This document shows positions 1 to 64,000 of a stretch of DNA of 64,000 bases, piece after piece. The notes under the pieces are model-generated. The model saw nothing but the letters and a program-made list of their open reading frames with translations. It did not search any database and was not told the origin of the DNA. A program made the translations under genes and the position numbers. The stretch comes from Pseudoroseomonas cervicalis. Its GTDB lineage: Bacteria; Pseudomonadota; Alphaproteobacteria; Acetobacterales; Acetobacteraceae. The first letter of the stretch is position 1; each line of letters starts with the position of its first letter. The DNA is taken from positions 386,224 to 450,223 of the forward strand of contig NZ_JAUTAJ010000002.1 in NCBI RefSeq assembly GCF_030818485.1, written 5' to 3'.

Positions 1-1
1 C

Positions 2-823
2 GCCGGCATCTTCGGCAACCCACTCTCCGGCTGGATCATGGATTATTTCGATGGCTGGAACAGCTGGGCCGGCTGGCAGTGGATGTTCCTGATCGAGGCG
101 ATCCCGGCCGTGCTGCTCGGCATCGTCGTCATCGCCATGCTCGACAACCGGGTGCAGGACGCCAAATGGCTGAGCCAGTCCGAGAAGGACATCCTGGCCC
201 GCAACATCGAGGCGGATGCCAGCGGCAAGTCCGGCTCGCACTCGCTGCGCGCGGTGTTCGCCGATTGGCGCGTCTGGCTGATGTGCCTGATCTACTTCTC
301 CTTCGTCATGGGCCAGTACGGGCTGACGCTGTGGATGCCGACGCTGGTGCGTGCCTCGGGCGTCACGGGCAATTTCAACATCGGCCTGCTCAGCGCCATT
401 CCCTTCATCTGCGCCATCATCGCCATGGTGGTGTTCAGCCGCAGCGCCGACCGGCACCGCGAGCGCCGCTGGCACCTGGTGATCCCGGCCCTGCTGGGCG
501 CGGTGGGCTTCGTGGTGGCGGCGACCGCCTCCAGCACCACCATCGCCATCATCTTCCTGTCGATGGCCGCGGCCGGCGTGCTGGCCTGCGCGCCGCTCTT
601 CTGGTCGCTGCCGACGGCCTTCCTGACCGGCGCCGCCGCCGCCTCGGGCATCGCCGTCATCAACTCGGTGGCCAACCTGGCCGGCTTCGCCAGCCCCTAC
701 ATGATCGGCGTGGTGCGCGACCTGACGCAATCCACCGAGCTCGGCATGTATGTGCTGGCGGGCTTCCTGGTGCTGGGCGCCGCGCTGGTGCTCTCGGTCC
801 CGGGCCGGCTGGTCAATCGCTGA
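2..823 (+). CDS. MFS transporter, C-terminal part (5' end outside window)
   Basis: The frame is open from the first bases of the window, so the gene starts upstream; the first internal ATG (38) is not a credible start. The visible 270 or so residues hold about seven hydrophobic segments separated by short basic loops, including an R-S-A-D-R-H-R-E-R-R loop typical of major facilitator transporters between transmembrane helices. The overall pattern fits the anion:cation symporter group that takes up organic acids; the substrate cannot be read from this fragment. A hairpin with a T-run follows at 864-899. The stop overlaps the 3' end of the convergent LysR gene by a few bases. Confidence 0.85.
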   Translation, partial: AGIFGNPLSGWIMDYFDGWNSWAGWQWMFLIEAIPAVLLGIVVIAMLDNRVQDAKWLSQSEKDILARNIEADASGKSGSHSLRAVFADWRVWLMCLIYFSFVMGQYGLTLWMPTLVRASGVTGNFNIGLLSAIPFICAIIAMVVFSRSADRHRERRWHLVIPALLGAVGFVVAATASSTTIAIIFLSMAAAGVLACAPLFWSLPTAFLTGAAAASGIAVINSVANLAGFASPYMIGVVRDLTQSTELGMYVLAGFLVLGAALVLSVPGRLVNR

Positions 824-1814
824 TCCGGTGGCGGGGCGGCGACGCCCCGCCCTGCGCCGCTCCGGCGCCGTCCCCCCGAGCGGGGGGCGGCGCCTTTTTC
901 ATGCGCGGCGCCGCCTCCGCCGCTAGCTCGGCGCGCAGCAGGGCGATGAAGCGCTGCAGCGCCGCCTCCGGCTGCGGCGCCCGCCAGGCGAGGTGGAGCG
1001 GCGCCTCCAGCGGGATGGCGCCGTCCAGCCGGCGATAGGTGATGCCCTTGCCCTCCAGCCGCGCCATGGAGCGCGGCACGATGGTCAGCCCCAGACCCGC
1101 CGCCACCAGGCTGAGGGTGGAGACCAGGCGCGGCGTCTCCTGCCCGACCTGCGGGCTGAAGCCGGCGGCGCGGCAGGCGGCGATGATGCTGTCATAGAGG
1201 CCGGGCCCCGCCGGGCGGCGGGAGAGGATGAACACCTCCCCCGCCAGCTCGGCCAGCGCCAGCCGGCCGCGCCCGGCGGCCAGGCGGTGCTGGTCGGGCA
1301 GCGCCACCAGCATCTCCTCGCGCAGAACCGGCTCGCCCTGCAGGCCGGGCACCTGCGCGGCGGGGATGCGGATGAAGGCGGCGTCCAGCCGGCCCTCCTG
1401 CAGCGCCGCCGCCAGCTCGCCGGTGCTGCCCTCCTGCAGCGCCAGCACCACGCCGGGTGCCGCCTGGCGCATCCGCCGCAGCACGGTGGCCACCAGCGGC
1501 TGGAAGGCGGCGGAGCTGGTCAGGCCCAGCGCCAGCCGCCCCTCCTCGCCGCGCGCGGCGCGGCGTGTCGCCTCCAGCGCGGCCTCGGTATCGGCCAGCA
1601 GGCGGCTGGCGTGCTGCTGCAGCACCAGCCCGGCCGCGGTGGGCTCGACGCCGCGCGGCAGGCGGCGCAGCAGGGTGACGCCCAGCATCGCCTCCAGCGC
1701 GCGGATCTGCTGGCTCAGCGGCGGCTGCTGCAGGCCGAGGCGCTGCGCCGCGCGGGTCATGTGGCCTTCCTCGGCGACGGCCAGGAAGTAGCGCAGATGG
1801 CGCAGCTCGATCAC
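813..1814 (-). CDS. LysR family transcriptional regulator
   Basis: 333 residues from a GTG start. The first 60 residues are a typical LysR winged HTH (ELRHLRYFLAVAEEG, then RAAQRLGLQQPPLSQQIRALE), followed by a substrate-binding domain. GTG at 1814 is chosen because GGAG lies 7 bases upstream and the family motif begins immediately; an in-frame ATG at 1850 would add 12 residues. The C-terminal tail (KKAPPPARGDGAGAAQGG) is longer than usual and runs over the terminator of the convergent MFS gene. It is divergent from the chromate transporter genes at 1975, the common arrangement for a LysR regulator and its target, so these genes are likely targets; the effector is unknown. Confidence 0.9.
   Translation of the reverse strand: MIELRHLRYFLAVAEEGHMTRAAQRLGLQQPPLSQQIRALEAMLGVTLLRRLPRGVEPTAAGLVLQQHASRLLADTEAALEATRRAARGEEGRLALGLTSSAAFQPLVATVLRRMRQAAPGVVLALQEGSTGELAAALQEGRLDAAFIRIPAAQVPGLQGEPVLREEMLVALPDQHRLAAGRGRLALAELAGEVFILSRRPAGPGLYDSIIAACRAAGFSPQVGQETPRLVSTLSLVAAGLGLTIVPRSMARLEGKGITYRRLDGAIPLEAPLHLAWRAPQPEAALQRFIALLRAELAAEAAPRMKKAPPPARGDGAGAAQGGASPPRHRISD
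864..899 (+). terminator. Rho-independent terminator after the MFS gene
   Basis: GGCGCCG and six C pair with six G and CGGCGCC around a GAGC loop (one bulged T), followed by five T at 895-899. It lies inside the C-terminal coding tail of the opposing LysR gene, which has about 30 extra residues there. Confidence 0.7.
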
Positions 1815-1815
1815 G

Positions 1816-1834
1816 CCATATCTCCGGCATATGG
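1816..1834. promoter_or_regulatory. Candidate LysR operator (CCATAT-N7-ATATGG)
   Basis: A perfect 6+6 bp dyad with a 7-bp spacer lies just upstream of the LysR start and overlaps its own ribosome-binding site, in the divergent region facing the chromate transporter. It contains the T-N11-A type symmetry bound by LysR proteins. Autoregulation is an inference. Confidence 0.45.
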
Positions 1835-1974
1835 ATTTTTGCTGATGCATATATTGGACAGTTTGTCGCCAGGCGCCTAGGCCGTCCGGGCGGCGCCGTC
1901 GCGCCGCCCGGGCGCCCCGCACCCGGCCCCTTCTGCATCCGACGGTCTTTCGATCCGCCTGGGGGATCCGCGCC

Positions 1975-2583
1975 ATGACCCTGCCCGCCCCGCCCGACGC
2001 CCCCGACCCGGCGCCCCCGCTCCACACCCCGCGCCTGGCCGAACTGTTCACCGGCTTCCTCGGCCTCGGCCTGATCGGCTTCGGCGGCGTGCTGCCGCTG
2101 GCGCACCGCATGCTGGTGGAGCGGCGCCGCTGGGTCAGCGCCGGCGAGTTCACCGATCTGCTGTCCCTCTGCCAGTTCCTGCCGGGCGGCAACATCATCA
2201 ACCTCTCGGTCGCCATCGGGCTGCGCTTCCACGGCGTGGCCGGCGCCTGCGCCGCGCTGGCCGGGCTGATCACCGCGCCGACGCTGATCGTCGTGGCGCT
2301 CGGCATGGTCTATGACCGCTACCAGGACGATCCGCAGATCCGCCATCTCTTCGCCGGGCTGGCCGCCGCCGGCACGGCGCTGCTGATCGCCATGGCGGTG
2401 AAGATGCTGCGGCCGCTCTGGCGCCCCGGCCAGGGGAAGGGACCGGCGCAGTGGCAGTGGCGCGGCCTCTGCATCGTGCTGCTCTGCTTCGTGGCGATCG
2501 CGCTGCTGCGCCTGCCGCTGCTGCCCACCATGCTGGTGCTGGCGCCGCTCAGCATCGCGCTCCACTGGCGGCGCGCGGTATGA
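1975..2583 (+). CDS. Chromate transporter, N-terminal-half subunit
   Basis: 202 residues carrying the CHR-family signature near the N-terminus (FLGLGLIGFGGVLPLAHRML, then W-V-S-A-G-E-F and the L-C-Q-F-L-P-G-G block) and about five to six hydrophobic segments. This is the short, one-domain form of ChrA; such proteins work in pairs encoded by adjacent genes, and the second half follows here with a 4-base ATGA overlap. CHR proteins export or exchange chromate/sulfate-like anions across the inner membrane; the actual substrate is not established by sequence. Confidence 0.85.
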   Translation: MTLPAPPDAPDPAPPLHTPRLAELFTGFLGLGLIGFGGVLPLAHRMLVERRRWVSAGEFTDLLSLCQFLPGGNIINLSVAIGLRFHGVAGACAALAGLITAPTLIVVALGMVYDRYQDDPQIRHLFAGLAAAGTALLIAMAVKMLRPLWRPGQGKGPAQWQWRGLCIVLLCFVAIALLRLPLLPTMLVLAPLSIALHWRRAV

Positions 2584-3110
2584 GCGAGACGCTGCTGGCG
2601 CTGGCGCGCATCTTCACCGAGCTGTCGCTGCTGGCCTTTGGCGGCGGCAACAGCATCCTGCCCGAGATGCAGCGCCAGGTGGTGGAGGTGCAGCACTGGA
2701 TGAACGCCCGGCAATTCGCCGCCCTCTTCGCCCTGGCCCAGGCGGCGCCGGGGCCGAACATGATGGTGGTGCCGCTGATCGGCTGGCATGTCGCCGGGGT
2801 GTGGGGGCTGCTGGTCAGCGCGGTGGCCAAATTCCTGCCCTCCTCGCTGGTCACCGGCCTGTCGCTGATGGCCTGGGAGCGCTTCCGCGACCGGCCCTGG
2901 CGGCGCGGCGTGCAGATCGGCCTGGCGCCGATGACCATCGGTCTGGTCGCCGCCAGCGCCGCGGTGATGGTGGAGGCAACGCTCTACCGCCCGGTGCTGG
3001 CCGGCATCGGCCTGGCCGGCGCGGCGCTGCTGGTGGCGACCCGCATCCACCCGCTCTGGGTGCTGCTGGGCGGCGCGCTGATCGGGCTCAGCGGTATCGG
3101 CCAGGGCTGA
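2580..3110 (+). CDS. Chromate transporter, C-terminal-half subunit
   Basis: 176 residues with a second copy of the CHR signature (L-A-F-G-G-G-N-S-I-L-P-E-M, then A-Q-A-A-P-G-P-N) and several transmembrane segments. The ATG overlaps the stop of the first subunit, so the two halves are translationally coupled and presumably assemble as a heterodimer with antiparallel halves, as inferred for paired short-chain CHR proteins. Confidence 0.85.
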   Translation: MSETLLALARIFTELSLLAFGGGNSILPEMQRQVVEVQHWMNARQFAALFALAQAAPGPNMMVVPLIGWHVAGVWGLLVSAVAKFLPSSLVTGLSLMAWERFRDRPWRRGVQIGLAPMTIGLVAASAAVMVEATLYRPVLAGIGLAGAALLVATRIHPLWVLLGGALIGLSGIGQG

Positions 3111-3134
3111 GGCGGTGCCCGGCCCCGGCGCGCC

Positions 3135-3635
3135 TCAGCCGCCGATGCTGAGGCTGTGCAACGCCCCGCGGCCGGGCAGGGAGAGGTCGCGGCAGAAGCG
3201 CTGCGCCGCCGCCTGGCCGGGGGCGACATGCCAGTAGAGCCGCTCCGCCCCCGCCGCCTCGGCCCGGCGGCGCGACGCCGCCAGCAGCAGCTGGCCCAGG
3301 CCCTGGCCGCGCCGCGCCGGCTCGACGAACAGATCCTGCAGCCAGCAGGCGCAGCCGCGCAGCGCGCTGTGCGGATGCAGCGCCAGATGCGCGAAGCCGG
3401 CGGCCCGGCCCTCCAGCAGCAGCAGCAGCCCGTGCAGCGGCACCTGCGGCGCCAGCAGCCGGTCCCAGCAGGCCTCGGTCACCGCCAGCGGCAGCGGCGC
3501 CGCGCCCTGCCGCCCCTCGGCCTGATACGCCGCCCAGAGCCGCAGCCAGGCCGGCCGGTCGGCCGGCAGCAGCGGCCGCACCGTCGCGAGATCCTCGAGC
3601 TGCAGCAGCGGCGTGCCGTCGATCGCGCTGCCCAT
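3135..3635 (-). CDS. GNAT family N-acetyltransferase
   Basis: 166 residues. The acetyl-CoA pyrophosphate-binding motif R-R-G-Q-G-L-G is followed by the helix typical of the GNAT fold, then L-Y-W-H-V and a C-terminal strand (ALHSLSIGG). The start at 3635 has AAGGAGG five bases upstream; longer in-frame starts lack such a site. The acceptor substrate is unknown. Nothing in the neighbourhood suggests an operon partner. Confidence 0.85.
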   Translation of the reverse strand: MGSAIDGTPLLQLEDLATVRPLLPADRPAWLRLWAAYQAEGRQGAAPLPLAVTEACWDRLLAPQVPLHGLLLLLEGRAAGFAHLALHPHSALRGCACWLQDLFVEPARRGQGLGQLLLAASRRRAEAAGAERLYWHVAPGQAAAQRFCRDLSLPGRGALHSLSIGG

Positions 3636-3729
3636 GAGGTCCTCCTTCCCTTCGATCGGTGTGCAATCCTGCCGGGCATCTTTGCGCCCCGTGGCCGGAT
3701 TGCGAATCACAGGGCGGCGAAGCCCATGC

Positions 3730-4275
3730 TCAGCGGCGCAGGCGCCGCCGCTCCAGCGCCAGCTGCGGCGTCTCGCCCGCTTCCCAGGCATTGGCGCCCG
3801 GCGCCAGCTGCGGCACCGGGATATCGGCCCGTGCCTGCCGCTTCTCGGCCGAGGACACGCCCGCCGCCCGGTCGCGCGCCGCCAGCCTGGCCGGGTCGAG
3901 CTGCCCCTCGCCGGTGAAGCCCATCATCAGCTGCGGGATGCCGAGCGGCAGCGCGTCGCCGCGATCCACCTGCCAGGTATGCCAGGTCTTGCCATAGGTG
4001 GTGGCGAGCTGGCGCATCACCGTCGTCTCCACCGCCTGCGGCACGCCGGGCATGATCAGCTGGCCGGAGGTCGTCTCGAAATGATGGCTGTGCCAGAGCG
4101 GCTTCTCCGCCTCCGGCAGGGAGCGGAACAGCCTTTCGGAGACGATGTATTCGATGCCGATCAGCCGCGCCCCGGCGCCCGGCCCGTCGAAGATGGCGCA
4201 TTGCTGCAGCTCCTCGGAGAGATGCGTGCAGTAGTGATGCGCCTCGACCGCGCGGCCGAGTTCGTCGGCATAGAA
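3730..4275 (-). pseudogene. DUF1264 (OBAP-like) gene, C-terminal fragment cut by prophage
   Basis: The minus-strand frame runs from the attachment core (codons F-Y-A) to the stop at 3730 and reads FYADELGRAVEAHHYCTHL, then ELQQCAIFDG, IGIEYIVSERLF, LWHSHHFE, and TYGKTWHTWQVDRGDALPLG. These are the conserved blocks of the DUF1264 / oil-body-associated-protein family. There is no start codon at the break: the first 92 residues of the same gene lie at 48726-49012, on the far side of the prophage. An internal ATG (4053) could start only the last 107 residues. Function of bacterial DUF1264 proteins is unknown to me. Confidence 0.9.
4265..4275. repeat. Attachment site core, left (attL)
   Basis: TCGGCATAGAA, identical to 48726-48736. 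On the minus strand it encodes the F-Y-A codons plus two bases of the next codon in both halves of the split host gene. The integrase stop lies 22 bases inside. Confidence 0.9.
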
Positions 4276-4296
4276 CTATCTATTTAGGTTTATCAG

Positions 4297-5328
4297 TTAC
4301 TTGCCGCCTCGGTTTCCAATTTTTTCCAATCGGGCAGAAACTTTGGCCATCGCCGCCTCCGCCATAGTCTTCTGGTCCGCTGAACGGGTGTAGTGCGCCA
4401 CCATCTGCAGGGTGCGATGGCCGGTGACGGCCGCAATCTCGTGCACGCTGCAGCCAGCTTCAGCCAACCGCCGAGCCGCCACTTTTCTCAGCCCGTGTAG
4501 GCCGAGGCCACGAAGGCCAATCTGCTTCAGGAAATACCGAAGCCCATCCGTGAGTCGTTGAGGCGTCCACGGAATGCCATCATCGTTGGTCAGAATGTGA
4601 GTGGAGGCGCGTCCGCCACGCCAAACGGCTAGCTCTGCAGCCAGATCGGGATGGATAGGAAGAGTAAGCGCCACCTTTGTCTTCAGTTGGACCAACTGAA
4701 TAGAGCCTGTTGCTACCTGCCCCCATGTCATTGCGCAGAGATCGCCTCTTCTCTGACCGGTAAAAACCGCCAGCAACATCGCGCGGCGAAAATGCTCTGG
4801 AGCACGAGAAAGCGCAAACGCCAGCTCGTCCTCTGACCATGCCTGAAGCTCTCCAATAGGTAGTTTCTTTATCCTGGCGCAGGGATTGCTAGAGATACGT
4901 TCCCGATCCATAGCCCACATCAAGAAGGCGGACAAATTTTGGACAAAAGCGTTTGCGCTGGCATTGCCGTGACCTAAAGCGATACTGTCGCGCATGGTTA
5001 GAACCATGCCGCGAGTGATGTCGCTCAGGTTCTCGACCTTGAATCCTTCAAGGCGCGAAAGACTCCGCCTTCTGATTTTCTGAGTGACAGCTGCAAGTCG
5101 GGCGAAATCGGGCGACGAGTAGTGATCCGTAATCGAATCTCGAACTTCGCAGCCTGAAGCAAAAGCCTTGGGCTGTTGTTTCGCCTTCGCTAGGGCTGCT
5201 AGAAAGCGCCTGTCGGACGGATCAGGTAGACGTTCGCCGGTCGCGCGCAGGTAGTAGTATTCCGCTGTGCTGCCGTCGGCCTTGAGCTTCACGATCCGTT
5301 TTACGCCTCGCGGCAGCTTCGGCGCCAT
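4297..5328 (-). CDS. int: Tyrosine recombinase (phage integrase)
   Basis: 343 residues. An N-terminal SAM-like/core-binding region (about 60-170) precedes the catalytic domain. Visible catalytic residues: Arg193 in TGQRRGDL, Lys about 216-218, His278-x-x-Arg281 in HGLRK, His304 in TGHRT and the nucleophile Tyr313 in AHYTRS. Start chosen at ATG 5328 (MAPKLPRG); longer in-frame starts would lie within the overlapping upstream gene. It sits beside attL and is the last gene of the leftward arm, overlapping the excisionase-like gene by 107 bases. It would catalyse site-specific insertion and excision at the DUF1264 attachment site. Codon use is less GC-rich than its neighbours. Confidence 0.95.
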   Translation of the reverse strand: MAPKLPRGVKRIVKLKADGSTAEYYYLRATGERLPDPSDRRFLAALAKAKQQPKAFASGCEVRDSITDHYSSPDFARLAAVTQKIRRRSLSRLEGFKVENLSDITRGMVLTMRDSIALGHGNASANAFVQNLSAFLMWAMDRERISSNPCARIKKLPIGELQAWSEDELAFALSRAPEHFRRAMLLAVFTGQRRGDLCAMTWGQVATGSIQLVQLKTKVALTLPIHPDLAAELAVWRGGRASTHILTNDDGIPWTPQRLTDGLRYFLKQIGLRGLGLHGLRKVAARRLAEAGCSVHEIAAVTGHRTLQMVAHYTRSADQKTMAEAAMAKVSARLEKIGNRGGK

Positions 5329-5551
5329 ATGCGGTGATCCTTGCCCTGAGTTCTTCGATCCGACGCGCATGTGAGCTTGTGCCGAACACGTCGTCCAGCG
5401 CTTGCCGGTCCCATCGAGGCGTTCTGGGCCCAAGATGCAGGCTCGGCTCCGGGATCTTCCCTGCCCTGACCAGCCTCGGCAGTTCGTCCACGCGGACGGA
5501 GAGGTACTTGGCCGCCGCATCGCGGTCCAGCCAGCGGGGGGCGTCATTCAT
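5222..5551 (-). CDS. Excisionase-like helix-turn-helix protein
   Basis: 109 residues starting MNDAPRWLDRDAAAKYLSV, the MerR/AlpA-like winged-helix beginning used by phage excisionases and DNA-binding adaptors (DRDAAAKYLSVRVDELPRLVRAG). Start at 5551 has GGAGG 8 bases upstream. Directly upstream of, and overlapping, the integrase gene. A role in excision is inferred from fold and position. Confidence 0.7.
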   Translation of the reverse strand: MNDAPRWLDRDAAAKYLSVRVDELPRLVRAGKIPEPSLHLGPRTPRWDRQALDDVFGTSSHARRIEELRARITAYGAEAAARRKTDREAQGRRQHSGILLPARDRRTST

Positions 5552-5921
5552 GGGCGGCCTCCGTCTCCAGAATTGGCCTGTCGTCATTCAGCCGCCCGTG
5601 CTTGGCAGCATCCAGCAGGATGCCAAGGCAGGCACGGGCATGGGCTAGGTGGGACTGGCCGGACTCTGCGTCTGTGTTCTCGCCTTCCCACCAGGCTAGC
5701 AGGTGGCGCATCGCGGCGGCCTGATAGACGCTCGCGGACACGTTGTGCTCACGCCAGTTGTAGGCGCCGTACTTGCGGGCCCCGAGCCCGAACACCTCAG
5801 CCTCGGCGATCAGGGCTGGCGGCGGAATTAGGTGCAGCGGCGTCTTCAGCACACCGTACCGGGTCTTCGGGTTGCTGTCCGGGTGGTCTGCCTGGACGGC
5901 GGCAACGATGGGGTCACGCAT
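5544..5921 (-). CDS. DUF5664 protein, dNTP diphosphohydrolase-like
   Basis: 125 residues with the family pattern G-A-R-K-Y-G-A-Y-N-W-R at about 50-60 and AAMRHLLAWWEGENTDAESG, followed by H-L-A-H-A-R-A-C-L. This matches small phage proteins assigned to the dATP/dGTP diphosphohydrolase (DUF5664) family, all-alpha enzymes related to MazG that would hydrolyse deoxynucleoside triphosphates. Acidic residues suited to metal binding (E-G-E-N, D-A-E) are present. It overlaps the neighbouring genes on both sides and belongs to the leftward early transcript with the ThyX-like gene, suggesting nucleotide-pool control during infection. Confidence 0.65.
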   Translation of the reverse strand: MRDPIVAAVQADHPDSNPKTRYGVLKTPLHLIPPPALIAEAEVFGLGARKYGAYNWREHNVSASVYQAAAMRHLLAWWEGENTDAESGQSHLAHARACLGILLDAAKHGRLNDDRPILETEAAHE

Positions 5922-6216
5922 CGGCGAACAGCTCCATCTGCACGGCCTTTGCCACCGCTGGCGACGGGATGGCCGCGGCGAGGGTGTCAAGGTGGGCGGC
6001 GTGAAAGCGGGTCTTGTGCGGCGTCTCTGCCGGCAGACCGAGCCTCTGCATGGTCTCCCTCCAGCGCCGCCCATTCCAGGCCATGAAGCGGCCACCGTTG
6101 CCGTCACGATCCCAGGCTTCCTTCGTGCTGGTCGCCCCCGTGGCCAGCGTGTAGGCCAGGAAGTAGGGGTTGGCGTCGATCCTCGCTGCCTCTGCGACGA
6201 GCTGGGCTGCGGTCAT
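5914..6216 (-). CDS. Hypothetical phage protein (100 aa)
   Basis: Start at 6216 (MTAAQLVAEAARIDANPYFL) with AGGAGGG upstream; ATGA overlap with the gene before it. No family recognised. The centre (RFMAWNGRRWRETMQRLGL) looks helical and basic. Part of the leftward early operon. Confidence 0.7.
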   Translation of the reverse strand: MTAAQLVAEAARIDANPYFLAYTLATGATSTKEAWDRDGNGGRFMAWNGRRWRETMQRLGLPAETPHKTRFHAAHLDTLAAAIPSPAVAKAVQMELFADA

Positions 6217-6530
6217 GCCCCGCCCTCCTTCGCGCCGGGCCGGGCTGCAAAGGCTGCATCCAGGGCATCGCAAGCCTGAGCGACCACCTGCTCGTAATCC
6301 GCAGGCCGATCGCAATATGGCGCCAGTTCGTCGGCGGCTGCTTGCACCATGTCGCCGGTCGGTGGCCAAGCGATGACCCGCAGCGACCCCACCGGCTGCT
6401 GGAGCTGCTCGGGGGTGAGGCCGAGAGCCCGACCGACGAAGTAGGCGATGTCCTCATCGTCCAAGTGCGACGTGCGACCGTCCAGCAGGCATGCCTGGAT
6501 GCGCTGGAGATAGGATATCTGCTCAGCCAT
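6213..6530 (-). CDS. Hypothetical phage protein (105 aa)
   Basis: Start MAEQISYLQRIQACLLDGRT at 6530; 8-base overlap with the upstream gene and ATGA overlap with the next. Acidic, mostly helical (DDEDIAYFVGRALGLTPEQL). No family recognised. Confidence 0.7.
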   Translation of the reverse strand: MAEQISYLQRIQACLLDGRTSHLDDEDIAYFVGRALGLTPEQLQQPVGSLRVIAWPPTGDMVQAAADELAPYCDRPADYEQVVAQACDALDAAFAARPGAKEGGA

Positions 6531-6783
6531 GGTCGGCGGGTCCTTGCTGGTGGGTGGGGGTGGCAGTCTCCCGTTCGATGCTTCGGATGCCCGGCATCTG
6601 TTGCCATTGCCGAACGTCCGGGACAATCTGCCCACTGTCGGCAAACCACGCGCCTTGGCCATTGCGCCAGAATACGTCGAAGGTCGCCCAACGGAATGCA
6701 TTCGCCCCCGCGCTGAGAACCCGAGTTCGTGTGCCCGTAGGAGGCCGCTCGGCAGGGAACATCAGCCATAGATCACCCGGCAT
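6523..6783 (-). CDS. Hypothetical phage protein (86 aa)
   Basis: Start MPGDLWLMFPAERPPTGTRT at 6783, preceded by AGGAGG; an in-frame start 10 codons earlier is less well placed. Tryptophan-rich (DVFWRNGQGAWFADSG). No family recognised. Confidence 0.65.
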   Translation of the reverse strand: MPGDLWLMFPAERPPTGTRTRVLSAGANAFRWATFDVFWRNGQGAWFADSGQIVPDVRQWQQMPGIRSIERETATPTHQQGPADHG

Positions 6784-7402
6784 CGTCGGCGCCTCCTGCA
6801 GACTGACACACATCGCAGAGGACGGTGTGGCGCTCGCCCGGCCCGGCGGCCCAACGCCAACCCTTGTCGTCGCACCATGAGCACCGCTTGCCTTCGTCTG
6901 CGGGCGGGGTCGGGATCAGGGCGAGGATGCGGCGGCAGGTGCGGCCCTTTAGAGCTTCCTCAGCCGCGCGCGCCTCTGTCCACTGCGGCGCGGTGCATGG
7001 TTCATCAAGCGCCGCCTCAGCCGCCCGCCGCAGCCCCCTAGCCTCAGCCTCCGCCAGTTGGGCGGCGAGGTGGTCGGTGCCGTCAGGTTCAGGACGGCCA
7101 CGGATTTGCCCGGCGAGACTTCCCGCCGCAGCACTCCACGCCAAAGCGGTTTTGCCGGTCGTGCCCTTGCCAAACTGCTCCAGCGCATCGCACACCTTGG
7201 CACACGCCTCCCGCTCCGCCTTCACAGCCGCTTCGATCCTGGCGGGCACGGCCTGGCGCTCGCGGAGGAGGGCGCGGAACATCGATGCCACCTCCTTCGC
7301 CCCGAGATCGACGGAAGGTTCTGACCGGTTGAATGCCCGCGCTTCCTGTCGCCGGATCATTGCCTCCACCTCGGCGTCGCTCGGAACCTGGTCAGCCGGC
7401 AT
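6773..7402 (-). CDS. Hypothetical phage protein with C-terminal zinc-finger-like cysteines
   Basis: 209 residues from MPADQVPSDAEVEAMIRRQE (7402). Helical, charged N-terminal half (REACAKVCDALEQFG; EALKGRTCRRILALIPTP), then a C-terminal CSWC-x(18)-CDVC pair suited to bind one zinc. Similar composite phage proteins are common in early operons but have no assigned function. It overlaps both neighbours. Confidence 0.7.
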   Translation of the reverse strand: MPADQVPSDAEVEAMIRRQEARAFNRSEPSVDLGAKEVASMFRALLRERQAVPARIEAAVKAEREACAKVCDALEQFGKGTTGKTALAWSAAAGSLAGQIRGRPEPDGTDHLAAQLAEAEARGLRRAAEAALDEPCTAPQWTEARAAEEALKGRTCRRILALIPTPPADEGKRCSWCDDKGWRWAAGPGERHTVLCDVCQSAGGADDAG

Positions 7403-7577
7403 CGCGAGCCTCCTTCTGCGTCGGGGATGTGAGGGCGGTCTTGGCGATGTGAGCCAGCGGAGCGCGGCCGGACCAAGGCTCGCTGCCGGCAATCTTCGTC
7501 AGAGCCTCCCGCAGCCTCGCATTCTCCGCCTCCAGCTCCGCCATCCGTTGAGCCGTCGCGCACATCGGTTTGCACAT
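7392..7577 (-). CDS. Small coiled-coil phage protein (61 aa)
   Basis: Starts MCKPMCATAQRMAELEAENA at 7577; the segment MAELEAENARLREALTKIAG is a short coiled coil, followed by a polar tail. ATGA overlap with the upstream membrane peptide gene. The CKPMCA pair could bind metal. Function unknown. Confidence 0.6.
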   Translation of the reverse strand: MCKPMCATAQRMAELEAENARLREALTKIAGSEPWSGRAPLAHIAKTALTSPTQKEARDAG

Positions 7578-7726
7578 CACCAGATCTTCCCGCTGCTGCA
7601 CTGGGCCATAAGGGCGACGATCGCGGCCAAGCCGACCCATTCGACGACCGTGGAGACGGTATTTCCCCAGGTCTTGAGGGTGTCGGCCCAGGCGACAGAC
7701 GGCGTGGGTTCATTCTTCATAGCCAT
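7577..7726 (-). CDS. Small single-span membrane protein (49 aa)
   Basis: Starts MAMKNEPTPSVAWAD at 7726 with a soluble N-terminus and one hydrophobic helix near the C-terminus (WVGLAAIVALMAQCSSG). Overlaps both neighbours by a few bases, which supports translation. Role unknown; one of three tiny membrane proteins in this operon. Confidence 0.6.
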   Translation of the reverse strand: MAMKNEPTPSVAWADTLKTWGNTVSTVVEWVGLAAIVALMAQCSSGKIW

Positions 7727-7944
7727 CACCCCATCCCCCCACACCGCCGCGGGCACGACTCTCGACGCAGGCGGTCGAGTTCGTCGCCCAGGTCGCGGTT
7801 CGCGTCGCACGCCTCGTGGAACAGCAAGCCGGTGCGGGCCAGGGCCAGAATCTGCCCGGCTGTCAGCGTGGCCGGCTCGTTGGCGCCCATGCTGGAGAAC
7901 TGCCGCTCAATCGCCAGCAGCGTCTGCTTGGGGATCATGCTCAT
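7726..7944 (-). CDS. Hypothetical phage protein (72 aa)
   Basis: Start MSMIPKQTLLAIERQFSS at 7944 overlaps the stop of the ThyX-like gene (TGATG). C-terminal half is charged (DANRDLGDELDRLRRES) and ends in CPRRC. No family recognised. Confidence 0.65.
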   Translation of the reverse strand: MSMIPKQTLLAIERQFSSMGANEPATLTAGQILALARTGLLFHEACDANRDLGDELDRLRRESCPRRCGGMG

Positions 7945-8723
7945 CACGCAGCCTCCCTCATCTCGATCTCGTGGCGGTAGGTGCGCCAGCCGATCAGCGC
8001 GCCGATCTGGTCTTCGCCATCAGCCATCGGGCGGGCGACGTGCTCGAAGGGGGTCATGTGCTTGTCCGTCAGCAGGCGACCCGCAAGGCGACGATCCTCG
8101 ACAGGATCGGCGGCGCTGCCATCGTGCTTGCGGTAGCTCGACCGGGCCACGCGCGCCGAAGCTTCGTCGCGATCGCCATCCGAGTAAGGCGTGTGCCACT
8201 CGTCATAGTCGAGCCGGGCCGGCCGGCTGGCTTCCATGCTTTCTCGCATGGCCCGCGCCAGCATCTGCATCTCCGGCTGAGCATCGTGCGCCAGGCGCAG
8301 CGCGAAGAAGTTGGCCGTGTCGGTCGCCGTGATGACGCCGCGCACGGTCAGGAACGGCTCAAGCAAGCGGTTGGCGTGCTGCTTGTGGACGCCGATCCGC
8401 TGCATCGCCTTGGCGTAATACAGGGCCCAGTAGGTTGCCGACGACCATATCTGGAGAGCCGCGTCCGCATCCTCCACCTCTTGGTCAGACACCATCCCAG
8501 GCTTGTTCTTGCCAAAAGAGGACGGCACAAATGGATTGCTCTCCACCCGCTCGATGTTCCGCTGGACCGGCACAGCCCGCGAGCTCTCCCAGCTCTTGAC
8601 CAGCGCTCGATGCGTGTTGACTTGGGCGACTAGGAACTTCGGCGCTTCCACCTGCCAAGTGATCAGCCGAGAGCCGGAGGTCGACACGCTGTCGCGGATG
8701 ACGATAGCCTCGATCTTGCTCAC
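7944..8723 (-). CDS. ThyX-like protein (FAD-dependent thymidylate synthase family, permuted form)
   Basis: 259 residues. Blocks of the ThyX family are all present but reordered: the RHR-type motif comes first (THRALVKSWESSRA, residues 37-50), then GVHKQHANRLLEPF (111-124) and FFALRLAHDAQPEMQMLA (139-156), while the part that normally precedes the RHR motif, ARSSY then KHMTPFEHVARPM, is at the C-terminus (193-233). This circularly permuted order is known in phage ThyX-like proteins. Canonical ThyX converts dUMP to dTMP with methylene-folate, FAD and NADPH. Here the motif positions usually held by Ser, Asn and Glu are changed (V, S and W or E), so activity or substrate may differ. Lies in the leftward early operon with the DUF5664 gene. 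Confidence 0.75.
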   Translation of the reverse strand: MSKIEAIVIRDSVSTSGSRLITWQVEAPKFLVAQVNTHRALVKSWESSRAVPVQRNIERVESNPFVPSSFGKNKPGMVSDQEVEDADAALQIWSSATYWALYYAKAMQRIGVHKQHANRLLEPFLTVRGVITATDTANFFALRLAHDAQPEMQMLARAMRESMEASRPARLDYDEWHTPYSDGDRDEASARVARSSYRKHDGSAADPVEDRRLAGRLLTDKHMTPFEHVARPMADGEDQIGALIGWRTYRHEIEMREAA

Positions 8724-9451
8724 TGCGCCCGAGCCTCCAGCGCATCCCAGCGTGCCGTCCGGACGATGCCGATCAGCTTGCGAACGACGCCTCTCGCCAC
8801 GTCCAGGGCGTCATGGCCGCGGAACGCTTGGCGCAGGCCGGATGCCTCGGCGATCTTGTCGATGGTCTCGTTTTCGATGTCGCGCAGGCTCTTGAGCTTG
8901 CACACCCGCTCAAGAGCAGCGCTCTCGGCTCGGCCCCTTTTGCTGGAATCGAACTCGATCTCCACCGACACAGGCGGAGGCTCGGGCGGCATCACGCTCG
9001 GCAGCCTCGCCACCTTGCGCTCCACCTCGGGCTTCACCGGTACGGCCCGCCGCGACCGCAGACCGATCGTCGCCGCGTACTTGAGCATCGCCGAGACGGT
9101 GATGGTCCTCTTGCTGGGGTCTACCCTGGAGACGGCGCGCGCGATCTCCTCGTCAGTGAGGTCGCGGCTCCACAGCTCCGCAAGCTTGGCGGCGCGGGCC
9201 TCGGTCCACACCTTGGGGCCGTTGCTCACCTTGTAGGCGCATGCCTTGCACTGCCGCAGATCGCCATGCCGCAGGCGGCGCGTCTCGCTGACGACCTCAG
9301 CCCCGCAGGCGCAGCGGCAGAGCCATTCGACACCCTGTCGCCCAGGGCGGAGCGGCATCAGCCGCTCCACGGTCAGGCGGCCGTAGATTTGGCCGTGCAG
9401 GTTGAGGGCGCCGGGCGGGAGGCTGGGGGTGGTTGAGGTTGTGGCGCTCAT
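8720..9451 (-). CDS. Zinc-ribbon plus GcrA-like HTH regulator
   Basis: 243 residues in three parts. Residues about 18-75 hold C-R-C-A-C-G and C-K-A-C, a zinc ribbon. Residues about 80-135 (WTEARAAKLAELWSRDLTDE, then KYAATIGLRSR) match the N-terminal DNA-binding region of GcrA, the alphaproteobacterial cell-cycle regulator that works with sigma70 and adenine-methylated promoters. The C-terminal 100 residues are charged and unassigned. Start 9451 has GAGGG upstream. A phage GcrA-like protein could redirect host transcription or bind phage promoters; this is inference. Confidence 0.65.
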   Translation of the reverse strand: MSATTSTTPSLPPGALNLHGQIYGRLTVERLMPLRPGRQGVEWLCRCACGAEVVSETRRLRHGDLRQCKACAYKVSNGPKVWTEARAAKLAELWSRDLTDEEIARAVSRVDPSKRTITVSAMLKYAATIGLRSRRAVPVKPEVERKVARLPSVMPPEPPPVSVEIEFDSSKRGRAESAALERVCKLKSLRDIENETIDKIAEASGLRQAFRGHDALDVARGVVRKLIGIVRTARWDALEARAQ

Positions 9452-9454
9452 CCC

Positions 9455-10555
9455 TCAGCCCTCCCCGCCATTCGCGCCGGCAAGCTTGGCGTCGAGCGCC
9501 TGCTGCACGCGCATGACGATGTCTCCGTGGTCGGCGGCGTACTCGCCCATGAGCGACCCGTTCAGCTCCCGGGCCCGCTTCAGCGTCTCGGGCTTCTCTC
9601 CGGCGATGATCTTCAGCCAGGCGGCGCCCCACGCGTCGGCCGTGGGGTGCTCGATGTTGCCGCGGCTGGTCTTGATGACGAACGCGGCCGGCGACTGGCC
9701 CACTGCCTGCTCCAGCGCGTCGAGCTTGCCTCCTTTGGCCGCGTCGACAGCCGGCGCGTCCTTCGGCCCGAAGTGGTCAGCCACCTTGCTCTGCCCATCC
9801 TTAAGGCTCGTGGCGATTGCCTTGAGGTCGACCAGCTCGTCAGGCGTGGTCTGGTCGATCGGATGGTTCAGGTAGGTCTGGAGCATGACCGGGGTCACGC
9901 CATAGCCGGCCAGGAAGCGCACCATGCTGTTGATGCGGTCCGACAGCGGCAGGTCGCTGCCATCCCGCAGGGTCTTGCGCACCTGGGCAACTGCGGCGTC
10001 GGTCAGGTCAGGCGGCAGGATGGCCAGGATGCGGGCCCGGACACGGCGCGAGCCCATGTTGGCCGTGATCTCGTAGATGTCGCGCTCCTCGCGCAGCTCC
10101 TGCGGGCCGCCCTTCTTGTCGCGGAGGTGCCGCACCGTGAAGTTCTGGACGCTGCGGACGTTGGTCTCGAGGTCCCAGGCAAAGGCCTCCATCTCGGAGT
10201 AGCCATCTTTGCGGGACAGCTCGCGCAGGCCGTATTCGACGTTGCCCCAGCAGCGCGCCAGCTCCTCGGCCAGACGGATCGACGGGCCCTCGACGTTCCC
10301 GCCGCCGCGGCTGTAGCGATACAGCCCCGCCTCAGCCAGGGACGGCCGGCGGCAGGCATCGATCGCTCGAGCAGCGGCCAGCGCCGTGTCGCGCGGGAAG
10401 CGCTTGGCCAAGATCATCTTGCCCTGGGCTTCTGCGACCGCCCGCTCGCTCTCGATGGCGACGGTGCCGGCATTCACATGCGCCGGGGCGCTCTTGGCGA
10501 AGGGGTTGGCAACGACGCCGACAATCTCGGGCGTCAGCTCATGGTGTTCGCTCAT
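9455..10555 (-). CDS. Putative phage recombination (single-strand annealing type) protein
   Basis: 366 residues. The central blocks GGNVEGPSIRLAEELARCWG, RDIYEITANMGSRRVRARIL and ILPPDLTDAAVAQVRKTL occur in a phage protein family that is repeatedly encoded next to YqaJ exonucleases, as here (the exonuclease gene overlaps by 4 bases). By analogy with exonuclease/annealing pairs such as lambda Exo-Beta, this is the likely annealing partner acting on single strands made by the nuclease. I infer function from the pairing, not from a catalytic motif. The C-terminal ~90 residues (AAKGGKLDALEQAV onwards) look like a separate helical domain. Confidence 0.6.
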   Translation of the reverse strand: MSEHHELTPEIVGVVANPFAKSAPAHVNAGTVAIESERAVAEAQGKMILAKRFPRDTALAAARAIDACRRPSLAEAGLYRYSRGGGNVEGPSIRLAEELARCWGNVEYGLRELSRKDGYSEMEAFAWDLETNVRSVQNFTVRHLRDKKGGPQELREERDIYEITANMGSRRVRARILAILPPDLTDAAVAQVRKTLRDGSDLPLSDRINSMVRFLAGYGVTPVMLQTYLNHPIDQTTPDELVDLKAIATSLKDGQSKVADHFGPKDAPAVDAAKGGKLDALEQAVGQSPAAFVIKTSRGNIEHPTADAWGAAWLKIIAGEKPETLKRARELNGSLMGEYAADHGDIVMRVQQALDAKLAGANGGEG

Positions 10556-11484
10556 GCGGACCTACGCTCCACAACCAGCGCGCGGCTGCCACGACGGGCG
10601 CCGACGATCTCGCCGGGTTCGGCCATGCGGCCGGGGTTGTCAGGGGTGACACGGACGCTGCTGCGGAAGCCATCGATCATCGCCCAGCGATGCGCGCCGA
10701 TCTTCGCCAGCAGCAAGTTCTTGGCGGCCTGCTCTTGCTTCTCCGCCTGCCTCTTAGCCTCGGCCGCCTTGACGACCTGCTCGGCGAGCATCTCGGCCTC
10801 ATGGTCGCCTCGCAGGTCGGCCGGGTCGCTGCCCAGATCGGGGGTCAGCGCCACCAGGGCCCGGAAGGCGCTATCGCTTCCATCAGGCGCCGGCGGGACA
10901 TTCTCCTTTACGCGGCGCCAGAACTCGGTGACGCGCTTGATGATCTCGGCCTGGATGGCAGGCCGGGGCCGCTCGATATAGGTCTCGAGCTTGTTGCCGC
11001 CGATCAGTGCAGCCACGGCTCCCCACTGAGCTCCGGTCGCCAGAAGCTGCGCCTGAAGCTGCAACTGGATGTGCATGGGAGGCTCGCCGGCTTCCTTCCA
11101 CGAGCGCATGAACACCGCGCCGTCCACGTTTTTCATCTCGAGCGGGCCGGCGCCCTCGAGGCCCTCCGCGCTCATGATGATGCGGTCCAGCGTCGCGCCC
11201 AGGCCGCAGTCATGGGTGGCATAGACGCCCGGCTGCACGTCCCAGCCGCGCAGGTCTCGGCAGCCCTGGGCGATCGCCTCCTCCAGCAGCAGGCCCCAGC
11301 GCAGGCGCTCGCCGTCCATGTCCTCTGCCGGCAGACGGCCAGCCTTCACCTGCCACAGCGCGAACAGGCCGGGCTGATAGTCGGCCTGCAGCCCGAACAG
11401 GGCCGCGACCTCGCTGGCACCGACGAAGCGGTTGCGCAGCGCCAGCCACTCGCCGCGATCGGTAGGGATCGGAAGGAGTGCCAT
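10552..11484 (-). CDS. YqaJ-type viral exonuclease
   Basis: 310 residues. PD-(D/E)XK nuclease features: GASEVAALFG near the N-terminus, a glutamate in the LLLEEAIAQGC helix, L-G-A-T-L-D (Asp), and the E-M-K core (G-P-L-E-M-K-N-V-D) at about residue 112-120, followed by the Q-L-Q-L-Q-A-Q helix. This is the fold of lambda Exo-like enzymes that resect double-stranded ends. Start ATG 11484 overlaps the stop of a 26-residue gene. A C-terminal coiled region (AEMLAEQVVKAAEAKRQAEKQ) follows. Functions with the preceding annealing-type protein in phage recombination. Confidence 0.88.
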   Translation of the reverse strand: MALLPIPTDRGEWLALRNRFVGASEVAALFGLQADYQPGLFALWQVKAGRLPAEDMDGERLRWGLLLEEAIAQGCRDLRGWDVQPGVYATHDCGLGATLDRIIMSAEGLEGAGPLEMKNVDGAVFMRSWKEAGEPPMHIQLQLQAQLLATGAQWGAVAALIGGNKLETYIERPRPAIQAEIIKRVTEFWRRVKENVPPAPDGSDSAFRALVALTPDLGSDPADLRGDHEAEMLAEQVVKAAEAKRQAEKQEQAAKNLLLAKIGAHRWAMIDGFRSSVRVTPDNPGRMAEPGEIVGARRGSRALVVERRSA

Positions 11485-11564
11485 CACCCCACCCCCACCA
11501 TCGCCATCCCGAGGAGCGGCGCGAGCAGAGACAGCGCGAGATAGATGGGGTCAGGCGCCAGCAT
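11484..11564 (-). CDS. Membrane microprotein (26 aa)
   Basis: A short frame not visible at ordinary length cut-offs. Starts MLAPDPIYLALSLL, continues hydrophobic to the end (A-P-L-L-G-M-A-M-V-G-V-G): a single membrane helix. CTGGAG lies 8 bases before its ATG; it overlaps the end of the gene before it by 14 bases and its TGA shares bases with the YqaJ ATG. It exactly fills the only gap in this stretch of the operon, which supports translation. Function unknown. Confidence 0.5.
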   Translation of the reverse strand: MLAPDPIYLALSLLAPLLGMAMVGVG

Positions 11565-11820
11565 CGGCGGACTCCAGGACGGCGCGGACCTGCTGGCCGA
11601 GCAGGGTCAAGCCATACAGAGCCGAGCTTACGGATGGCGTGTGAGCCAACCCATCTGACACGAGCCGATCAAGCACGCGAAACTGCGGCGCCCTGCGTTC
11701 ACCGAAGCGGGCGACATTCACGTTGGATGTCGTGCCATCATCCGGCAGCCACAGCACAGCCTCCCGCTGCGCCTTGCTCAGCCCCCGCGCGATGGCGGCC
11801 GGGTCGGGGCGGTCAGACAT
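11551..11820 (-). CDS. Hypothetical phage protein (89 aa), winged-helix-like
   Basis: Start MSDRPDPAAIARGLSKAQRE at 11820 with AAGGAGG upstream. The order AQREAVLWLPDDG, RVLDRLVSDGLA, YGLTLLGQQVRAVLE resembles a small winged-helix (MarR-like) fold in which two helices precede a turn with L-T-x-x-G. Not assigned to a family. It shares its first five residues and upstream bases with the next gene. Confidence 0.65.
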   Translation of the reverse strand: MSDRPDPAAIARGLSKAQREAVLWLPDDGTTSNVNVARFGERRAPQFRVLDRLVSDGLAHTPSVSSALYGLTLLGQQVRAVLESADAGA

Positions 11821-12049
11821 TCTCGTGGCCTCCTTCCGCATCGGCATCGGTCAGGATCGGCGGCTCGGCCTCCCAGCGCAGCGCGTAGTCGAAAGCCTTA
11901 TCTCGCTTCCTGCTGGGGCGGTGGCCCCACTCATGCGCGGTAGCTTCATCGTTGCCCTGGTCCGCTCCGGCGTCGAAAATCTGGCGCAGCTGGTCCAGCG
12001 TGACCGAGTAGATCTTGCTGGGAGTTGCTTGTTCCGGGCGGTCAGACAT
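11813..12049 (-). CDS. Hypothetical phage protein (78 aa)
   Basis: Starts MSDRPEQATPSKIYSVTLDQ at 12049 with GGAGG upstream; 8-base overlap with the following gene. Acidic and polar, ends in DADAEGGHENV. No family recognised. Confidence 0.65.
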   Translation of the reverse strand: MSDRPEQATPSKIYSVTLDQLRQIFDAGADQGNDEATAHEWGHRPSRKRDKAFDYALRWEAEPPILTDADAEGGHENV

Positions 12050-12509
12050 TGGCGGGGCCTCCAGAGGACGGGAGGGCTCCAACCATTCCTCGATCACGAA
12101 TTGCCTGCCGGAAGGCCGAAACTGCGTGTACAGTTCCCTCGAAGAACGCTTCTGCTGGCGTCCATTCGTCCACAAACTCGGGGACCTTCATGGGCAGGCT
12201 CACTGAAGCGCAGGCTTCACGCTCATCGGCCAGCACCTCCCCAATTCGCTCGATGATCCGGCCTGCAGTGGCATCTTCCGGCAAACCAAGGTGCTCCGTC
12301 ACACGGCCGAGACGATTAGATATCTCGATGTGATCCCGCTCGATCTCAGTGCGCTCCACCCTCGCCTCGCCTTCCTCGCGCGCCTCGGCCACAACCTTCC
12401 GCAGCGCCGCGTTCTCCTGGCGCAGCTCGTCGGCGATCTCCTGATGCGCCTCCAGCCGCTGATGAAGGAGCGCCTCCACCTCGGCCGCGGTGTATGTGCG
12501 GGATTCCAT
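12042..12509 (-). CDS. Hypothetical coiled-coil phage protein (155 aa)
   Basis: Start MESRTYTAAEVEALLHQRLE at 12509, sharing one base with the stop of the upstream gene. Residues about 10-55 form a coiled coil (HQEIADELRQENAALRKVVA). The rest is mixed (EREACASVSL occurs as in other early phage proteins). Function unknown. Confidence 0.7.
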   Translation of the reverse strand: MESRTYTAAEVEALLHQRLEAHQEIADELRQENAALRKVVAEAREEGEARVERTEIERDHIEISNRLGRVTEHLGLPEDATAGRIIERIGEVLADEREACASVSLPMKVPEFVDEWTPAEAFFEGTVHAVSAFRQAIRDRGMVGALPSSGGPANV

Positions 12510-12793
12510 CAGTGCGCTTCCTTCTTGCGGAACACAGCGATGGGTTCGCTCTGGACAATAGGTGCCGGGCAACGATCAAGCGCGCAGAGGATGGCCTCGA
12601 ACCGCGACGCATTGCGGGCGTAGAAGGCGGTGCGCAGGTCGTCGGCAAAGCCCTCAGGCGTCCAGGCTTCAACGCCAATGTCGCCGCCGGCATTCTTCCG
12701 CCTACGCCGGCGTGCCAGCTCATCCTCGAGGTCTTCGTCACACACCTCGGCCAGCACTTCGTCGGTATCGACGTGGACATGGACGTATGGCAT
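12509..12793 (-). CDS. Hypothetical phage protein (94 aa)
   Basis: Start MPYVHVHVDTDEVLAEVCDE at 12793, overlapping the stop of the preceding microprotein. An acidic stretch is followed by five arginines (ARRRRRK). The opening MPYVHVHVD is a recurring start in small phage proteins of unknown function. Confidence 0.7.
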   Translation of the reverse strand: MPYVHVHVDTDEVLAEVCDEDLEDELARRRRRKNAGGDIGVEAWTPEGFADDLRTAFYARNASRFEAILCALDRCPAPIVQSEPIAVFRKKEAH

Positions 12794-12885
12794 CACAGCA
12801 CCCCGATCATTTGCCCGCCGAGCAGCGCGACCGCGCCGCACAGCAGGGAAGAGACGGTGAAGGTCAGGAGGAAGGTCCGGCTCAT
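12793..12885 (-). CDS. Membrane microprotein (30 aa)
   Basis: A short frame: MSRTFLLTFTVSSLLCGAV, then A-L-L-G-G-Q-M-I-G-V-L: one membrane helix with a small positive N-terminus, also compatible with an uncleaved signal peptide. It overlaps the stop of the upstream gene (ATGG at 12882-12885) and its TGA overlaps the next ATG. Fills the sole gap between its neighbours. Function unknown. Confidence 0.5.
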   Translation of the reverse strand: MSRTFLLTFTVSSLLCGAVALLGGQMIGVL

Positions 12886-13121
12886 GGCGCGCGACCTTCG
12901 GCACGAGCGATGGCGGCGGCTGCTTTTAGGACCAGAGCATCGGGCGCCTGCGTCGCATCCACCCTGATGAGACGGCTGAACGGCGGCTGTCCTTTCAACT
13001 GCTCCTCAAGCTGGTTGCGCGCATCCTGCGAAGATGACGCAAGCACTAGGGCGGACATCGAATTCTGGAAGCCGGCAGGATCCCTGAAGGTCCCGGTGAT
13101 GACCCAAAGTCGTTCGCTCAC
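12882..13121 (-). CDS. Hypothetical phage protein (79 aa)
   Basis: Starts MSERLWVITGTFRDPAGFQN at 13121, ATGA overlap with the gene before it. Mixed alpha/beta appearance with the pattern SSSQDARNQLEEQLKGQ. No family recognised. Confidence 0.65.
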   Translation of the reverse strand: MSERLWVITGTFRDPAGFQNSMSALVLASSSQDARNQLEEQLKGQPPFSRLIRVDATQAPDALVLKAAAAIARAEGRAP

Positions 13122-13375
13122 GCCCCCACCCTCCCCCGCAGCGGCACGACGTTGCTCCGCCCCGGGAAGCCGCCGGCGCGGGCCAGCGAGATCACGTCGA
13201 GGTCGGTGACGATCTCGGTGCGGTTGCGCGCGGCGCTCGACAGCGCGGCGGTGCTCTCGCGCAGCTCCATGATGCAGGCCGCGAACAGCGCGAGGTCGCT
13301 GGGCAGCATCGGGATGTGCCCCTGGCGCGACATGATGTGCTCCAGCGTGGCGATGCTGATGTCGGGGCGGGTCAT
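13118..13375 (-). CDS. Hypothetical phage protein (85 aa)
   Basis: Starts MTRPDISIATLEHIMSRQGH at 13375, ATGA overlap upstream. Helical middle (LALFAACIMELRESTAALSS). No family recognised. Confidence 0.65.
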   Translation of the reverse strand: MTRPDISIATLEHIMSRQGHIPMLPSDLALFAACIMELRESTAALSSAARNRTEIVTDLDVISLARAGGFPGRSNVVPLRGRVGA

Positions 13376-13662
13376 TCCTCAGCTCCCTGCAGGATCAGGC
13401 GCGCGCGGGTCATCCGGCGCAGCAGCACGGCCTGCTCTTCGATGTCGTTGCGGGTGGCCTCGCCGCTCTCCGCGAGCTGGACGAGGTCGTAGATCTTGGC
13501 GTCGAGGTCCGCGACCTCCGCCTGCAGGCACTCGAACTCGGCATTCAGCGCCCTCATGCCGTCCTCCAGCGCCTCAGCATTGAGCGCGGCCCGGCTGACC
13601 CATCCATCCGGCGCAGACGCGGCCGTGTAGGTGTCAGGGTAGGAGGGGGAGAGCGCGTTCAC
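13372..13662 (-). CDS. Hypothetical phage protein (96 aa)
   Basis: GTG start at 13662 overlaps the stop of the upstream gene (GTGA), with GGAGGG upstream. After VNALSPSYPD comes a helical, coiled-coil region (ALNAEFECLQAEVADLDAK) and a basic end (RRMTRARLIL). Function unknown. Confidence 0.65.
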   Translation of the reverse strand: MNALSPSYPDTYTAASAPDGWVSRAALNAEALEDGMRALNAEFECLQAEVADLDAKIYDLVQLAESGEATRNDIEEQAVLLRRMTRARLILQGAEE

Positions 13663-13886
13663 GACCGGCCCTCCGCCTTGGCGCGCTCGGCCAGCATGGC
13701 GTCGGCCGCTTGCCAGCAGGCCGTGGCATATTCCGGCGAGGTCATGTCGCTGCGCATCGCCGGGCAGGCCAGAAGCCCGGCCAGCGCCTGCCCCGCGAAC
13801 CAGTCGCGCAGGGTCATGCCGTAGCTGCCGCTCATCTCCATGTTGGCGACCGGAAAAGCGGGGCCGCCAGAGCGTGGCCGGTTCAC
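13659..13886 (-). CDS. Small phage protein with GMTLRDWFAGQAL motif (75 aa)
   Basis: GTG start at 13886, again in a GTGA overlap. Contains GGPAFPV and GMTLRDWFAGQALAGLL, a motif pair widespread in phages of Proteobacteria, with YATACWQAADAMLAERAK at the end. The family is common but has no assigned function. Confidence 0.75.
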   Translation of the reverse strand: MNRPRSGGPAFPVANMEMSGSYGMTLRDWFAGQALAGLLACPAMRSDMTSPEYATACWQAADAMLAERAKAEGRS

Positions 13887-14182
13887 GACCGCACCGCCAG
13901 CGAGGCCTGCGCCTCGCCCACATTGCTCTGCGCCATGTTCAGGAACGCCAGGATCATCCCGCGCTGGTCGGCCGGCATGTCCGCCTCCAGCACGCGGTCG
14001 ATCGCAAGCTTGATGTCGATCTCCGCCAGCATCAGCTTCGCGGCGGTCTCGACACTCGGCCGCTCGCGACGCAGCATCGCGTCGGACTGCAAGGCGGTCA
14101 GATACGGGGCGCTGATGCTGGACGGGGGCAGCGCCGAACGCGCCTGGCCCGCACCGTCAAATCCGATTGGAGCGATATCCAC
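13883..14182 (-). CDS. First gene of the leftward early operon (99 aa, hypothetical)
   Basis: GTG start at 14182 with AAGGAGG six bases upstream. Helical C-terminal two thirds (AAKLMLAEIDIKLAIDRVLE; GMILAFLNMAQSNVGEAQ). It directly follows the candidate left promoter and operators. Function unknown; first-position genes of such operons often antagonise the host, but there is no sequence evidence of that here. Confidence 0.7.
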   Translation of the reverse strand: MDIAPIGFDGAGQARSALPPSSISAPYLTALQSDAMLRRERPSVETAAKLMLAEIDIKLAIDRVLEADMPADQRGMILAFLNMAQSNVGEAQASLAVRS

Positions 14183-14215
14183 TGGGGTCCTCCTTCACCG
14201 CTGGGGTGTGGGAGG

Positions 14216-14244
14216 ACGGTAACCATGACGGTGACCGCGGTCAA
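14216..14244 (-). promoter_or_regulatory. Candidate left early promoter pL
   Basis: On the minus strand: -35 TTGACC (14239-14244), 17-bp spacer, -10 TACCGT (14216-14221). The same TTGACC plus GGTTACCGT pair occurs in the candidate right promoter at 16213-16242. GGTNACC operators sit inside the spacer and over the -10. Confidence 0.5.
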
Positions 14245-14300
14245 CAGAAAAGTCACCGTGTCAGCGACCTTTGGTGCTAATGGTCTCCCTTAGGGTGACC
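14218..14300. promoter_or_regulatory. Left operator cluster (GGTNACC sites)
   Basis: GGTAACC at 14218-14224, GGTGACC at 14230-14236, an imperfect AGTCACC at 14251-14257, and GGTGACC at 14294-14300. The 7-bp GGTNACC unit is palindromic and also occurs four times between the repressor and cro, so it is the likely recognition unit of the phage repressor. Confidence 0.6.
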
Positions 14301-14310
14301 GCCTGGACAC

Positions 14311-14335
14311 AAAAAAGCCCGCCGGGTGGCGGGCT
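14311..14335 (-). terminator. Terminator of the KilA-N gene
   Basis: AGCCCGCC (14316-14323), GGGT loop, GGCGGGCT (14328-14335), with a run of A at 14311-14316 that reads as T on the minus strand. It ends the KilA-N transcript just before pL. Confidence 0.85.
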
Positions 14336-14343
14336 TCCCTGGC

Positions 14344-15123
14344 TCAGATCGCCGACGATGACGGCGGCGGTAGCAGCTTCAGAAGATAGGGGATCGCCAG
14401 AGGATCCCGCTCTTTGAAGTACTGGAGCGCACGCTGCGGCAGCCAGACCTGATTGAAATGGTTCCGGAAATCCCCGAGGAACTCATCCGGATAGGCGCGC
14501 GCCTGAACAGAACGCCGCCCATCAATGAATGTGTGCTCGTACATCTGGCAGTCCTCGGCCTTTAGGCCATGGGTATCCAGCATGTGCCGCGCGAACATCT
14601 TGCCCTCGGAAATGTCGGGCCAGAGCTTCTCGGGCAGAGTGTAGCCGTCCATCTCCATCGGGGCGATGAGCAGAGTCGCCAGCTCGTTGAGGATCGAGAA
14701 GTGGCCTCGGGGCACGTTCCGCTGGTTGGCGACATAGCGGGACAGGTGGAATGGCAGAGCGCTCTTATGCCCGGTCTGAATACCGCGCATCCATTCATAG
14801 ACCCAGCCGCTGACCTTCACGGCGAATGCGGGTGAGCACCACTGGGCAAGGTGGATAGCAACCTGGGGATGGACCCAGGTACCTTGGGAGGTAGGATCAC
14901 CCCCGCTAAGTGATTGAATAAGTTCCGAGGTCGGAATTCCGACCTCGCGGGAAAGCTCTGTAACGAAGGCTTTGGTGCCCGCATTGGCGTTGTAATGTTT
15001 GAACTCTCGGCCTGCCGCCTGGCACATGGCCGTGGCGTTGATGTAGCCGTCCCGCTTGCGCTGGCGGACGGTCTCCCCTTGGATCTGGTGCGCGTAAAAG
15101 GGAAGCAGTGGTTGCGAGTGCAC
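14344..15123 (-). CDS. KilA-N domain protein
   Basis: 259 residues from GTG 15123, chosen because AGGAG lies 6-7 bases upstream; the open frame extends further but without such a site. The KilA-N domain spans about residues 5-125: GETVRQRKRDGYINATAMCQ, AAGREFKHYNAN, TWVHPQVAIHLAQWCSPAFA and VSGWVYEWM. The C-terminal part (RNVPRGHFSILNELATLLIA, DEFLGDFRNHFNQVWLP) resembles the extension of phage antirepressor-like KilA-N proteins. DNA binding and a regulatory role in the lysis-lysogeny choice are likely; it lies beside the repressor under its own control region. Confidence 0.85.
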   Translation of the reverse strand: MHSQPLLPFYAHQIQGETVRQRKRDGYINATAMCQAAGREFKHYNANAGTKAFVTELSREVGIPTSELIQSLSGGDPTSQGTWVHPQVAIHLAQWCSPAFAVKVSGWVYEWMRGIQTGHKSALPFHLSRYVANQRNVPRGHFSILNELATLLIAPMEMDGYTLPEKLWPDISEGKMFARHMLDTHGLKAEDCQMYEHTFIDGRRSVQARAYPDEFLGDFRNHFNQVWLPQRALQYFKERDPLAIPYLLKLLPPPSSSAI

Positions 15124-15188
15124 GCGTGACTCCTCTCGCCGCTTGGGCGTTTCCGTTACGCAGTCAAGCTTGACGAGGGAGTCCGCTG

Positions 15189-15218
15189 CGTGCATAACCG
15201 CACGAACGTTGTGGATAA
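15189..15218. promoter_or_regulatory. Two DnaA-box-like sites upstream of the KilA-N gene
   Basis: On the minus strand TTATCCACA (15210-15218), identical to the DnaA-box consensus, and TTATGCACG (15189-15197), one mismatch; their centres are 21 bp apart. Confidence 0.4.
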
Positions 15219-15332
15219 CCCCCGAGGTGACTGTTTCCCCTCGGTCCGCGAATCGGCTCTGCAAGGTCGACCGCGTCGTCAGCACCGCATTGGATACCGC
15301 AGTGCTTCCGTTAAAAGCGAGTCAGTGTTGGT

Positions 15333-15364
15333 CCCAAGATTGAGACAATCTTGGGGCTTTTTTT
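15333..15364 (+). terminator. Orphan plus-strand terminator between KilA-N and repressor genes
   Basis: CCCAAGATTG (15333-15342), AGA loop, perfect complement CAATCTTGGG (15346-15355), then GC and seven T (15358-15364). Both flanking genes are on the minus strand, so it must end a rightward transcript starting between about 15124 and 15330: a candidate small antisense RNA to the KilA-N leader. Confidence 0.8.
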
Positions 15365-15422
15365 ATTCTTTTCTCTTTATTTGGAATGGGGTGGCACGAA
15401 GAAGCCGCGCGTCCAGCGCTCC

Positions 15423-16166
15423 TTACCCACCCACATTCCTGCTGATCCACACCACCCGGCCGAGGATGACGATGTCCTCCTCCTGCACGCCGCGGGACGG
15501 CTCATAGGCGGGGTTGTCGCTCGCCACGGTGAGGGTCTTGCTCGCCCAGTCGCGCATGATGCGCTTCACCTGGACCTCCTCGCCCGTGGCGATCACATAC
15601 ATCCCGTCCCGGCCCACCTTGTGCACCGAGCGATCAACCAGGATCTGGTCATCGTTCAGCAGGGTCGGGGACATGCTGTCTCCGGAGACGCGGACCAGCG
15701 CCAGGTCCTCGAAACGGGCGCGGGTGACGCGGCGGATATGCTCCAGGCCGAGGAGGTACCAGCCTTCAGGCTCTGCATGGTCGGAGTTGAAGGCGCCGGG
15801 GCCGGCGGATACCGCCACGTCATAGACCGGGAGGGACGCGTACGACCTGCCGCGATACTCTACGCCATCGCCTGGCCCTGAGCGCTCAGCGGGGACCTCG
15901 GGCCTAACCTCCGCGGCACCGCCCGCGTCCGTGGCCCCGGCGGTTTTCAGCTCGCAGTCAATGCCCAGCAGCCACGGCCATTCCACGCCGAGGTGCGGCG
16001 CCAGCCGGCGCGCCCACTCCGGGCTAATGCGGGTCGCTCCGGTCCGCAGCTTGAAAATCTGCTGCTTATTGGTGTCGGCCAGCTTGCCGAGGGCAGGGTC
16101 GCTGAGACCCGCCTTCTTCATGGCGTCGGCTAGGCGGGCATGAGGTTCGGACGGCGTCGGATCCAT
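15423..16166 (-). CDS. LexA/CI-like autocleaving phage repressor (S24 family)
   Basis: 247 residues from ATG 16166. N-terminal HTH at about 10-58 (RLADAMKKAGLSDPALGKLA, KQQIFKLRTG), linker, then a LexA-type S24 peptidase domain. The cleavage site is Ala121-Gly122 (AVSAGPGAF), the nucleophile Ser164 (SGDSMSPTL) and the general base Lys201 (VQVKRIM). Such repressors self-cleave with RecA filaments after DNA damage, inducing the prophage. An in-frame ATG at 16208 is rejected because a perfect TATAAT at 16207-16212 would place transcription start downstream of it. GGTNACC operators flank the start region. Confidence 0.92.
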   Translation of the reverse strand: MDPTPSEPHARLADAMKKAGLSDPALGKLADTNKQQIFKLRTGATRISPEWARRLAPHLGVEWPWLLGIDCELKTAGATDAGGAAEVRPEVPAERSGPGDGVEYRGRSYASLPVYDVAVSAGPGAFNSDHAEPEGWYLLGLEHIRRVTRARFEDLALVRVSGDSMSPTLLNDDQILVDRSVHKVGRDGMYVIATGEEVQVKRIMRDWASKTLTVASDNPAYEPSRGVQEEDIVILGRVVWISRNVGG

Positions 16167-16206
16167 CCCCCACAGGTAACCCGAACGGGGACTTCTGTCG
16201 GTCACC

Positions 16207-16212
16207 ATTATA
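16207..16212 (-). promoter_or_regulatory. -10 box of the repressor promoter
   Basis: Perfect TATAAT on the minus strand. No good -35 is visible at the usual spacing, as is common in activated maintenance promoters. Expected mRNA start near 16200, in an operator. Confidence 0.5.
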
Positions 16213-16242
16213 TTGACCTCAGGTCCCGGAATCGGTTACCGT
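16213..16242 (+). promoter_or_regulatory. Candidate right early promoter pR
   Basis: -35 TTGACC (16213-16218), 18-bp spacer, -10 TACCGT (16237-16242), matching pL. The predicted mRNA start coincides with the ATG of the cro-like gene at 16250. Confidence 0.55.
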
Positions 16243-16249
16243 GGTCACC

Positions 16250-16480
16250 ATGACCCTGGGTGAATGGCTTGCCGCCAACCGAGAGACGGACGCCGCGTTC
16301 GCGCGGCGCTCTGGCGTGGCTCACAAGCAACTCGTCGGGAAGTACAGGCGCGGCCTGCAGATCCCGTCTCCACTGAACATGGCTCGCATCGTTGCGGCCA
16401 CAGGCGGACAGGTCACGCCAAACGACTTCTATCAGCATGCGGTGGCTTCCTCCGCCCAGCCCAGCGGCTGCGCGGCATGA
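16250..16480 (+). CDS. Cro-like helix-turn-helix protein
   Basis: 76 residues, MTLGEWLAANRETDAAFARR, with an HTH of the Cro/C1 type (DAAFARRSGVAHKQLVGKYR). Divergent from the repressor and behind the shared operators, so the likely Cro counterpart. No ribosome-binding site precedes the ATG, and the promoter -10 lies only 7 bases upstream, so the mRNA is probably leaderless. A GTG three codons earlier is in frame but overlaps the -10. ATGA overlap with the next gene. Confidence 0.8.
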   Translation: MTLGEWLAANRETDAAFARRSGVAHKQLVGKYRRGLQIPSPLNMARIVAATGGQVTPNDFYQHAVASSAQPSGCAA

Positions 16481-16773
16481 CCGCTGCCCACGCATTCGCC
16501 GCCGCATCCCCCGTCCCGCCCGCGGCGGCGATTGACGGGGAGGGTGTCCCCAATGCCCTCCCCGTCACCCCTTCCCTCGGCACCGCGACCGGCCCGGAGT
16601 TCCTGGCCTACCTCGACGCGCGCGCCGCACACGAAAACAGCGCCGGGCTCCACCCCGGCGCTGCTCTCTACGCTCCGTACTTCTCCGAAAACGACGATCT
16701 CCATGGCCAGCATAAAGCCATGGAGTCTCAGACATGTTCAGGTCTTTTTCTGCCCGGGAAATGCAGCCCATGA
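16477..16773 (+). CDS. Hypothetical phage protein (98 aa)
   Basis: Begins MTAAHAFAAASPVPPAAAID in an ATGA overlap with cro and ends in an ATGA overlap with the following gene. Proline/alanine-rich first half, then GPEFLAYLDARAAHENSAG. No family recognised. Confidence 0.6.
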   Translation: MTAAHAFAAASPVPPAAAIDGEGVPNALPVTPSLGTATGPEFLAYLDARAAHENSAGLHPGAALYAPYFSENDDLHGQHKAMESQTCSGLFLPGKCSP

Positions 16774-17027
16774 GCACGGGCGCCATCACCCAAGACGCCG
16801 TCACCAGCCTGGTGTCGCGCGTGCTGCGCAAGCACTTCGGCGGCCTGCGGTACGCGCATCAGCGCGTGGCCGACATCGCCCATGCCGATCCCCGCGCCGC
16901 GCGCAACTGGATGGACGGCTCCAACCCCCCGAACACCGCCACGCTCCTGACCCTCATGCGTGAGTGCAAGGAGCTGCGGGAGGAGATCAACCGAATGCTC
17001 GACGGACCGCCGCCTGATGAGCGATGA
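16770..17027 (+). CDS. Small HTH phage regulator, CII-like position (85 aa)
   Basis: Starts MSTGAITQDAVTSLVSRVLR at 16770 (ATGA); an ATG at 16734 is also in frame. The core RYAHQRVADIAHADPRAARN, WMDGSNPPNTATLLTLMREC reads as a helix-turn-helix with the R-A-A-R-N-W recognition helix found in CII-like phage activators, second or third gene after cro. Regulatory role inferred from fold and position. Confidence 0.6.
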   Translation: MSTGAITQDAVTSLVSRVLRKHFGGLRYAHQRVADIAHADPRAARNWMDGSNPPNTATLLTLMRECKELREEINRMLDGPPPDER

Positions 17028-17244
17028 GATCGTCCGCCGCTTCAAAACCCTCGGCCTGACCATCGAATGTCCGCGCTGGAACCCCGCTGTCTTCTTCGGC
17101 CGCATCCGCCTTTGGCGCGAGGCGTCGGATGTGCAGCAGGAGGTCCGTGACCTTCGCTTCGTGGCTGAGCAGGCGCAGCAGCACCTGACCGACAACCGCC
17201 TGACCCTTCGCCGTGTCCGCGAGCTGCTGGACGGGAGGCGCTAA
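17017..17244 (+). CDS. Hypothetical phage protein (75 aa)
   Basis: Starts MSDEIVRRFKTLGLTIECPR, overlapping the upstream gene by 11 bases; its TAA overlaps the next ATG. Helical C-terminus (SDVQQEVRDLRFVAEQAQQH). No family recognised. Confidence 0.65.
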   Translation: MSDEIVRRFKTLGLTIECPRWNPAVFFGRIRLWREASDVQQEVRDLRFVAEQAQQHLTDNRLTLRRVRELLDGRR

Positions 17245-17702
17245 TGCTGGTGCAGCACGAGATCCCCATCGAGGACGAGATCGCCCAGTTCGATCCGCGC
17301 CCCGACCCGAAGAAGAAGCGTGGCAACCCCGAGCGACTCGCTCAGGTGCAGGTCGTCTCCTATCTGCGGCGCGCGCTGCCTGACGGTAGCATCGTCTTCG
17401 CCATCCCGAATGAGCAGAAGGCTTCGGGGCCGGGCAAGTTCGCCGGCGCCAGGTTCGGCCAAGCGCGCAAGGCCGCTGGCGTCCTCACTGGCATGCCGGA
17501 TGTCTGCTGCGTCGTTCCTGGCCGTGTCACGGTCTGGATCGAGATGAAGTCGAAGGTGGGCCGGGCGACCGACGCCCAGCTCGCCATGCATGAGCGGCTC
17601 CGCCGCGCTGGCCACGTCGTCGGCATCGTGCGCTCCATTGAGGACGCTGCTGCGCTGATGGATCGCGCCGGCGTGCCGCTGCGGTTCAGGGTGTCCGGAT
17701 GA
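17244..17702 (+). CDS. VRR-NUC domain nuclease
   Basis: 152 residues. The VRR-NUC fold is shown by Q-V-Q-V-V-S-Y-L-R-R (helix 1), FAIPNEQK, GQARKAAGVLTGMPDVCCVV, and the catalytic E-M-K in VWIEMKSKVG, followed by TDAQLAMHERLRRAGHVVGI. Stand-alone phage VRR-NUC proteins are Mg-dependent structure-specific nucleases of the PD-(D/E)XK superfamily, thought to process branched replication or recombination intermediates. Just upstream of the replication genes. Confidence 0.9.
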   Translation: MLVQHEIPIEDEIAQFDPRPDPKKKRGNPERLAQVQVVSYLRRALPDGSIVFAIPNEQKASGPGKFAGARFGQARKAAGVLTGMPDVCCVVPGRVTVWIEMKSKVGRATDAQLAMHERLRRAGHVVGIVRSIEDAAALMDRAGVPLRFRVSG

Positions 17703-17887
17703 AGGCCGAGCCCCGCCGTGCCTGGGAGTGCGCCTTTGTCCTCATGGAGGACTATCGGGACCGCCTGACCCCACGCTCCTACGGGCTGTGCCTTGCCGCT
17801 CTGCGCAGACGCCCCAACAAGCTTTCCTCGAAGCGGGCCAAGCGGCTGCATGCGGTGTTCGCGGGCCTAGTTGAGGCGCGCCAATGA
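17699..17887 (+). CDS. Hypothetical basic phage protein (62 aa)
   Basis: Starts MKAEPRRAWECAFVLMEDYR in an ATGA overlap and ends in one. Strongly basic (LRRRPNKLSSKRAKRLHAVF). No family recognised. Confidence 0.6.
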   Translation: MKAEPRRAWECAFVLMEDYRDRLTPRSYGLCLAALRRRPNKLSSKRAKRLHAVFAGLVEARQ

Positions 17888-18732
17888 GCGCCGCCCTGTC
17901 TCCTGCCCTGCACCCCGACATTGAGCGGCTCGCCCTTCTCGGCTGGCGCATGGTGCCGGTCAGTCGCAATCGCGCCGGCTTCTGGAAAGGCTACGTCGAT
18001 AGCGCGACTTCCGACCTCGACCAGCTAGCCGAATGGGGTGCCAAGTTCCCAGGCTGCAACTGGGTTGTGATCCCTGAGGGCAGTGGAGTGTGGGCCCTCG
18101 ACGTGGACGTGCCGCCCAAGCACGAGGATGGCGTCGCCGCGCTGCGCGCCCTCTGCGAGCGGCATGGCCAGCTCCCGCCGCGGCCGCACGGTCGCTCTGG
18201 ATCCGGTGGTCACCTGCTGATCTTCAAGGCCACGCCCGAGGCAGCGACGCTGTCCTGCGCCAGCGGATACGTGGCCAAGGGGCTGGACGCTAAGGCCCGC
18301 CGGAACAGCTTTACCATCGCCCCGTCCCGCAACGGCGACGGCCTGCCCTATCGGTGGACGGTCCCGCCCTGGGAGGTGGAGCCGCCGGCAGCGCCTGCTT
18401 GGTTGCTGCGGCTGCTGGTGCCCAAAGCGAAGCCTCTCCGCCCCGACGCCCCGCGCGTCGTCACCGAGGGGCGTGCGCGTCGCGCTCTGGCCCGTGCGGT
18501 CGACGAGGTGATGCGCGCCGGCCCCGGCACCCGCAACGCCACCCTGAACCGCGCGGCCTTCACCGCCGGCGGCCTGGTTGCTGGTGGCGCGCTCGATCAG
18601 CAGGAAGCGGTCTGCGCCATCTACGCCGCCGGCCGATACATCGGCCTCGACGACCTGGAGTGCCGGGCAACCATCAAATCCGGCCTTGAGGGCGGCGCGC
18701 GTCTGCCGATCGAAGGGCGCCGCAATGCCTGA
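17884..18732 (+). CDS. Bifunctional DNA primase/polymerase (Prim-Pol)
   Basis: 282 residues with archaeo-eukaryotic primase-type features: GWRMVPVSRN at the start, WALDVDVPPK (metal-binding D-x-D) at about 74-80, PRPHGRSGSGGHLLIF (basic active-site strand) and the conserved G-L-D-A-K... S-F-T-I-A-P-S block. A C-terminal helical region follows. Primes DNA synthesis and may extend the primers. Translationally coupled to the D5/P4-type helicase gene, the usual pair in phages with this replication module. Confidence 0.88.
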   Translation: MSAALSPALHPDIERLALLGWRMVPVSRNRAGFWKGYVDSATSDLDQLAEWGAKFPGCNWVVIPEGSGVWALDVDVPPKHEDGVAALRALCERHGQLPPRPHGRSGSGGHLLIFKATPEAATLSCASGYVAKGLDAKARRNSFTIAPSRNGDGLPYRWTVPPWEVEPPAAPAWLLRLLVPKAKPLRPDAPRVVTEGRARRALARAVDEVMRAGPGTRNATLNRAAFTAGGLVAGGALDQQEAVCAIYAAGRYIGLDDLECRATIKSGLEGGARLPIEGRRNA

Positions 18733-20128
18733 GGACGACCAGATGGCCAAGGTGTTTGATCTCGCTGCGCGCCGCTACGCGGAGGCGCCCCCGGCCGCGG
18801 CCACCAACCCGATGTCGTTCGGTGAGACCGACGTGGCGAGGCGCTTTGCCGCGGCCAACGAGGGCAAGCTCGTCTACGACCATGACGACCGCAGGTGGTT
18901 TGTCTGGTCGGGGTCGATCTGGAAGAAGGACAGCGTCGCATCCGCCATGGAGCGGGTGAAGCGGTTCGTCGAGAGCGAGCGGGAGCGCGCTATCGAGGAG
19001 CAGGACGGCAAGGCCATGTCGAAGGTCAAGTTCGTCCGTGCGGTCGAGGAGGTGGCGCGGTCGGATCCCCGTCTCGCCGTCCATGGGGCCATGTGGGATG
19101 CCAATGGCTGGCTACTGGGCACGCCTGACGGTGTGGTCGACCTCCGCACCGGGGACGTGCGCGCCGGCCTTCCCACCGACTACATCAGCAAGCACGCTGC
19201 GGTCGCGCCTGCCCCTCGCGGCACGGTCGCTCCCAACTGGGAGGCCTTCCTCGACGCCGCCACGCAGGGCGACGCGCAGCTCAAGCAGTTCCTCCAGCGC
19301 TGGGCCGGCTACTGCCTGACAGGCGACGTGTCCGAGGAGGTGATGTGCTTCCTCTACGGCGGGGGCGGCAACGGCAAAGGCGTCTACACCGGCGTGCTGT
19401 CCGCCATCATGGGGCACTACGCGGTGGCCATGCCGATCGAGGCTTTCACCGCCGGCACCCGCCAGAACCTGGAATACTATCGGGCCCAGATGGCCGGCGC
19501 CCGGCTCGTCACGGCCTCCGAGACCGAGAGCGGGCGGCACTGGGCCGAAAGCCAGATCAAGGAGCTCACCGGCAACGAGGCGCCCATCTCTGCCCGCCAG
19601 CCGCATGGCCGCGTCTACACCTACCTGCCGCAGTTCAAGCTCCATATCGTCGGCAACCACGCTCCCAGCCTGAAGGGCCGCAGCCCGGCCATGGAGCGCC
19701 GGCTGCGCATCGTGCCCTTCGATCATCAGCCGCCAGCGCCTGACCCCGACCTCAAGGCCCGCCTGGTGCCCGAGTACCCGGCCATTCTGCGCTGGGCGCT
19801 GGATGGGTGCCTGGACTGGCAAGAGGGCCGCCTGGGCACGGCTGAGGCCATCCAGAAGGCTGGCGGCGAGTACTTCGAGCGGCAGGACGTGTTCGGTCGC
19901 TGGATGGAGGAGCGGTGCATCTTCGACAGCACCCTCTCGTCCAAGCCCGGCGCCCTGTTCGCCGATTACCGCGGCTGGTGCCAGAGCGCCGGCGAGACGC
20001 CGCTCAGCAGCCCCGAGTTTGCCGAGAAGATCGACCGCACCAAAGGTCTGCGTCGCATCAAGCTCCGCGGCGTGAACCTGATCACCGGCATCGCCACCAA
20101 GGCTCCGGAGGCCGGCGAAAATGGATAG
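18725..20128 (+). CDS. P4/D5-type primase-helicase (SF3-like ATPase)
   Basis: 467 residues from ATG 18725, overlapping the Prim-Pol gene by 8 bases. A D5_N region (about 40-200) precedes an AAA+ helicase of the phage P4 alpha/poxvirus D5 family: Walker A GGGGNGKG (212-219), then YRAQMAGARLVTASETESG and FKLHIVGNHAPSLKGRSPAM (sensor and arginine finger region), RRLRIVPFDH. A C-terminal winged-helix-like part ends the protein. It unwinds the phage origin, which may be the structured region just downstream. Confidence 0.9.
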   Translation: MPEDDQMAKVFDLAARRYAEAPPAAATNPMSFGETDVARRFAAANEGKLVYDHDDRRWFVWSGSIWKKDSVASAMERVKRFVESERERAIEEQDGKAMSKVKFVRAVEEVARSDPRLAVHGAMWDANGWLLGTPDGVVDLRTGDVRAGLPTDYISKHAAVAPAPRGTVAPNWEAFLDAATQGDAQLKQFLQRWAGYCLTGDVSEEVMCFLYGGGGNGKGVYTGVLSAIMGHYAVAMPIEAFTAGTRQNLEYYRAQMAGARLVTASETESGRHWAESQIKELTGNEAPISARQPHGRVYTYLPQFKLHIVGNHAPSLKGRSPAMERRLRIVPFDHQPPAPDPDLKARLVPEYPAILRWALDGCLDWQEGRLGTAEAIQKAGGEYFERQDVFGRWMEERCIFDSTLSSKPGALFADYRGWCQSAGETPLSSPEFAEKIDRTKGLRRIKLRGVNLITGIATKAPEAGENG

Positions 20129-20140
20129 CAGGCACATCCA

Positions 20141-20246
20141 GGGGGAGGGAGGGGGAAGGAGGGGGAGGCCTTCCCGCAAACTCTTTCCCACCCGCGCGCA
20201 CGCACGTGAGGGGGAGTTGGGAAATGCCCCTCCCCCTCCCTCCCCC
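20141..20246. repeat. Polypurine/polypyrimidine inverted repeat downstream of the helicase gene
   Basis: GGGGGAGGGAGGGGGA at 20141-20156 has its exact complement at 20231-20246, 74 bp apart; both arms extend as imperfect G- or C-tracts (20141-20168 and 20227-20265). The 150-bp gap between helicase and the next gene holds nothing else. Candidate replication-related structure or intramolecular triplex/quadruplex site. Confidence 0.6.
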
Positions 20247-20278
20247 AACCTCCCCCTCCTCTCCTCAAGGATCCCCGC

Positions 20279-20638
20279 ATGAGCGACTTCCAGCAGCGCG
20301 AAGGCTCTGGCCAGCTCTTCCGCAATGAGCGCGCCGAGAACGAGCGCCACCCCTCCCACAAGGGCACGTTCCTGCTTGATGGCGTAACCTACGAGATCGC
20401 CGCCTGGGTCAAGGAAGGCCGCAAGGGGAAGTTCTTTTCCCTGAAGGTGCAGCCGCAGGACCGGGACCGGCGCCAGGGCGCCACGCAGGAGCCCGCACAG
20501 GCCGTTTCCGCGTCCTCTGGCTACCAGCCCCGCACCCGCACTCCCGGGGAGCATCCGGAGCCGCCCCAGAGCCGCGGCGGGGGCCGTGTTGCGGCGGGCC
20601 TGGAGGATGACATCCCGTTCGGCCCGGAGGCGCGGTGA
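20279..20638 (+). CDS. Small phage protein with SSB-like acidic tail (119 aa)
   Basis: The N-terminal half (QLFRNERAENERHPSHKGTF, YEIAAWVKEGRKGKFFSLKV) is a beta-rich module seen in phage and plasmid proteins of unknown function, resembling an OB-like fold. A long disordered linker leads to D-D-I-P-F near the end, the tail by which single-stranded DNA-binding proteins recruit partners, though followed by five more residues. A DNA-replication accessory role is suggested by tail and position. Confidence 0.65.
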   Translation: MSDFQQREGSGQLFRNERAENERHPSHKGTFLLDGVTYEIAAWVKEGRKGKFFSLKVQPQDRDRRQGATQEPAQAVSASSGYQPRTRTPGEHPEPPQSRGGGRVAAGLEDDIPFGPEAR

Positions 20639-20961
20639 TGGAGCGGCTTCCCTCCAGCCGGGCCGAGGCGAAGGCGCTTGGCTCGGTCCGGTATTTCACA
20701 GGGGTGCCCTGCTGCCGCGGCCATGTCGCGGCGCGCTACGTCAACGGCCACAACTGCGTTGTCTGTACCTCCGAGCGCAACGCCCAGGCCTGGCAGGACA
20801 AAGAACTGCAACAGGCCAAGCGAGAGGCCAAGCGCATCCGCCTCGGATTGCCGCCCCGCCCCACCCCCGCCCAGCGCGCCGCTCGGACGCGCGAGCGCAA
20901 CCGCATCAACAACCAAGCCTGGCGAGCCCGGAAGCGGGCGGAGAGGGAGGTTTCCCCATGA
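20638..20961 (+). CDS. Cysteine-rich phage protein (107 aa)
   Basis: The first half has C-C-R-G-H-V-A-A-R-Y and C-V-V-C-T-S-E-R, a treble-clef-like zinc site as found at the start of many phage HNH proteins, but the HNH catalytic histidines are not visible. The second half is strongly basic (REAKRIRLGLPPRPTPAQRA; WRARKRAERE). Likely nucleic-acid binding; function unknown. TGATG coupling upstream. Confidence 0.65.
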   Translation: MERLPSSRAEAKALGSVRYFTGVPCCRGHVAARYVNGHNCVVCTSERNAQAWQDKELQQAKREAKRIRLGLPPRPTPAQRAARTRERNRINNQAWRARKRAEREVSP

Positions 20962-21197
20962 GTGAGATTGTCGTCGGGAGCCGCGTGCGGGTGGTCGATC
21001 CCTCATGCTTCATTCGCGCCGTCGAGACCAAGGTCAAGGACCGCGTCGGAACGGTGCAGAAGGTGTTCACCCCCGCCGGCTCCACGGATGTCTGGGTGCG
21101 CGTTCTGTTCGATGCGCGGCGCAAGGGCAGCCCGACCTACTCGGAGGCTTTCCACATTCGGCACCTCATGCTGGCGGAGAGGGAGGCGGGCATATGA
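20958..21197 (+). CDS. Hypothetical phage protein, SH3-like barrel (79 aa)
   Basis: Starts MSEIVVGSRVRVVDPS in an ATGA overlap. The pattern VGSRVRVVD ... DRVGTVQKVF ... VWVRVLFDARRKG is typical of a small KOW/SH3-like beta barrel. Function unknown. Confidence 0.6.
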   Translation: MSEIVVGSRVRVVDPSCFIRAVETKVKDRVGTVQKVFTPAGSTDVWVRVLFDARRKGSPTYSEAFHIRHLMLAEREAGI

Positions 21198-21400
21198 CCC
21201 CGCTCTCCGGCGCCGACCGCACCATCCTCGACAGGTTCAGGTTCGGGGAGCTGTGCCGCCTCCAGGAGACCGAGGTCGCCAAGGCTTACTCCAAGCTCAA
21301 GGAGCGCGGCCTCATCGCCACAGAGCGATGGACCGACGAAGGCCCGATCTACAAGACCACCGCCGCAGGGATCGAAGCCCTGCGCGCCGCCGGCCGCTAA
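21194..21400 (+). CDS. Small winged-helix phage protein (68 aa)
   Basis: Starts MTPLSGADRTILDRFRFGEL at 21194 (ATGA, GGGAGG upstream). EVAKAYSKLKERGLIATERW, YKTTAAGIEAL is a classic winged-helix pattern. Possible regulator. Confidence 0.6.
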   Translation: MTPLSGADRTILDRFRFGELCRLQETEVAKAYSKLKERGLIATERWTDEGPIYKTTAAGIEALRAAGR

Positions 21401-21432
21401 CGCCCCTCCACGGGCTCACGGAGACGACGACC

Positions 21433-21909
21433 ATGACCAAGGTGCAGAGGAAGACCGCCCCCTCCCCTCGCCGCCCCAGGGCCGACCACGGGGCAACCGG
21501 GCCGGCCATGCGGTGCCGCCCCTCCTCCCTCGTCGAGACAGCCGAGGCCGGCGTCAAGGTCCGGTGGATGCAGGACGATGGGCCGATCGCCCATTACCGG
21601 CAGTTCGCGCTCCTCACCGATCGGCAATGCGACGCCCTGCAGCGGCTGGCTGAGCTGTACGAGGAGAGCGGGAGGCGGCCCGGCATGTGCGCCGGCTATG
21701 GCTCGCGGGTCGTGGCGTTTGCCGAGATGACCGACGAGCAGGCCTCTGCGTGGCGCGCCTACAGCCGGCTCCTCGACCGGGCACAACCGGACTGCCGGCA
21801 CACCCTGGCGGTGGTCGCTGCGGGCGAGTACCCCAAGACCTCGGGACATCTCGACCTGCTTCGGCGCGGCTCGACAGCATTAGCTGACCATCTGCGCTTT
21901 TACTATTGA
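21433..21909 (+). CDS. Hypothetical phage protein (158 aa), last early gene
   Basis: Starts MTKVQRKTAPSPRRPRADHG. The body (LLTDRQCDALQRLAELYEES, QASAWRAYSRLLDRAQPDCR) is helical. It occupies the place where lambdoid phages encode their late regulator, directly before a candidate promoter and terminator, but I see no recognisable antiterminator motif; such a role would be speculation. Confidence 0.6.
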   Translation: MTKVQRKTAPSPRRPRADHGATGPAMRCRPSSLVETAEAGVKVRWMQDDGPIAHYRQFALLTDRQCDALQRLAELYEESGRRPGMCAGYGSRVVAFAEMTDEQASAWRAYSRLLDRAQPDCRHTLAVVAAGEYPKTSGHLDLLRRGSTALADHLRFYY

Positions 21910-21934
21910 CAGCCGAGTCGCGAAAGCATAGATC
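21906..21934 (+). promoter_or_regulatory. Candidate late promoter
   Basis: Consensus -35 TTGACA (21906-21911) overlapping the stop of the last early gene, 17-bp spacer, weak -10 TAGATC (21929-21934). The next structure is a terminator at 21955, so late transcription may depend on readthrough. Confidence 0.4.
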
Positions 21935-21954
21935 AATCGACGGAGCCATACTTG

Positions 21955-21984
21955 CGCCCGGAGCCCAACGGCCTCGGGCGTTTT
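21955..21984 (+). terminator. Terminator between early and late genes
   Basis: CGCCCG (21955-21960) pairs with CGGGCG (21975-21980), inner bases partly paired, followed by TTTTGCTTTT. Lies between the candidate promoter and the HNH gene. Confidence 0.6.
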
Positions 21985-22001
21985 GCTTTTCAGAGGGTTG
22001 G

Positions 22002-22343
22002 ATGCCGGTCAAGCCGCCAGTCCACCGCCCTCCCCACCACAACCCGACCGAGACTAGGCGCGAGCAACTCAGCGCGCTGGACCGCCGCCGCGGCTCCTCT
22101 GCCTCCCGGGGCTACGATGGGGCTTGGCAGCGGCTGAGGCTGCAGGTGCTAAGCGACGAACCTCTGTGCCGCTTCTGCCATCAGGCCGGCCGCATCGTGG
22201 CCGCGACCGAGGTCGACCACATCCAGCCCATCGCCCTCCGGCCGGACCTGAGGCTGGCGCGGGCGAACCTGCGGAGCCTCTGCAAGCCGTGCCACTCACG
22301 GCTCACGGCAAGCGGGGTGCAGACCCAAGGCTTCAGCGAGTAG
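22002..22343 (+). CDS. HNH endonuclease (packaging-associated)
   Basis: 113 residues from ATG 22002 (AGAGGG upstream). Zinc-stabilised HNH: C-R-F-C, then T-E-V-D-H-I-Q-P-I (catalytic D-H), N-L-R-S-L-C-K-P-C-H-S-R. HNH proteins directly upstream of the terminase genes act with the terminase in cos cleavage of HK97-like phages. The Arg-rich N-terminus fits DNA binding. Confidence 0.9.
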   Translation: MPVKPPVHRPPHHNPTETRREQLSALDRRRGSSASRGYDGAWQRLRLQVLSDEPLCRFCHQAGRIVAATEVDHIQPIALRPDLRLARANLRSLCKPCHSRLTASGVQTQGFSE

Positions 22344-22451
22344 AAAAACCGTTTGGCATAAGTCGGTCATCTGAGGCGTTTTTTTCGTAGCCGCACTCTG
22401 TCGATCGGGCTTCTCCACGAGTAGAAATTCCTTGGCCAAAAAGTCGGTCAC
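22338..22451. repeat. Imperfect direct repeat upstream of terminase: candidate cos region
   Basis: GAGTAGAAA-N(6-7)-TTGGC-x-AGTCGGTCA occurs at 22338-22370 and again at 22419-22450, about 81 bp apart. The 22344-22649 interval has no credible gene, is AT-rich by local standards, and includes a T-run (22379-22385) and a G-run (22561-22573). Position between HNH and small terminase fits a terminase-binding/cos site. Confidence 0.5.
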
Positions 22452-22649
22452 CAGGTCGAAAAAATGCGGCGAGTCATGCGCCCGATGCATGCCTACGTAT
22501 GCACCAAGCGCATGCGCAATAATGTTGCTTACAAAGCCAAGAAAACGAAACATTCTTGCGGGGCGGGGGGGGGGTCAAATGTTGGGCGATTTTTGCCCGG
22601 GACCGCGCCCCCAAGTGATTTTCTGCAAAGCCAAAATGAGGGACCAAAC

Positions 22650-23117
22650 ATGGCCCGGCCCCGCAAGCCGACCCATCTGAAGGTGGTCGCCGGCACGGAG
22701 CGGCCTTCTCGCGTCAATAAGGCCGAGCCCAAGCCCCGCCGGAAGCCGCCTGCGCCTCCTTCGCATCTGAGCGATAAAGCGCGTGAAGCGTGGGCTGCTG
22801 TCTCGGTGCTGCTCGACCGCATGGGCGTGCTGACCGAGGCCGATGGGATGGCCGTCGAGGGGCTTTGCGAAGCCTATGCCGACCTCTATGCGGCTCGCGA
22901 GGCCCTCTCTGCGCGGGGCGGCCTGACCTACGAGACTGTGAGCCAGACCGGCGCGGTGATGCACCGCCCTTATCCGGAGGTTTCGATGATCGCTGACGCG
23001 GATCGTCGCTTCCGTATGTGGCTGGCATCGGTGGGCCTGACGCCGGCCGATCGTTCCAAGGTGGCGGGCGAGCCTGTCGCAGAAGAGAGCCCGTGGGATC
23101 AGCTGGGCGTGGTGTGA
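22650..23117 (+). CDS. terS: Terminase small subunit (P27 family)
   Basis: 155 residues from ATG 22650 with GAGGG upstream. Starts MARPRKPTHLKVVAGTERPS, the P27-family opening (R-K-P-T-x-L-K), followed by helical DNA-binding and oligomerisation segments (LSDKAREAWAAVSVLLDRMG; LCEAYADLYAAREALS). It recognises packaging sites and stimulates the large subunit. The ATPase gene follows in overlap. Confidence 0.93.
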   Translation: MARPRKPTHLKVVAGTERPSRVNKAEPKPRRKPPAPPSHLSDKAREAWAAVSVLLDRMGVLTEADGMAVEGLCEAYADLYAAREALSARGGLTYETVSQTGAVMHRPYPEVSMIADADRRFRMWLASVGLTPADRSKVAGEPVAEESPWDQLGVV

Positions 23118-24802
23118 CGCCTCCGGGCGTTGCCGAGGCTATCGCCTACGCTGAGGATGTGGTTGCCGGCCGGGTGGTGGCTGCTGAGCTGGTCGGGCTC
23201 GCGGCGAAGCGCTTCCTGGGCGATCTCGAGGCGTCTGATGCCGGCGGCCCGTGGGAGTTTAGGGCGGACCTGGCCGAGCGGGCGATGGTCTTCGCCGGGC
23301 TGCTGCCGAACATCAAGGGCCCGGAGGCCGGCCAGCCGCTGCGCCTCATGGCATGGCAGCGGTTCATCTTCGCTAACCTCTTCGGCTTCGTGGAGCGTGG
23401 AGGGACGACGCGGCGCTTTCGACAGGGCACCGTTTACGTGCCTCGCGGTAATGGCAAGACCAGCCTCGCGGCGCCGATCGCGCTGTACCTGACGTTCCTG
23501 GATGGCGAGGGTGGTGCCGAGGGCTATGCGGCGGCGGTCTCTCGGGACCAGGCGCGGATCCTATGGGACACTGCGCGCGAGATGGTGCGCCGCAGCCCCG
23601 ATTTCCGGGCTCGGTGCGGCATTCAGGTTGCGGCACATTCGATCTACCAGCCGAAGACGGCTTCCAAGTTCGTCGCCGTATCGTCCGACGCCAAGGCTCT
23701 GGACGGCCTAAATGTGCAGGCGGCGGTCTGCGATGAGATCGGCTCGCACCGGACGAGCCACGTCTACGACGTGCTGCTGACGGCGATGGGCAAGCGCAAA
23801 CATCCCATGCTGATCAACATCAGCACGGCGACGGGCAACAACTCGGGCATCGGCAAGCAGCTGTGGGATTACGCGGTACGGGTGCTGCGAGGGCAGCAGG
23901 AAGACGACCGCCTCTTTGCTCTGATCTACACCATCGACGAAGGGGATGACCCCTGGGACGAGGCGGTATGGATCAAGGCCAACCCGTCCTGGGGTCAGGC
24001 GGTCCAGCCGGACGCAATCCGCGCCATCATGCGGCAGGCCAGGAACAACCCGGCGCAGGAAGCCGCGGCGAAGACGCGCCACCTCAACGTCTGGGTCGGC
24101 GCTGACGACGCCCTCTTCAGCACCCGGGCTTGGCGCTCCTGTTCTGACGAGGCGCTGACGCTGGACATGATGGAGGGGCAGCCCTGTCACATCGGGGTTG
24201 ACCTCGCCAGCAAGACCGACTTGGCCGCTGTGTCTTTCGCCTTTCCTGGGACCGATCGCGAGGGGCGCCCAAGCTACACCGTCTTCTCTCGCTGTTACCT
24301 CAATGAGGCGGCGGTTCTGGAAGCCCGCAACGCGTCTTATCCGGGCTGGGCGGCGGAAGGCCACATCGTGGTTACGCCTGGCAATGAGACCGACATGGGC
24401 GCCATCGAGGCCGACATCCGACAGATGGCGGCCCGCTTCGACGTGCGTTCCGTGGCCTTTGACCCCTGGGGCGCGACGCAGATGCGTCAGGCGCTGGCCG
24501 CGGATGGCCTGCCTGTCATCGACTTCCATATGCGCACCTCGAACCTGAGCGAGCCGACCAAGGAGCTGGAAGCTGCGATGGCTTCGGGCCGCCTTCGGCA
24601 CGACGGGAACCCGGTGCTGGAGTGGTGCATCGGCAACGTGGTCGGCCACTACGATGCGCGGGCCAACGTGTTTCCGCGCAAATCGCGCCCGGAACAAAAG
24701 ATTGACGCGGCCATGGCGCTGATCATGGCGATCGGCAGGGCGATGCAGGACGAGGGGGGCGCAGACTTGAGTGGCTTCCTCTCGAACCCGGCCTTCGCAT
24801 GA
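23114..24802 (+). CDS. terL: Terminase large subunit
   Basis: 562 residues from GTG 23114 (overlapping the terS stop). ATPase: Walker A VPRGNGKTS at about 109-117, Walker B AAVCDEIG near 205. Nuclease (RNase H-like) domain: IGVDLASKTDLAAVSF at about 360 and VAFDPW near 450 supply the acidic triad. HK97/Terminase_1 family: packages DNA into the prohead and cuts the concatemer. Confidence 0.95.
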   Translation: MTPPGVAEAIAYAEDVVAGRVVAAELVGLAAKRFLGDLEASDAGGPWEFRADLAERAMVFAGLLPNIKGPEAGQPLRLMAWQRFIFANLFGFVERGGTTRRFRQGTVYVPRGNGKTSLAAPIALYLTFLDGEGGAEGYAAAVSRDQARILWDTAREMVRRSPDFRARCGIQVAAHSIYQPKTASKFVAVSSDAKALDGLNVQAAVCDEIGSHRTSHVYDVLLTAMGKRKHPMLINISTATGNNSGIGKQLWDYAVRVLRGQQEDDRLFALIYTIDEGDDPWDEAVWIKANPSWGQAVQPDAIRAIMRQARNNPAQEAAAKTRHLNVWVGADDALFSTRAWRSCSDEALTLDMMEGQPCHIGVDLASKTDLAAVSFAFPGTDREGRPSYTVFSRCYLNEAAVLEARNASYPGWAAEGHIVVTPGNETDMGAIEADIRQMAARFDVRSVAFDPWGATQMRQALAADGLPVIDFHMRTSNLSEPTKELEAAMASGRLRHDGNPVLEWCIGNVVGHYDARANVFPRKSRPEQKIDAAMALIMAIGRAMQDEGGADLSGFLSNPAFA

Positions 24803-26031
24803 AAGGCTGGCTCACCAAGGCCATCCTGTCTCTGGGCAGGTCGTTCGGCCTCTCCGATCCTCGCTTGTCGCTCTACCTGGGCGGCGCGGACAGCTACAGC
24901 GGGCGGACAGTGACGGTCGACTCTGCCCTGCAGATCGCGACTGTGTGGGCCTGCGTGCGTCTGCTGTCGGAAACCATCGCGACCCTACCGCTGGGCGTCT
25001 ATGAGCGGGACAGCAATGGGCGCAGGACGCCGGCGCGAGACCATTCGCTCTACGCCCTGCTGCATGACCAGCCCAACGCGGACATGACCGCGGCGGAGTT
25101 CTGGCAGGCGATGATGGCTTGCGTGCTGCTGTGGGGCAACGCTTACGCCCGGAAGGAGATGATGGGCGACCGGCTGGTCGCCCTGAGTATCCTCCGGCCT
25201 GAGCAGATGGTGGTGCGCCGGGCGAAGAACGGCGAGTTGACCTACGTCTACTCGGATGCGCGCGACGGCACGCGCGAGATGGGCGAGGCCGAGGTCTTCC
25301 ACATCAAAGGCTTCAGTCTGGACGGCCTGGTTGGCCTCTCTCCGATCGCTCAGGCACGGCACACCCTTGGCCTGGCGATGGCGGCGGATGAAGCGGCCGG
25401 CAAGCTCTACTCCAACGGCCTGCGCAGCAGCGCGGTCATGGAGGCCCCGCACACTCTGACGCCGGCGCAGCGGAAGGACGCCGATGCGTGGCTCGAGCGG
25501 TTCCGCGAGGCGCAGAACGCCGGGAAGATCCCGCTCGTCGAGGCTGGGTTCGTCTACAAGTCCATCAGCCTGAGCCCTGCTGATGCACAGATGATGCAGG
25601 TCATGGCCGTCTCGGTCGAGCAGATCTGCAGCTGGTATGGCGTGCCGCCCTTCATGGTCGGCCACACCGAGAAGACGACGAGCTGGGGCACGGGGCTCGA
25701 ACAGCAGAACATCCGCTTCCTGACCTACTCGCTGCGTCCCTACCTGACGAAGATCGAGCAGGCTGTGAAGCGGTCGCTCATCTCGCCCCAGGATCGCTCT
25801 CGCTACTACGCCGAGTTCAACCTCGAGGGCCTGCTGCGCGCCGACAGCGCCGGCCGCGCCGCCCTCTACGCCACCTTCGCGCAGAACGGCGTGATGACGC
25901 GCAACGAGATGCGCGAGCGCGAGAACCTGGAGCCTTTGGCCGGCGGCGACGTGCTGACCGTCCAGTCCAACCTGCTGCCCCTGGAGATGCTGGGCCACAA
26001 CGGCGGACCGCCGCTTGGGAGTGACGAATGA
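24799..26031 (+). CDS. Portal protein (HK97 family)
   Basis: 410 residues. HK97-type portal blocks: ALQIATVWACVRLLSETIAT, LYALLHDQPNADMTAAEFW, LLWGNAYARKEM, GLSPIAQARHTLGLAMAADE, and ICSWYGVPPFMVGHTEKTTS with the Q-Q-N-I-R-F helix. Forms the dodecameric ring through which DNA enters. ATGA overlap with terL. Confidence 0.95.
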   Translation: MKGWLTKAILSLGRSFGLSDPRLSLYLGGADSYSGRTVTVDSALQIATVWACVRLLSETIATLPLGVYERDSNGRRTPARDHSLYALLHDQPNADMTAAEFWQAMMACVLLWGNAYARKEMMGDRLVALSILRPEQMVVRRAKNGELTYVYSDARDGTREMGEAEVFHIKGFSLDGLVGLSPIAQARHTLGLAMAADEAAGKLYSNGLRSSAVMEAPHTLTPAQRKDADAWLERFREAQNAGKIPLVEAGFVYKSISLSPADAQMMQVMAVSVEQICSWYGVPPFMVGHTEKTTSWGTGLEQQNIRFLTYSLRPYLTKIEQAVKRSLISPQDRSRYYAEFNLEGLLRADSAGRAALYATFAQNGVMTRNEMRERENLEPLAGGDVLTVQSNLLPLEMLGHNGGPPLGSDE

Positions 26032-26741
26032 TCGACCGTTTCTTCGCGCCCCTGGAGGTGAAGCTGGCCGGGGACAGCCTGGCCGGGGAGCTTGAGGGCT
26101 ACGGCAGCGTGTTCGGGAACACGGACAGCCATGGCGACATGGTGGTTCCTGGCGCCTTCACGGCCTCCCTGGCGCGGCACAAGGCGGCTGGCACCATGCC
26201 CGCGATGTTCGTGCAGCACGGCCCCGCGATGGGCGGCGATCCGCTGCCGGCGGGCGTGTGGACCGAGGCGACCGAAGACGGCAGGGGCCTGCGACTCAAA
26301 GGCCGGCTGTCCGCCCTCGACACCGACTATGGCCGCCGCGTGCGTGCGCTGGTGGGTGATGGGGCGCTCAAGGGCCTGTCCATCGGCTATCGCGTCTCTG
26401 CGAATGGCGCGGCCTATGGCCGCAAGCCGGGCGAGCCGCGCCGCACCCTCAAGGCGGTGGATCTCGTCGAGATTTCGCTCGTCACAGCGCCCAGCAACCA
26501 GCTCGCCGCGGTGGACAGCATCAAGTCGGCGCTGGATTCCGGCGCCCTTCCGACCCTTCGCGAGTTCGAGGAGTTCCTGCGGGAGCGGGGATTCTCTCGG
26601 TCGCAGGCCACGCAGATCGCCGAGCGTGGCTTCAAGAGCCTAATCGCCCGGGAGGGCGCAGAGGGTGAGGCGAGCATCCAACCTGATGAGGCCAAGGCGC
26701 TCGCGGATCTCCGCGAGACGCTGCGTGCCTTCACCCTCTGA
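26028..26741 (+). CDS. Prohead protease (HK97 family)
   Basis: 237 residues. GYGSVFGNTDSHGDMVVPGA, His64 in MFVQHGP and Ser118 in KGLSIGY form the catalytic pair of the herpesvirus-like U35 protease. Cleaves scaffold sequences from the capsid protein during head maturation. The C-terminal ~70 residues (TLREFEEFLRERGFSRSQAT) are extra, possibly scaffold. ATGA overlap with portal. Confidence 0.94.
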   Translation: MIDRFFAPLEVKLAGDSLAGELEGYGSVFGNTDSHGDMVVPGAFTASLARHKAAGTMPAMFVQHGPAMGGDPLPAGVWTEATEDGRGLRLKGRLSALDTDYGRRVRALVGDGALKGLSIGYRVSANGAAYGRKPGEPRRTLKAVDLVEISLVTAPSNQLAAVDSIKSALDSGALPTLREFEEFLRERGFSRSQATQIAERGFKSLIAREGAEGEASIQPDEAKALADLRETLRAFTL

Positions 26742-26752
26742 GGACACCCCAC

Positions 26753-27952
26753 ATGGCGGACATCGACCTCGGCCAGCTCGCGACGGAGCTGAAGGCCGCG
26801 ACCGACAGCGTGAAGAAGCACGCTGAGACCACGATGACCGAGCTGAAGAACCTGGGCAAGGTGACGGAGGAGACCAAGGCCTCCGCCGACAGGGCCCTGG
26901 CCGAAATGAACGCCATCTCTGCCCGCATGACTGAGGTGGAGCAGAAGATGGCTCGCCGGGGCGGTGACGGGCGGCCGGATGAGCCGCAAACCATCGGCGA
27001 AATGGTTCTCGGCAGCGACGATGTGAAGGCGGCCCTTGCGCAGCGTGACCTGTTCAAGGGCCGCGTCTCGGTCGAGGTCAAGGCGATCACGTCTGCCGCG
27101 ACCACTGTCGGTTCTGGCGTCTCCGGCACAACTTCTCTGGTTCCGGCGGATCGTCGCCCCGGCATGATTATGCTGCCCGACCGCCGCCTGACCGTCCGCG
27201 ATCTGCTCATGCCTGGCCGCACCACCAGCGGCGTCATCGAGTATCCGAAGGAGACGCTATTCACCAACAATGCGGCCCCGGTGGCCGAGACGGCGCAGAA
27301 GCCTGAGAGCAACATGACCTTCGAGCAGGTGACCACGCCTGTCCGTGTCATCGCGCATTGGGTCGCCGCCTCGAAGCAGATCCTCTCCGACGCGCCGATG
27401 CTGCAGAGCTACATCGACGGTCGTCTGCGCTACGGCCTGGCCTTCAAGGAGGAGCAGCAGCTGCTGACCGGCGACGGCACCGGCCAGAACCTGCTTGGCA
27501 TCATGCCGCAGGCGACCACCTTTGCCGCCCCGGCCGGTGCGCCCACCACCACGACCCACATCGACAAGCTCCGTGTCGCGCTGCTGCAGGCCGCCCTCGC
27601 GGAGTATCCGTCCACTGGCATGGTGCTGAACCCGATCGACTGGACCACGATCGAGCTCACCAAGGACACCACCGGCCAGTATATCATCGGCAACCCGCAG
27701 GGCACCCTGGCGCCCACGCTGTGGGGCCTGCCGGTCGTGGCCACGCAGGCGATGGCGCAGAACAACTTCCTGGTCGGCGCCTTCCGCCTTGGTGCGCAGA
27801 TCTTCGATCGCTGGGATGCGACGGTCCTGATCAGCACGGAGAACGCGGACAACTTCGTGAAGAACATGGTGACGATCCTGGCCGAGGAGCGCCTGGGCCT
27901 CGCGGTCTACCGGCCGCAGGCCTTCGTGAAGGGCACCCTCGTCACGGCGTGA
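26753..27952 (+). CDS. Major capsid protein (HK97 fold)
   Basis: 399 residues. An N-terminal coiled-coil delta/scaffold domain (about 1-75, ELKAATDSVKKHAETTMTEL) precedes the HK97 fold: DRRLTVRDLLMPGRTTSGVI, the E-loop region, AHWVAASKQILSDAPMLQSY, TGDGTGQNLLGIM, LWGLPVVATQAMAQNNFLVG. The protease upstream would remove the N-terminal part. Confidence 0.95.
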   Translation: MADIDLGQLATELKAATDSVKKHAETTMTELKNLGKVTEETKASADRALAEMNAISARMTEVEQKMARRGGDGRPDEPQTIGEMVLGSDDVKAALAQRDLFKGRVSVEVKAITSAATTVGSGVSGTTSLVPADRRPGMIMLPDRRLTVRDLLMPGRTTSGVIEYPKETLFTNNAAPVAETAQKPESNMTFEQVTTPVRVIAHWVAASKQILSDAPMLQSYIDGRLRYGLAFKEEQQLLTGDGTGQNLLGIMPQATTFAAPAGAPTTTTHIDKLRVALLQAALAEYPSTGMVLNPIDWTTIELTKDTTGQYIIGNPQGTLAPTLWGLPVVATQAMAQNNFLVGAFRLGAQIFDRWDATVLISTENADNFVKNMVTILAEERLGLAVYRPQAFVKGTLVTA

Positions 27953-28008
27953 CGCCACGGGCGGCGCTGACTGGCGCCGCCCTCTCTCACCATCCGATGG
28001 AGGACATC

Positions 28009-28221
28009 ATGGCCGACACCGTGAAGGTGCGCAGCGTGACCGTGTTCGAGGATTCCGAGACCGGGAAGTGGCGCAGCGAGGGCGATGAGTGGAGCGTGAG
28101 CCCGTCTCGCGCTGCGGAGCTGCGGGCCAACGGCCTCGTCGCGCCCGAGAAGGCTGAGAAGGCCGCACCTCCGCCCGCCGAGGATCCGGCCGACGAGCCC
28201 AAGGCCAAGGGGCGCCGCTGA
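28009..28221 (+). CDS. Small head-module protein (70 aa)
   Basis: Starts MADTVKVRSVTVFEDSETGK with GGAGG seven bases upstream (ATG 28009); an in-frame ATG lies 4 codons earlier. WSVSPSRAAELRANGLVAP, then a Lys/Pro/Ala-rich tail. Resembles small proteins between capsid and connector genes in alphaproteobacterial phages. Exact role unknown. Confidence 0.7.
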   Translation: MADTVKVRSVTVFEDSETGKWRSEGDEWSVSPSRAAELRANGLVAPEKAEKAAPPPAEDPADEPKAKGRR

Positions 28222-28877
28222 TGCGCCGCAGGCTGCTCGCCGCTCTGGGGCTGCTCTGCGCTGCTGGCGCCGGCGCCGCTGTGGCACAGGGTGGCTTCCT
28301 GCCCTGGCAGCAGCCGGACGGCACGCAGATCCAGGGCGTGGTGCTTAACTGCGTCACCACCGGCCGGACGGCCACGCCGTGCGGCACGTCTACCTCCCCC
28401 CTGCTGACGGCGCCGGCCACAAGTGCGGCTCAGCCCGTGAGCGGTAGCGTCTCCGTGTCCAATTTCCCGGCAACCCAGCCGGTGAGCGGCTCGGTGTCGG
28501 TGTCCAACCTGCCGGCCACGCAGCAGGTCGCTGGCACGGTCTCGGTGGGCAATTTCCCCGCCGCCGCGGCGCCGCTCCCGAACCGTGGCGTGGCCACGGC
28601 CTGCACCGGGGCCGGCAGCATTGGCACGACCTCGACGGCCGTCTGCGTCGCGGGCGCCGGCCGGCTCTACCTGGCTCTGCAGAACCAGAGCGACACGGCG
28701 GTGATCTACTGCAACCTGATGGGCGGGGCCGCGACCGCTGGCCCGCCCTCCCGCAAGCTGATGCCCAATGCCAGCCTGGTGCAGGGCCACAGCGGCGGCG
28801 GCTTCGTGACCACCGCGGCCATCAACTGCATCTCCACGGCAGCGGCGACCCCGCTCTCGGCGGAGGTGGTGCAGTGA
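28221..28877 (+). CDS. Exported protein with SVSVSNFPAT repeats in the head module
   Basis: 218 residues. An N-terminal signal peptide (MRRRLLAALGLLCAAGAGAA, cleavage after A-V-A) is followed by three tandem repeats at about 72-114: QPVSGSVSVSNFPAT, QPVSGSVSVSNLPAT, QQVAGTVSVGNFPAA. The C-terminal ~100 residues form a cysteine-containing beta domain (CTGAGSIGTTSTAVCVAGAG; YCNLMGG; INCISTAAA). Repeats of this kind occur in phage virion-associated proteins. A signal peptide between capsid and connector genes is unusual: either a secreted lysogeny/infection factor or a decoration protein of atypical routing. Overlaps both neighbours. Confidence 0.7.
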   Translation: MRRRLLAALGLLCAAGAGAAVAQGGFLPWQQPDGTQIQGVVLNCVTTGRTATPCGTSTSPLLTAPATSAAQPVSGSVSVSNFPATQPVSGSVSVSNLPATQQVAGTVSVGNFPAAAAPLPNRGVATACTGAGSIGTTSTAVCVAGAGRLYLALQNQSDTAVIYCNLMGGAATAGPPSRKLMPNASLVQGHSGGGFVTTAAINCISTAAATPLSAEVVQ

Positions 28878-29245
28878 TCCGCGCCGCGCTCCTGGCTGCG
28901 GCGCTCCTGGCGTCGACCGGCCTCACCGCACAGGAGATCACGCAGAACGGCATGGTGGCCGGCGCTCCCATGGCTCACGGCACCGCGGTCGTCTCCTACA
29001 CCTCGGCCACCTTGGCGGTGGGTAAGGCGACTGCGACCGTGGCCGTCCCCGGGGTGCTAGTCGGCGATCTGGTCTTCGTCAGCGCCGATGGCACAGCAGG
29101 CATCTCTGTTGGATCGGTGCTCAATCCCATCGCTGATGTGGTCTCTGCTGGCCAGGTGCGCATTACCTGGAACACGCCCGGCCTCGCCGCAGTGAGCCTG
29201 GGCACGGTGAGCCTGCGCTTCCGCTGGATGCGGTTCCCCCCGTGA
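28874..29245 (+). CDS. Second exported protein of the head module (123 aa)
   Basis: GTG start in a GTGA overlap. Signal peptide MIRAALLAAALLASTGLTA followed by Q-E, then an all-beta, Ala/Val/Gly-rich domain (GKATATVAVPGVLVGDLVFV; AGQVRITWNTPG) like the jelly-roll C-termini of phage capsid-decoration or fibre proteins. Its partner upstream also carries a signal peptide. Function unknown. Confidence 0.7.
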   Translation: MIRAALLAAALLASTGLTAQEITQNGMVAGAPMAHGTAVVSYTSATLAVGKATATVAVPGVLVGDLVFVSADGTAGISVGSVLNPIADVVSAGQVRITWNTPGLAAVSLGTVSLRFRWMRFPP

Positions 29246-29802
29246 CGCTCCGCCTCATCACCCCGCCGACGCAGCGGCCCATCGATCTGGACATCGCTCG
29301 CCAGCACCTGCGCCAGGACAGCGGCGCCGATGACGTGATGATTGAGCTGTACCTCGCGGCAGCGGTCCAGTCCGTGCAGGACATGACGGGGCGGGCCCTT
29401 CTCCCGCAGACCTGGGAATACCGACTGGACGTGCCGGCGGGCTGCGTGTCCCAGCCTCTACAGATCCCCCTCGCCCCGCTGCTGTCGGTCGAGAGCGTCA
29501 TGCTTGATGGCGTGGCCGTGGCCCCTGATGCCTATGGCGCGGTGATGCCATCCGGCCCCACCTGCGGCCGCGGATTCCTGGACCTTGGTGACGCCTCTGG
29601 CGCGGCGGTGATCCGCTTCCGGGCAGGCTATGAGGCGCCTCAGATGGTGCCGGCGGCCCTCCAGGCTGCCGTCCTCCTGGCGCTGGGTTCGCTCTATGAG
29701 AACCGCGAGGCCGAGGCCGAGAAAAGCGGCACCACTGCCCGGATGCTGGCCGAGAATCCCGCCTACATGCGGCTGCTGCGGCCGTACATGCTGATCGGCT
29801 GA
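29242..29802 (+). CDS. Head-tail connector protein (gp6-like)
   Basis: 186 residues. IDLDIARQHLRQDSGADDVM, IELYLAAAVQSVQDMTGRAL, LPQTWEYRLD, then VPAALQAAVLLALGSLYENR: the alpha-helical HK97 gp6/SPP1 gp15 connector family, which forms a ring under the portal. GTG start with GTGA overlap. Confidence 0.92.
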   Translation: MTLRLITPPTQRPIDLDIARQHLRQDSGADDVMIELYLAAAVQSVQDMTGRALLPQTWEYRLDVPAGCVSQPLQIPLAPLLSVESVMLDGVAVAPDAYGAVMPSGPTCGRGFLDLGDASGAAVIRFRAGYEAPQMVPAALQAAVLLALGSLYENREAEAEKSGTTARMLAENPAYMRLLRPYMLIG

Positions 29803-29806
29803 GGCC

Positions 29807-30142
29807 ATGGTCTCCATCGGCGAGATGCGCCACTCGGTGCTGCTGGAGAAGAGGCAGAGCGAGCCGGCGGCCAACCTGGGCGTGACGCACGTCTTCAGAG
29901 CGATCGGCGATGCCTGGTGCAAGATCGAGGGTGTCGGCTCGGCGACCTATCAGGACGGCGTCCAGATCGGGGAGCGGATCACCCACCGCATCACCATGCG
30001 CTACCGGCAGCGGCAGGACTTCGACCACATCAGCCGCGGCGACCAGCGTTTTCGGGTGCAGCGCATGCGCGACCCGGACGGCACGCGCCGCCGGCTGGTG
30101 GTTGAGGCGGAAGAGATCCTGCCCGGGATCGATGATGTATGA
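29807..30142 (+). CDS. Head closure / head-tail joining protein
   Basis: 111 residues: IGEMRHSVLLEKRQ, then WCKIEGVGSATYQ, GERITHRITMRYRQRQDFDH, RFRVQRMRDPDGTRRRLVVE. This is the small beta-barrel adaptor family (SPP1 gp16-like / Phage_H_T_join) that stops DNA leakage after packaging. Confidence 0.9.
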   Translation: MVSIGEMRHSVLLEKRQSEPAANLGVTHVFRAIGDAWCKIEGVGSATYQDGVQIGERITHRITMRYRQRQDFDHISRGDQRFRVQRMRDPDGTRRRLVVEAEEILPGIDDV

Positions 30143-30687
30143 GCCTGCGCATCAAGGTCGAGGGCGGCGGCGCCTTCCTGCAGATGCAGATCGCGGGCCA
30201 GCAACTCGACAAGGCCGTGCAGGACGAGGTCCGGAAACTGGCTCGCGAAGGCCGGCAGGCTGCGGTTGCGGCGATCCGCGGGGCGAAGTCCGGCCGAAAG
30301 TACGGCGCCCAGTCGAGCCGCTCCTACTACCGCCGCGTGCGGCAGGAGGTGACGGTCTTCGGGGGCAAGCAGGCCAAAGTCACGCGCAATGTGCGGCAGA
30401 CCAAGGCGACCAAGGCTTACACCGCCTCAGCCCCTGGTGAGGCGCCGGCGGTCCTAACCGGGACGCTGCTCCGCGCCATCCGCACCAAGTTCCCCCGTTC
30501 CCAGAAGGGCTATGGGGCCAAGGTCTTCGCCTATCGCGGCACGGCCTACTACCGGCATTTCCTCGAGTTCGGGACCTCCAGCGGCCTGGCCAAGCGCCCC
30601 CTCTGGTCGCCGATCCAGGAGCGCCTCGAGGCCCAGCTTGAGAGCCGGCTGCTGACGGCGGTGGATCGCTTCGTAAGGGAGTTCTGA
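30139..30687 (+). CDS. Tail completion protein (HK97 gp10 family)
   Basis: 182 residues. LDKAVQDEVRKLAREGRQAA, APGEAPAVLTGTLLRAI, YRHFLEFGTS ... RPLWSPIQERLE is the HK97 gp10-like signature, including the P-x-x-x-T-G-x-L and F-L-E-F-G-T blocks. ATGA overlap with the upstream gene. Confidence 0.9.
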   Translation: MSLRIKVEGGGAFLQMQIAGQQLDKAVQDEVRKLAREGRQAAVAAIRGAKSGRKYGAQSSRSYYRRVRQEVTVFGGKQAKVTRNVRQTKATKAYTASAPGEAPAVLTGTLLRAIRTKFPRSQKGYGAKVFAYRGTAYYRHFLEFGTSSGLAKRPLWSPIQERLEAQLESRLLTAVDRFVREF

Positions 30688-31121
30688 TGCGTCCCAGCCT
30701 CATCATCCCTCGGCTCCGCGAGATGTGCCCGATCTTCGAGGGGCGTGTGGCGGGCGCCGCAGAGTACCCGGCCGCTGTCGATGATTCCGGCGGCATGAAG
30801 GTTCCACATGCCTTCGTCATTCCGCTCGGAGATTCGGCGACGGGCGAAGTGCAGATCAGCGCGCTCGATATAGAGCTCGAGGTGCCATTCGCAGTAGCGG
30901 TGTGCGTCTCGAATCTTGCTGACGAACGCGGTCAAGCTGGGGTTGAGGCTGTGTGGGACATTCGCGCCCAGCTGCTTCGCGCGCTGGTTGGCTGGCAGCC
31001 TGCAGAGGGTATGGGGACGATCCTCTACCGCGGCATGCCGGACAATCCGGCCCTGACCCGTTCCCGGATGTGGATGCAGTTCGACTTCCACGCCCTCGAA
31101 TACACCGCCTCCGCCGCCTGA
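30687..31121 (+). CDS. Tail terminator protein
   Basis: 144 residues: IIPRLREMCPIFEGRVAGAA, then PHAFVIPLGDSA, AVAVCVSNLADERGQAGVEA, VWDIRAQLLRALVGWQP. Pattern and place (between gp10-like protein and tail tube) match the tail terminator family capping the tube. Confidence 0.85.
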   Translation: MRPSLIIPRLREMCPIFEGRVAGAAEYPAAVDDSGGMKVPHAFVIPLGDSATGEVQISALDIELEVPFAVAVCVSNLADERGQAGVEAVWDIRAQLLRALVGWQPAEGMGTILYRGMPDNPALTRSRMWMQFDFHALEYTASAA

Positions 31122-31163
31122 CGCGGCGGCCTTTCCCACAATCTGAACGTAGGAGACGCCGCC

Positions 31164-32114
31164 ATGCCCGTTGGCGCGCAGGGATCTGCTGTCAAAATCT
31201 ACACCAAGCAGGAGACCACGGAGGGCGTGCTGCCCACCGGCAACTGGGACCAGATCCCGGTCTTCAATTTCGGCCTGATGGAGAGCCAGGACCTAGTCCA
31301 GGACTTCATCCTGTCCGCGGCCCCGAACCGCGATGCCGCGGACCCATTCCTGAACCTGCTGCGCGTGCAGGGCGACGTTCGGGTGCCGATCGAGAGCGTG
31401 CACATCGGCCGCTGGCTGAAGCTGCTGCTCGGCTCGCCGACCACCAGCGGCACGACCAACTTCACCCACCTGTTCAAGTCGGGTTCGGTGGCCCTGCCGA
31501 GCAACGCTTTCGAGAAGGCGTTCACGGACATCGGCCGGTATCACACCTACCTCGGTGCCCGGGCGAACACTCTGCAGGTCAGCATCGACCCGGAAGGTGC
31601 CGCGGAGGCGACCATCGGCATGATGGCGCTCGCTGCGCCTGGCCGCACCGGGGCGAGCTCCGGCGGCACGCCCGTGGTGACCCCCTTCACCCGATTCTTC
31701 AAGCCGCAGGGCTCGATCAAGCGAGGCGGCACGACCCTGGCGGCTGTCACCGGCGGCTCTTTCACCTTCTCCAACGGCATGGAGCTGGTGGCCACTGTGC
31801 GCGATGACCTGCGCATGGAGGGTGTCGACTTCGGCCAGTCCACGGCCGAGGGGACGGTGAATGTCCGATACACGGATGACACCCTGAACACGGCAGCGAC
31901 AAGCAACACCCCGGCCAGCATGGAATACCTGCTGACCATCAACGCCAACCTGTCGCTGTCCTTCCTGTTCCCGCGCGTCTTCCTGCAGCGCGCCGGAGTC
32001 CCGGTGGAAGGCCCGACCGGCACGACCGCCGCCCACACCTTCCGCGCGGCCTACGACAGCACGGCTCAGTGCCTGATGCAGGTCACCCTCAAGAACCAGA
32101 CCGCGACCTACTGA
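31164..32114 (+). CDS. Major tail tube protein
   Basis: 316 residues, beta-rich: AVKIYTKQETTEGVLPTGNW at the N-terminus, FKSGSVALPSNAFEKAFTDI, then SGGSFTFSNGMELVATVR-like strands and AFTF ending in QVTLKNQTATY. Matches the phage tail tube protein family common in alphaproteobacterial siphophages, longer than minimal tube proteins. Directly upstream of the assembly chaperone. Confidence 0.88.
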   Translation: MPVGAQGSAVKIYTKQETTEGVLPTGNWDQIPVFNFGLMESQDLVQDFILSAAPNRDAADPFLNLLRVQGDVRVPIESVHIGRWLKLLLGSPTTSGTTNFTHLFKSGSVALPSNAFEKAFTDIGRYHTYLGARANTLQVSIDPEGAAEATIGMMALAAPGRTGASSGGTPVVTPFTRFFKPQGSIKRGGTTLAAVTGGSFTFSNGMELVATVRDDLRMEGVDFGQSTAEGTVNVRYTDDTLNTAATSNTPASMEYLLTINANLSLSFLFPRVFLQRAGVPVEGPTGTTAAHTFRAAYDSTAQCLMQVTLKNQTATY

Positions 32115-32126
32115 GCGAGGCCCAGC

Positions 32127-32696
32127 ATGTTCCGACTCACCCTCTCCACGGCCCCGCGCTGGCTGGAGCTTTCGCATGGCATCCGGGTCGAGGTGCGCCC
32201 GCTGACGACGGCCATCGTCGAGGCCGCGGCAGCCGAGGCCCTGAAGCGCGTGGCCGCCATCCAGGTCGAGGCACAGGCGGCCGAAAAGGCCGGCCAGCCG
32301 CTCGATAGCACCGCCTTCAACGGGGCCAACTCGTCGGCGCTGGATGGCATGTGGAATCAGCACCGCGCCGAGGCACTCGCCCGCTATGGCATCATCCGCT
32401 GGGAGGGCCTGGCGGGGGATGACGGCGGCCCGCTACCGGTCTCCCCGGCTGCGATCGAGGCCTTCGCGGCCCATCCGGTCCTAGCGAAGGAGTTCATCAA
32501 GCTCTACGCGCAGCCGGTCAACGAGGTGGTCGAGGAGGGAAACGGCTCCGCGCCCTCCTCCGATGGCAGCACCGAGGGGGCGGAGAGCACTGCGGAAGCT
32601 GTCCCGGACGGCCAGACGGAGAGCGCGGCCCCCGATGCGGAGCCTGCCCCAGCGTCGCCGAAGCGCCGTGCAGCCCAGAAGGATGGGCGGTCCTGA
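32127..32696 (+). CDS. Tail assembly chaperone, G-like
   Basis: 189 residues: MFRLTLSTAPRWLELSHGIR, VEVRPLTTAIVEAAAAEALK, AKEFIKLYAQPVNEVVEEGN, then a disordered Glu/Ser/Ala-rich tail ending KRRAAQKDGRS. Position between the tube and tape-measure genes fits the lambda gpG role, coating the tape measure during tail assembly. A second short frame (32702-32878) continues in the -1 frame. Confidence 0.82.
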   Translation: MFRLTLSTAPRWLELSHGIRVEVRPLTTAIVEAAAAEALKRVAAIQVEAQAAEKAGQPLDSTAFNGANSSALDGMWNQHRAEALARYGIIRWEGLAGDDGGPLPVSPAAIEAFAAHPVLAKEFIKLYAQPVNEVVEEGNGSAPSSDGSTEGAESTAEAVPDGQTESAAPDAEPAPASPKRRAAQKDGRS

Positions 32697-32701
32697 AGGC
32701 T

Positions 32702-32878
32702 GTGACGGCCGCTCTGCACTATGGCGGCATGGGACCGCCGACCGTGGATGCCGGCGGCGCCCTCGCCCTCGCCCAGGCCGGCGGAGTGGAGCCGGGGGTG
32801 GCGCTGGAGCTGATCGCCGCGGCCACGAATGGGGTGATCTTGGGGGCGGCGGATCGGGATCGGGAGAAGAGGGGCTAG
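32702..32878 (+). CDS. Tail assembly chaperone, T-like extension (-1 frame)
   Basis: 58 codons if started at GTG 32702, but the -1 frame is already open upstream across the G-like stop and reads P-E-G-W-A-V-L-K-A-V-T-A-A-L-H-Y-G, a conserved-looking start for the T domain; then GGALALAQAGGVEPGVALEL, IAAATNGVILGA. As in lambda G/GT, it is probably made as a frameshift fusion with the G-like protein. I do not see a canonical slippery heptamer. Its TAG overlaps the stop of the opposing gene at 32875. Confidence 0.65.
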   Translation: MTAALHYGGMGPPTVDAGGALALAQAGGVEPGVALELIAAATNGVILGAADRDREKRG

Positions 32879-33288
32879 CGACGAGTTCCTAGAATAGTCG
32901 TCGTGTTCCCTTCGTAGAATAGGCTCCCCTGCATTTCATCGCCGCAGTTCTCGAACGAGCGATTCCCGGCCGTGCAGTTCGCCACCCGCATGATGCGCAT
33001 TCGGATCGGGCTCTGGCATGGTCCGCTCAGATAGATGTTCGTCTTGCGGCTTCGACCAGGTTCGACTTCCTGGAAAAAGACCCGGGTCACCTCCTCTCTG
33101 CTACCGCGGGTCACCTCTGCCGTAGCCGAGATGATATCAAGGTGAAAATCGGTCGAGTTGGTGATCTGCAGCTCGATAGTACATCCACCGCGATCATCAG
33201 AAGCGTATCCGCTAAGTCGAAGTGACTGCGCGGATAGCTTATCCGGCACAATTACGGCCGCCAAGCAAGCAACAACAAATAATCTCAT
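32875..33288 (-). CDS. Antisense exported cysteine-containing protein (cargo gene in tail operon)
   Basis: 137 residues from ATG 33288 (AAGGAAAC upstream). Signal peptide MRLFVVACLAAVIVPDKLSA, cleaved before Q-S; the mature part has four cysteines (36, 91, 105, 115), enough for two disulfides, and a beta-rich sequence (CTIELQITNSTDFHLDIISA; EVTRVFFQEVEPGRSRKTNI). It lies on the opposite strand to the whole late operon, exactly between tail chaperone and tape measure, and its base composition is clearly less GC-rich than both. These are hallmarks of a moron gene expressed in the lysogen; envelope-located superinfection exclusion or host modification is plausible. No family recognised. Confidence 0.75.
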   Translation of the reverse strand: MRLFVVACLAAVIVPDKLSAQSLRLSGYASDDRGGCTIELQITNSTDFHLDIISATAEVTRGSREEVTRVFFQEVEPGRSRKTNIYLSGPCQSPIRMRIMRVANCTAGNRSFENCGDEMQGSLFYEGNTTTILGTRR

Positions 33289-33321
33289 CACCGTTTCCTT
33301 GCTCCGGAGGGATGACCGCAC

Positions 33322-36300
33322 ATGGCCACTCGCGCGATCACCCTATCTCTTTCGGTTCGCGATGCCGATACGGTCCGTCGCGAGCTCGAAAAGATCGGGC
33401 CGGCGGGTGAGGAGGCGATCCGCCGCCTGGATGCCGCGGCGCAGAAAGCGGCGACAGGCAACGGGGGGCTTAGGGGAGTCTCTGGTGCGGCCAACGAGCT
33501 GCAATCATCGCTGGCGAACCTTGCCAGCCGGGCGGGCCCGGTCGGCTCGGCCCTGTCGGGCCTTGGCGGTGCGGGTTTGGCGGCAGCAGCTGGCCTTGGT
33601 GCGCTGACGCTTGGTCTATCCCAGGTGGCGCGGGCCGGCGATGAGATGGTGGCCAACCTGAGCCGCATCCGGGTTGCGACGGGCAGTATTGAAAGCGCGC
33701 GGCAGGTCTACGAGCAGCTCTACCAGATTAGCCTACAGACTGGGCAGGCCGTCGCCGATAGCGCAGGGCAGTTTGCCCGGTACAGCATCGCCGCTCGTCA
33801 GATCGGCGCGACCAACGACGAGGTCGTGAGGCTGGTGTCCGGCGTCCAGCGTGCCGCGACGCTGATGGGCGCGACTGCGCAGGAAGCTTCGGGCGCTTCA
33901 ATCCAGCTGGGTCAGGCGCTAGCCTCGGGGGTTCTCCAAGGCGAGGAACTCCGTTCGCTGATGGAGAACTTGCCCAATCTTGCCGAACAACTGGCCAAAG
34001 AACTCGGCGTCGGCATGGGCGAGCTGCGCAAGATGGGGTCGGAGGGCGAGCTCACCGCCGACCGAGTCTTCCCGGCCCTTCTGCGCGCCAGCCAGAATCT
34101 AAACGCCGAATACGAGAAGATGCCCGTGACGATGTCGCGGGCTTTCGATCAGCTGCAGGTGGCGAGCCAGGGATTCCTCGCCCGCCTGGACGAGGCGCTG
34201 GGTCTATCGCAAGGCATTGCTCGGGCGCTGGGTTCTGCTGCACAGGCGCTGAATGGATTGCGCGACCGCATTCCGACGGAAGCCAGCCGCGCCAATGACA
34301 GGACCGAGCAGCTCAACACAGAGATCAAGTCTCTGCGTGATCGCATTGCTCTGCTAGCTCCAAGTGGCGAGACCGAAGTCAGGGCGACGCCACGCCGCGG
34401 CGGCATCTCGTCGCAGCTCCAGGTCATCGGCGCGAACAACGCCGGCGACGACATGCTAGCCAATCTGCGCGAGCAGTTGGCGGAGCGCGAGCGCGAGTTG
34501 CAGCGACACGCTCAGCGTCAGATCGACATCGCGACCGATGGCTACATTCGCGAGAACGAAGAAGCCGTTGCCGCCGGAGAGCGTGCGGCTCAAGGTCGCC
34601 GGGAGCGCTCCCAGAAGGAGATCGAGGAACTCCGCACCCAAATCGACCAGCGCTACAAGGTCCAGCAGGAGTATCAGGCGCGCGTCGAGCGCATCAACCG
34701 CGCCCGGGCCAACAATGCGATTACTGCTGTCGACGCCGAAAAGCTCCTGCAGCAAGCGGCCGACCAGCGCGACGAAGCCCTTAAGCGCGCCGCGGGCACG
34801 CAGCGGGAGACGCGCAACGAAGAGATGGAACTCATCAGCGACCTTGTGAAAGAACAAGGGAAGCTGATCGAGCAGACCGAGAGGGAGCGTCAGGCCGCTT
34901 GGGAGCGCTCCCAGGAGGTCACCAAGGGTTACGAGGACAATCTCGCCGTCATCCAGCGCGAGACCGAACTCGTCGGCGCGTCGGTCGAGCAGCGCGAGGT
35001 TGAGCTTGCGATCCTGCGCGAGACACAGCGGCTGAAGAAGGAGCAGATCGAGCCGGATAGCGAGGAAGGCCGACGGCGGCTCGATCTGGTCACACAGATT
35101 GCCAAGGGCAATGTCGCGCTTCGCCAGCAGCGTGATTCCATCGAAGAGCTAGGCCGCATCGGCGAGAACGTGTTCGACCGCCTGGGCGATTCCATGGTGG
35201 ACGCGTTCATCCGCGGCGAGGGCAAGGCGGTCAACTTCGGGAACGTGCTCCGCGGTATCGCGGCTAGCGCTCTGGCTGACTTCGCCAAGCTGGCACTGTG
35301 GAACCCGATCCGGAACAGCCTGTTTGGGGCGAATGCCGGGACGCTGTCTTCTGCTTTTGGCGGCGGCGGCAGCAAGTCGGGCGGCACCGATCTCCTGAGC
35401 CTGGTCAGCAGCGGGCGGAGCGTTTTCAGCGCATGGGGCAATGGCTCGATCTCTTCGGGCCTGGACGCCTGGGGCGCGGCGAACCTCGGCTTCCTGGGGT
35501 TCTCTGCCCCGACGATGGCCAACTTCGCCAACCCGGCCTCGCTGGCGGCAACCACAACTTCCGAGCTGTACGCGGCCCTCCCCGCGCTTCCTGGGGCCAC
35601 GGCTGCGCCTGTCGCGCTGCCGGGCCTGATGAACGGCGGAAGCCTGTTGGGCGGGTTCTCCTCGCTGTCGAATGTGCTGGGCATCGCTGGCGCGGCGCTG
35701 CCGGGGCTGATGTCCGGCAACTATGCCCAGGCCGGGATGGGCGTGGGTGGCGCGGCGCTTGGGACCATGATCCTGCCGGGCATCGGGACCATTGTCGGTG
35801 GAACGCTGGGCAATCTTGTCGGCGGCCTGTTTGGCGGCGGCAAGACGGCCAACCCTGCCTCCTCTGTGCAGATCGGCGTCGACGACAATGGCCAGCTGAC
35901 GGTGCTGGGCAGCAAGTCCAAGCATATGTCTGCCGAGGAGGGCCTGGCTCAGACCAAGCAGGCTCTGGATGGCCTGAACGCTGCCATTTCAGGCCGCGGG
36001 CTCTCCCTGACCTCGACGAATGGCGAGGTGGTCGCGAACACCTACCAGGGCAAGGATGCGTGGCGTAACGAGGACGCCCAGCGCAGCATGACGCAGGCGA
36101 TCCTTGAGCGGCTGACCGGCGGCTCCGAGAGCGTCATGGCCGTGGTGGCGAACGAGATTGCCAAGGGCGCCGAGGCAAATCTGGATACAGCCTTTGGCAA
36201 TATCGATTGGGTTCGGACGGTCTATGAGCCGCTGTCCAGCACAAAGGAAGCCTCTGGCACGCTGCAGCAGGCGCTGGATGCGCTGAACAAGACCTTTGGC

Positions 36301-37128
36301 GACGCAGACACGAAGGCCAAGGAGCTTGGCCTGTCCACGACCGACCTCTCGGCCAATCTGGCGAAGGCGGCCGAGGCGGCCCGGACTGAGGTGCGCAGCC
36401 AGTACTGGCAACTTTCGCGGACAGCCGAAGGGCGCGGCTACGTCAATGACGTGGAGGGCGTGCGGAATTTCTACCGCGCCAACTTCGACAACTTCACGAA
36501 GGCCGGCGTCGACGCTGATGCTCTCTATCAGAGCCAGTTGCGGAACGTTCTCAGCCAGCTGACCGGCGAGCAGCTCACCGATGTCATGAACAGCTTCCGC
36601 GGCGTCGATGACGCGGCCAGCAACGTTGCCGCTGAGCTGCTGCGTCTGGGGCAGACCGCAGACGCCGCGGCCACGGCCCAGGAGCGCCGCGCGGCTGAGC
36701 AGGAGGCGGCCGGCGCGATCTCGTCGCTGTCCGACTATGCCCGCAGCCTCAGCTATGGCGAGGGCAGCACGCTCTCGGCGCGGCAGCAGTATGAGGCGGC
36801 GACCAGCCAATTCAATGCGGTTGCGGGGGCTGCTGTCGCTGGGGATGCAAACAGCATCCGGCGTTTCCAGGAGTTCGCGGACCAGTACCTTGCAACCTCG
36901 CGCAGCATCAACGGCTCGGGCAGCGCCTATGCCCAGGACCGGGATCGCGTCCTGGCTCTGCTTGGGCAGATCGGGGAATCGTCTCCGGAGAACCTGGCCG
37001 AGACCTTCCGTAAGGGTCAGCAGGAGCAGACGGTGGCCCTGGTGGATGAGCTCCGCACTCTCCGGGATGAGGTAACGCGCCTCCGCCAGGAGCAGCAGCA
37101 GGCCAACGCCCGTGGCAGGGCGGCATGA
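33322..37128 (+). CDS. Tape measure protein
   Basis: 1268 residues, setting tail length. N-terminal ~100 residues have coiled coil and glycine-rich hydrophobic stretches (GLGGAGLAAAAGLGALTLGL); the tape-measure domain is at about 105-310 (SRIRVATGSIESARQVYEQL, GQALASGVLQGEELRSLMEN, LPNLAEQLAKELGVGMGELR). Long charged coiled coils follow (about 380-600), then Gly/Ala-rich membrane-like segments (about 750-860) and a helical C-terminus. ATGA overlap with the next gene. At about 3.8 kb it predicts a tail of medium length. Confidence 0.95.
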   Translation: MATRAITLSLSVRDADTVRRELEKIGPAGEEAIRRLDAAAQKAATGNGGLRGVSGAANELQSSLANLASRAGPVGSALSGLGGAGLAAAAGLGALTLGLSQVARAGDEMVANLSRIRVATGSIESARQVYEQLYQISLQTGQAVADSAGQFARYSIAARQIGATNDEVVRLVSGVQRAATLMGATAQEASGASIQLGQALASGVLQGEELRSLMENLPNLAEQLAKELGVGMGELRKMGSEGELTADRVFPALLRASQNLNAEYEKMPVTMSRAFDQLQVASQGFLARLDEALGLSQGIARALGSAAQALNGLRDRIPTEASRANDRTEQLNTEIKSLRDRIALLAPSGETEVRATPRRGGISSQLQVIGANNAGDDMLANLREQLAERERELQRHAQRQIDIATDGYIRENEEAVAAGERAAQGRRERSQKEIEELRTQIDQRYKVQQEYQARVERINRARANNAITAVDAEKLLQQAADQRDEALKRAAGTQRETRNEEMELISDLVKEQGKLIEQTERERQAAWERSQEVTKGYEDNLAVIQRETELVGASVEQREVELAILRETQRLKKEQIEPDSEEGRRRLDLVTQIAKGNVALRQQRDSIEELGRIGENVFDRLGDSMVDAFIRGEGKAVNFGNVLRGIAASALADFAKLALWNPIRNSLFGANAGTLSSAFGGGGSKSGGTDLLSLVSSGRSVFSAWGNGSISSGLDAWGAANLGFLGFSAPTMANFANPASLAATTTSELYAALPALPGATAAPVALPGLMNGGSLLGGFSSLSNVLGIAGAALPGLMSGNYAQAGMGVGGAALGTMILPGIGTIVGGTLGNLVGGLFGGGKTANPASSVQIGVDDNGQLTVLGSKSKHMSAEEGLAQTKQALDGLNAAISGRGLSLTSTNGEVVANTYQGKDAWRNEDAQRSMTQAILERLTGGSESVMAVVANEIAKGAEANLDTAFGNIDWVRTVYEPLSSTKEASGTLQQALDALNKTFGDADTKAKELGLSTTDLSANLAKAAEAARTEVRSQYWQLSRTAEGRGYVNDVEGVRNFYRANFDNFTKAGVDADALYQSQLRNVLSQLTGEQLTDVMNSFRGVDDAASNVAAELLRLGQTADAAATAQERRAAEQEAAGAISSLSDYARSLSYGEGSTLSARQQYEAATSQFNAVAGAAVAGDANSIRRFQEFADQYLATSRSINGSGSAYAQDRDRVLALLGQIGESSPENLAETFRKGQQEQTVALVDELRTLRDEVTRLRQEQQQANARGRAA

Positions 37129-38780
37129 CCGCTGTCGGCCCCCGCATCTACCTGGCCGAGATCTCGGCTTATCGGCCTGGGCTGTCAGCCTACACCGGGC
37201 AGTTCGGGATCGGCTCGCGCCCTCACGGTGCCCTAGGGCCGGCTGCCCAGCAGCTGGAGGACATGCAGACCGTCCGCGCCTCGGATGCCGGCTATGTGTC
37301 GGAGGTCGTCGCCGGCGACGTGACCCGATATCCGCCGGTGCTGGTCGGCGACTGGGTGGTGGATCGGCACATCGAGCTTGATCCGACCTCGACCGCATCG
37401 CCGCTGACGGTGGGCAGCATCAGCCTTGCCAATGAGGACGGGCGTTTCGATCAGGTGGCGGCCGAGTATAGCCCGGACAGCCGAACGGTCCGGGTGCTGA
37501 CGGGCCGGCGCAGCTATGACGCCGACCGTGGCTCTCTCGTTGACCCGCCGCTATCAGGCCTATCGCAGATCTTCGGCGGGCTGGCGGAGACGTGGCGCCT
37601 GTCGGAGGGGCAGCTTGTCGTCCCGCTGCGGGATGCCGCGGCATGGCTCGATCGCCCTTACCTGCAAAGCGTCTACGCGGGCACGGGGGGGCTGGCTGGA
37701 TCTGCCGACATGGCGGGGCAGACCATCCCGCGGGCCCGGGGCGGTCAGTTCGCCAACCCCATCCGCGCCGTGAAGCCTGTACTGGTCGACGCGGTGAATC
37801 GCATCTACCAGTACAACGATGGCCCCGGGCAGGTGGTCCAGGTCTACGAGAATGCCGCGGCTGTCTTTACCAGCGCGGGCGACACCACAAACCTCTACTC
37901 GGGCTCGACGCCAAACGGGCAGTTCCGCACCGATAACTCAAAGGGGTTGTTCCAGCTCGGCAGTACTGCGATCGGGTTGGACGCCATCACAGCCGACGTG
38001 GTGGGCAATTTCCCGGTTGCGGGGGCGGCGTCCCAGATCACCAACATTGCGCGGCTGATGTTGACCGAGGATATGGCCATCCCGGCCAGTCTCATCGACA
38101 CCAGCAGCTTCAGCGCCGCGACGGCCCTCACCCGGCGGGCTGGCTGGTACTGGCCGAGCGGCGACCAGAGCACGGCCGGCGAGGCGGTCTCGCAGATCCT
38201 GCGCGGTGCCGGCGCCAAGCTGGTGCCGGGTCGGGATGGGCGGCTGCGCATCCTGCTGATGGCGGGGGTGGCCTCGACCGCCACACCTGTCCGCAGCCTT
38301 GGCACAGCGCAGATTGTCGACCTGCGACCCAACTGGCTGAGCGCCCCCCTCGATCCGCCTGCCTATCGCTGGCGGGTGGGCTACCGGCGCAATCACACGG
38401 TACAGACTAGCGGCCTCAATGCCGGCCTGACGGACACTCAGCGCCGCGAGGCCGGCCAGGAATGGCGGCTGGGCGTCTGGTCGAGCGCAGACGTGCTCGC
38501 CGCCTACACGCGGCCCAGCAACCCTGACGTGGTGTCCACCGGCCTCCTGATTGAGAGCGAGGCCCAGGCGGCGGCGCAGGACATCGGAGCGCTCTGGGGC
38601 ATGCGGCGGACCCTCTACGACGTGGATATACCGGAGGAAATCGCCATGACCATGGACCTTGGCGATGTGGTGCGGCTGACTTGGCCGGCGGCTGACCTGC
38701 GCAATGGCCGGCTGGGGCGCGTGGTCGGGGAGCAGATACGCACCTCCACGAGCATCATCACGCTGCAGGTGCTCGTCTGA
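37125..38780 (+). CDS. Tail tip / baseplate hub protein (551 aa)
   Basis: Follows the tape measure, as distal-tail/hub genes do. Visible blocks: VLVGDWVVDRHIELDPTSTA, PLTVGSISLANEDGRFDQVA, RTVRVLTGRRSYD, then a hub-like middle (LRGAGAKLVPGRDGRLRIL) and VVRLTWPAADLRNGRLGRVV near the end. No catalytic motif seen. Assignment to the tail tip rests on position and on the strand-rich pattern. Confidence 0.75.
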   Translation: MTAVGPRIYLAEISAYRPGLSAYTGQFGIGSRPHGALGPAAQQLEDMQTVRASDAGYVSEVVAGDVTRYPPVLVGDWVVDRHIELDPTSTASPLTVGSISLANEDGRFDQVAAEYSPDSRTVRVLTGRRSYDADRGSLVDPPLSGLSQIFGGLAETWRLSEGQLVVPLRDAAAWLDRPYLQSVYAGTGGLAGSADMAGQTIPRARGGQFANPIRAVKPVLVDAVNRIYQYNDGPGQVVQVYENAAAVFTSAGDTTNLYSGSTPNGQFRTDNSKGLFQLGSTAIGLDAITADVVGNFPVAGAASQITNIARLMLTEDMAIPASLIDTSSFSAATALTRRAGWYWPSGDQSTAGEAVSQILRGAGAKLVPGRDGRLRILLMAGVASTATPVRSLGTAQIVDLRPNWLSAPLDPPAYRWRVGYRRNHTVQTSGLNAGLTDTQRREAGQEWRLGVWSSADVLAAYTRPSNPDVVSTGLLIESEAQAAAQDIGALWGMRRTLYDVDIPEEIAMTMDLGDVVRLTWPAADLRNGRLGRVVGEQIRTSTSIITLQVLV

Positions 38781-39550
38781 TGGGGGCGGTTTGGGGCTAT
38801 CAGAGCAATGTCGGCGTGGGCGGGATCATCCCCACAAGCGCCGTCCCCTCGCTGCCGGCGACCAACCTGGCGAACCCGCACGGCGACCCGTCCAACTCCT
38901 GGCAGACGGCGCCAGGGATCACCACGGCCTCGGTGACCTTCGACGGTGGAGCGGGGGCTGCGTGGCGGCTGCTCTGGCTCGCCAACAGCAACCTCACCAG
39001 TGCCGCCATCGTGCAGTGGACGGTCAGCGACAATGCTGACCTGTCTGCGCCGGTCTACGAGAGCGGCAGCCTGACGGGGACCTATGCACGTCAGCTGGTG
39101 CACATCCTGCCGGCCGCGGTGACGGGTCGCTACTGCCGGCTGCGGATCCTCAACAGCTCCAATCCGGACGGCTTCCTACGCGTTGCTCAGGTTTTCGCCG
39201 GGCCTGCCTATGAGATGAGCCGTGGCCTCTCTTTCCAATCCGCTTGGGACCGCACAGCAGCTCAGGACGCCCAGGAGACCCGCGGCGGCCAGGAATACGT
39301 CACCATGCGCTTCCAGCGGCGCGGATGGAACGCCTCCCTCAGCTCGATCCGGCAGACCGAGTGGCCTTTCCTGGACGCGCTGATGAGCACCGCCAACCGA
39401 GGCGGCAACATCGCCTTCGTCCCCTTCCCCGACAGCGCCGACCGCAACCGCGACGCCGTGCTGGGCCGCATGGCCCCCGGCTCGCTCGGCTACGTCAACG
39501 GCACCGGCCTGTATCGCACTTGGTCGGCGCGCATCACGGAGCGCCTGTAA
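38780..39550 (+). CDS. Minor tail protein with discoidin-like domain (256 aa)
   Basis: First ~150 residues form a beta sandwich resembling discoidin/galactose-binding folds (TNLANPHGDPSNSWQTAPGI, then GRYCRLRILNSSNPDGFLRV). The rest (SFQSAWDRTAAQDAQETRGG, FLDALMSTANRGGNIAFVPF) is like tail-tip proteins of alphaproteobacterial phages. May bind cell-surface glycan. Confidence 0.7.
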   Translation: MGAVWGYQSNVGVGGIIPTSAVPSLPATNLANPHGDPSNSWQTAPGITTASVTFDGGAGAAWRLLWLANSNLTSAAIVQWTVSDNADLSAPVYESGSLTGTYARQLVHILPAAVTGRYCRLRILNSSNPDGFLRVAQVFAGPAYEMSRGLSFQSAWDRTAAQDAQETRGGQEYVTMRFQRRGWNASLSSIRQTEWPFLDALMSTANRGGNIAFVPFPDSADRNRDAVLGRMAPGSLGYVNGTGLYRTWSARITERL

Positions 39551-40392
39551 TGCTGCGCGATTTGGTCCAAGAGACCGTCAACAACCCCGGTACTGCCGTC
39601 ACCGTCAATCTTGGCGGCGCGCCGGTAGGACGTCGGCCCTTCGTCAGCGCGACCACCTTCGGGGATGGGGACAGCTGCTTCTACTACCTGACCGATGGCA
39701 CCAACACCGAGTGGGGCGTCGGCACCCTCGCAGCCGGGCCGCCCGCAACCCTCAGCCGCACGACCGTCCTGGGAAACACAGCCGGCACCACGGCGCGCCT
39801 GAACCTGACCGGCACGTGCATCGCCTACTGTGAGCAGGTGTCGGCTCGGGTTCCGTTCCTCGGGGCGGATGGTTTGATCCCGAGGAATCAAATGCCTTGG
39901 CAGGCCGCGGTCGAGTTCCACGACACCTACGTCACCACCACCGCGCAGCCTTCGATCGGATTCACCATGGACACCTCGTATCTGCGGTGGTGGCTCCATT
40001 GGCAAAACTTTGGCCCCTCTGAAGCCGCAGTCCTGATGATCCGGCTATCCGTGGACGGAGGCTCGACGTTCCTGGCGGGCTCCGGAAATTACACCTCGCT
40101 CTTTCAGGACTGGACCTATTCCGGATCCACCAATGGCGGCGCGCCTGACACCATGGCGCGACTGAGCGCCACGACGACAACCGGCTGTAGCGGTACGGCG
40201 ATGATCTCACTGCAGGACAAGTTCATTCAGGCTTGGAACAGCACCTACATTCCGGGAGGACGGGGCGCGCGTCAGAGCGACCATCACGTTCCTGGCGCAG
40301 CACTGACCCCCAATGCCTGCCTGATCGGCTTCACCAGCGGGAACATGCCGGCCGGCGCCCGCCTGACCGTGTGGAAGGGGATGCGGGTATGA
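39550..40392 (+). CDS. Tail fibre-associated protein (280 aa)
   Basis: Starts MLRDLVQETVNNPGTAVTVN in a TAATG overlap. SFYYLTDGTNTEWGVGTLA-like segment (C-F-Y-Y-L-T-D-G-T-N), PPATLSRTTVLGNTAGTTA and IAYCEQVSARVPFLGADG are typical of short tail proteins that precede fibre genes. C-terminal half is a Ser/Thr/Gly-rich beta domain. No enzyme motif. Confidence 0.7.
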   Translation: MLRDLVQETVNNPGTAVTVNLGGAPVGRRPFVSATTFGDGDSCFYYLTDGTNTEWGVGTLAAGPPATLSRTTVLGNTAGTTARLNLTGTCIAYCEQVSARVPFLGADGLIPRNQMPWQAAVEFHDTYVTTTAQPSIGFTMDTSYLRWWLHWQNFGPSEAAVLMIRLSVDGGSTFLAGSGNYTSLFQDWTYSGSTNGGAPDTMARLSATTTTGCSGTAMISLQDKFIQAWNSTYIPGGRGARQSDHHVPGAALTPNACLIGFTSGNMPAGARLTVWKGMRV

Positions 40393-40586
40393 GCGACACC
40401 TTCCTCTTCGACGGCGTGGAGCGTCCTCTGACGCCCGAAATGGTAGCCCAGCGCCAGGCCGATGCCGAGGCCGCCCAGCAGCCGCAGCCCGCGCCTCCGC
40501 CCGCTGTCGAGACCATGACCATCGAGGAGCTGCAGCAGCTGCTCCTGGCCGCGCAAGCGCGCCTCGCCCAGCTGGCCGCCGGCTAG
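40389..40586 (+). CDS. Small tail-module protein (65 aa)
   Basis: Starts MSDTFLFDGVERPLTPEMVA in an ATGA overlap; Gln/Pro/Ala-rich linker and a C-terminal helix (MTIEELQQLLLAAQARLAQL). Function unknown. Confidence 0.65.
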   Translation: MSDTFLFDGVERPLTPEMVAQRQADAEAAQQPQPAPPPAVETMTIEELQQLLLAAQARLAQLAAG

Positions 40587-40616
40587 CCCTCAATCACCGC
40601 TAATCTGGAGACTGGC

Positions 40617-42800
40617 ATGTCGGGGACCTCCTCGCCTGACGTGATCCTGCGCGCGCGCCTGGGTCCGTATCCGAGCGCACGTCGGCAGCGGGCCGCCCTC
40701 GGCTCGACCGTGCGGATCTATGTGGATGTCGTGGACGCGCTCACCGGGCAGCTCGTGCCGGGGGCGTCAGGCCTGTCGGGCATGTACTGGCTGCCAAGCT
40801 TCACGGATCCCGTCGCGCCTGGGCAGCCGGCAGTGGTGTGGGAGGATACCCCCGGCACGCTCGCGATGGACGTGCCTGTGGACGAGTTTGGTACCTATAC
40901 CGCTCTCGTCGGCATCCAGGAACCGAGCGCCGAGGCGATTGAGCCCTTTCGGTTCGACGCTCCCGGCGATGGTGGCCCTATCCTGACACGCGAAGAGTGG
41001 ATGTCGCTCTATGGTGCGGGCGCCGCGGCCGGGGCCAGCGCTGCGATTGCCGAGGCTCGCGTCGCAGTCCCCGCTATCGCCGTGCCGCTGGCAGAGCAGG
41101 CGGCCCTGGACATCACAGCGCCTCTAGTGGCCGAGACCAAGGAGGCGCGGGACCAAGCCATCGAAGCCAAGGGCGAAGCAGGCGATAGTGCGCTGCTTTC
41201 ACAGCAGCGGGCGACGGAAGCCAACCTGGCGCGCCAAGCTGCGGAGGCTGCCGCGGCGGCGGTGGTGGACACCGTGGCCAATCCTGCCATCCGCATCCCG
41301 ACCGTGGCGCAGCTGCTGGAGTACCTTCCGACGCCTCAGGTTGGCGACCGGGTCGAGGTCTATGCAGACCCTGCTTACCCGCTGACCGCAAATCCCGACG
41401 GCTCCAACCGCAACGGCTTCTGGCGGTGGGACGGGTCGGCGCTGGTCTTTGAGGGGCTCTCCGCCAACGCGATCCGCGCGGTGGTGCAGGACGTCGTCAA
41501 CACGCTGATGTTGGCGCCCAACGGGCTTCTGGACTCTCCCGACCTGCTGTTGGCGCAGCGCGACGCGGTCGGCCGCCTGCTGATGGCGGTCAAGCCTGAT
41601 GCCACCATGATGGCAAAGCTGGGGATTGAGATCGGCCAGGGCCTGCGCCTGGACTACCTGCCCAGCGAGCAGGGCACCATCACGCGCCTCCGGCTCGGAG
41701 ACGCCGACGGCCGCCTGCCGATCGGCGGTGCTGTGGTCGACGCCACCTATCAGACCGTTGAGGGGGACATCAGCGCTACGGTGGATGCTGCCGGCCGCAT
41801 GCTTGGCTATCACGACCGAGCGGGTGTGCAGTGGGCCAAATATGGGCTTGATGCCGAGGGCATCAGCGTGACCCATGGCCCTGGCCCGCGCACCAAAATC
41901 GCGCTGGGGGCGGACGGCAAGATCCCGCTCGGCAACACCGTGCTGGACAGCACATTTGCGACCGTGGAGGGCGACATCTCCGCGCAGGTGCAGCTGGATG
42001 CGCAGGGCCAGCGGCGGGTCATCAGCATCACAGACAAGGATGGCAACGTCTCGGGCCGCTATGCGGGCGGTGCGGTGTCGGCCGAGGTCGAGGCGGCGCG
42101 CGGCACGCGGCCCAGCCTGGCGGCCCGGCTCAGCGTCGGCATCATGCCCTCCGGCGCGATCCCTATCGGCCACATCTATGGCGCCGCTTACCTGCGCGAG
42201 ACGCGGCAGCGGCTCATGAAGCTGGAGATGGGCGACACAGATGCGGGCGCGCTGTTCACCGTGGCGCTGATCGGTGATTCGTTCACGCAGGCTTCCCCGC
42301 GCTACGCCGGCCCGCTGATTCAGCGTCTCCGGTCGCGCTATGGCAATGCCGGCGCCGGCTGGGTGTCGTTCTCCTGGTCGGGCTCGAGCATCGGCAGTTC
42401 CGCACTGGGAAATATCGTCGACACCGATGTGCCGCTCCGATTCTTCGGATCGCTCTCCAAGCACATCAACGACAGCGAAAGCCCCGACAGCGCGGATCTG
42501 CGCATGTCGGTGGACGGCTGCGCGATCGAGGTCGACGTGCCGGCCGGCCAGACGCGCGCGCGTCTCGCGTATCGGGGGACCGGCGGCGTTGCGGCCTCCG
42601 TCCGGTATCGCTGGGGTGCGGATGCCTGGACGGTCATCGACATGTCCACGACCACAGGCCCGACCTGGGTGGATTTTCCGCCGCCTCCGGTTGGCGGCGG
42701 CACGCTGCGGTACGAGTGGGTGTCTGGATCGACCGTGACCTATGGCATGGAACTGCGAAACGCGTCGCCTGGCGTGCGCGCGGGCACAAGTTGGGCGTGA
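40617..42800 (+). pseudogene. Tail fibre with SGNH hydrolase domain, 5' part of a frameshifted gene
   Basis: 727 residues before a premature stop. N-terminal immunoglobulin-like attachment region (TVRIYVDVVDALTGQLVPGA), coiled coil at about 145-220 (AKGEAGDSALLSQQRATEAN), repeated beta units (VVDATYQTVEGDISATVDAA; VLDSTFATVEGDISAQVQLD), then SGNH block I ALIGDSFTQ with the nucleophile Ser at about 555. The remaining blocks are in the -1 frame from 42716 on. A single-base deletion in the GTGCGCGCGGGC stretch near 42775-42784 explains this. SGNH fibres deacetylate surface polysaccharide. Could also be a sequencing error. Confidence 0.8.
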
Positions 42801-43258
42801 GCGGTAGCTATCTCCAGCAGTGGGCGACGATCAACGAGGCCGGCTGGATCGCCAATCTGGCGCAGCTGGAGCCGCATCTGGTGACGCTGACCTTTGGCAC
42901 CAACGATCAGCGATTTTACAGCCCGGCCGAGTATGCGGGCTACCTACAGACGATGATCAGCCGCATCCGCACCGCGCGGCCGGCGGCGGACATCCTTATC
43001 GTCTCCCCCGAGGCCAACGTCGCCGAGCCCGAGCGGCAATGGCCCATGACCGGCTATCGCGATGCCACGCTGGAGATGGCCGCGGCCAATGGCTGCGCGT
43101 GGCTCGATCTGCAGCCGCTGTTTGGGCTCAGTCCCGCAGATTACGCGAGCGGCAGCGCGCGCCCCTGGCTCAATCCCGACGGTACGCACCCCGACCCGCT
43201 GACCGGCGGCCGTGCCATCGTCGCGGCGCTCTATCGCCTCCTGATCTCCGCAGCCTGA
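42716..43258 (+). pseudogene. 3' part of the frameshifted SGNH hydrolase tail fibre
   Basis: True homology begins near 42779 with R-G-H-K-L-G-V-S-G-S-Y. Contains SGNH block III L-T-F-G-T-N-D and block V D-G-T-H-P-D (catalytic Asp and His). Without the upstream Ser block it is incomplete; the start at 42716 is only the first ATG in this frame. Joined, the two parts give about 885 residues. Confidence 0.8.
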
Positions 43259-43270
43259 GAGGATCCCCGC

Positions 43271-44371
43271 ATGGCCAATATGCTTTTGCAGACGCTGCCC
43301 GGCGTCGCGACCGATACCAGCTTGCCCGTCCTGCGGCGGGATCGCGTCCTCGCCGATGCGCGCGATGGCGTGCTGTGGCTTTCCGACTTGGCCTATCCCT
43401 GGTGCTACTCCGGCCTGCCCCCGGCCGATGGCGCGGTGGTCCGTGATATCGCCGAGCGCGGCACGGACGGCTCTCTGGTGATCGGCGCCGGCGCTCCGCC
43501 CACCTATGCCGGCGGCGGGCTCGATTTTGACCAAGCCACCGGGCCCGGTCACTACATGCGGGTGCCGCCCCGCGTGGCTGCGGCGCTCTGGTCGGCCGGC
43601 GGCTCTGGTTTCGCAGCGACGGCAACGGTCGCGAGCGGCGCCGTCACCGCCCTCAATCTGTCCTCGGGCGGCACTGGCGCTGTCGGCGGCTACACCGGGA
43701 CGCTGCCGCTGCTCATCTCGGGCGGTGGGGGCAGCGGTGCGGCCGGCACGGCGACGGTGGCCAATGGCGTCGTCACGGGCCTGACCCTGACCGCGGGCGG
43801 CTCCGGCTACACCTCAGCCCCGGCCGTCACCCTGCTGGGGCCGCAGCACTACCTGGTCATGATATATGTGCGGCTGCCGCCGCTCTCGCAGTGGCCGGCC
43901 GCCGGCACGCTGCTGCCTTTCCTTTCGTGGGGCAAATACAACGTGGCTGCCGACCTGCTCAGCATTGGCATGCTCCAGGGCGCCGGCGGGCTGCTGACGC
44001 TGCGCCGGCAGACGGCGATCAATGTCCAGAGCGGGCTCAATCTCCAGCCCGCAGCCGGCGACTATGGAAGCGTTGTGCAGCTGGCCTATTGGCGCAACGC
44101 GGCCGGCGTCGGCGCGCGCCTCCGCTCGGCCAACGGGACCGTCCTGGCGACGGGCGCCGTGGGGGCCAATAATGTCGCCGATTTCTCCGCGCTCGCAGGT
44201 CGCTTCGGCATCGATCCGGGCGACTGGTGGACCGGGTCGCTGCCGCAGAATCATGGCAACTGGCGCGCCTACCGGCTGATGGTTGAGGATCTGGCCGTGA
44301 GCCGGCGCGACCCGGTGACCGTGCTCGACTCCGATTACACGCGCACTATGGCGCGCGGCGTGTTCAGCTGA
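43271..44371 (+). CDS. Tail fibre protein with glycine-rich repeats (366 aa)
   Basis: Two copies of the phage-fibre repeat G-S-G-x-A-A-T-A-T-V-x-x-G-x-V-T-x-L-x-L-T-x-G-G-S-G lie at about 112-195 (SGFAATATVASGAVTALNLS; SGAAGTATVANGVVTGLTLT). N-terminal region (MLLQTLPGVATDTSLPVLRR) and a concanavalin-like C-terminal beta domain (YLVMIYVRLPPLSQ; DPGDWWTGSLPQNHGNWRAY). Likely part of the host-recognition apparatus with the SGNH fibre. Confidence 0.75.
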   Translation: MANMLLQTLPGVATDTSLPVLRRDRVLADARDGVLWLSDLAYPWCYSGLPPADGAVVRDIAERGTDGSLVIGAGAPPTYAGGGLDFDQATGPGHYMRVPPRVAAALWSAGGSGFAATATVASGAVTALNLSSGGTGAVGGYTGTLPLLISGGGGSGAAGTATVANGVVTGLTLTAGGSGYTSAPAVTLLGPQHYLVMIYVRLPPLSQWPAAGTLLPFLSWGKYNVAADLLSIGMLQGAGGLLTLRRQTAINVQSGLNLQPAAGDYGSVVQLAYWRNAAGVGARLRSANGTVLATGAVGANNVADFSALAGRFGIDPGDWWTGSLPQNHGNWRAYRLMVEDLAVSRRDPVTVLDSDYTRTMARGVFS

Positions 44372-44378
44372 CACCGCC

Positions 44379-44888
44379 ATGCCTGACAGCCAAGGCGGAG
44401 GCCTCAGCGCTATCGGCGCCAAGCCGGCCATGACGGTGGGTCAGCTGGTGACGGGGCTGACGGTGGTGCTGCCGCTGGTGGCCTTCGGGTGGACCGCCTG
44501 GTCGAGCATCAGCTCAGCCAACACCCAGGCGATCCAGCTGCAGGAGCGGCAATCTCAGACCCTCCTGCAGCTCAGCAACCAGCTCGCTGAACAGCGGCAG
44601 ATGACGCATCAATTTGTCGGCCAGGCCGGCGAGATGCGCAGCATGATCGTCGAGCTGCGCACCCAGACGGCTGTCCTGCAGCGCGATAGCGACCGGCAGC
44701 GCGAGGACACCGATCGCCGCTTTGAGGCGACTCGCCAGTCCATCCAGCAGTTGCGAGACCTGATCGCCCGCATGGCCCTGCAGCCGCGCGGGCAGTCGGA
44801 CTCTCCACCGATCGCCGACACGGCGCCGCTGCCCAACAGCGACACCGGCCTGGTCTGGCGTCCTGTCCTGCGGCTGCCGCTGGACTGA
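44379..44888 (+). CDS. Membrane-anchored coiled-coil protein of the lysis module
   Basis: 169 residues: short cytoplasmic N-terminus, one transmembrane helix (about 19-42, VGQLVTGLTVVLPLVAFGWT), long coiled coil (about 55-130, RQSQTLLQLSNQLAEQRQMT; REDTDRRFEATRQSIQQLRD) and a Pro/Ser tail. This topology is that of an inner-membrane spanin (Rz-like); no outer-membrane partner is visible. Precedes the holin-like and endolysin genes. Confidence 0.6.
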   Translation: MPDSQGGGLSAIGAKPAMTVGQLVTGLTVVLPLVAFGWTAWSSISSANTQAIQLQERQSQTLLQLSNQLAEQRQMTHQFVGQAGEMRSMIVELRTQTAVLQRDSDRQREDTDRRFEATRQSIQQLRDLIARMALQPRGQSDSPPIADTAPLPNSDTGLVWRPVLRLPLD

Positions 44889-44937
44889 GTTCCGCGCCCG
44901 GCCGGCAGCCGGGCAAATCCTCACATAGGAGGCGCAT

Positions 44938-45309
44938 ATGCGCTTTCTCGTGGACCGGCTCCGAGAGCCGGGCACGCTGCGTTCGCTCGCGGTCGTGCTG
45001 TTCGGGCTCTGGGGTGTTGCGCCCAGCGACCCGGTGGTCGAAGCGGCCATCCAGATCGGCATCATCCTGCTCGGCCTCGTCTCGGCAGTGATGCCGGAAA
45101 AAACTTCGGAAGCGGCCGAAGCGGTGGCCCAGGCGGCCGGCGCGGCACGAGAGACCGCGGCCAAGGCTGCCGTGGCGGCTAGCGAAGCCAAGGCTGCGAC
45201 CTCTCAGGCCACGCAGCTTGTGGGCAGCGCCCGCGCTCTGGCCGAGGCAGCGAACGTGCGGATGCTGCCGAGCCAACCCGGGCCGGGCCCGGAGTACATG
45301 GGCCGATGA
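44938..45309 (+). CDS. Holin-like membrane protein (123 aa)
   Basis: Two hydrophobic segments (about 16-29 and 36-52: LAVVLFGLWGV; AIQIGIILLGLVSAVM) then an Ala-rich amphipathic helical tail (EKTSEAAEAVAQAAGAARET). AGGAGG precedes the ATG. Sits directly before the endolysin with an ATGA overlap, so a holin is the likely role. Confidence 0.65.
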   Translation: MRFLVDRLREPGTLRSLAVVLFGLWGVAPSDPVVEAAIQIGIILLGLVSAVMPEKTSEAAEAVAQAAGAARETAAKAAVAASEAKAATSQATQLVGSARALAEAANVRMLPSQPGPGPEYMGR

Positions 45310-45992
45310 CCCTCCTCGCCCGCTTGCTCGCCATTCTGGGTCCAGGGCGGGAGGCCTCATCCGCCGCCAGCACCGCCCCGGCAACCCAGCCCGTCGCCGC
45401 CACTCCGGCGGTCCCTGTCCATGCGGTCGGGGATGCCCCGGCCGCGCCTCCCCTCGCCCTTCGCCCTGCTGAGACGCCCATGACCCCGACCCAATTCCGC
45501 GCTCAGGTGATCGAGCCCGGCGCCGCCTGGACGGAGGACGCTTGTGGGCTCACCTCATCCGTGGCGGCGCGGCGCCTCCTGCTTGCCATCGCCATCCAAG
45601 AGAGCGGGCTGCGCTATCGCCGGCAGGTGCTGGCCAATGGCCAACCCGGCCCCGCCAAGAGCTTTTGGCAGGGGGAAAAGACCGGGGGCATGATCCTCGT
45701 GGCAACCTCGACCAAGATCAGCCCCAGCATCCGCAGCAAGGGCGAGGCGCTGTGCCGCGCCGCCGGCGTCCTTCCCACGGCTCTGTCCATCTGGAACGCC
45801 ATCGAGCACCACGATCTGCTGGCCTACGGGCTGGCTCGGCTGCTGCTGTGGTCGGACCCTCATGCCATCCCCGAGACCGAAGACGCGGCGTGGCGCTGCT
45901 ATGCGGACCGGCTGTGGCGGCCGGGCAAGCCGCACCGGGATCGGTGGGTAACGAGCTGGGCGCAGGCGGTTCGGGAGTATCCGGCTAACTAG
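45306..45992 (+). CDS. Endolysin (lysozyme-like transglycosylase family)
   Basis: 228 residues. After an Ala/Pro-rich N-terminal ~60 residues comes the muramidase-like domain: LLLAIAIQESGLRYRRQVLA with the catalytic Glu of an E-S motif, GPAKSFWQGEKTGGMI, and a helical remainder (WRCYADRLWRPGKPHRDRW). Known in prophages of Rhizobiales and Rhodospirillales. MTLLARLLAIL at the start could be a membrane-targeting signal; an internal ATG at 45480 gives only the catalytic domain. Confidence 0.8.
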   Translation: MTLLARLLAILGPGREASSAASTAPATQPVAATPAVPVHAVGDAPAAPPLALRPAETPMTPTQFRAQVIEPGAAWTEDACGLTSSVAARRLLLAIAIQESGLRYRRQVLANGQPGPAKSFWQGEKTGGMILVATSTKISPSIRSKGEALCRAAGVLPTALSIWNAIEHHDLLAYGLARLLLWSDPHAIPETEDAAWRCYADRLWRPGKPHRDRWVTSWAQAVREYPAN

Positions 45993-46056
45993 ATGCCAGG
46001 CCGTCCCTATGCTCTAAACATGTATCGCGTGCGATTCATGCTTGAGGGGGCCGGCG

Positions 46057-46716
46057 GTGAGCGAATACCCGCTTCGAAAGAAGATATTTGAGGCGGCGCA
46101 GGGCCTCGGTGAATCTTGGCATCAGGCGGGGAATTTGCCCGCGCGGGTCCTGGATTTCATATGGAATGCGCTTGACCTGCAGTTTCCGGATGGCCCCCGC
46201 CTTACGGTCGAGACTGGGTGCGGTCTTTCCACCATCCTCCTGAATGCCAGGAGCCGCCAGCATGTCAGCTTCACCATCGGTGGTGATGTGGATGACAGCC
46301 TCGGGCGGGTGCAGGCATCCGAGATGTTTGACGGAGCCAACACCAAGTTTGTGCTCGGTCCATCTCAGGCCACCCTACATGACTTCAAGGGCTGCCTGGC
46401 CAGCCAGGGCATTGATCCCGAGTTGCGGGTTGATTTTGCGCTGATCGATGGCGCCCACGCATACCCGTGCCCCGAACTAGACTATTGGCACATTTACCCA
46501 TACCTCAATAGCTGGGGCCTCTTGGCCGTGGACGATATCCACATCCCTACGATTCACAGGCTTTACGAGTTCCTGCGCGCAGACGACATGTTCGACTTCT
46601 ACGCGGTGGTCGAGAACACGGCATTCTTCGTGCGCAATGCCAGTCCGATGCACGACCCATATCTCGATTACTGGGACCGGCAAGGGTTCAACCGAAAGGC
46701 CCTAGGTCTGAAATAG
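46057..46716 (+). CDS. SAM-dependent methyltransferase-fold protein (cargo)
   Basis: 219 residues from GTG 46057 (GAGGGGG upstream). LTVETGCGLSTILLNARSRQ is a class I SAM-binding motif I; DFALIDGAHAYPCPELDYWH, then LNSWGLLAVDDIHIPTIHRL is the Methyltransf_24-type active region. The C-terminus (VENTAFFVRN) also fits. It follows the lysis genes, outside the usual virion set, and is more AT-rich, so it is likely cargo. Substrate unknown; relatives modify sugars or small molecules. Confidence 0.7.
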   Translation: MSEYPLRKKIFEAAQGLGESWHQAGNLPARVLDFIWNALDLQFPDGPRLTVETGCGLSTILLNARSRQHVSFTIGGDVDDSLGRVQASEMFDGANTKFVLGPSQATLHDFKGCLASQGIDPELRVDFALIDGAHAYPCPELDYWHIYPYLNSWGLLAVDDIHIPTIHRLYEFLRADDMFDFYAVVENTAFFVRNASPMHDPYLDYWDRQGFNRKALGLK

Positions 46717-46748
46717 ATCGGCCGAGCCGTAAGCCTGCGTTCGTGAGA

Positions 46749-46783
46749 AGCCCGCCCTGGCGCTGGGCCAGGGCGGGCTTTTT
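46749..46783 (+). terminator. Terminator of the late operon
   Basis: AGCCCGCCCTGG (46749-46760), 7-base loop, exact complement CCAGGGCGGGCT (46768-46779), then a run of T to 46783. Confidence 0.92.
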
Positions 46784-46796
46784 GCGTTGCAGGGCG

Positions 46797-47015
46797 TCAG
46801 CCTGGCCCGTGCTGGTCGAGCATCGAGATCAACGCCCGCATCTCGCCGGAGCCGGGGCTTTCGTCATGCCAAAGCCGGCGCACGTGCTGCTGGATGGTCT
46901 TCAGCGGTCGCGGGTCGCCGCGAGCAATGAGGAAGCGGCAGAAATCCGCCTGCCGCATCCCCCACTTCTCAAGGGCGCCCCGGAACCACTGGTTGTCGAT
47001 CAGCGGTTGCGACAC
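46797..47015 (-). CDS. Small HTH-like protein (72 aa)
   Basis: GTG start at 47015 with AGGG six bases upstream, 16-base overlap with the preceding minus-strand gene. FRGALEKWGMRQADFCRFLI, ARGDPRPLKTIQQHVRRLWH reads like a helix-turn-helix with a basic recognition helix. Possible regulator of the cargo region. Confidence 0.55.
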   Translation of the reverse strand: MSQPLIDNQWFRGALEKWGMRQADFCRFLIARGDPRPLKTIQQHVRRLWHDESPGSGEMRALISMLDQHGPG

Positions 47016-47164
47016 AGCCCTAGCGCCTTCATGGCCCGCCGGATCAGTCCAGGGCGTCGGTTCGGGTCGTTGCCGCCCCCGCCCCCTTCCCGGCTGACGT
47101 GGATCTTAACCTTGATACGGGGAAACCTGAGACGCGGCCCCGTTCCCGCCACTGCGGTGGTCAT
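47000..47164 (-). CDS. Small basic protein (54 aa)
   Basis: Short frame: MTTAVAGTGPRLRFPRIKVK, then I-H-V-S-R-E, five glycines and RRPGLIRRAMKALGLCRNR. GGAGA lies 8 bases before the ATG (47164) and the stop lies inside the start of the next gene. Strongly basic; nucleic-acid binding possible. No family recognised. Confidence 0.5.
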   Translation of the reverse strand: MTTAVAGTGPRLRFPRIKVKIHVSREGGGGGNDPNRRPGLIRRAMKALGLCRNR

Positions 47165-47207
47165 CGGTTGAAATCTCCGAAGGGTTGCCTTACGTCTTCA
47201 AGGCGGT

Positions 47208-47236
47208 GGAGAGGGCCGTTGGCCCGACCCTCTCCC
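47208..47236. other. Hairpin between the 24-residue and 54-residue genes
   Basis: GGAGAGGG and CCCTCTCC arms around a loop that contains CCGTTGGCCCGA. No T-run on the minus strand, so not a clear terminator; might cap or attenuate the minus-strand transcript. Confidence 0.4.
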
Positions 47237-47247
47237 CTTCGGCTACC

Positions 47248-47322
47248 TTAGAACTGGATGTCCACCGTGATGGTGAATTTCAGTCCCAGGAAGCGGAAGG
47301 TCCGCTTGAAGTAGATGTGCAC
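47248..47322 (-). CDS. 24-residue peptide gene with a consensus ribosome-binding site
   Basis: GTG start at 47322 preceded by AAGGAGGTGA, a ten-base match to the 16S anti-SD, with 9 bases from GGAGG to the start. Codes for a basic, aromatic-rich peptide (starts M-H-I-Y-F-K-R-T-F-R-F-L, ends T-V-D-I-Q-F) with alternating polar and hydrophobic residues. Could be a leader peptide, a membrane-active peptide or a signalling peptide; no evidence decides. A hairpin follows before the next gene. Confidence 0.5.
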   Translation of the reverse strand: MHIYFKRTFRFLGLKFTITVDIQF

Positions 47323-47372
47323 TCTGTATCACCTCCTTTCCTCCGGCCTCGTCCGCCGGTGAGGAATAGATA

Positions 47373-47385
47373 CTACGTCACGTAG
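47373..47385. promoter_or_regulatory. 13-bp palindrome between divergent cargo genes
   Basis: CTACGTCACGTAG is a perfect odd-length palindrome located between the 24-residue peptide gene (minus) and the nuclease gene (plus). Typical form and place of a repressor operator. Confidence 0.5.
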
Positions 47386-47389
47386 GATG

Positions 47390-47424
47390 GCGCAAGCGGT
47401 TTTCGGATCGCTTGCGCTTTTTTT
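47390..47424 (+). terminator. Terminator-type hairpin in the leader of the nuclease gene
   Basis: GCGCAAGCG (47390-47398) pairs with CGCTTGCGC (47409-47417), followed by seven T (47418-47424). No plus-strand gene precedes it within 650 bases, so it either blocks readthrough into, or attenuates, the nuclease gene. Confidence 0.8.
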
Positions 47425-47458
47425 GCGCCAGATTGCAGGCGTTTATGGGTTGAACCTG

Positions 47459-47962
47459 ATGCTGGGTCTTAGGAATGGGGCGGCTGTATGTGCGGTGGCC
47501 GTCATGGTGTCGCTGCTGGTCGCTCAAACGGCTTTGGCGACCGATCTGCGCGGCCAGGTGGTCGGCGTCCATGACGGCGACACCCTCACGCTGCTGACCT
47601 CCGAGCGCGAGCAAGTGCGCATCCGCCTGGCAGAGATCGACGCGCCGGAGACACGCCAGCCTTGGGGCACCAGGGCGCGGCAGGCTCTGGCCGCCATAGC
47701 ATTCCAAAAGCCTGCTACCGTGGTGGTGGTGGATACAGACCGCTACGGCCGCACGGTAGGAACGGTCTGGGTGGAGGGGCGCAACGTCAATGCTGAGATG
47801 GTGCGCGCCGGCCATGCCTGGGTGTACCGCCAGTACCTCCGGGACCGCTCCTTGCTGGCCGTGGAGGATGAGGCCCGCCGGGCGCGCCGCGGTCTGTGGC
47901 GCTTGCCAGAAGCCGAAAGGGTTCCGCCATGGGTGTGGCGGAGGGAGCGGCGGGACCACTGA
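47459..47962 (+). CDS. Exported staphylococcal-type nuclease (SNase/thermonuclease family)
   Basis: 167 residues from ATG 47459. Signal peptide (AAVCAVAVMVSLLVAQTALA) then a SNase domain: VVGVHDGDTLTLLT, VRIRLAEIDAPETRQPWGTR (catalytic Arg and metal-binding Asp; Glu in the A-E-I-D-A-P-E block), VVDTDRYGRTVGTVWVEGRN, VNAEMVRAGHAWVYRQYLRD. These are Ca-dependent secreted nucleases. In a prophage cargo position an exported nuclease could destroy incoming DNA in the periplasm or free nucleotides at lysis; function not known here. Confidence 0.88.
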   Translation: MLGLRNGAAVCAVAVMVSLLVAQTALATDLRGQVVGVHDGDTLTLLTSEREQVRIRLAEIDAPETRQPWGTRARQALAAIAFQKPATVVVVDTDRYGRTVGTVWVEGRNVNAEMVRAGHAWVYRQYLRDRSLLAVEDEARRARRGLWRLPEAERVPPWVWRRERRDH

Positions 47963-47974
47963 GTCCCGCCCCTG

Positions 47975-48322
47975 TCAGAGCTTCAGGCCCCTCCACCACT
48001 CCACCCGCTCCGTCCCGCCACCACCACCGCCTCGGCCACTCTGCAGGTGCGGCGGCGCTAAGACCGTCTCCCACACCTTGCCGCCGACGCGATCACAGAA
48101 GGCGATGATGTTGGCGTGCTCGTTGCAGTAGCCGCACCGGAGGCGCCTCAAGCCGCCCACGGTCTTGGGCCAATCGGGCTTCTCCAGCGCTTCCTCCACC
48201 GGCATCACGAGGGTGGGATGCATCGTCGCGCACCGGGCATACAGCACCCAGCCGCGCCACATCTCCAACGGCTCCTCCATGAGGCGGGCGCGGCGGCGGG
48301 CATCACTGAGGTTGTGGGCCAT
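47975..48322 (-). CDS. Hypothetical phage protein (115 aa)
   Basis: Starts MAHNLSDARRRARLMEEPLE at 48322. RRLRCGYCNEHANIIAFCDR contains a C-x-x-C and a third cysteine suited to metal binding, and a Gly-run precedes the end. Overlaps the next gene by 20 bases. Convergent with the nuclease gene. No family recognised. Confidence 0.6.
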   Translation of the reverse strand: MAHNLSDARRRARLMEEPLEMWRGWVLYARCATMHPTLVMPVEEALEKPDWPKTVGGLRRLRCGYCNEHANIIAFCDRVGGKVWETVLAPPHLQSGRGGGGGGTERVEWWRGLKL

Positions 48323-48572
48323 GGCCGCCCCGGGGCCGGACAGAGGTGAAGCCGGCATCCGATGGCGGCAGGCGCATCACCACATAGCCGCTGCGGTTGA
48401 GCATCCTCAGGACGCGATCCGCGACAATCCGGGTCGCAAAGTCATGAAGCTTGCGCGCTGGCTTGCCGCGCTCATCAAAGCCCAGCGCATAGGCCAGGCT
48501 CTCCGTGACCTCCTGCGCTGCGGCCAGGGACAGGTCTTTGGGCTCGTGGCCCCGCAGGTCTTGCTCGTCCAT
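48303..48572 (-). CDS. Hypothetical phage protein next to attR (89 aa)
   Basis: Starts MDEQDLRGHEPKDLSLAAAQ at 48572. Helical middle (FATRIVADRVLRMLNRSGYV) with a basic C-terminus. First gene inside the right end. No family recognised. Confidence 0.6.
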   Translation of the reverse strand: MDEQDLRGHEPKDLSLAAAQEVTESLAYALGFDERGKPARKLHDFATRIVADRVLRMLNRSGYVVMRLPPSDAGFTSVRPRGGHGPQPQ

Positions 48573-48633
48573 ATCGCTCGCACTCCGTTGCCCCCGAAGC
48601 ACCCTGGGGCACTGGATAGCGCGAGAACGTTAA

Positions 48634-48670
48634 GGGAACAAGTTGCCGGGGCGGTTTCCAGGCTGTTCCC
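48634..48670. repeat. Inverted repeat near attR
   Basis: GGGAACA (48634-48640) and TGTTCCC (48664-48670) in the 150-bp gene-free strip beside attR, with a nearby GCGGTTTCC/GCGGTTCC direct repeat. Candidate integrase or excisionase arm-binding sites. Confidence 0.35.
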
Positions 48671-48725
48671 GTGCGGTTCCGATATTTTCCACGTAGGTAT
48701 TTGAATTTGTTTGATTAACGCATGC

Positions 48726-48736
48726 TCGGCATAGAA
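48726..48736. repeat. Attachment site core, right (attR)
   Basis: TCGGCATAGAA, the copy of 4265-4275. Confidence 0.9.
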
Positions 48737-48962
48737 GTGGAAGCCGTTCAGGTACATGTCGAGCGCGCCGGGCGGCGCCTGGGATTGCAGCAGCGCGGCC
48801 CCGCCCTGCAGCGCCTGGCTGCGCGGCGTGGTGGGCTCGCCGGGCGGCGGGGGCGGATGGGCCGGCTCGGCCGCCAGGGCCTGGTGCGCCCGGCCGCAGG
48901 CGCAGAAGGCGAGGCCGGCGGCCAGGCCCGAGGCCAGCCGCCCCAGCAGGCGGCGCGGCAAG

Positions 48963-48998
48963 GCGGAGGCGGAGGCGGAGGCGGAGGCGGAGGCGGAG
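48963..48998. repeat. GGCGGA hexanucleotide tandem repeat
   Basis: About five to six perfect copies of GGCGGA, coding on the minus strand for the Ser-Ala repeat at the N-terminus of the split DUF1264 gene. Prone to slippage without changing the frame. Confidence 0.8.
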
Positions 48999-49130
48999 GG
49001 CGAGGCGGTCATCGGGGCATCCCTGCAAGGCGGCAGGAAGGCCAACCGCGCGGCGCGCCGCGGGTTCGCGGGCCCGCCGCCACGGGGGGCGGCGGGCCGT
49101 CAGGCGGGACGGATCAGGCGGGGCGGCGGC

Positions 49131-51035
49131 TCAGTTCTTGTCGCCCTCGCCGCCGCCCCCTTCCGCGTCCTGCGGCGAGGGGCGCACCAGCACCAGGCTG
49201 ACCGTGCCGCCACGGCCGATCTGGCTCACCCGCAGATAGGAGGGGCGCGGCGTCGGGGCGATGGCGAGGCGGGAGGCGAGCCCCTCGGCATCGTCATTCT
49301 CGGCCAGCACCGTGCCGTTCTCGTCGAGCCATTCCAGCACGCTGTCGCTTTCGGCGCCGAGATTGTAGGTCATCGCCAGCAGCGGGCGGCCGTCATTCGG
49401 CAGGGCGTAGACGGCGGCCTGGCGGTCCAGCAGCTCCAGCGACACCGCCTCGCCCAGCACCAGGGCCGGGCGGCGGGCGGCGGCGGCGATGTCGCGCGCC
49501 GGCTCGCCCTGGGCGGGGACGGCACCACCCGCGCTGCCGCCCGCGCTGCCACCGGTACGCCCGCCGCCCGCATTGCCGCCGCTGCCCTGCACCACCAGGT
49601 CGAAGCGGCCGCCACCCGGGTTCAGCAGGGTGATGCGCAGGAAGGCGGGGCGCTGCCGGGCGCGGCGGGTGTTGATGCGCGAGGCGAAGCCCTGCCCGCC
49701 ATCATCATCCTCGGCCAGGACACGGCCATTCTCGTCGAGCAGCGCCAGCACCGTGTCGGTGTCGCCCTGCAGCTCGCGCGTCTCGATGGTGTACTGGCCG
49801 TCCTGCGGCAGGGCGAAATAGGCGGTCTGCCGCGGATCCAGCTCCAGCGTCTGCCGCCCCGGCTGCAGCGGCGGGCGCTGGCGCGCGGTGCGCAGATTGG
49901 TCGGGAAGGGCGGCGGCGGGCGCGGCGTCTCGCGCAGCAGCAGCAGGTCGAAATGGCCCGGCATGCGCTCATAGGTGCTGACGCGCAGCACCAGCCGCCC
50001 ATCCGGCGGATCGTAGAGCGGCAGCTCGGAGGCGAGGCTGTTGCCGACATCGTCATTCTCGGCGATGACGGTGCCGTTCTCGTCCAGGAGGGCGAGGATG
50101 GTGTCGGTGTTGTTGCGCAGGTTGCGGGTGACCGCGACCAGCCCGGCGCGATCACTGGGCAGGGCAAAATAGGCGCTCTGGTTGCGCCGCAGCCGCAGGC
50201 TGCGCGACATGCCGGGCTCCAGCGCCGGGCGGCTCGCCGCATCCTCCAGCGTGGTGGCGAAATCGGCCGGCGGCGGCGGGTCGGTCTTGACCAGCAGCAG
50301 CTCGAAATTGCCGCCGGTGTCGCCGAGCGTGCTGGCGCGCAGCAGGGCGACGCGCTGCTCCGGCGCGATCTCCAGCCGCGAGGAGAGATCCTGCCCGCCG
50401 CCATCATCATCCTCGACCAGCACGCGGCCGCGCGGGTCGAGGGCGGCCAGCACCGTGTCGGTGCCGCGGTCGAGATTGCGGGTGATCACCGTGTAGCTGC
50501 GCCCCGCCTCCTCGGCGACGCGGAAGAAGGCCGACTGGCCGCGCCAGAGCTGCACGCAGAGCGGCCGGTCCGGATAGAGCGGCGGCAGCACCTCGGCCTC
50601 GTCGCGGCTGACCGGCAGGCGCTCCGGCATCTCGGAGGTGCATTCATACATGCCACGGGTGCGCGGCCGCTCGGCGCTGGGGCCGCCCGACTTGCCCGGG
50701 CCGTTCTCCGGCCGGGCCTGCGGGCCGGGCGCGGGCGCGCCCTCGCGCCGGGTCTGCGGCGGGGTGGGCGGGACGGGGGCGGGCGGCGTGGGCGGGATGA
50801 CGCGCGGCGCCGGCGGCTGCGGCGCCTGGGCGCGCGGCGCGGGCTGCGGCGTCGGTGGCGGAGTCTGGGGCGCGGTCTGGGGCGGCGTCTGGGCCTGGGG
50901 CGCCTGGCCTTGCGGCGCCTGGGCCAGGGCGGCGCCACCGGGCAGCGTCGCCAGCGTCATCAGGGCCAGGGCCAGAGCCTTGCGCCCGCCGAACCATGCC
51001 CGCTCCCGCGGGGCGCCGGCCACGAACTGCGCCAT
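49131..51035 (-). CDS. Exported protein with four PPC-like repeats
   Basis: 634 residues. Start 51035 has AGGAGG at 9 bases; the ATG three codons earlier abuts that site. Signal peptide (ALALALMTLATLPGGAALAQ), Pro/Gln-rich linker (about 40-125), then four repeats of about 105 residues at roughly 145-250, 260-370, 380-485 and 515-620. Each has Y-F-A-L-P, T-R-x-L and the D-T-V-L-A-L-L-D-E-N-G-x-V-L-A-E-D-D-D core of PPC (pre-peptidase C-terminal) beta-sandwich domains, with acidic clusters suited to bind calcium. No catalytic domain. Periplasmic or surface role; function unknown. Confidence 0.8.
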   Translation of the reverse strand: MAQFVAGAPRERAWFGGRKALALALMTLATLPGGAALAQAPQGQAPQAQTPPQTAPQTPPPTPQPAPRAQAPQPPAPRVIPPTPPAPVPPTPPQTRREGAPAPGPQARPENGPGKSGGPSAERPRTRGMYECTSEMPERLPVSRDEAEVLPPLYPDRPLCVQLWRGQSAFFRVAEEAGRSYTVITRNLDRGTDTVLAALDPRGRVLVEDDDGGGQDLSSRLEIAPEQRVALLRASTLGDTGGNFELLLVKTDPPPPADFATTLEDAASRPALEPGMSRSLRLRRNQSAYFALPSDRAGLVAVTRNLRNNTDTILALLDENGTVIAENDDVGNSLASELPLYDPPDGRLVLRVSTYERMPGHFDLLLLRETPRPPPPFPTNLRTARQRPPLQPGRQTLELDPRQTAYFALPQDGQYTIETRELQGDTDTVLALLDENGRVLAEDDDGGQGFASRINTRRARQRPAFLRITLLNPGGGRFDLVVQGSGGNAGGGRTGGSAGGSAGGAVPAQGEPARDIAAAARRPALVLGEAVSLELLDRQAAVYALPNDGRPLLAMTYNLGAESDSVLEWLDENGTVLAENDDAEGLASRLAIAPTPRPSYLRVSQIGRGGTVSLVLVRPSPQDAEGGGGEGDKN

Positions 51036-51172
51036 GCGCGCCATCCTCCTGCAAAAGCCAAGCTGCTAACTCGCGCCGCGCTGCGGCAGCAATCGGCCGC
51101 CGGATCACGTTCCAGGGCGTGGCGGGGCCGAGGCGGGAACCGGGCGGGAGGAAACCCCGGCGCGGGTGATTT

Positions 51173-51187
51173 GTTCTTGTTATGTTC
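51173..51187 (+). promoter_or_regulatory. LexA box (GTTC-N7-GTTC) upstream of imuA
   Basis: GTTC (51173-51176), seven bases, GTTC (51184-51187): the exact alphaproteobacterial SOS operator. The 338-bp gap to imuA also holds a 50-codon proline-rich frame (51213-51365) that I do not call a gene. Confidence 0.8.
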
Positions 51188-51374
51188 GCTCATCCCGGCT
51201 TAGGCTTGACGCATGGCCCTCCCCCCGGATTCGCCCCCACCAGGCCCGTCCCGCCCGTCCCGGCGGCCCTCACCGCCGCCCGCCTCTCTCCTGCTCCCTC
51301 CCGCGCCCTCCCCTGCGGCCCTCCCCCGGCCGCTGCCCGCGCCCGGCGGCGCCGCGGAAGGGTGAGCGGGTGCC

Positions 51375-52133
51375 GTGCCGGCCTCCCCCGACCAGCTGGC
51401 GGCGCTGCGCCACCGCCTCGCCCGCATCGAGCGCGGCCTGGGCGAGGCCGCGCCGCCGCCGCTTCCCCTCGCCCCCGCCATCGACCGGCATCTGCCCGAG
51501 GGCGGGCTGGCGCGCGGCGCGCTGCATGAGGTGATGGCGGCCGATCCCGGCGCCGCGCTCGGCTTCTGCGCCCTGCTGCTGGGCCGCGCCGGCGGCACGG
51601 TGCTGTGGATCGCCCCCCGCTCGGACGCGCTCTGGCCGCCCGGGCTGCGACCGCTCGGCCTGCCGGTGGAGCGGCTGGTGCTGGCGCGCTACCGCCAGCC
51701 GCAGGAAGGGCTCTGGGCGCTGGAGGAGGCGCTGCGCAGCCCGGCGCTCGCCGGCGCGCTGCTGCAGATCCCCAGCCTGCCGATGCTGGCCGCCCGCCGG
51801 CTGCAGCTGGCGGCCGAGGCCGGCGGCGGCATCGGCCTGCTGCTGCGCGACGCCGCCGCGGCGGATCCCGACGGCCCCGCCCCCGGCGGCGCGGCCAATG
51901 CGCTGACCCGCTGGCACATCGCCTCGGAGCCCGGCGGCGAGGCCCCCGATGCCGCCCCGGTCTGGCGCCTGCGCCTGCTGCGCTGCCGCGGCGGCCGGCC
52001 CGGCGCCTGGCGGGTAGCGGCGGGGTCAGGGGGGCTGCGCGTCACCCCGGCCGCGCCCGACCTTCCGGCGCCCTTGCCACTGTCCTGGCCCGCCCCACCC
52101 CCCGCCGCCCGGGCCCTGGCGGCGCGGCCATGA
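51375..52133 (+). CDS. imuA: ImuA, SOS mutagenesis accessory protein
   Basis: 252 residues from GTG 51375 (AAGGGTGAG upstream). RecA/SulA-like: ALHEVMAADPGAALGFCALL, GTVLWIAPRSDALWPPGLRP, LQIPSLPMLAARRLQLAAEA, ALTRWHIASEP, and the basic RLRLLRCRGGRPGAW. ImuA works with ImuB and DnaE2 in damage-induced mutagenesis and translesion synthesis. First gene of the operon, behind a LexA box; its stop overlaps the imuB start. Confidence 0.88.
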   Translation: MPASPDQLAALRHRLARIERGLGEAAPPPLPLAPAIDRHLPEGGLARGALHEVMAADPGAALGFCALLLGRAGGTVLWIAPRSDALWPPGLRPLGLPVERLVLARYRQPQEGLWALEEALRSPALAGALLQIPSLPMLAARRLQLAAEAGGGIGLLLRDAAAADPDGPAPGGAANALTRWHIASEPGGEAPDAAPVWRLRLLRCRGGRPGAWRVAAGSGGLRVTPAAPDLPAPLPLSWPAPPPAARALAARP

Positions 52134-53660
52134 GCCGCCGCTACCTCGCCCTCGCCCTGCCCTGCCTGCCGCTGGACCGGCTGCGGCGGCTGATGCCGGA
52201 GCTGGCCGGCCAGCCGCTGGGCTGCTGGGCCAGCCTGGGCAGCCAGCGCCTGCTGACCGCCGCCGAGGGGCCGGGGCTGCAGGCCGGCCAGGCCCTGGCC
52301 GATGCCCAGGCGATCTGCCCCGGGGCGCTGCTGCTGCCCGCCGCGCCGGAGGAGGATGCGGCGCTGCTGCAGCGCCTGGCGCTGTGGTGCCTGCGCTTCA
52401 CCCCGCTGGTGGCGCTGGATGGCGAGGACGGGCTGCTGCTGGACACCACCGGCGCCACGGCGCTGTTCGGCGGAGAGGCGCGCTATCTCGCCAGCGTCGC
52501 CGCCGCGCTGCGCCAGGCCGGCTTCCGCCTGAGCGCCGCCCTGGCCAGCCATGCCGGCACCGCCGCCGCCCTGGCGCGCGATGGCAGCGGGCGCGACCAT
52601 CTGCTGCCGCCGGGGGCGGAGCGCGCGGCCCTGGCGCCGCTGCCGCTCGCCAGCCTGCGCCTGCCGCAGGAGGTGCTGCTGGGCCTGGCGCGGCTCGGCC
52701 TGCTGCGGGTGGGGGAGGTGCTGCGCCAGCCGCGCGGCCCGCTGCTGCGCCGCTTCGGCCCGGCGCTGCTGGACGCGCTGGACGACGCCACCGGCGAGCG
52801 GCCGCGCCCCTTCCGCTCGGTGCGGCCGCCGGCGCGCTTCCTGGCACTGCGTGGCTTCCTGGAGCCGATCCTGACCCGCCCGGCGATCGAGGCGGCGCTG
52901 GACGACCTTCTGAAGGAACTCTGCGCCGCGCTGCAGGCCGCCGGCCAGGGCGCCCGCCGGCTGGAGCTGCGGGCCGAGCGGGTGGACCGCACGCGGCAGG
53001 CCCTGCCGCTCGGCCTCGGCGCCGCATCGCGGGAGGAGGCGCATCTGCGCCGGCTCTTCGCGCCCTTGCTGGACCGGCTGCAGCCCGATCTCGGCTTCGA
53101 GCGCATGGCGCTGGAGGCGCTGCTGGTCGAGCCGCTGGGCGCCCGGCAATCCGGCCTCTCCGGCGTGCCGGAGGGCGCGCTGGCGGGGCTGCTGGACCGG
53201 CTGGGCCAGCGCCTGGCGCTGCAGCGCTTCCAGCCGCTGGACGGGCACTGGCCGGAATACGAGGCCGTGCCGCTGCCCGGCCTTCGAGGCCGCGCTGCCG
53301 CTGGAGGAGCCGGCCGCCTGGGGGCAGGAGGCCCGCCCGGTGCGGCTGCTGGCCGAGCCGCTGCCGGCCGCCCCCGCAGCCTCCCCGCCCCTGGCCTGGC
53401 CGCCGGAGCTGGCGCTGCCGGCCGCGCCCTGGCCGCCCGCCCCCCCGGCCGCGCTGCGCCTCGGCCGGCAAATCTTCCGGGTGATCTCCTGGGAAGGGCC
53501 GGAGCGGCTGGAGCCGGAATGGTGGGGCGAGGATGCCGCCCGCCCGGCGCGCGACTATTACCGCGTGCAGACGGCGGAGGGGCCGCGCCTCTGGCTCTGC
53601 CGGCTGGTCGAGCCCGGCGCCGGCCCGGCCCGCTGGTTCCTGCATGGCTATCTGGCCTGA
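52130..53660 (+). pseudogene. imuB: ImuB, Y-family polymerase homologue (frameshifted in this sequence)
   Basis: MSRRYLALALPCLPLDRLRR through YEAVPLPG (about 382 residues) is in one frame; from about 53280 homology continues in the +1 frame as A-F-E-A-A-L-P-L-E-E-P and RLGRQIFRVISWEGPERLEP, DYYRVQTAEGPRLWLCRLV to the stop at 53660. One extra C in CTGCCCGGCC (about 53275-53279) accounts for it. ImuB is a catalytically dead Y-family polymerase that links ImuA, DnaE2 and the sliding clamp; if the lesion is real the C-terminal interaction region is lost. In frame, the first part runs to 54595 over dnaE2. Confidence 0.85.
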
Positions 53661-53663
53661 TCC

Positions 53664-56600
53664 ATGTCCCCTGGGCATCCCGGCTTCGCCGAGCTCGGCG
53701 CGCGCTCCAATTTCTCGCTGCTCGACGGCGCCTCGCATCCCGAGGAGCTGGTGCTGACGGCAAAGGCCCAGGGCCATGCCGGGATCGGGCTGTGCGATGT
53801 GAACAGCCTGGCCGGGGCGGTGCGCGGCCATGTCGCGGCGCGCGAGGCCGGGCTGCCCTATGCGGTCGGCGCCCGGCTGGTGCTGGAGGATGGGCAGCAC
53901 TGCCTGGCCTGGCCGGTGCACCGCGCCGGCTATGGCAGGCTGACGCGGCTGCTCTCGGCGGCGCGGATGCGCGGCGCCAAGGGCGAGGGCCGGCCGACGC
54001 GGCAGGAATTGCTGGAGCATGCGCAGGGCTGGTGCCTGGCGCTCATCGCCCCCGCCCGCCCCGACGCGGCTTTCGCCGCGCGCTTCGCGCAGGATGCGGC
54101 GGCGCTGCGCGGCGCGCTGGAGGGCCCGCTCCATTGCGCCACCGCCTGGCGCTTCGACGGGCGCGACGCGGCGCGGCTGGACCATCTGGAGGAGCTCGCC
54201 CGGCGCGCCGGCGGCGCGCTGCTGGCGGCGGGGGATGTGCGCTACCACCAGCCCTCCCGCCGCCGCCTGGCCGATCTGCTGACCGCCATCCGCCTCGGCC
54301 GCACGGTGGACCGGCTGGGCCGCGCCGCCGAACCCAATGCCGAGCGGCATCTGCGCCCGCTGCCCGAGATGCGGCAGCTTTTCGCCCGCCATCCGCAGGC
54401 GCTGGCGCACAGCCTGGATATCCTGCGGGCGACACGCGGCTTCTCGCTGGCCGAGCTGCGGCACGATTATCCGGACGAGATCCTGGAGCCCGGCCGCACC
54501 GCGCAGCAGACGCTGGAGGCGCGGGTCGCCGAGGCCGCCGCCACGCGCTGGCCGCAAGGCGTGCCGGAGGACATCGCGCGTCGCCTGGCGCATGAGCTGC
54601 GGCTGATCGCGCAGCTCGACTACGCGCCCTATTTCCTGACGGTGCATGAGATCGTCCGCTTTGCCCAACAGCAGAAAATCCTCTGCCAGGGGCGCGGCTC
54701 GGCGGCGAATTCCAGCGTCTGCTATGTGCTCGGCATCACCGCCATCGACCCGTCGCAGCATGATCTGCTGTTCGAGCGTTTCGTCTCCGCCAGCCGCGAC
54801 GAGCCGCCCGACATCGATGTCGATTTCGAGCATGAGCGGCGCGAGGAGGTGATCCAGCACATCTACCAGCGCTATGGCCGCGAGCGCGCCGCGCTGGTGG
54901 CGACCGTCATCCGCTACCGCCCGCGCTCGGCCCTGCGCGAGGTGGGCAAGGCGCTCGGCCTGTCGGAGGATGTGACGGCGCGGCTGGCCAAGGCGAGCTG
55001 GGGCCCGGGGCGCGACCTCACCTTGGCCGAGATCGCCCGCGGCGAGGGTCTGGACCCGGCCGATCGCCGCCTCGGCCTGGCGCTGGAACTGGCCGAGGAG
55101 ATCCAGGATTTCCCGCGCCATCTGGCGACGCATGTCGGCGGCTTCGTCATCGCGCATGGCAGGCTGACCGAGACGGCGGTGATCGGCCAGGCGGCGATGG
55201 AGGACCGCACCGTCCTTGAATGGGACAAGGATGATATCGACGCGCTCGGCCTGCTGAAGGTGGATGTGCTGGGGCTCGGCATGCTGTCCTGCCTGCGGCG
55301 CGGGCTCGACCTGCTGGCGCGGCACCATCGCCGCCCCATGGCGCTGCACGATATTCCGCAGCACTGCACGGAAACCTTCGCCATGCTGCGGCGGGCGGAT
55401 TCCGTCGGTGTCTTCCAGGTGGAAAGCCGGGCGCAGATGAACATGCTGCCGCGGCTGAAACCGGAGAAATTCTACGACCTGGTGGTGCAGGTGGCGATCG
55501 TGCGGCCGGGCCCGATCCAGGGCGACATGGTGCATCCCTATCTGCGCCGGCGCGACGGGCTGGAAAAGGTGACCTACCCCTCGCCATCGCCCGCGCATGG
55601 CGACCCCGACGAACTGAAAAAAGTCCTGGGCCGCACTTTGGGCGTGCCGCTGTTCCAGGAGCAGGCGATGCGGCTCGCCATCGTCGCCGCCGGCTTCACC
55701 CCGGACGAGGCCGACCGGCTGCGCCGCGCCATGGCCACCTTCCGCGCCCCCGGCACCATTTCCCTCTACCGGGAGAAGCTGGTGAACGGCATGGTCCGGC
55801 GCGGCTACGAGGAGGAATTCGCAGCACGGGTCTTCGCCCAGATCGAGGGCTTCGGCAGCTATGGCTTCCCGGAAAGCCACGCCGCCTCCTTCGCGCTACT
55901 CGCCTATGCCTCGGCCTGGCTGAAGCGCTGGCACCCTTCGGTGTTCGCCGCCGCGCTGCTGAACTCCCAGCCCATGGGCTTCTACGGCCCCGCCCAGCTG
56001 GTGCGCGACGCGCGCGAGCATGGCGTCGAGATCCGCCCCATCGACGTCAATGCCAGCGCCTGGGATTGCGCCCTGGAACCCGCCCCCGCCAGCGCCGAGG
56101 GGCTGGCGCTGCGCCTCGGCTTCCGCCTCGCCGCCGGCCTTGGGAAAGAGGAGGGAATTCGCATCCTCGACGCCCGCGCCGCCGGCAATGGCGCGCCCTT
56201 CGCCTCGCCCGAGGAGGTGGCGCGCCGCGCCCGGCTCGGCCGCCGCGCCATGGAGGCGCTGGCCCGCGCCCGCGCCTTCGAGGCGATGGGCATCGACCGC
56301 CGCGCCGGCCTCTGGGCCGCGCAGGCGGTCGAGGATACGGCCCTGCCGCTGCTGCGCCTGGCCGGCGAGGCCGCCGCCGCCGGCGAGCCGCCCCTGTTGC
56401 GCGAACCGCCCCCCGATTTGCCCGCCGAGCGCGAGGGCCAGGCCATGGCGCAGGATTATGCCGCGACCGGGCTGACGCTGGGGCGCCACCCGCTGGCGAT
56501 GCTGCGGCCGCGCCTGGCGGCGATGGGCTGCATCGACAGCCGCGACCTGGCCCGGCTGCGCCCCGGCCGGCTGGTGCGGCTGGCCGGGCTGGTGCTGATG

Positions 56601-56945
56601 CGCCAGCGCCCGGGCACCTCCAAGGGGGTGATCTTCGTCACCCTGGAAGACGAATTCGGCACCGGCAATCTGGTGGTCTGGGCGGAACTGGCACGGCGCG
56701 ACCGCGCCGCCCTGCTCGGCGCCCGGCTGATGCTGGCCGAGGGCCGCATCGAGCGGGCCGAGGGCGAGGTGCCGATCCTGCACCTGCTCTGCCGCCGCCT
56801 GACCGATCTGACACCGCTGCTGGACGGGCTCGGGCGCGGCGATCCGGAAACGATGGCCGCCCCGCCCGGCGGGTCCGGACCCGGCGCCCCCGGGCCCGGC
56901 GCGCTGCCGCCGCTGCGCCTGCCGCCCAGTCGCGATTTCCGCTGA
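53664..56945 (+). CDS. dnaE2: Error-prone DNA polymerase III alpha subunit DnaE2
   Basis: 1093 residues. PHP domain (FAELGARSNFSLLDGASHPE; GLCDVNSLAGAVRGH), C-family polymerase core with FLTVHEIVRFAQQQKILCQG, GRGSAANSSVCYVLGIT, and the catalytic acidic motif PPDIDVDFEHERREEVIQHI, then VDVLGLGMLSCLRRG, HAASFALLAYASAWLKRWHP, and a C-terminal OB fold (RLVRLAGLVLMRQRPGTSKG). DnaE2 performs mutagenic translesion synthesis with ImuA/ImuB. ATG 53664 follows the imuB stop by three bases. Confidence 0.95.
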   Translation: MSPGHPGFAELGARSNFSLLDGASHPEELVLTAKAQGHAGIGLCDVNSLAGAVRGHVAAREAGLPYAVGARLVLEDGQHCLAWPVHRAGYGRLTRLLSAARMRGAKGEGRPTRQELLEHAQGWCLALIAPARPDAAFAARFAQDAAALRGALEGPLHCATAWRFDGRDAARLDHLEELARRAGGALLAAGDVRYHQPSRRRLADLLTAIRLGRTVDRLGRAAEPNAERHLRPLPEMRQLFARHPQALAHSLDILRATRGFSLAELRHDYPDEILEPGRTAQQTLEARVAEAAATRWPQGVPEDIARRLAHELRLIAQLDYAPYFLTVHEIVRFAQQQKILCQGRGSAANSSVCYVLGITAIDPSQHDLLFERFVSASRDEPPDIDVDFEHERREEVIQHIYQRYGRERAALVATVIRYRPRSALREVGKALGLSEDVTARLAKASWGPGRDLTLAEIARGEGLDPADRRLGLALELAEEIQDFPRHLATHVGGFVIAHGRLTETAVIGQAAMEDRTVLEWDKDDIDALGLLKVDVLGLGMLSCLRRGLDLLARHHRRPMALHDIPQHCTETFAMLRRADSVGVFQVESRAQMNMLPRLKPEKFYDLVVQVAIVRPGPIQGDMVHPYLRRRDGLEKVTYPSPSPAHGDPDELKKVLGRTLGVPLFQEQAMRLAIVAAGFTPDEADRLRRAMATFRAPGTISLYREKLVNGMVRRGYEEEFAARVFAQIEGFGSYGFPESHAASFALLAYASAWLKRWHPSVFAAALLNSQPMGFYGPAQLVRDAREHGVEIRPIDVNASAWDCALEPAPASAEGLALRLGFRLAAGLGKEEGIRILDARAAGNGAPFASPEEVARRARLGRRAMEALARARAFEAMGIDRRAGLWAAQAVEDTALPLLRLAGEAAAAGEPPLLREPPPDLPAEREGQAMAQDYAATGLTLGRHPLAMLRPRLAAMGCIDSRDLARLRPGRLVRLAGLVLMRQRPGTSKGVIFVTLEDEFGTGNLVVWAELARRDRAALLGARLMLAEGRIERAEGEVPILHLLCRRLTDLTPLLDGLGRGDPETMAAPPGGSGPGAPGPGALPPLRLPPSRDFR

Positions 56946-57016
56946 GGGCGCGGCTCAGCCTTCCCGGCTCCCCCACCGCCGCTGACCTGCGCAGCCTCCT
57001 GTATCCGCTTCGCGAG

Positions 57017-58030
57017 TCAGCGCTCGTCCGGGGCCAGCACCAGGGCGGTGGCCAGCCGGTTGCGGCCGGCCGCCTTGGCCTTGTACAGCGCCGTATCCGC
57101 CGCCTGCAGCAGCGCCTCCGGCATCGCCATGCGGCCGCCGATGCGGGCCAGCGCGGTGGCGGCGCCGATGCTCAGCGTCACGCTGCGCGGCAGCTCCGGC
57201 TTGTCCTCATGCGGGATGCCAAGGTCGCGCACCGCCTGCAGCATCCGCTGCGCCACATCCAGCGCGCCGGCCGCGCCGGTGCCGGGCAGGATCGCCGCGA
57301 TCTCCTCCCCGCCATAGCGCGCCACCAGATCGCCCGGCCGCCGCGCCGCCCCCGCCACCGCGCTGCAGACGGCGCGCAGGCAGTCATCCCCCACCTGATG
57401 GCCATAGCGGTCGTTGAACAGCTTGAAGCGGTCGACATCCATCAGCAGCAGGGACAGCTCCGTGCCCTCGCGCAGCGTGCGCGCCCATTCGGTCTGCAGC
57501 GCCGCGTCGAAGCGGCGGCGATTGGCGATGCCGGTCAGCCCGTCCTGGTTGGCGAGGTCGCTCAGATGCGCCTCCAGCGCCTTGCGGTCGCGGATGTCGC
57601 GCAGCGCCGAGACGATGGCGCGGAAGGCCCCGGTGACCGGGTCGCACGCCACCCGCGCATGCGCCTCCACCCAGTGCAGCCGGCCGTCGCTGCGGCGCAG
57701 CCGCGCCTCGCGCCGGAACTCCAGCAGCCGGCCCGCCACCATGGCCTCGATATCCGCCATCACCGGGCCCAGATCCTCGGGCAGCAGATAGTCGGAGGGA
57801 TGCAGGCCCAGCAGCGCCGCCGGCTCCACCTCGAACATCTGCCGGGCCGAGGCGGAGGCGAAGAAGATCCGCCCCTCCGCATCCAGCTTGGTCAGCAGAT
57901 CCGCGCTGCTGTCCACCAGCAGGGCGAGGTCGATCGCATGGCCCGGCAGGGCCGCCGAGCCCGGCGGCACCAGGCTCTGCGCCGGCTGCGGGCGGAACCC
58001 GCCCAGCCTGCGCCGCAGCGGCAGCTTCAT
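57017..58030 (-). CDS. PAS-GGDEF diguanylate cyclase
   Basis: 337 residues from ATG 58030. A PAS domain at about 35-155 (ALLVDSSADLLTKLDAEGRI, SDYLLPEDLGPVMADIEAMV, DGRLHWVEAHARV) leads to a GGDEF domain (about 170-330): NQDGLTGIANRRRFD, LLMDVDRFKLFNDRYGHQVG, ARYGGEEIAAILPG, KAAGRNRL. The signature reads G-G-E-E-I, a slight variant of GG(D/E)EF; an RxxD I-site (R-P-G-D) lies five residues before it. Cytoplasmic; makes c-di-GMP from GTP in response to an unknown signal. Confidence 0.9.
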   Translation of the reverse strand: MKLPLRRRLGGFRPQPAQSLVPPGSAALPGHAIDLALLVDSSADLLTKLDAEGRIFFASASARQMFEVEPAALLGLHPSDYLLPEDLGPVMADIEAMVAGRLLEFRREARLRRSDGRLHWVEAHARVACDPVTGAFRAIVSALRDIRDRKALEAHLSDLANQDGLTGIANRRRFDAALQTEWARTLREGTELSLLLMDVDRFKLFNDRYGHQVGDDCLRAVCSAVAGAARRPGDLVARYGGEEIAAILPGTGAAGALDVAQRMLQAVRDLGIPHEDKPELPRSVTLSIGAATALARIGGRMAMPEALLQAADTALYKAKAAGRNRLATALVLAPDER

Positions 58031-58177
58031 CGAGTCTGGACCCCGGTCACGACACCCTCCACGACGGCCCCGCTGGCGGCAGCCTTCGCGGGTGATCCTA
58101 TCGGTCGCGCACCGGCCTGGCGATGCCGGCCCGCGCACAACCGCGCGGGGAGCGCTCCCACCATCCAGGCCAGGCTC

Positions 58178-58951
58178 TCAGCCGGGCGCGGACACCCGGA
58201 TCACCCGCAACCCCTCGGCCCGGTAGGGGGCGCATTCCGCCTCGGCCGCGTCGGTCACCAGCACGGCGCCGGGCGGCAGCGGCGCCCAGAAGGGCTGCTT
58301 GCCCTGGCCCAGCTTGCTGGCATCGGCCAGCACCACCACCGAGGCCGCCTGCCGCATCATCAGCGACTTCAGGGAGACCTGCTCCGGCGTCGCCTCGCAC
58401 AGCCCATAGCCGGGCAGCAGCCCGTCGGCGCTGGTGAACAGCCGGTCGGCGCTCATCTGCCGCAGGCTCTGCTCGGCGAAGGGCCCGGTGGTGCCCATGC
58501 TGATCGGCCGCACCACGCCGCCCAGCACGATCAGCTCCAGCCCCGGCGTGCCGGCCAGCACCGGGATCAGCGGCAGGTTGTTGGTGATGACCCGCAGCCG
58601 CCGCCCCGACAGCCACCCCGGCAGGCGCCGCCCCAGCGCCTCCACCGTCGAGCCGCCATCGAGGATCAGCGTCTCCCCCTCCTGCAGCAGCGCCAGCGCC
58701 GCCGCGGCGATGGCCGCCTTGGCCGGGCGCCGCTGCGCCGCCCGGGTGCCCAGGCTCTGCTCCACCGCATGGCCGGCCAGCATGGCGCCGCCATAGGTGC
58801 GCGCGATCGGGTGCTGCGCCGCCAGATCCTGCAGATCGCGCCTGATGGTGGAGGCGGAGACGCCGAACCGCGCCGCCAGCGCCTCCACATCGGCGCTGCC
58901 GGCCTCCAGCGCCTTCAGGATCTCGTCGCGCCGCGCGCGTTTCTGTCGCAT
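58178..58951 (-). CDS. DeoR family transcriptional regulator
   Basis: 257 residues: N-terminal HTH (RRDEILKALEAGSADVEALA, ARFGVSASTIRRDLQDLA), then the sugar-phosphate-sensing DeoR C-terminal domain (LQEGETLILDGGSTVEALGR, LIVLGGVVRP, DRLFTSADGLLPGYG, LADASKLG). Same strand as, and downstream of, the four-carbon acid sugar genes, which it probably represses. Candidate operators lie at 61453-61493. Confidence 0.92.
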   Translation of the reverse strand: MRQKRARRDEILKALEAGSADVEALAARFGVSASTIRRDLQDLAAQHPIARTYGGAMLAGHAVEQSLGTRAAQRRPAKAAIAAAALALLQEGETLILDGGSTVEALGRRLPGWLSGRRLRVITNNLPLIPVLAGTPGLELIVLGGVVRPISMGTTGPFAEQSLRQMSADRLFTSADGLLPGYGLCEATPEQVSLKSLMMRQAASVVVLADASKLGQGKQPFWAPLPPGAVLVTDAAEAECAPYRAEGLRVIRVSAPG

Positions 58952-58982
58952 GGGCTCAGGTTAAGCCAAACAGGGGAAAATC

Positions 58983-59076
58983 GGGAGGGCCCGGCCCTCC
59001 CGGGCCCGGGACAGAAAAGCACTGGGGAGGCTCTGCCTCCCCAGACCCCTCGGCCGGGGGGACAGGGTCCCCCCGG
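58983..59076. repeat. Cluster of three perfect GC hairpins
   Basis: GGGAGGGC/GCCCTCCC (58983-59001), CTGGGGAGGC-TCT-GCCTCCCCAG (59022-59044) and CCGGGGGGAC-AGG-GTCCCCCCGG (59054-59076) in the 134 bp between the pdxA-like and deoR genes. No T-run. Looks like a REP-type intergenic element and may also end the pdxA transcript. Confidence 0.65.
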
Positions 59077-59085
59077 ACCCCGCCA

Positions 59086-60093
59086 TCAGTTGGCGCGGCG
59101 TGGGGCGAGGTCGACCGCCTGGCGCAACGCCTCGACCAGGCTGCCCTCATCGGCCACGCCCTTGCCGGCGATGTCGAAGGCCGTGCCATGGTCGACCGAA
59201 GTGCGGATCACCGGCAGCCCGACCGTGATGTTCACCCCGGCCTCCAGCCCCAGCACCTTCACCGGGCCATGGCCCTGGTCGTGATACATCGCCACCACCA
59301 GGTCGAAATCGCCGCGCGTGGCACGGAAGAACAGCGTGTCCGCCGGCAGCGGCCCATCCACCTTCCAGCCCCTGGCGCGGCAGGCCTGCACGGCGGGGAT
59401 GATCTTCTCCGCCTCCTCGCCCTGGCCGAACAACCCGTTCTCCCCGGCATGCGGGTTGATGCCGCAGACGCCGATGCGCGGATCGGCGATGCCCGACTTC
59501 ACCAGCGTCGCATGGCCCCGCGCGATCACCCGCTCCACCAGCCCCGGCTCGATCTTCCGGATCGCATCCACCAGCCCGATATGCGTGGTGACGTGGATGA
59601 CCCGCAGGCGCGGCGCCACCAGCATCATCGACACCTCCGGCGTACCGGTCAGATGCGCCAGCAGCTCGGTATGGCCGGGATATTTGTGGCCGGCGGCGTG
59701 CAGCGCCTCCTTCGACAGCGGCGCGGTGCAGATCGCATCCGCCTCCCCCGCCTCGACCAGCCGCGTGGCGCGCTCGATGAAACGGTAGGAGCCTTCGCCC
59801 GAGACGGGGGAGAGCTGGCCGAAGGGATGCCCGGCCGGGATCAGGCCGAGATCGATGCACTCGACCACGCCCTCCGCATAGGTCGCGCCCTGCGGCGTCT
59901 GGCGGGCCACCACCTCGAGCGCCGTGCCGGTGATCGCGCCCGCCTCGCGCAGCCGCGCGGCATCGCCCACCACCAGCGGGCGGCACAGCGCGCGCACATC
60001 CGGCCGCGCCAGCGCCTTCATGATGATCTCCGGCCCGATGCCCGAGGCGTCGCCCATGGTGATGGCGACGATCGGACGCGTATCCTGCGTCAT
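59086..60093 (-). CDS. pdxA2: PdxA2-type 4-phosphate dehydrogenase (4-hydroxythreonine-4-P / D-erythronate-4-P family)
   Basis: 335 residues from ATG 60093. PdxA family blocks: VAITMGDASGIGPEIIMKAL, ICTAPLSKEALHAAGHKYPG, HTELLAHLTGT, IGVCGINPHAGENGLFG, MYHDQGHGPVKVLGLEAGVN, TSVDHGTAFDIAGKG. The metal-binding histidines (H-T, H-D-Q-G-H, D-H-G-T) are in place. Coupled by an ATGA overlap to a four-carbon acid sugar kinase, it is the catabolic PdxA2 type, oxidising and decarboxylating D-threonate- or D-erythronate-4-phosphate, rather than the vitamin B6 enzyme. Confidence 0.9.
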   Translation of the reverse strand: MTQDTRPIVAITMGDASGIGPEIIMKALARPDVRALCRPLVVGDAARLREAGAITGTALEVVARQTPQGATYAEGVVECIDLGLIPAGHPFGQLSPVSGEGSYRFIERATRLVEAGEADAICTAPLSKEALHAAGHKYPGHTELLAHLTGTPEVSMMLVAPRLRVIHVTTHIGLVDAIRKIEPGLVERVIARGHATLVKSGIADPRIGVCGINPHAGENGLFGQGEEAEKIIPAVQACRARGWKVDGPLPADTLFFRATRGDFDLVVAMYHDQGHGPVKVLGLEAGVNITVGLPVIRTSVDHGTAFDIAGKGVADEGSLVEALRQAVDLAPRRAN

Positions 60094-61355
60094 GGCCTGT
60101 CCTTCCCTGCAGCGCGGCGCAGCCTGGACAGCGCCCGCGAAATCGTACCCGCATCGCCGAAGCCGCCGGCCTTGGTGACCACCGGCAGCCCCGCCATCAC
60201 ATCCCCTGCCACCGAACCATCGCCGATCCCGTGGCCGAGCGGCATGCCCGGCTCCACCTCCTCGGCGAGATGCAGCCCGGCCAGGCCGAGCCGCGGCAGC
60301 AGCGCCCGCGCCGTCTCGCCCCCGGTGGCGAACAGCCCGGCCAGATGCGGCCCGGCCGGCCGCAGCAGCGCCGCCAGTCGCTCGGCCAGCACGGCGCCGC
60401 CGGCGAGATCCACCGCCTCGCCCGCCGCCTCGATGCTGACCAGCACATCCTCGCCCTCGCGCAGCGCGGCCAGGATCGCCGCCTGGCCCTCCCGCCATGC
60501 CGGGCCCTCGCCCTGGCGCAGCAGAGCCGCCGGCAGCGGCAGGCAACGCACCGCGCCCTGGCCGGCCAGCAGGGCGGCGGCGGCGCGGCTGGGCTCGGCC
60601 ACACTGCCCACCACCAGCAGCACCCCGCCCGCGCGCGGCGCGGCCACCGGCGGCATGGCGGTGCCGGGGGCGGTGGCGCCGGCCAGCGCCTCCGCCAAGC
60701 CGGCGGCGCCGACCCAGAGCAGCCCATCGCCCGCGCCCGCCCCGCCGCGGGCCAGCGCCGCCAGATCCTCCTGGCTCTCGGCATCGCAAACCACGACCTG
60801 GGCGCCAGAATTGCGTGATTCGCGCAGAAAATCCGCCGCCGCGCCCAGGCGCAGCGCCTCCAGCCCCAGCCGCGCCGGGCGCAGCCCCGCCGCCCGGAGC
60901 AGTTCCGGCAGCTCGGCATGCGGGTAGGAATGCTCGCGCGCCCAGAGGGCGGATTCCTCCAGCGGCGCGCCCTGCAGCCAGATCCGCCCCTGCCGGGTGA
61001 TGCGGCCCTGGCGCGGCACGGCGGGGGCCAGCACCGCCAGCCGCCCCGCGGCCGGGCCGGCCAGCAGCCCGGCCAGCTCGGCGATGGGCTGGCCGCGCAG
61101 CGTCGAATCGATCTTCTTGAACAGCAGGGCGCCGGGCTGCGCCGCCGCGCCCAGCAGGGCGGCCTGGCGTGAAGCGGCGGCGGCCGGATCCAGCCGGCGG
61201 GTGTCGGCGTCGATCGCCAGCACCCCGGCCGGCGGCAGGGCGCCCTCCCCCTCCGGCCAGGCCACCGAGGCCGCATGGCCGCGCCGGGCGAAAGCCACGG
61301 CGCAATCCGCCGCCCCGGTCAGGTCATCGGCCAGGATCAGCCAGCGCGGCATCAT
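60090..61355 (-). CDS. Four-carbon acid sugar kinase (DUF1537 family)
   Basis: 421 residues. N-terminal LILADDLTGAADCAVAFARR (D-D-L-T-G-A signature), KKIDSTLRGQPIAELAGLL, then the C-terminal nucleotide-binding domain (GGVLLVVGSVAEPSRAAAAL; FATGGETARALL; GLPVVTKAGGFGDAGTISRA). Phosphorylates D-threonate/D-erythronate at O4, feeding the adjacent PdxA2. Start MMPRW; either ATG possible. First gene of the operon, divergent from the FAD-linked dehydrogenase. Confidence 0.9.
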   Translation of the reverse strand: MMPRWLILADDLTGAADCAVAFARRGHAASVAWPEGEGALPPAGVLAIDADTRRLDPAAAASRQAALLGAAAQPGALLFKKIDSTLRGQPIAELAGLLAGPAAGRLAVLAPAVPRQGRITRQGRIWLQGAPLEESALWAREHSYPHAELPELLRAAGLRPARLGLEALRLGAAADFLRESRNSGAQVVVCDAESQEDLAALARGGAGAGDGLLWVGAAGLAEALAGATAPGTAMPPVAAPRAGGVLLVVGSVAEPSRAAAALLAGQGAVRCLPLPAALLRQGEGPAWREGQAAILAALREGEDVLVSIEAAGEAVDLAGGAVLAERLAALLRPAGPHLAGLFATGGETARALLPRLGLAGLHLAEEVEPGMPLGHGIGDGSVAGDVMAGLPVVTKAGGFGDAGTISRALSRLRRAAGKDRP

Positions 61356-61452
61356 CCGGGCAGGCGGCTGGACGGCAAGGGGCGGCGGGGCATGGCGTTC
61401 TCGGTCTGGGGCGGGCCGACCATAGCGGCATTTCGGCCGGCTTCAATCTTTC

Positions 61453-61493
61453 TGCGCATTTCGCGCATCAATAATTGCGCGTTTCACGCATCA
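61453..61493. promoter_or_regulatory. Paired candidate DeoR operators
   Basis: TGCGCATTTCGCGCATCA (61453-61470) and TGCGCGTTTCACGCATCA (61476-61493) agree at 16 of 18 positions, 23 bp centre to centre, each with TGCGC/GCGCA-type dyad symmetry. They lie in the only divergent promoter region of the locus (61356-61555) and contain the TTTCG-type core seen in operators of several DeoR-family sugar regulators. Confidence 0.6.
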
Positions 61494-61555
61494 GGCGTAG
61501 AGCTTGCCGCAACCCGCCAAGGCCGGGATGGCGTCCCGCCATGAGGAGGAACGGT

Positions 61556-63031
61556 TTGAGCAGCACCACGAGCCCGGCGGCCGATCGGCCCTCCTCCGCG
61601 CCGATGGACGATGCCGCGCTGGTCGCGGCGCTGGCGGCGATCTGCCGCGCGCCCTATGTCCTCACCGAGGCCGGCGATCTCGCGCCCTATCTGACCGATT
61701 GGCGCGGCCGCTATCACGGCCGGGCCATCGCCGTGGTGAAGCCGGCCGACACGGCGGAGGTCGCGTCCGTGGTGAAGCTCTGCGCCGCGCAGGGCGTCGC
61801 CATCGTGCCCCAGGGCGGCAACACCGGCATGTGCGGCGCCGCGACGCCGGAGCCCGAGGGACGCTCCATCGTGCTGCGGCTGGACCGGCTGAACCGCATC
61901 CGCGCCGTCTCGCCCCTGGCCAATTCCATCACCGTCGAGGCCGGCTGCATCCTGGCGCAGATCCAGGAGGCGGCCGCCGCGGTCGACCGGCTCTTCCCGC
62001 TCAGCCTCGGCGCCGAGGGCAGCTGCCAGATCGGCGGCAACATCGCCACCAATGCCGGCGGCACCGCCGTGCTGCGCTATGGCACCACGCGCGAGCTGGT
62101 GCTGGGGCTGGAGGTGGTGCTGCCCGATGGCAGCGTGCTCGACCGGCTGCAGCGGCTGCGCAAGAATTCCTCGGGCTACGACCTGAAGCAGCTCTTCATC
62201 GGCGCCGAGGGCACGCTCGGCATCGTCACCGCAGCCGCCCTGAAGCTGTTCCCGCGCCCGCGCAGCCATGCCCTGGCGCTGGTGGCACTGCCGGAGATCG
62301 AGGCGGCACTGGCGCTGCTGGAACGCCTGCGCGGTGCCCTGGGCGACCGGCTGGCCAGCCTGGAGGCGATGTCGCGCGGCCAGGTCGCGGTGATCGCCGA
62401 GCATGTGCCGCATGTCGCCATCCCCTTCGCGCTGGAGGCGCCCTGGTACCTGCTGATCGAGCTGACCGACAGCCTGGCCGGCATCGATCTGCGCACCCCG
62501 CTCGAGGATGTGCTGGGCGCGGCGATGGAGGAGGGCCTCGTCACCGACGCCATCCTGGCCGAGAGCGAGGCCCAGGCGCAGGCGCTGTGGAAGATCCGCC
62601 ACAGCGTCTCCGAGGGCAGCAAGGCCGCCGGCCATGTGGTCAGCCATGACAGCGCCGTGCCGCTGGAGCGCCAGGCCGAGTTCGTCCGCCAGGTGGAGGC
62701 GCGCATCGCCGAGGTCGCACCGCAGGCGCGCATCGTCATGCATGGCCATGTCGGCGACGGCAACATGCATGTGCTGGCCATCCTCGACCGCGCGCAATGC
62801 GCCGATGCCGCCGCCCTCGCCAGCCTCGCAGCCCGCATCAACGAGGTCGTGGATGCGGTGACCGCCGGCCTCGGCGGCGCCATCAGCGCCGAGCACGGCA
62901 TCGGCATCACCAACCGCGCCCGGCTGGCCCGCGTGGCCGATCCGGTGGACCTGGCCTGGATGCGCCGGGTCAAGGCGCTGCTCGACCCGCTGGGGCTGAT
63001 GAACCCCGGCAAGGTGCTGCCCGACGCCTAG
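61556..63031 (+). CDS. FAD-linked D-2-hydroxyacid dehydrogenase (FAD_binding_4 / FAD-oxidase_C)
   Basis: 491 residues from TTG 61556, chosen for AGGAGG six bases upstream; an ATG at 61604 is the alternative. FAD domain: AVVKPADTAEVASVVKLCAA, IVPQGGNTGMCGAATPEPEG, GAEGSCQIGGNIATNAGGTA. C-terminal domain: VSHDSAVPLER, MHGHVGDGNMHVLAI (metal-binding His), ISAEHGIG. Matches D-lactate / D-2-hydroxyglutarate dehydrogenases (GlcD-like). With the acid-sugar operon and a Bug protein around it, it probably oxidises a sugar-acid-derived hydroxyacid. Confidence 0.92.
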   Translation: MSSTTSPAADRPSSAPMDDAALVAALAAICRAPYVLTEAGDLAPYLTDWRGRYHGRAIAVVKPADTAEVASVVKLCAAQGVAIVPQGGNTGMCGAATPEPEGRSIVLRLDRLNRIRAVSPLANSITVEAGCILAQIQEAAAAVDRLFPLSLGAEGSCQIGGNIATNAGGTAVLRYGTTRELVLGLEVVLPDGSVLDRLQRLRKNSSGYDLKQLFIGAEGTLGIVTAAALKLFPRPRSHALALVALPEIEAALALLERLRGALGDRLASLEAMSRGQVAVIAEHVPHVAIPFALEAPWYLLIELTDSLAGIDLRTPLEDVLGAAMEEGLVTDAILAESEAQAQALWKIRHSVSEGSKAAGHVVSHDSAVPLERQAEFVRQVEARIAEVAPQARIVMHGHVGDGNMHVLAILDRAQCADAAALASLAARINEVVDAVTAGLGGAISAEHGIGITNRARLARVADPVDLAWMRRVKALLDPLGLMNPGKVLPDA

Positions 63032-63078
63032 GCCGCCTGCGCCCGCCCGCACCCAACAAGACGAAGGAAACGAGATCC

Positions 63079-64000
63079 ATGCAACGCCGCACGCTGCTCC
63101 GCACCGCGGGCCTGAGCGCCGCCTTCGGGGCGGCCGGTTCGCTCGCTTCGCCCGGCCTGGCCCGCGCGCAATCCCGCTGGCCGGAGCGGCCGGTGCGGCT
63201 GGTCGTGCCCTATCCGCCGGGGGGCGCCACCGACGTGCTGGCGCGGCTCTATGCCGAGCGCATCTCGCACACGCTGGGCCAGCCGGTCGTGATCGAGAAC
63301 CGCCCCGGCGCCAGCGGCAATATCGGCATCGACGCCGTCGCCAAATCGGCGCCGGATGGTTACACGATCGGCGCCGGCACGGTCAGCAATTTCTCGATCA
63401 ACCAGTATCTCTACCGCAACGTGCCCTATGACGTGGAGCGCGACCTGGCGCCGGTGGCGCTGGGCTGGGAATTCCCCAACATCGCCGTCGTCGCCCCGGG
63501 CAAGGTGCCGGCCACGAACCTCGCCGAGTTCATCGCCTGGGCCAAGGCCAGGCCGGGCGGCGTCACCTATGGCTCGACCGGCATCGGCACCACCACGCAT
63601 CTCTCCAGCGCGCTGTTCTTCAGCCGCATCGGGGTGGAGGCGATCCACGTCCCCTATCGCGGCGCGTCGCAGACCATCCCGGCGCTGCTGAATGGCGATG
63701 TCGATTTCGCCATCGATGGGGTCGCCTCCTATATGGGGCTGGTGCAGGGCGGGCAGATGCGCGCGCTGGCCGTCACCAGCGCCGAGCGCTGGCCGGCCCT
63801 GCCGGAGGTGCCGACCATGGGCCAGGCCGGCATGCAGGATTTCGTCGTCACCGTCTGGGGCGGTTTCGTCGCCCCCGCCAACACCCCGGCCGAGATCATC
63901 GGCCGCGTCAACGCCGCGCTGAAGCTGGTGGTGGAGGATCCGGCGCAGCAGGAACGCTTCGCCAAGGTCGGCGCCAAGCCGGTCTGGAGCACGCCGCAAC
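63079..64000 (+). CDS. Bug/TctC family solute-binding protein (3' end outside window)
   Basis: Open to the window end (307 residues seen). Twin-arginine-like signal (MQRRTLLRTAGLSAAFGAAG ... ARAQ), then the family blocks WPERPVRLVVPYPPGGATDV, QPVVIENRPGASGNIGIDAV, ALGWEFPNIAVVAPGKVP, YGSTGIGTTTHLSSALFF, HVPYRGASQTIPALLNGDVD, MRALAVTSAERWPALPEVPT. Periplasmic binding protein of tripartite tricarboxylate-type uptake systems; ligands are usually carboxylates. AAGGAAACG precedes the ATG. Confidence 0.93.
   Translation, partial: MQRRTLLRTAGLSAAFGAAGSLASPGLARAQSRWPERPVRLVVPYPPGGATDVLARLYAERISHTLGQPVVIENRPGASGNIGIDAVAKSAPDGYTIGAGTVSNFSINQYLYRNVPYDVERDLAPVALGWEFPNIAVVAPGKVPATNLAEFIAWAKARPGGVTYGSTGIGTTTHLSSALFFSRIGVEAIHVPYRGASQTIPALLNGDVDFAIDGVASYMGLVQGGQMRALAVTSAERWPALPEVPTMGQAGMQDFVVTVWGGFVAPANTPAEIIGRVNAALKLVVEDPAQQERFAKVGAKPVWSTPQ

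Follow-up and report, generated by a model that had tools for sequence, protein, structure and literature searches.

A temperate phage has almost certainly been inserted by a tyrosine integrase at an 11-bp core within a DUF1264 gene of the alphaproteobacterium Pseudoroseomonas cervicalis, in a way that precise excision would reverse. We analyzed a window of 64,000 nucleotides of contig NZ_JAUTAJ010000002.1, in which genes for a repressor, for replication and packaging, and for the phage head and tail, recognized with Pfam and PHROGs, lie between two copies of an exact direct repeat (Table 1). In the explanation that we favor, a long-tailed phage of about 44.5 kb would have integrated via its own tyrosine integrase, its target being the core TTCTATGCCGA (in gene orientation), which encodes a conserved F-Y-A of the host DUF1264 gene. 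Recombination there would have joined the N-terminal half of the gene to phage DNA at attR and left the C-terminal half without a start at attL, so that the only DUF1264 gene found in the genome would stay broken while the prophage is resident, and precise excision would restore it.

Table 1. Features of the split DUF1264 gene and of the prophage within it (positions in the window)
Feature	Position	Strand	Evidence or remark
DUF1264 gene, C-terminal half	3730..4275	-	181 codons + stop, core F-Y-A included; PF06884 profile 16-170, E 1.7e-64
attL, left attachment core, TCGGCATAGAA	4265..4275
Prophage body, 44,450 bp	4276..48725		phage families inside
Tyrosine integrase	4297..5547	-	open frame of at most 416 aa, with a start that may lie further in; PF00589 E 2.4e-18; phrog_1 E 1.3e-42
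Possible arm-type repeat CGGTTTCCA	4310..4318		starts 35 bp beyond attL, phage side; twin of 48652-48660
BstA-like protein, phage defence family, beside repressor	14344..15285	-	phrog_6287 E 1.4e-55; PADLOC BstA E 3e-19
CI/S24-type repressor	15423..16208	-	PF00717 E 7.1e-17; phrog_4 E 1.2e-36
D5-type primase/helicase	18578..20128	+	PF08706 E 2.6e-21; phrog_6088 E 1.5e-93
Terminase small subunit	22464-23117	+	phrog_83 E 1.7e-35
Terminase large subunit	23018-24802	+	phrog_9 E 8.7e-160
Portal	24799-26031	+	head module 24799..27952: phrog_12 E 6e-121, phrog_10 E 2.3e-91, phrog_80 E 1.6e-45
Head protease and major head protein	26028-26741 and 26753-27952	+	phrog_10 E 2.3e-91, phrog_80 E 1.6e-45
Tail tape measure protein	33322..37128	+	phrog_8010 E 7.2e-57
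Possible arm-type repeat CGGTTTCCA	48652..48660		starts 74 bp before attR, phage side
attR, right attachment core, TCGGCATAGAA	48726..48736
DUF1264 gene, N-terminal half	48726..49012	-	92 codons + core; open frame, homologues

A DUF1264 gene split at an 11-bp core

Joining the host flanks at one copy of the core yields 273 residues (92 + 181 codons) without a stop. The joined protein matches DUF1264 (PF06884) at E 2.1e-69 over profile positions 3-170 of 171, with 232.9 bits against a Pfam cut-off of 25; it is 50-74% identical to 21 chosen homologues, with which the junction sequence NGFHFYADELGRAVEAHHYCTH aligns without gaps. The original prediction, that a prophage splits a host DUF1264 gene and that the halves rejoin in frame at an 11-bp core, is borne out by the exact repeats at both broken ends, the PF06884 match of the join and the unbroken product of the expected family. 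It had counted 182 C-terminal codons and a separate F-Y-A; that half comprises 181 codons and a stop, with F-Y-A already included.

Neither half has an intact frame. From the ATG at 49012, the N-terminal half spans 95 host and core codons and continues for 106 more in phage DNA, to a stop at 48407; this start, taken over from the original prediction, is uncertain, since most homologue rows are match segments with a later beginning. In the first codons (about 48960-49003, minus strand), a six-base unit encoding Ser-Ala repeats recurs several times in a row, a region of which most homologue rows fall short. In the C-terminal half, an in-frame TAG stands directly before F-Y-A, and the first in-frame start, at 4053, would give 107 residues. 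The integrase gene points towards this half and shares its frame, and a TAA and a TAG separate the two, so the C-terminal half may be co-transcribed with the integrase, not translated as a fusion. As the genome (95% complete) has no DUF1264 match besides the two halves of the split gene, lysogeny probably removes DUF1264 function, and the truncated products presumably do nothing.

The repeat TCGGCATAGAA occurs only twice in the window and is as long as any word common to positions 4200-4330 and 48600-48800, which share no 12-mer. Alone it would carry little weight, because 3,773 distinct 11-mers are present at least twice in the window and this particular 11-mer occurs eight times across the whole genome. 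That both copies lie at the broken ends of one minus-strand gene, and that joining them restores both the frame and the family sequence, is beyond chance. The prophage has a GC content of 0.667, lower than the 0.733 and 0.748 of the host DNA to either side, and the two sides of attP are rich in A and T, with GC values of 0.48 (100 bases) and 0.42 (60 bases). The sole exact repeat of at least 9 bases within 250 bp on each side of the core is CGGTTTCCA, a possible candidate for an arm site; the same interval holds one 12-base pair with a mismatch. A tRNA-Ser call at 50268-50346 was rejected as likely false, because nowhere in the window does an Rfam family attain its gathering score.

The prophage and its integrase

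We scanned 29 prophage proteins, the shortest of 169 residues, with PHROGs. Further to the genes listed in Table 1, the prophage encodes a RecE-like nuclease, a thymidylate synthase homologue, connector proteins and tail proteins. Of 50,697 phage records, 2,320 contain a match to its large terminase, in every case at less than 60% identity. A staphylococcal-nuclease-like gene (47387-47962, plus strand; PF00565 E 9.2e-27) lies near the right end. Proteins of the BstA family are prophage-borne abortive-infection proteins, according to PMC8585504.

The integrase gene lies just inward of the left repeat, its 3' end 21 bp from attL. The sequence has R, HxxR, GH and Y motifs like those of tyrosine recombinases, and it is this integrase, encoded by the prophage itself, that we infer made the insertion. 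A search with a reach limited to close relatives confirmed no relative of the integrase in genome_contigs or viral_contigs. Across 200 family genomes the best relative reaches 45% identity, and at E <= 1e-40 relatives were found in six places in 5 of the 199 other family genomes, with at most 9 candidates scored per genome. None of the six stretches fetched around these relatives contains the core 11-mer, and none contains a tRNA. Past three of them, the DNA suggests other protein genes: in L041 a ribosomal S9 gene and in L039 a TonB-receptor-like gene, each represented by its end, and in L038 a small regulator-like gene. These names come from reading the translations and not from database matches; judged on these sequences, integrases of this group may often target protein genes. 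Relatives are carried as well by Azospirillum phage Cd and Komagataeibacter phages phiKX1 and phiKX2, phages of other alphaproteobacteria, but identity to them is only 34.5-41.3%.

Uninterrupted homologues and the target

The joined protein has a match in 14 of 58 genomes, namely its own, one of 41 more distant genomes (from another genus of the same family) and 12 of the 16 others of the genus, in which the uninterrupted homologue looked for in relatives is present and matches the joined sequence. In each of the 13 other genomes the best match is a single frame without stops. Within genome_contigs, 487 stretches encode a relative; we kept the best 80 of these 487, and the closest of them carry the names Pseudoroseomonas and Roseomonas. 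Each of the 92 homologous loci that we examined reads through the junction without a stop; they comprise the best 80 of 487 and 12 loci of the genus and family, partly from the same genomes, and amount to 84 distinct sequences.

At the scale of the family, DUF1264 is present in 38 of 397 sampled genomes, which makes the gene accessory, and this patchy presence suggests that its loss is tolerated. Among the 38, only the gene studied here is split at profile position 16. One genome (G003) has two further, poorer copies, one of them with stops. Its third, poor copy (L018) was considered as a second split at the junction, having a stop and a piece that starts from profile position 20, but the joined-protein query matches it over residues 5-151, and from its sequence the copy is decayed, not split at the prophage site. 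In two other genomes (G170:C343 and G368:C14), the DUF1264 match falls into two adjoining pieces and reads as a frameshift. Broken or frameshifted copies in these three genomes would fit either a dispensable gene or sequencing errors.

The 11 core bases are identical in 20 of the 84 distinct homologous genes, with one difference in 18 and two to six differences in 46. When only the 19 homologues of at least 59% protein identity are considered, 9 have an identical core, 9 have one difference and 1 has two. Ranked by conservation, the core is 14th of 591 windows in the 19 close homologues and 107th of 600 over all 84. Since the core is mostly kept in the close homologues, the phage uses a stretch that near relatives of its host tend to keep; conservation of the target is a usual property of attachment sites.

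A prophage-free copy of the same locus was not found among 12 relative DUF1264 loci or in the 16 other genomes of the genus. In the 12 loci, each covering 11-19 kb, the tested flank proteins gave at most weak matches, one of them being 33-35% identical in two loci; an additional relative, whose contig is 6 kb long, was left out. The flank protein at 3088-3666 is unmatched in all 16 other genomes of the genus. Given this lack of shared flank proteins, the compared homologues seem to sit elsewhere in their genomes. Against the favored explanation we count this failure to find the empty locus, the lack of an exact attP match in viral_contigs and the lack of close integrase relatives. Ten proteins encoded next to DUF1264 homologues are mixed; the homologues at L061 6837-7736 and L081 6984-8084 have LigD primase-polymerase and topoisomerase IB genes beside them, and the other scanned neighbours differ.

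Excision, precedents and function

SPbeta of Bacillus subtilis recombines through SprA, a large serine recombinase, whereas the prophage in DUF1264 has a tyrosine integrase. In both cases a protein gene is split by a prophage. Precise excision of SPbeta rejoins the halves of spsM, and excision there is demonstrated, developmentally regulated and functional (PMC4191935), whereas excision from DUF1264 is a prediction. The phiSa3int prophages of Staphylococcus aureus, such as phiSa3mw, are likewise inserted inside a coding sequence, that of hlb, which they inactivate; the gene and the host differ, and PMC6597384 reports active excision. The gin element of Bacillus cereus also interrupts a coding region, gerE, and is removed to rebuild the gene, but PMC5595907 describes it as sporulation-specific and not prophage-like. 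Protein-gene attachment sites are documented in these three sources (PMC4191935, PMC6597384, PMC5595907), and a prophage in DUF1264 is a well-known kind of event, ordinary as a phenomenon, at a new site.

An insertion that is frozen, with the prophage unable to excise and the split gene a pseudogene, would be compatible with the explanation favored above. No excisionase was recognized among the 29 scanned proteins, which says little because all of these are of at least 169 residues; excisionases are usually smaller. Nor was a free form found in viral_contigs, where the 32-base attP junction has no exact match. We nevertheless consider a frozen state unlikely, in that the two core copies have stayed identical, the integrase gene has an open frame and recognizable catalytic motifs, and the main structural genes are open. 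By the same features, the prophage would presumably still excise.

Another addition to insertion and restorable excision would be active lysogeny, in which regulated excision turns DUF1264 on under some condition, perhaps without phage production. Excision would restore the gene exactly, integrase and repressor are retained, and SPbeta in spsM and phiSa3mw in hlb provide precedents. Even so, we hold it very unlikely: there is no sign of regulated excision, an in-frame join being what any precise conservative site-specific recombination gives; no second prophage in DUF1264 was seen among the 38 bearing genomes of 397 or in viral contigs; and the gene is one whose loss seems to be tolerated. The scan of viral_contigs, made with an alignment of 22 DUF1264 sequences, confirmed no relative, although 12 stretches matched one of two motifs; both motifs lie in the C-terminal half, so that a lone N-terminal half at a contig end would be missed. 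Nothing in our results supports the reversible switch put forward in the original prediction. That excision under stress acts as a reversible, condition-dependent switch turning on DUF1264 in this alphaproteobacterium, which is not known to form spores, strikes us as highly improbable. Faulty assembly of unrelated pieces, for which only the failure to find a syntenic empty site would speak, is scarcely credible, as gene, frame and core agree between the two host flanks and a single contig of 450,223 bases contains the element in full.

Insertion by the phage at the 11-bp core, restorable by precise excision, remains our reading. Relatives of DUF1264 in plants are tied to seeds and oil bodies. 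No solved structural relative was found by profile at E <= 1, Foldseek finds no match at E <= 0.001 for the modelled structure of a homologue (mean pLDDT 82.6), and our literature search found no paper mentioning both DUF1264 and prophage. This case extends the range of protein genes that serve phages as attachment sites to a DUF1264 gene, and it defines an attB/attP pair with an 11-bp core for a tyrosine integrase from the Pseudoroseomonas group. The lysogen is a probable natural knock-out in a family without a named function, and comparison of cured with lysogenic cells would reveal the role of the gene.
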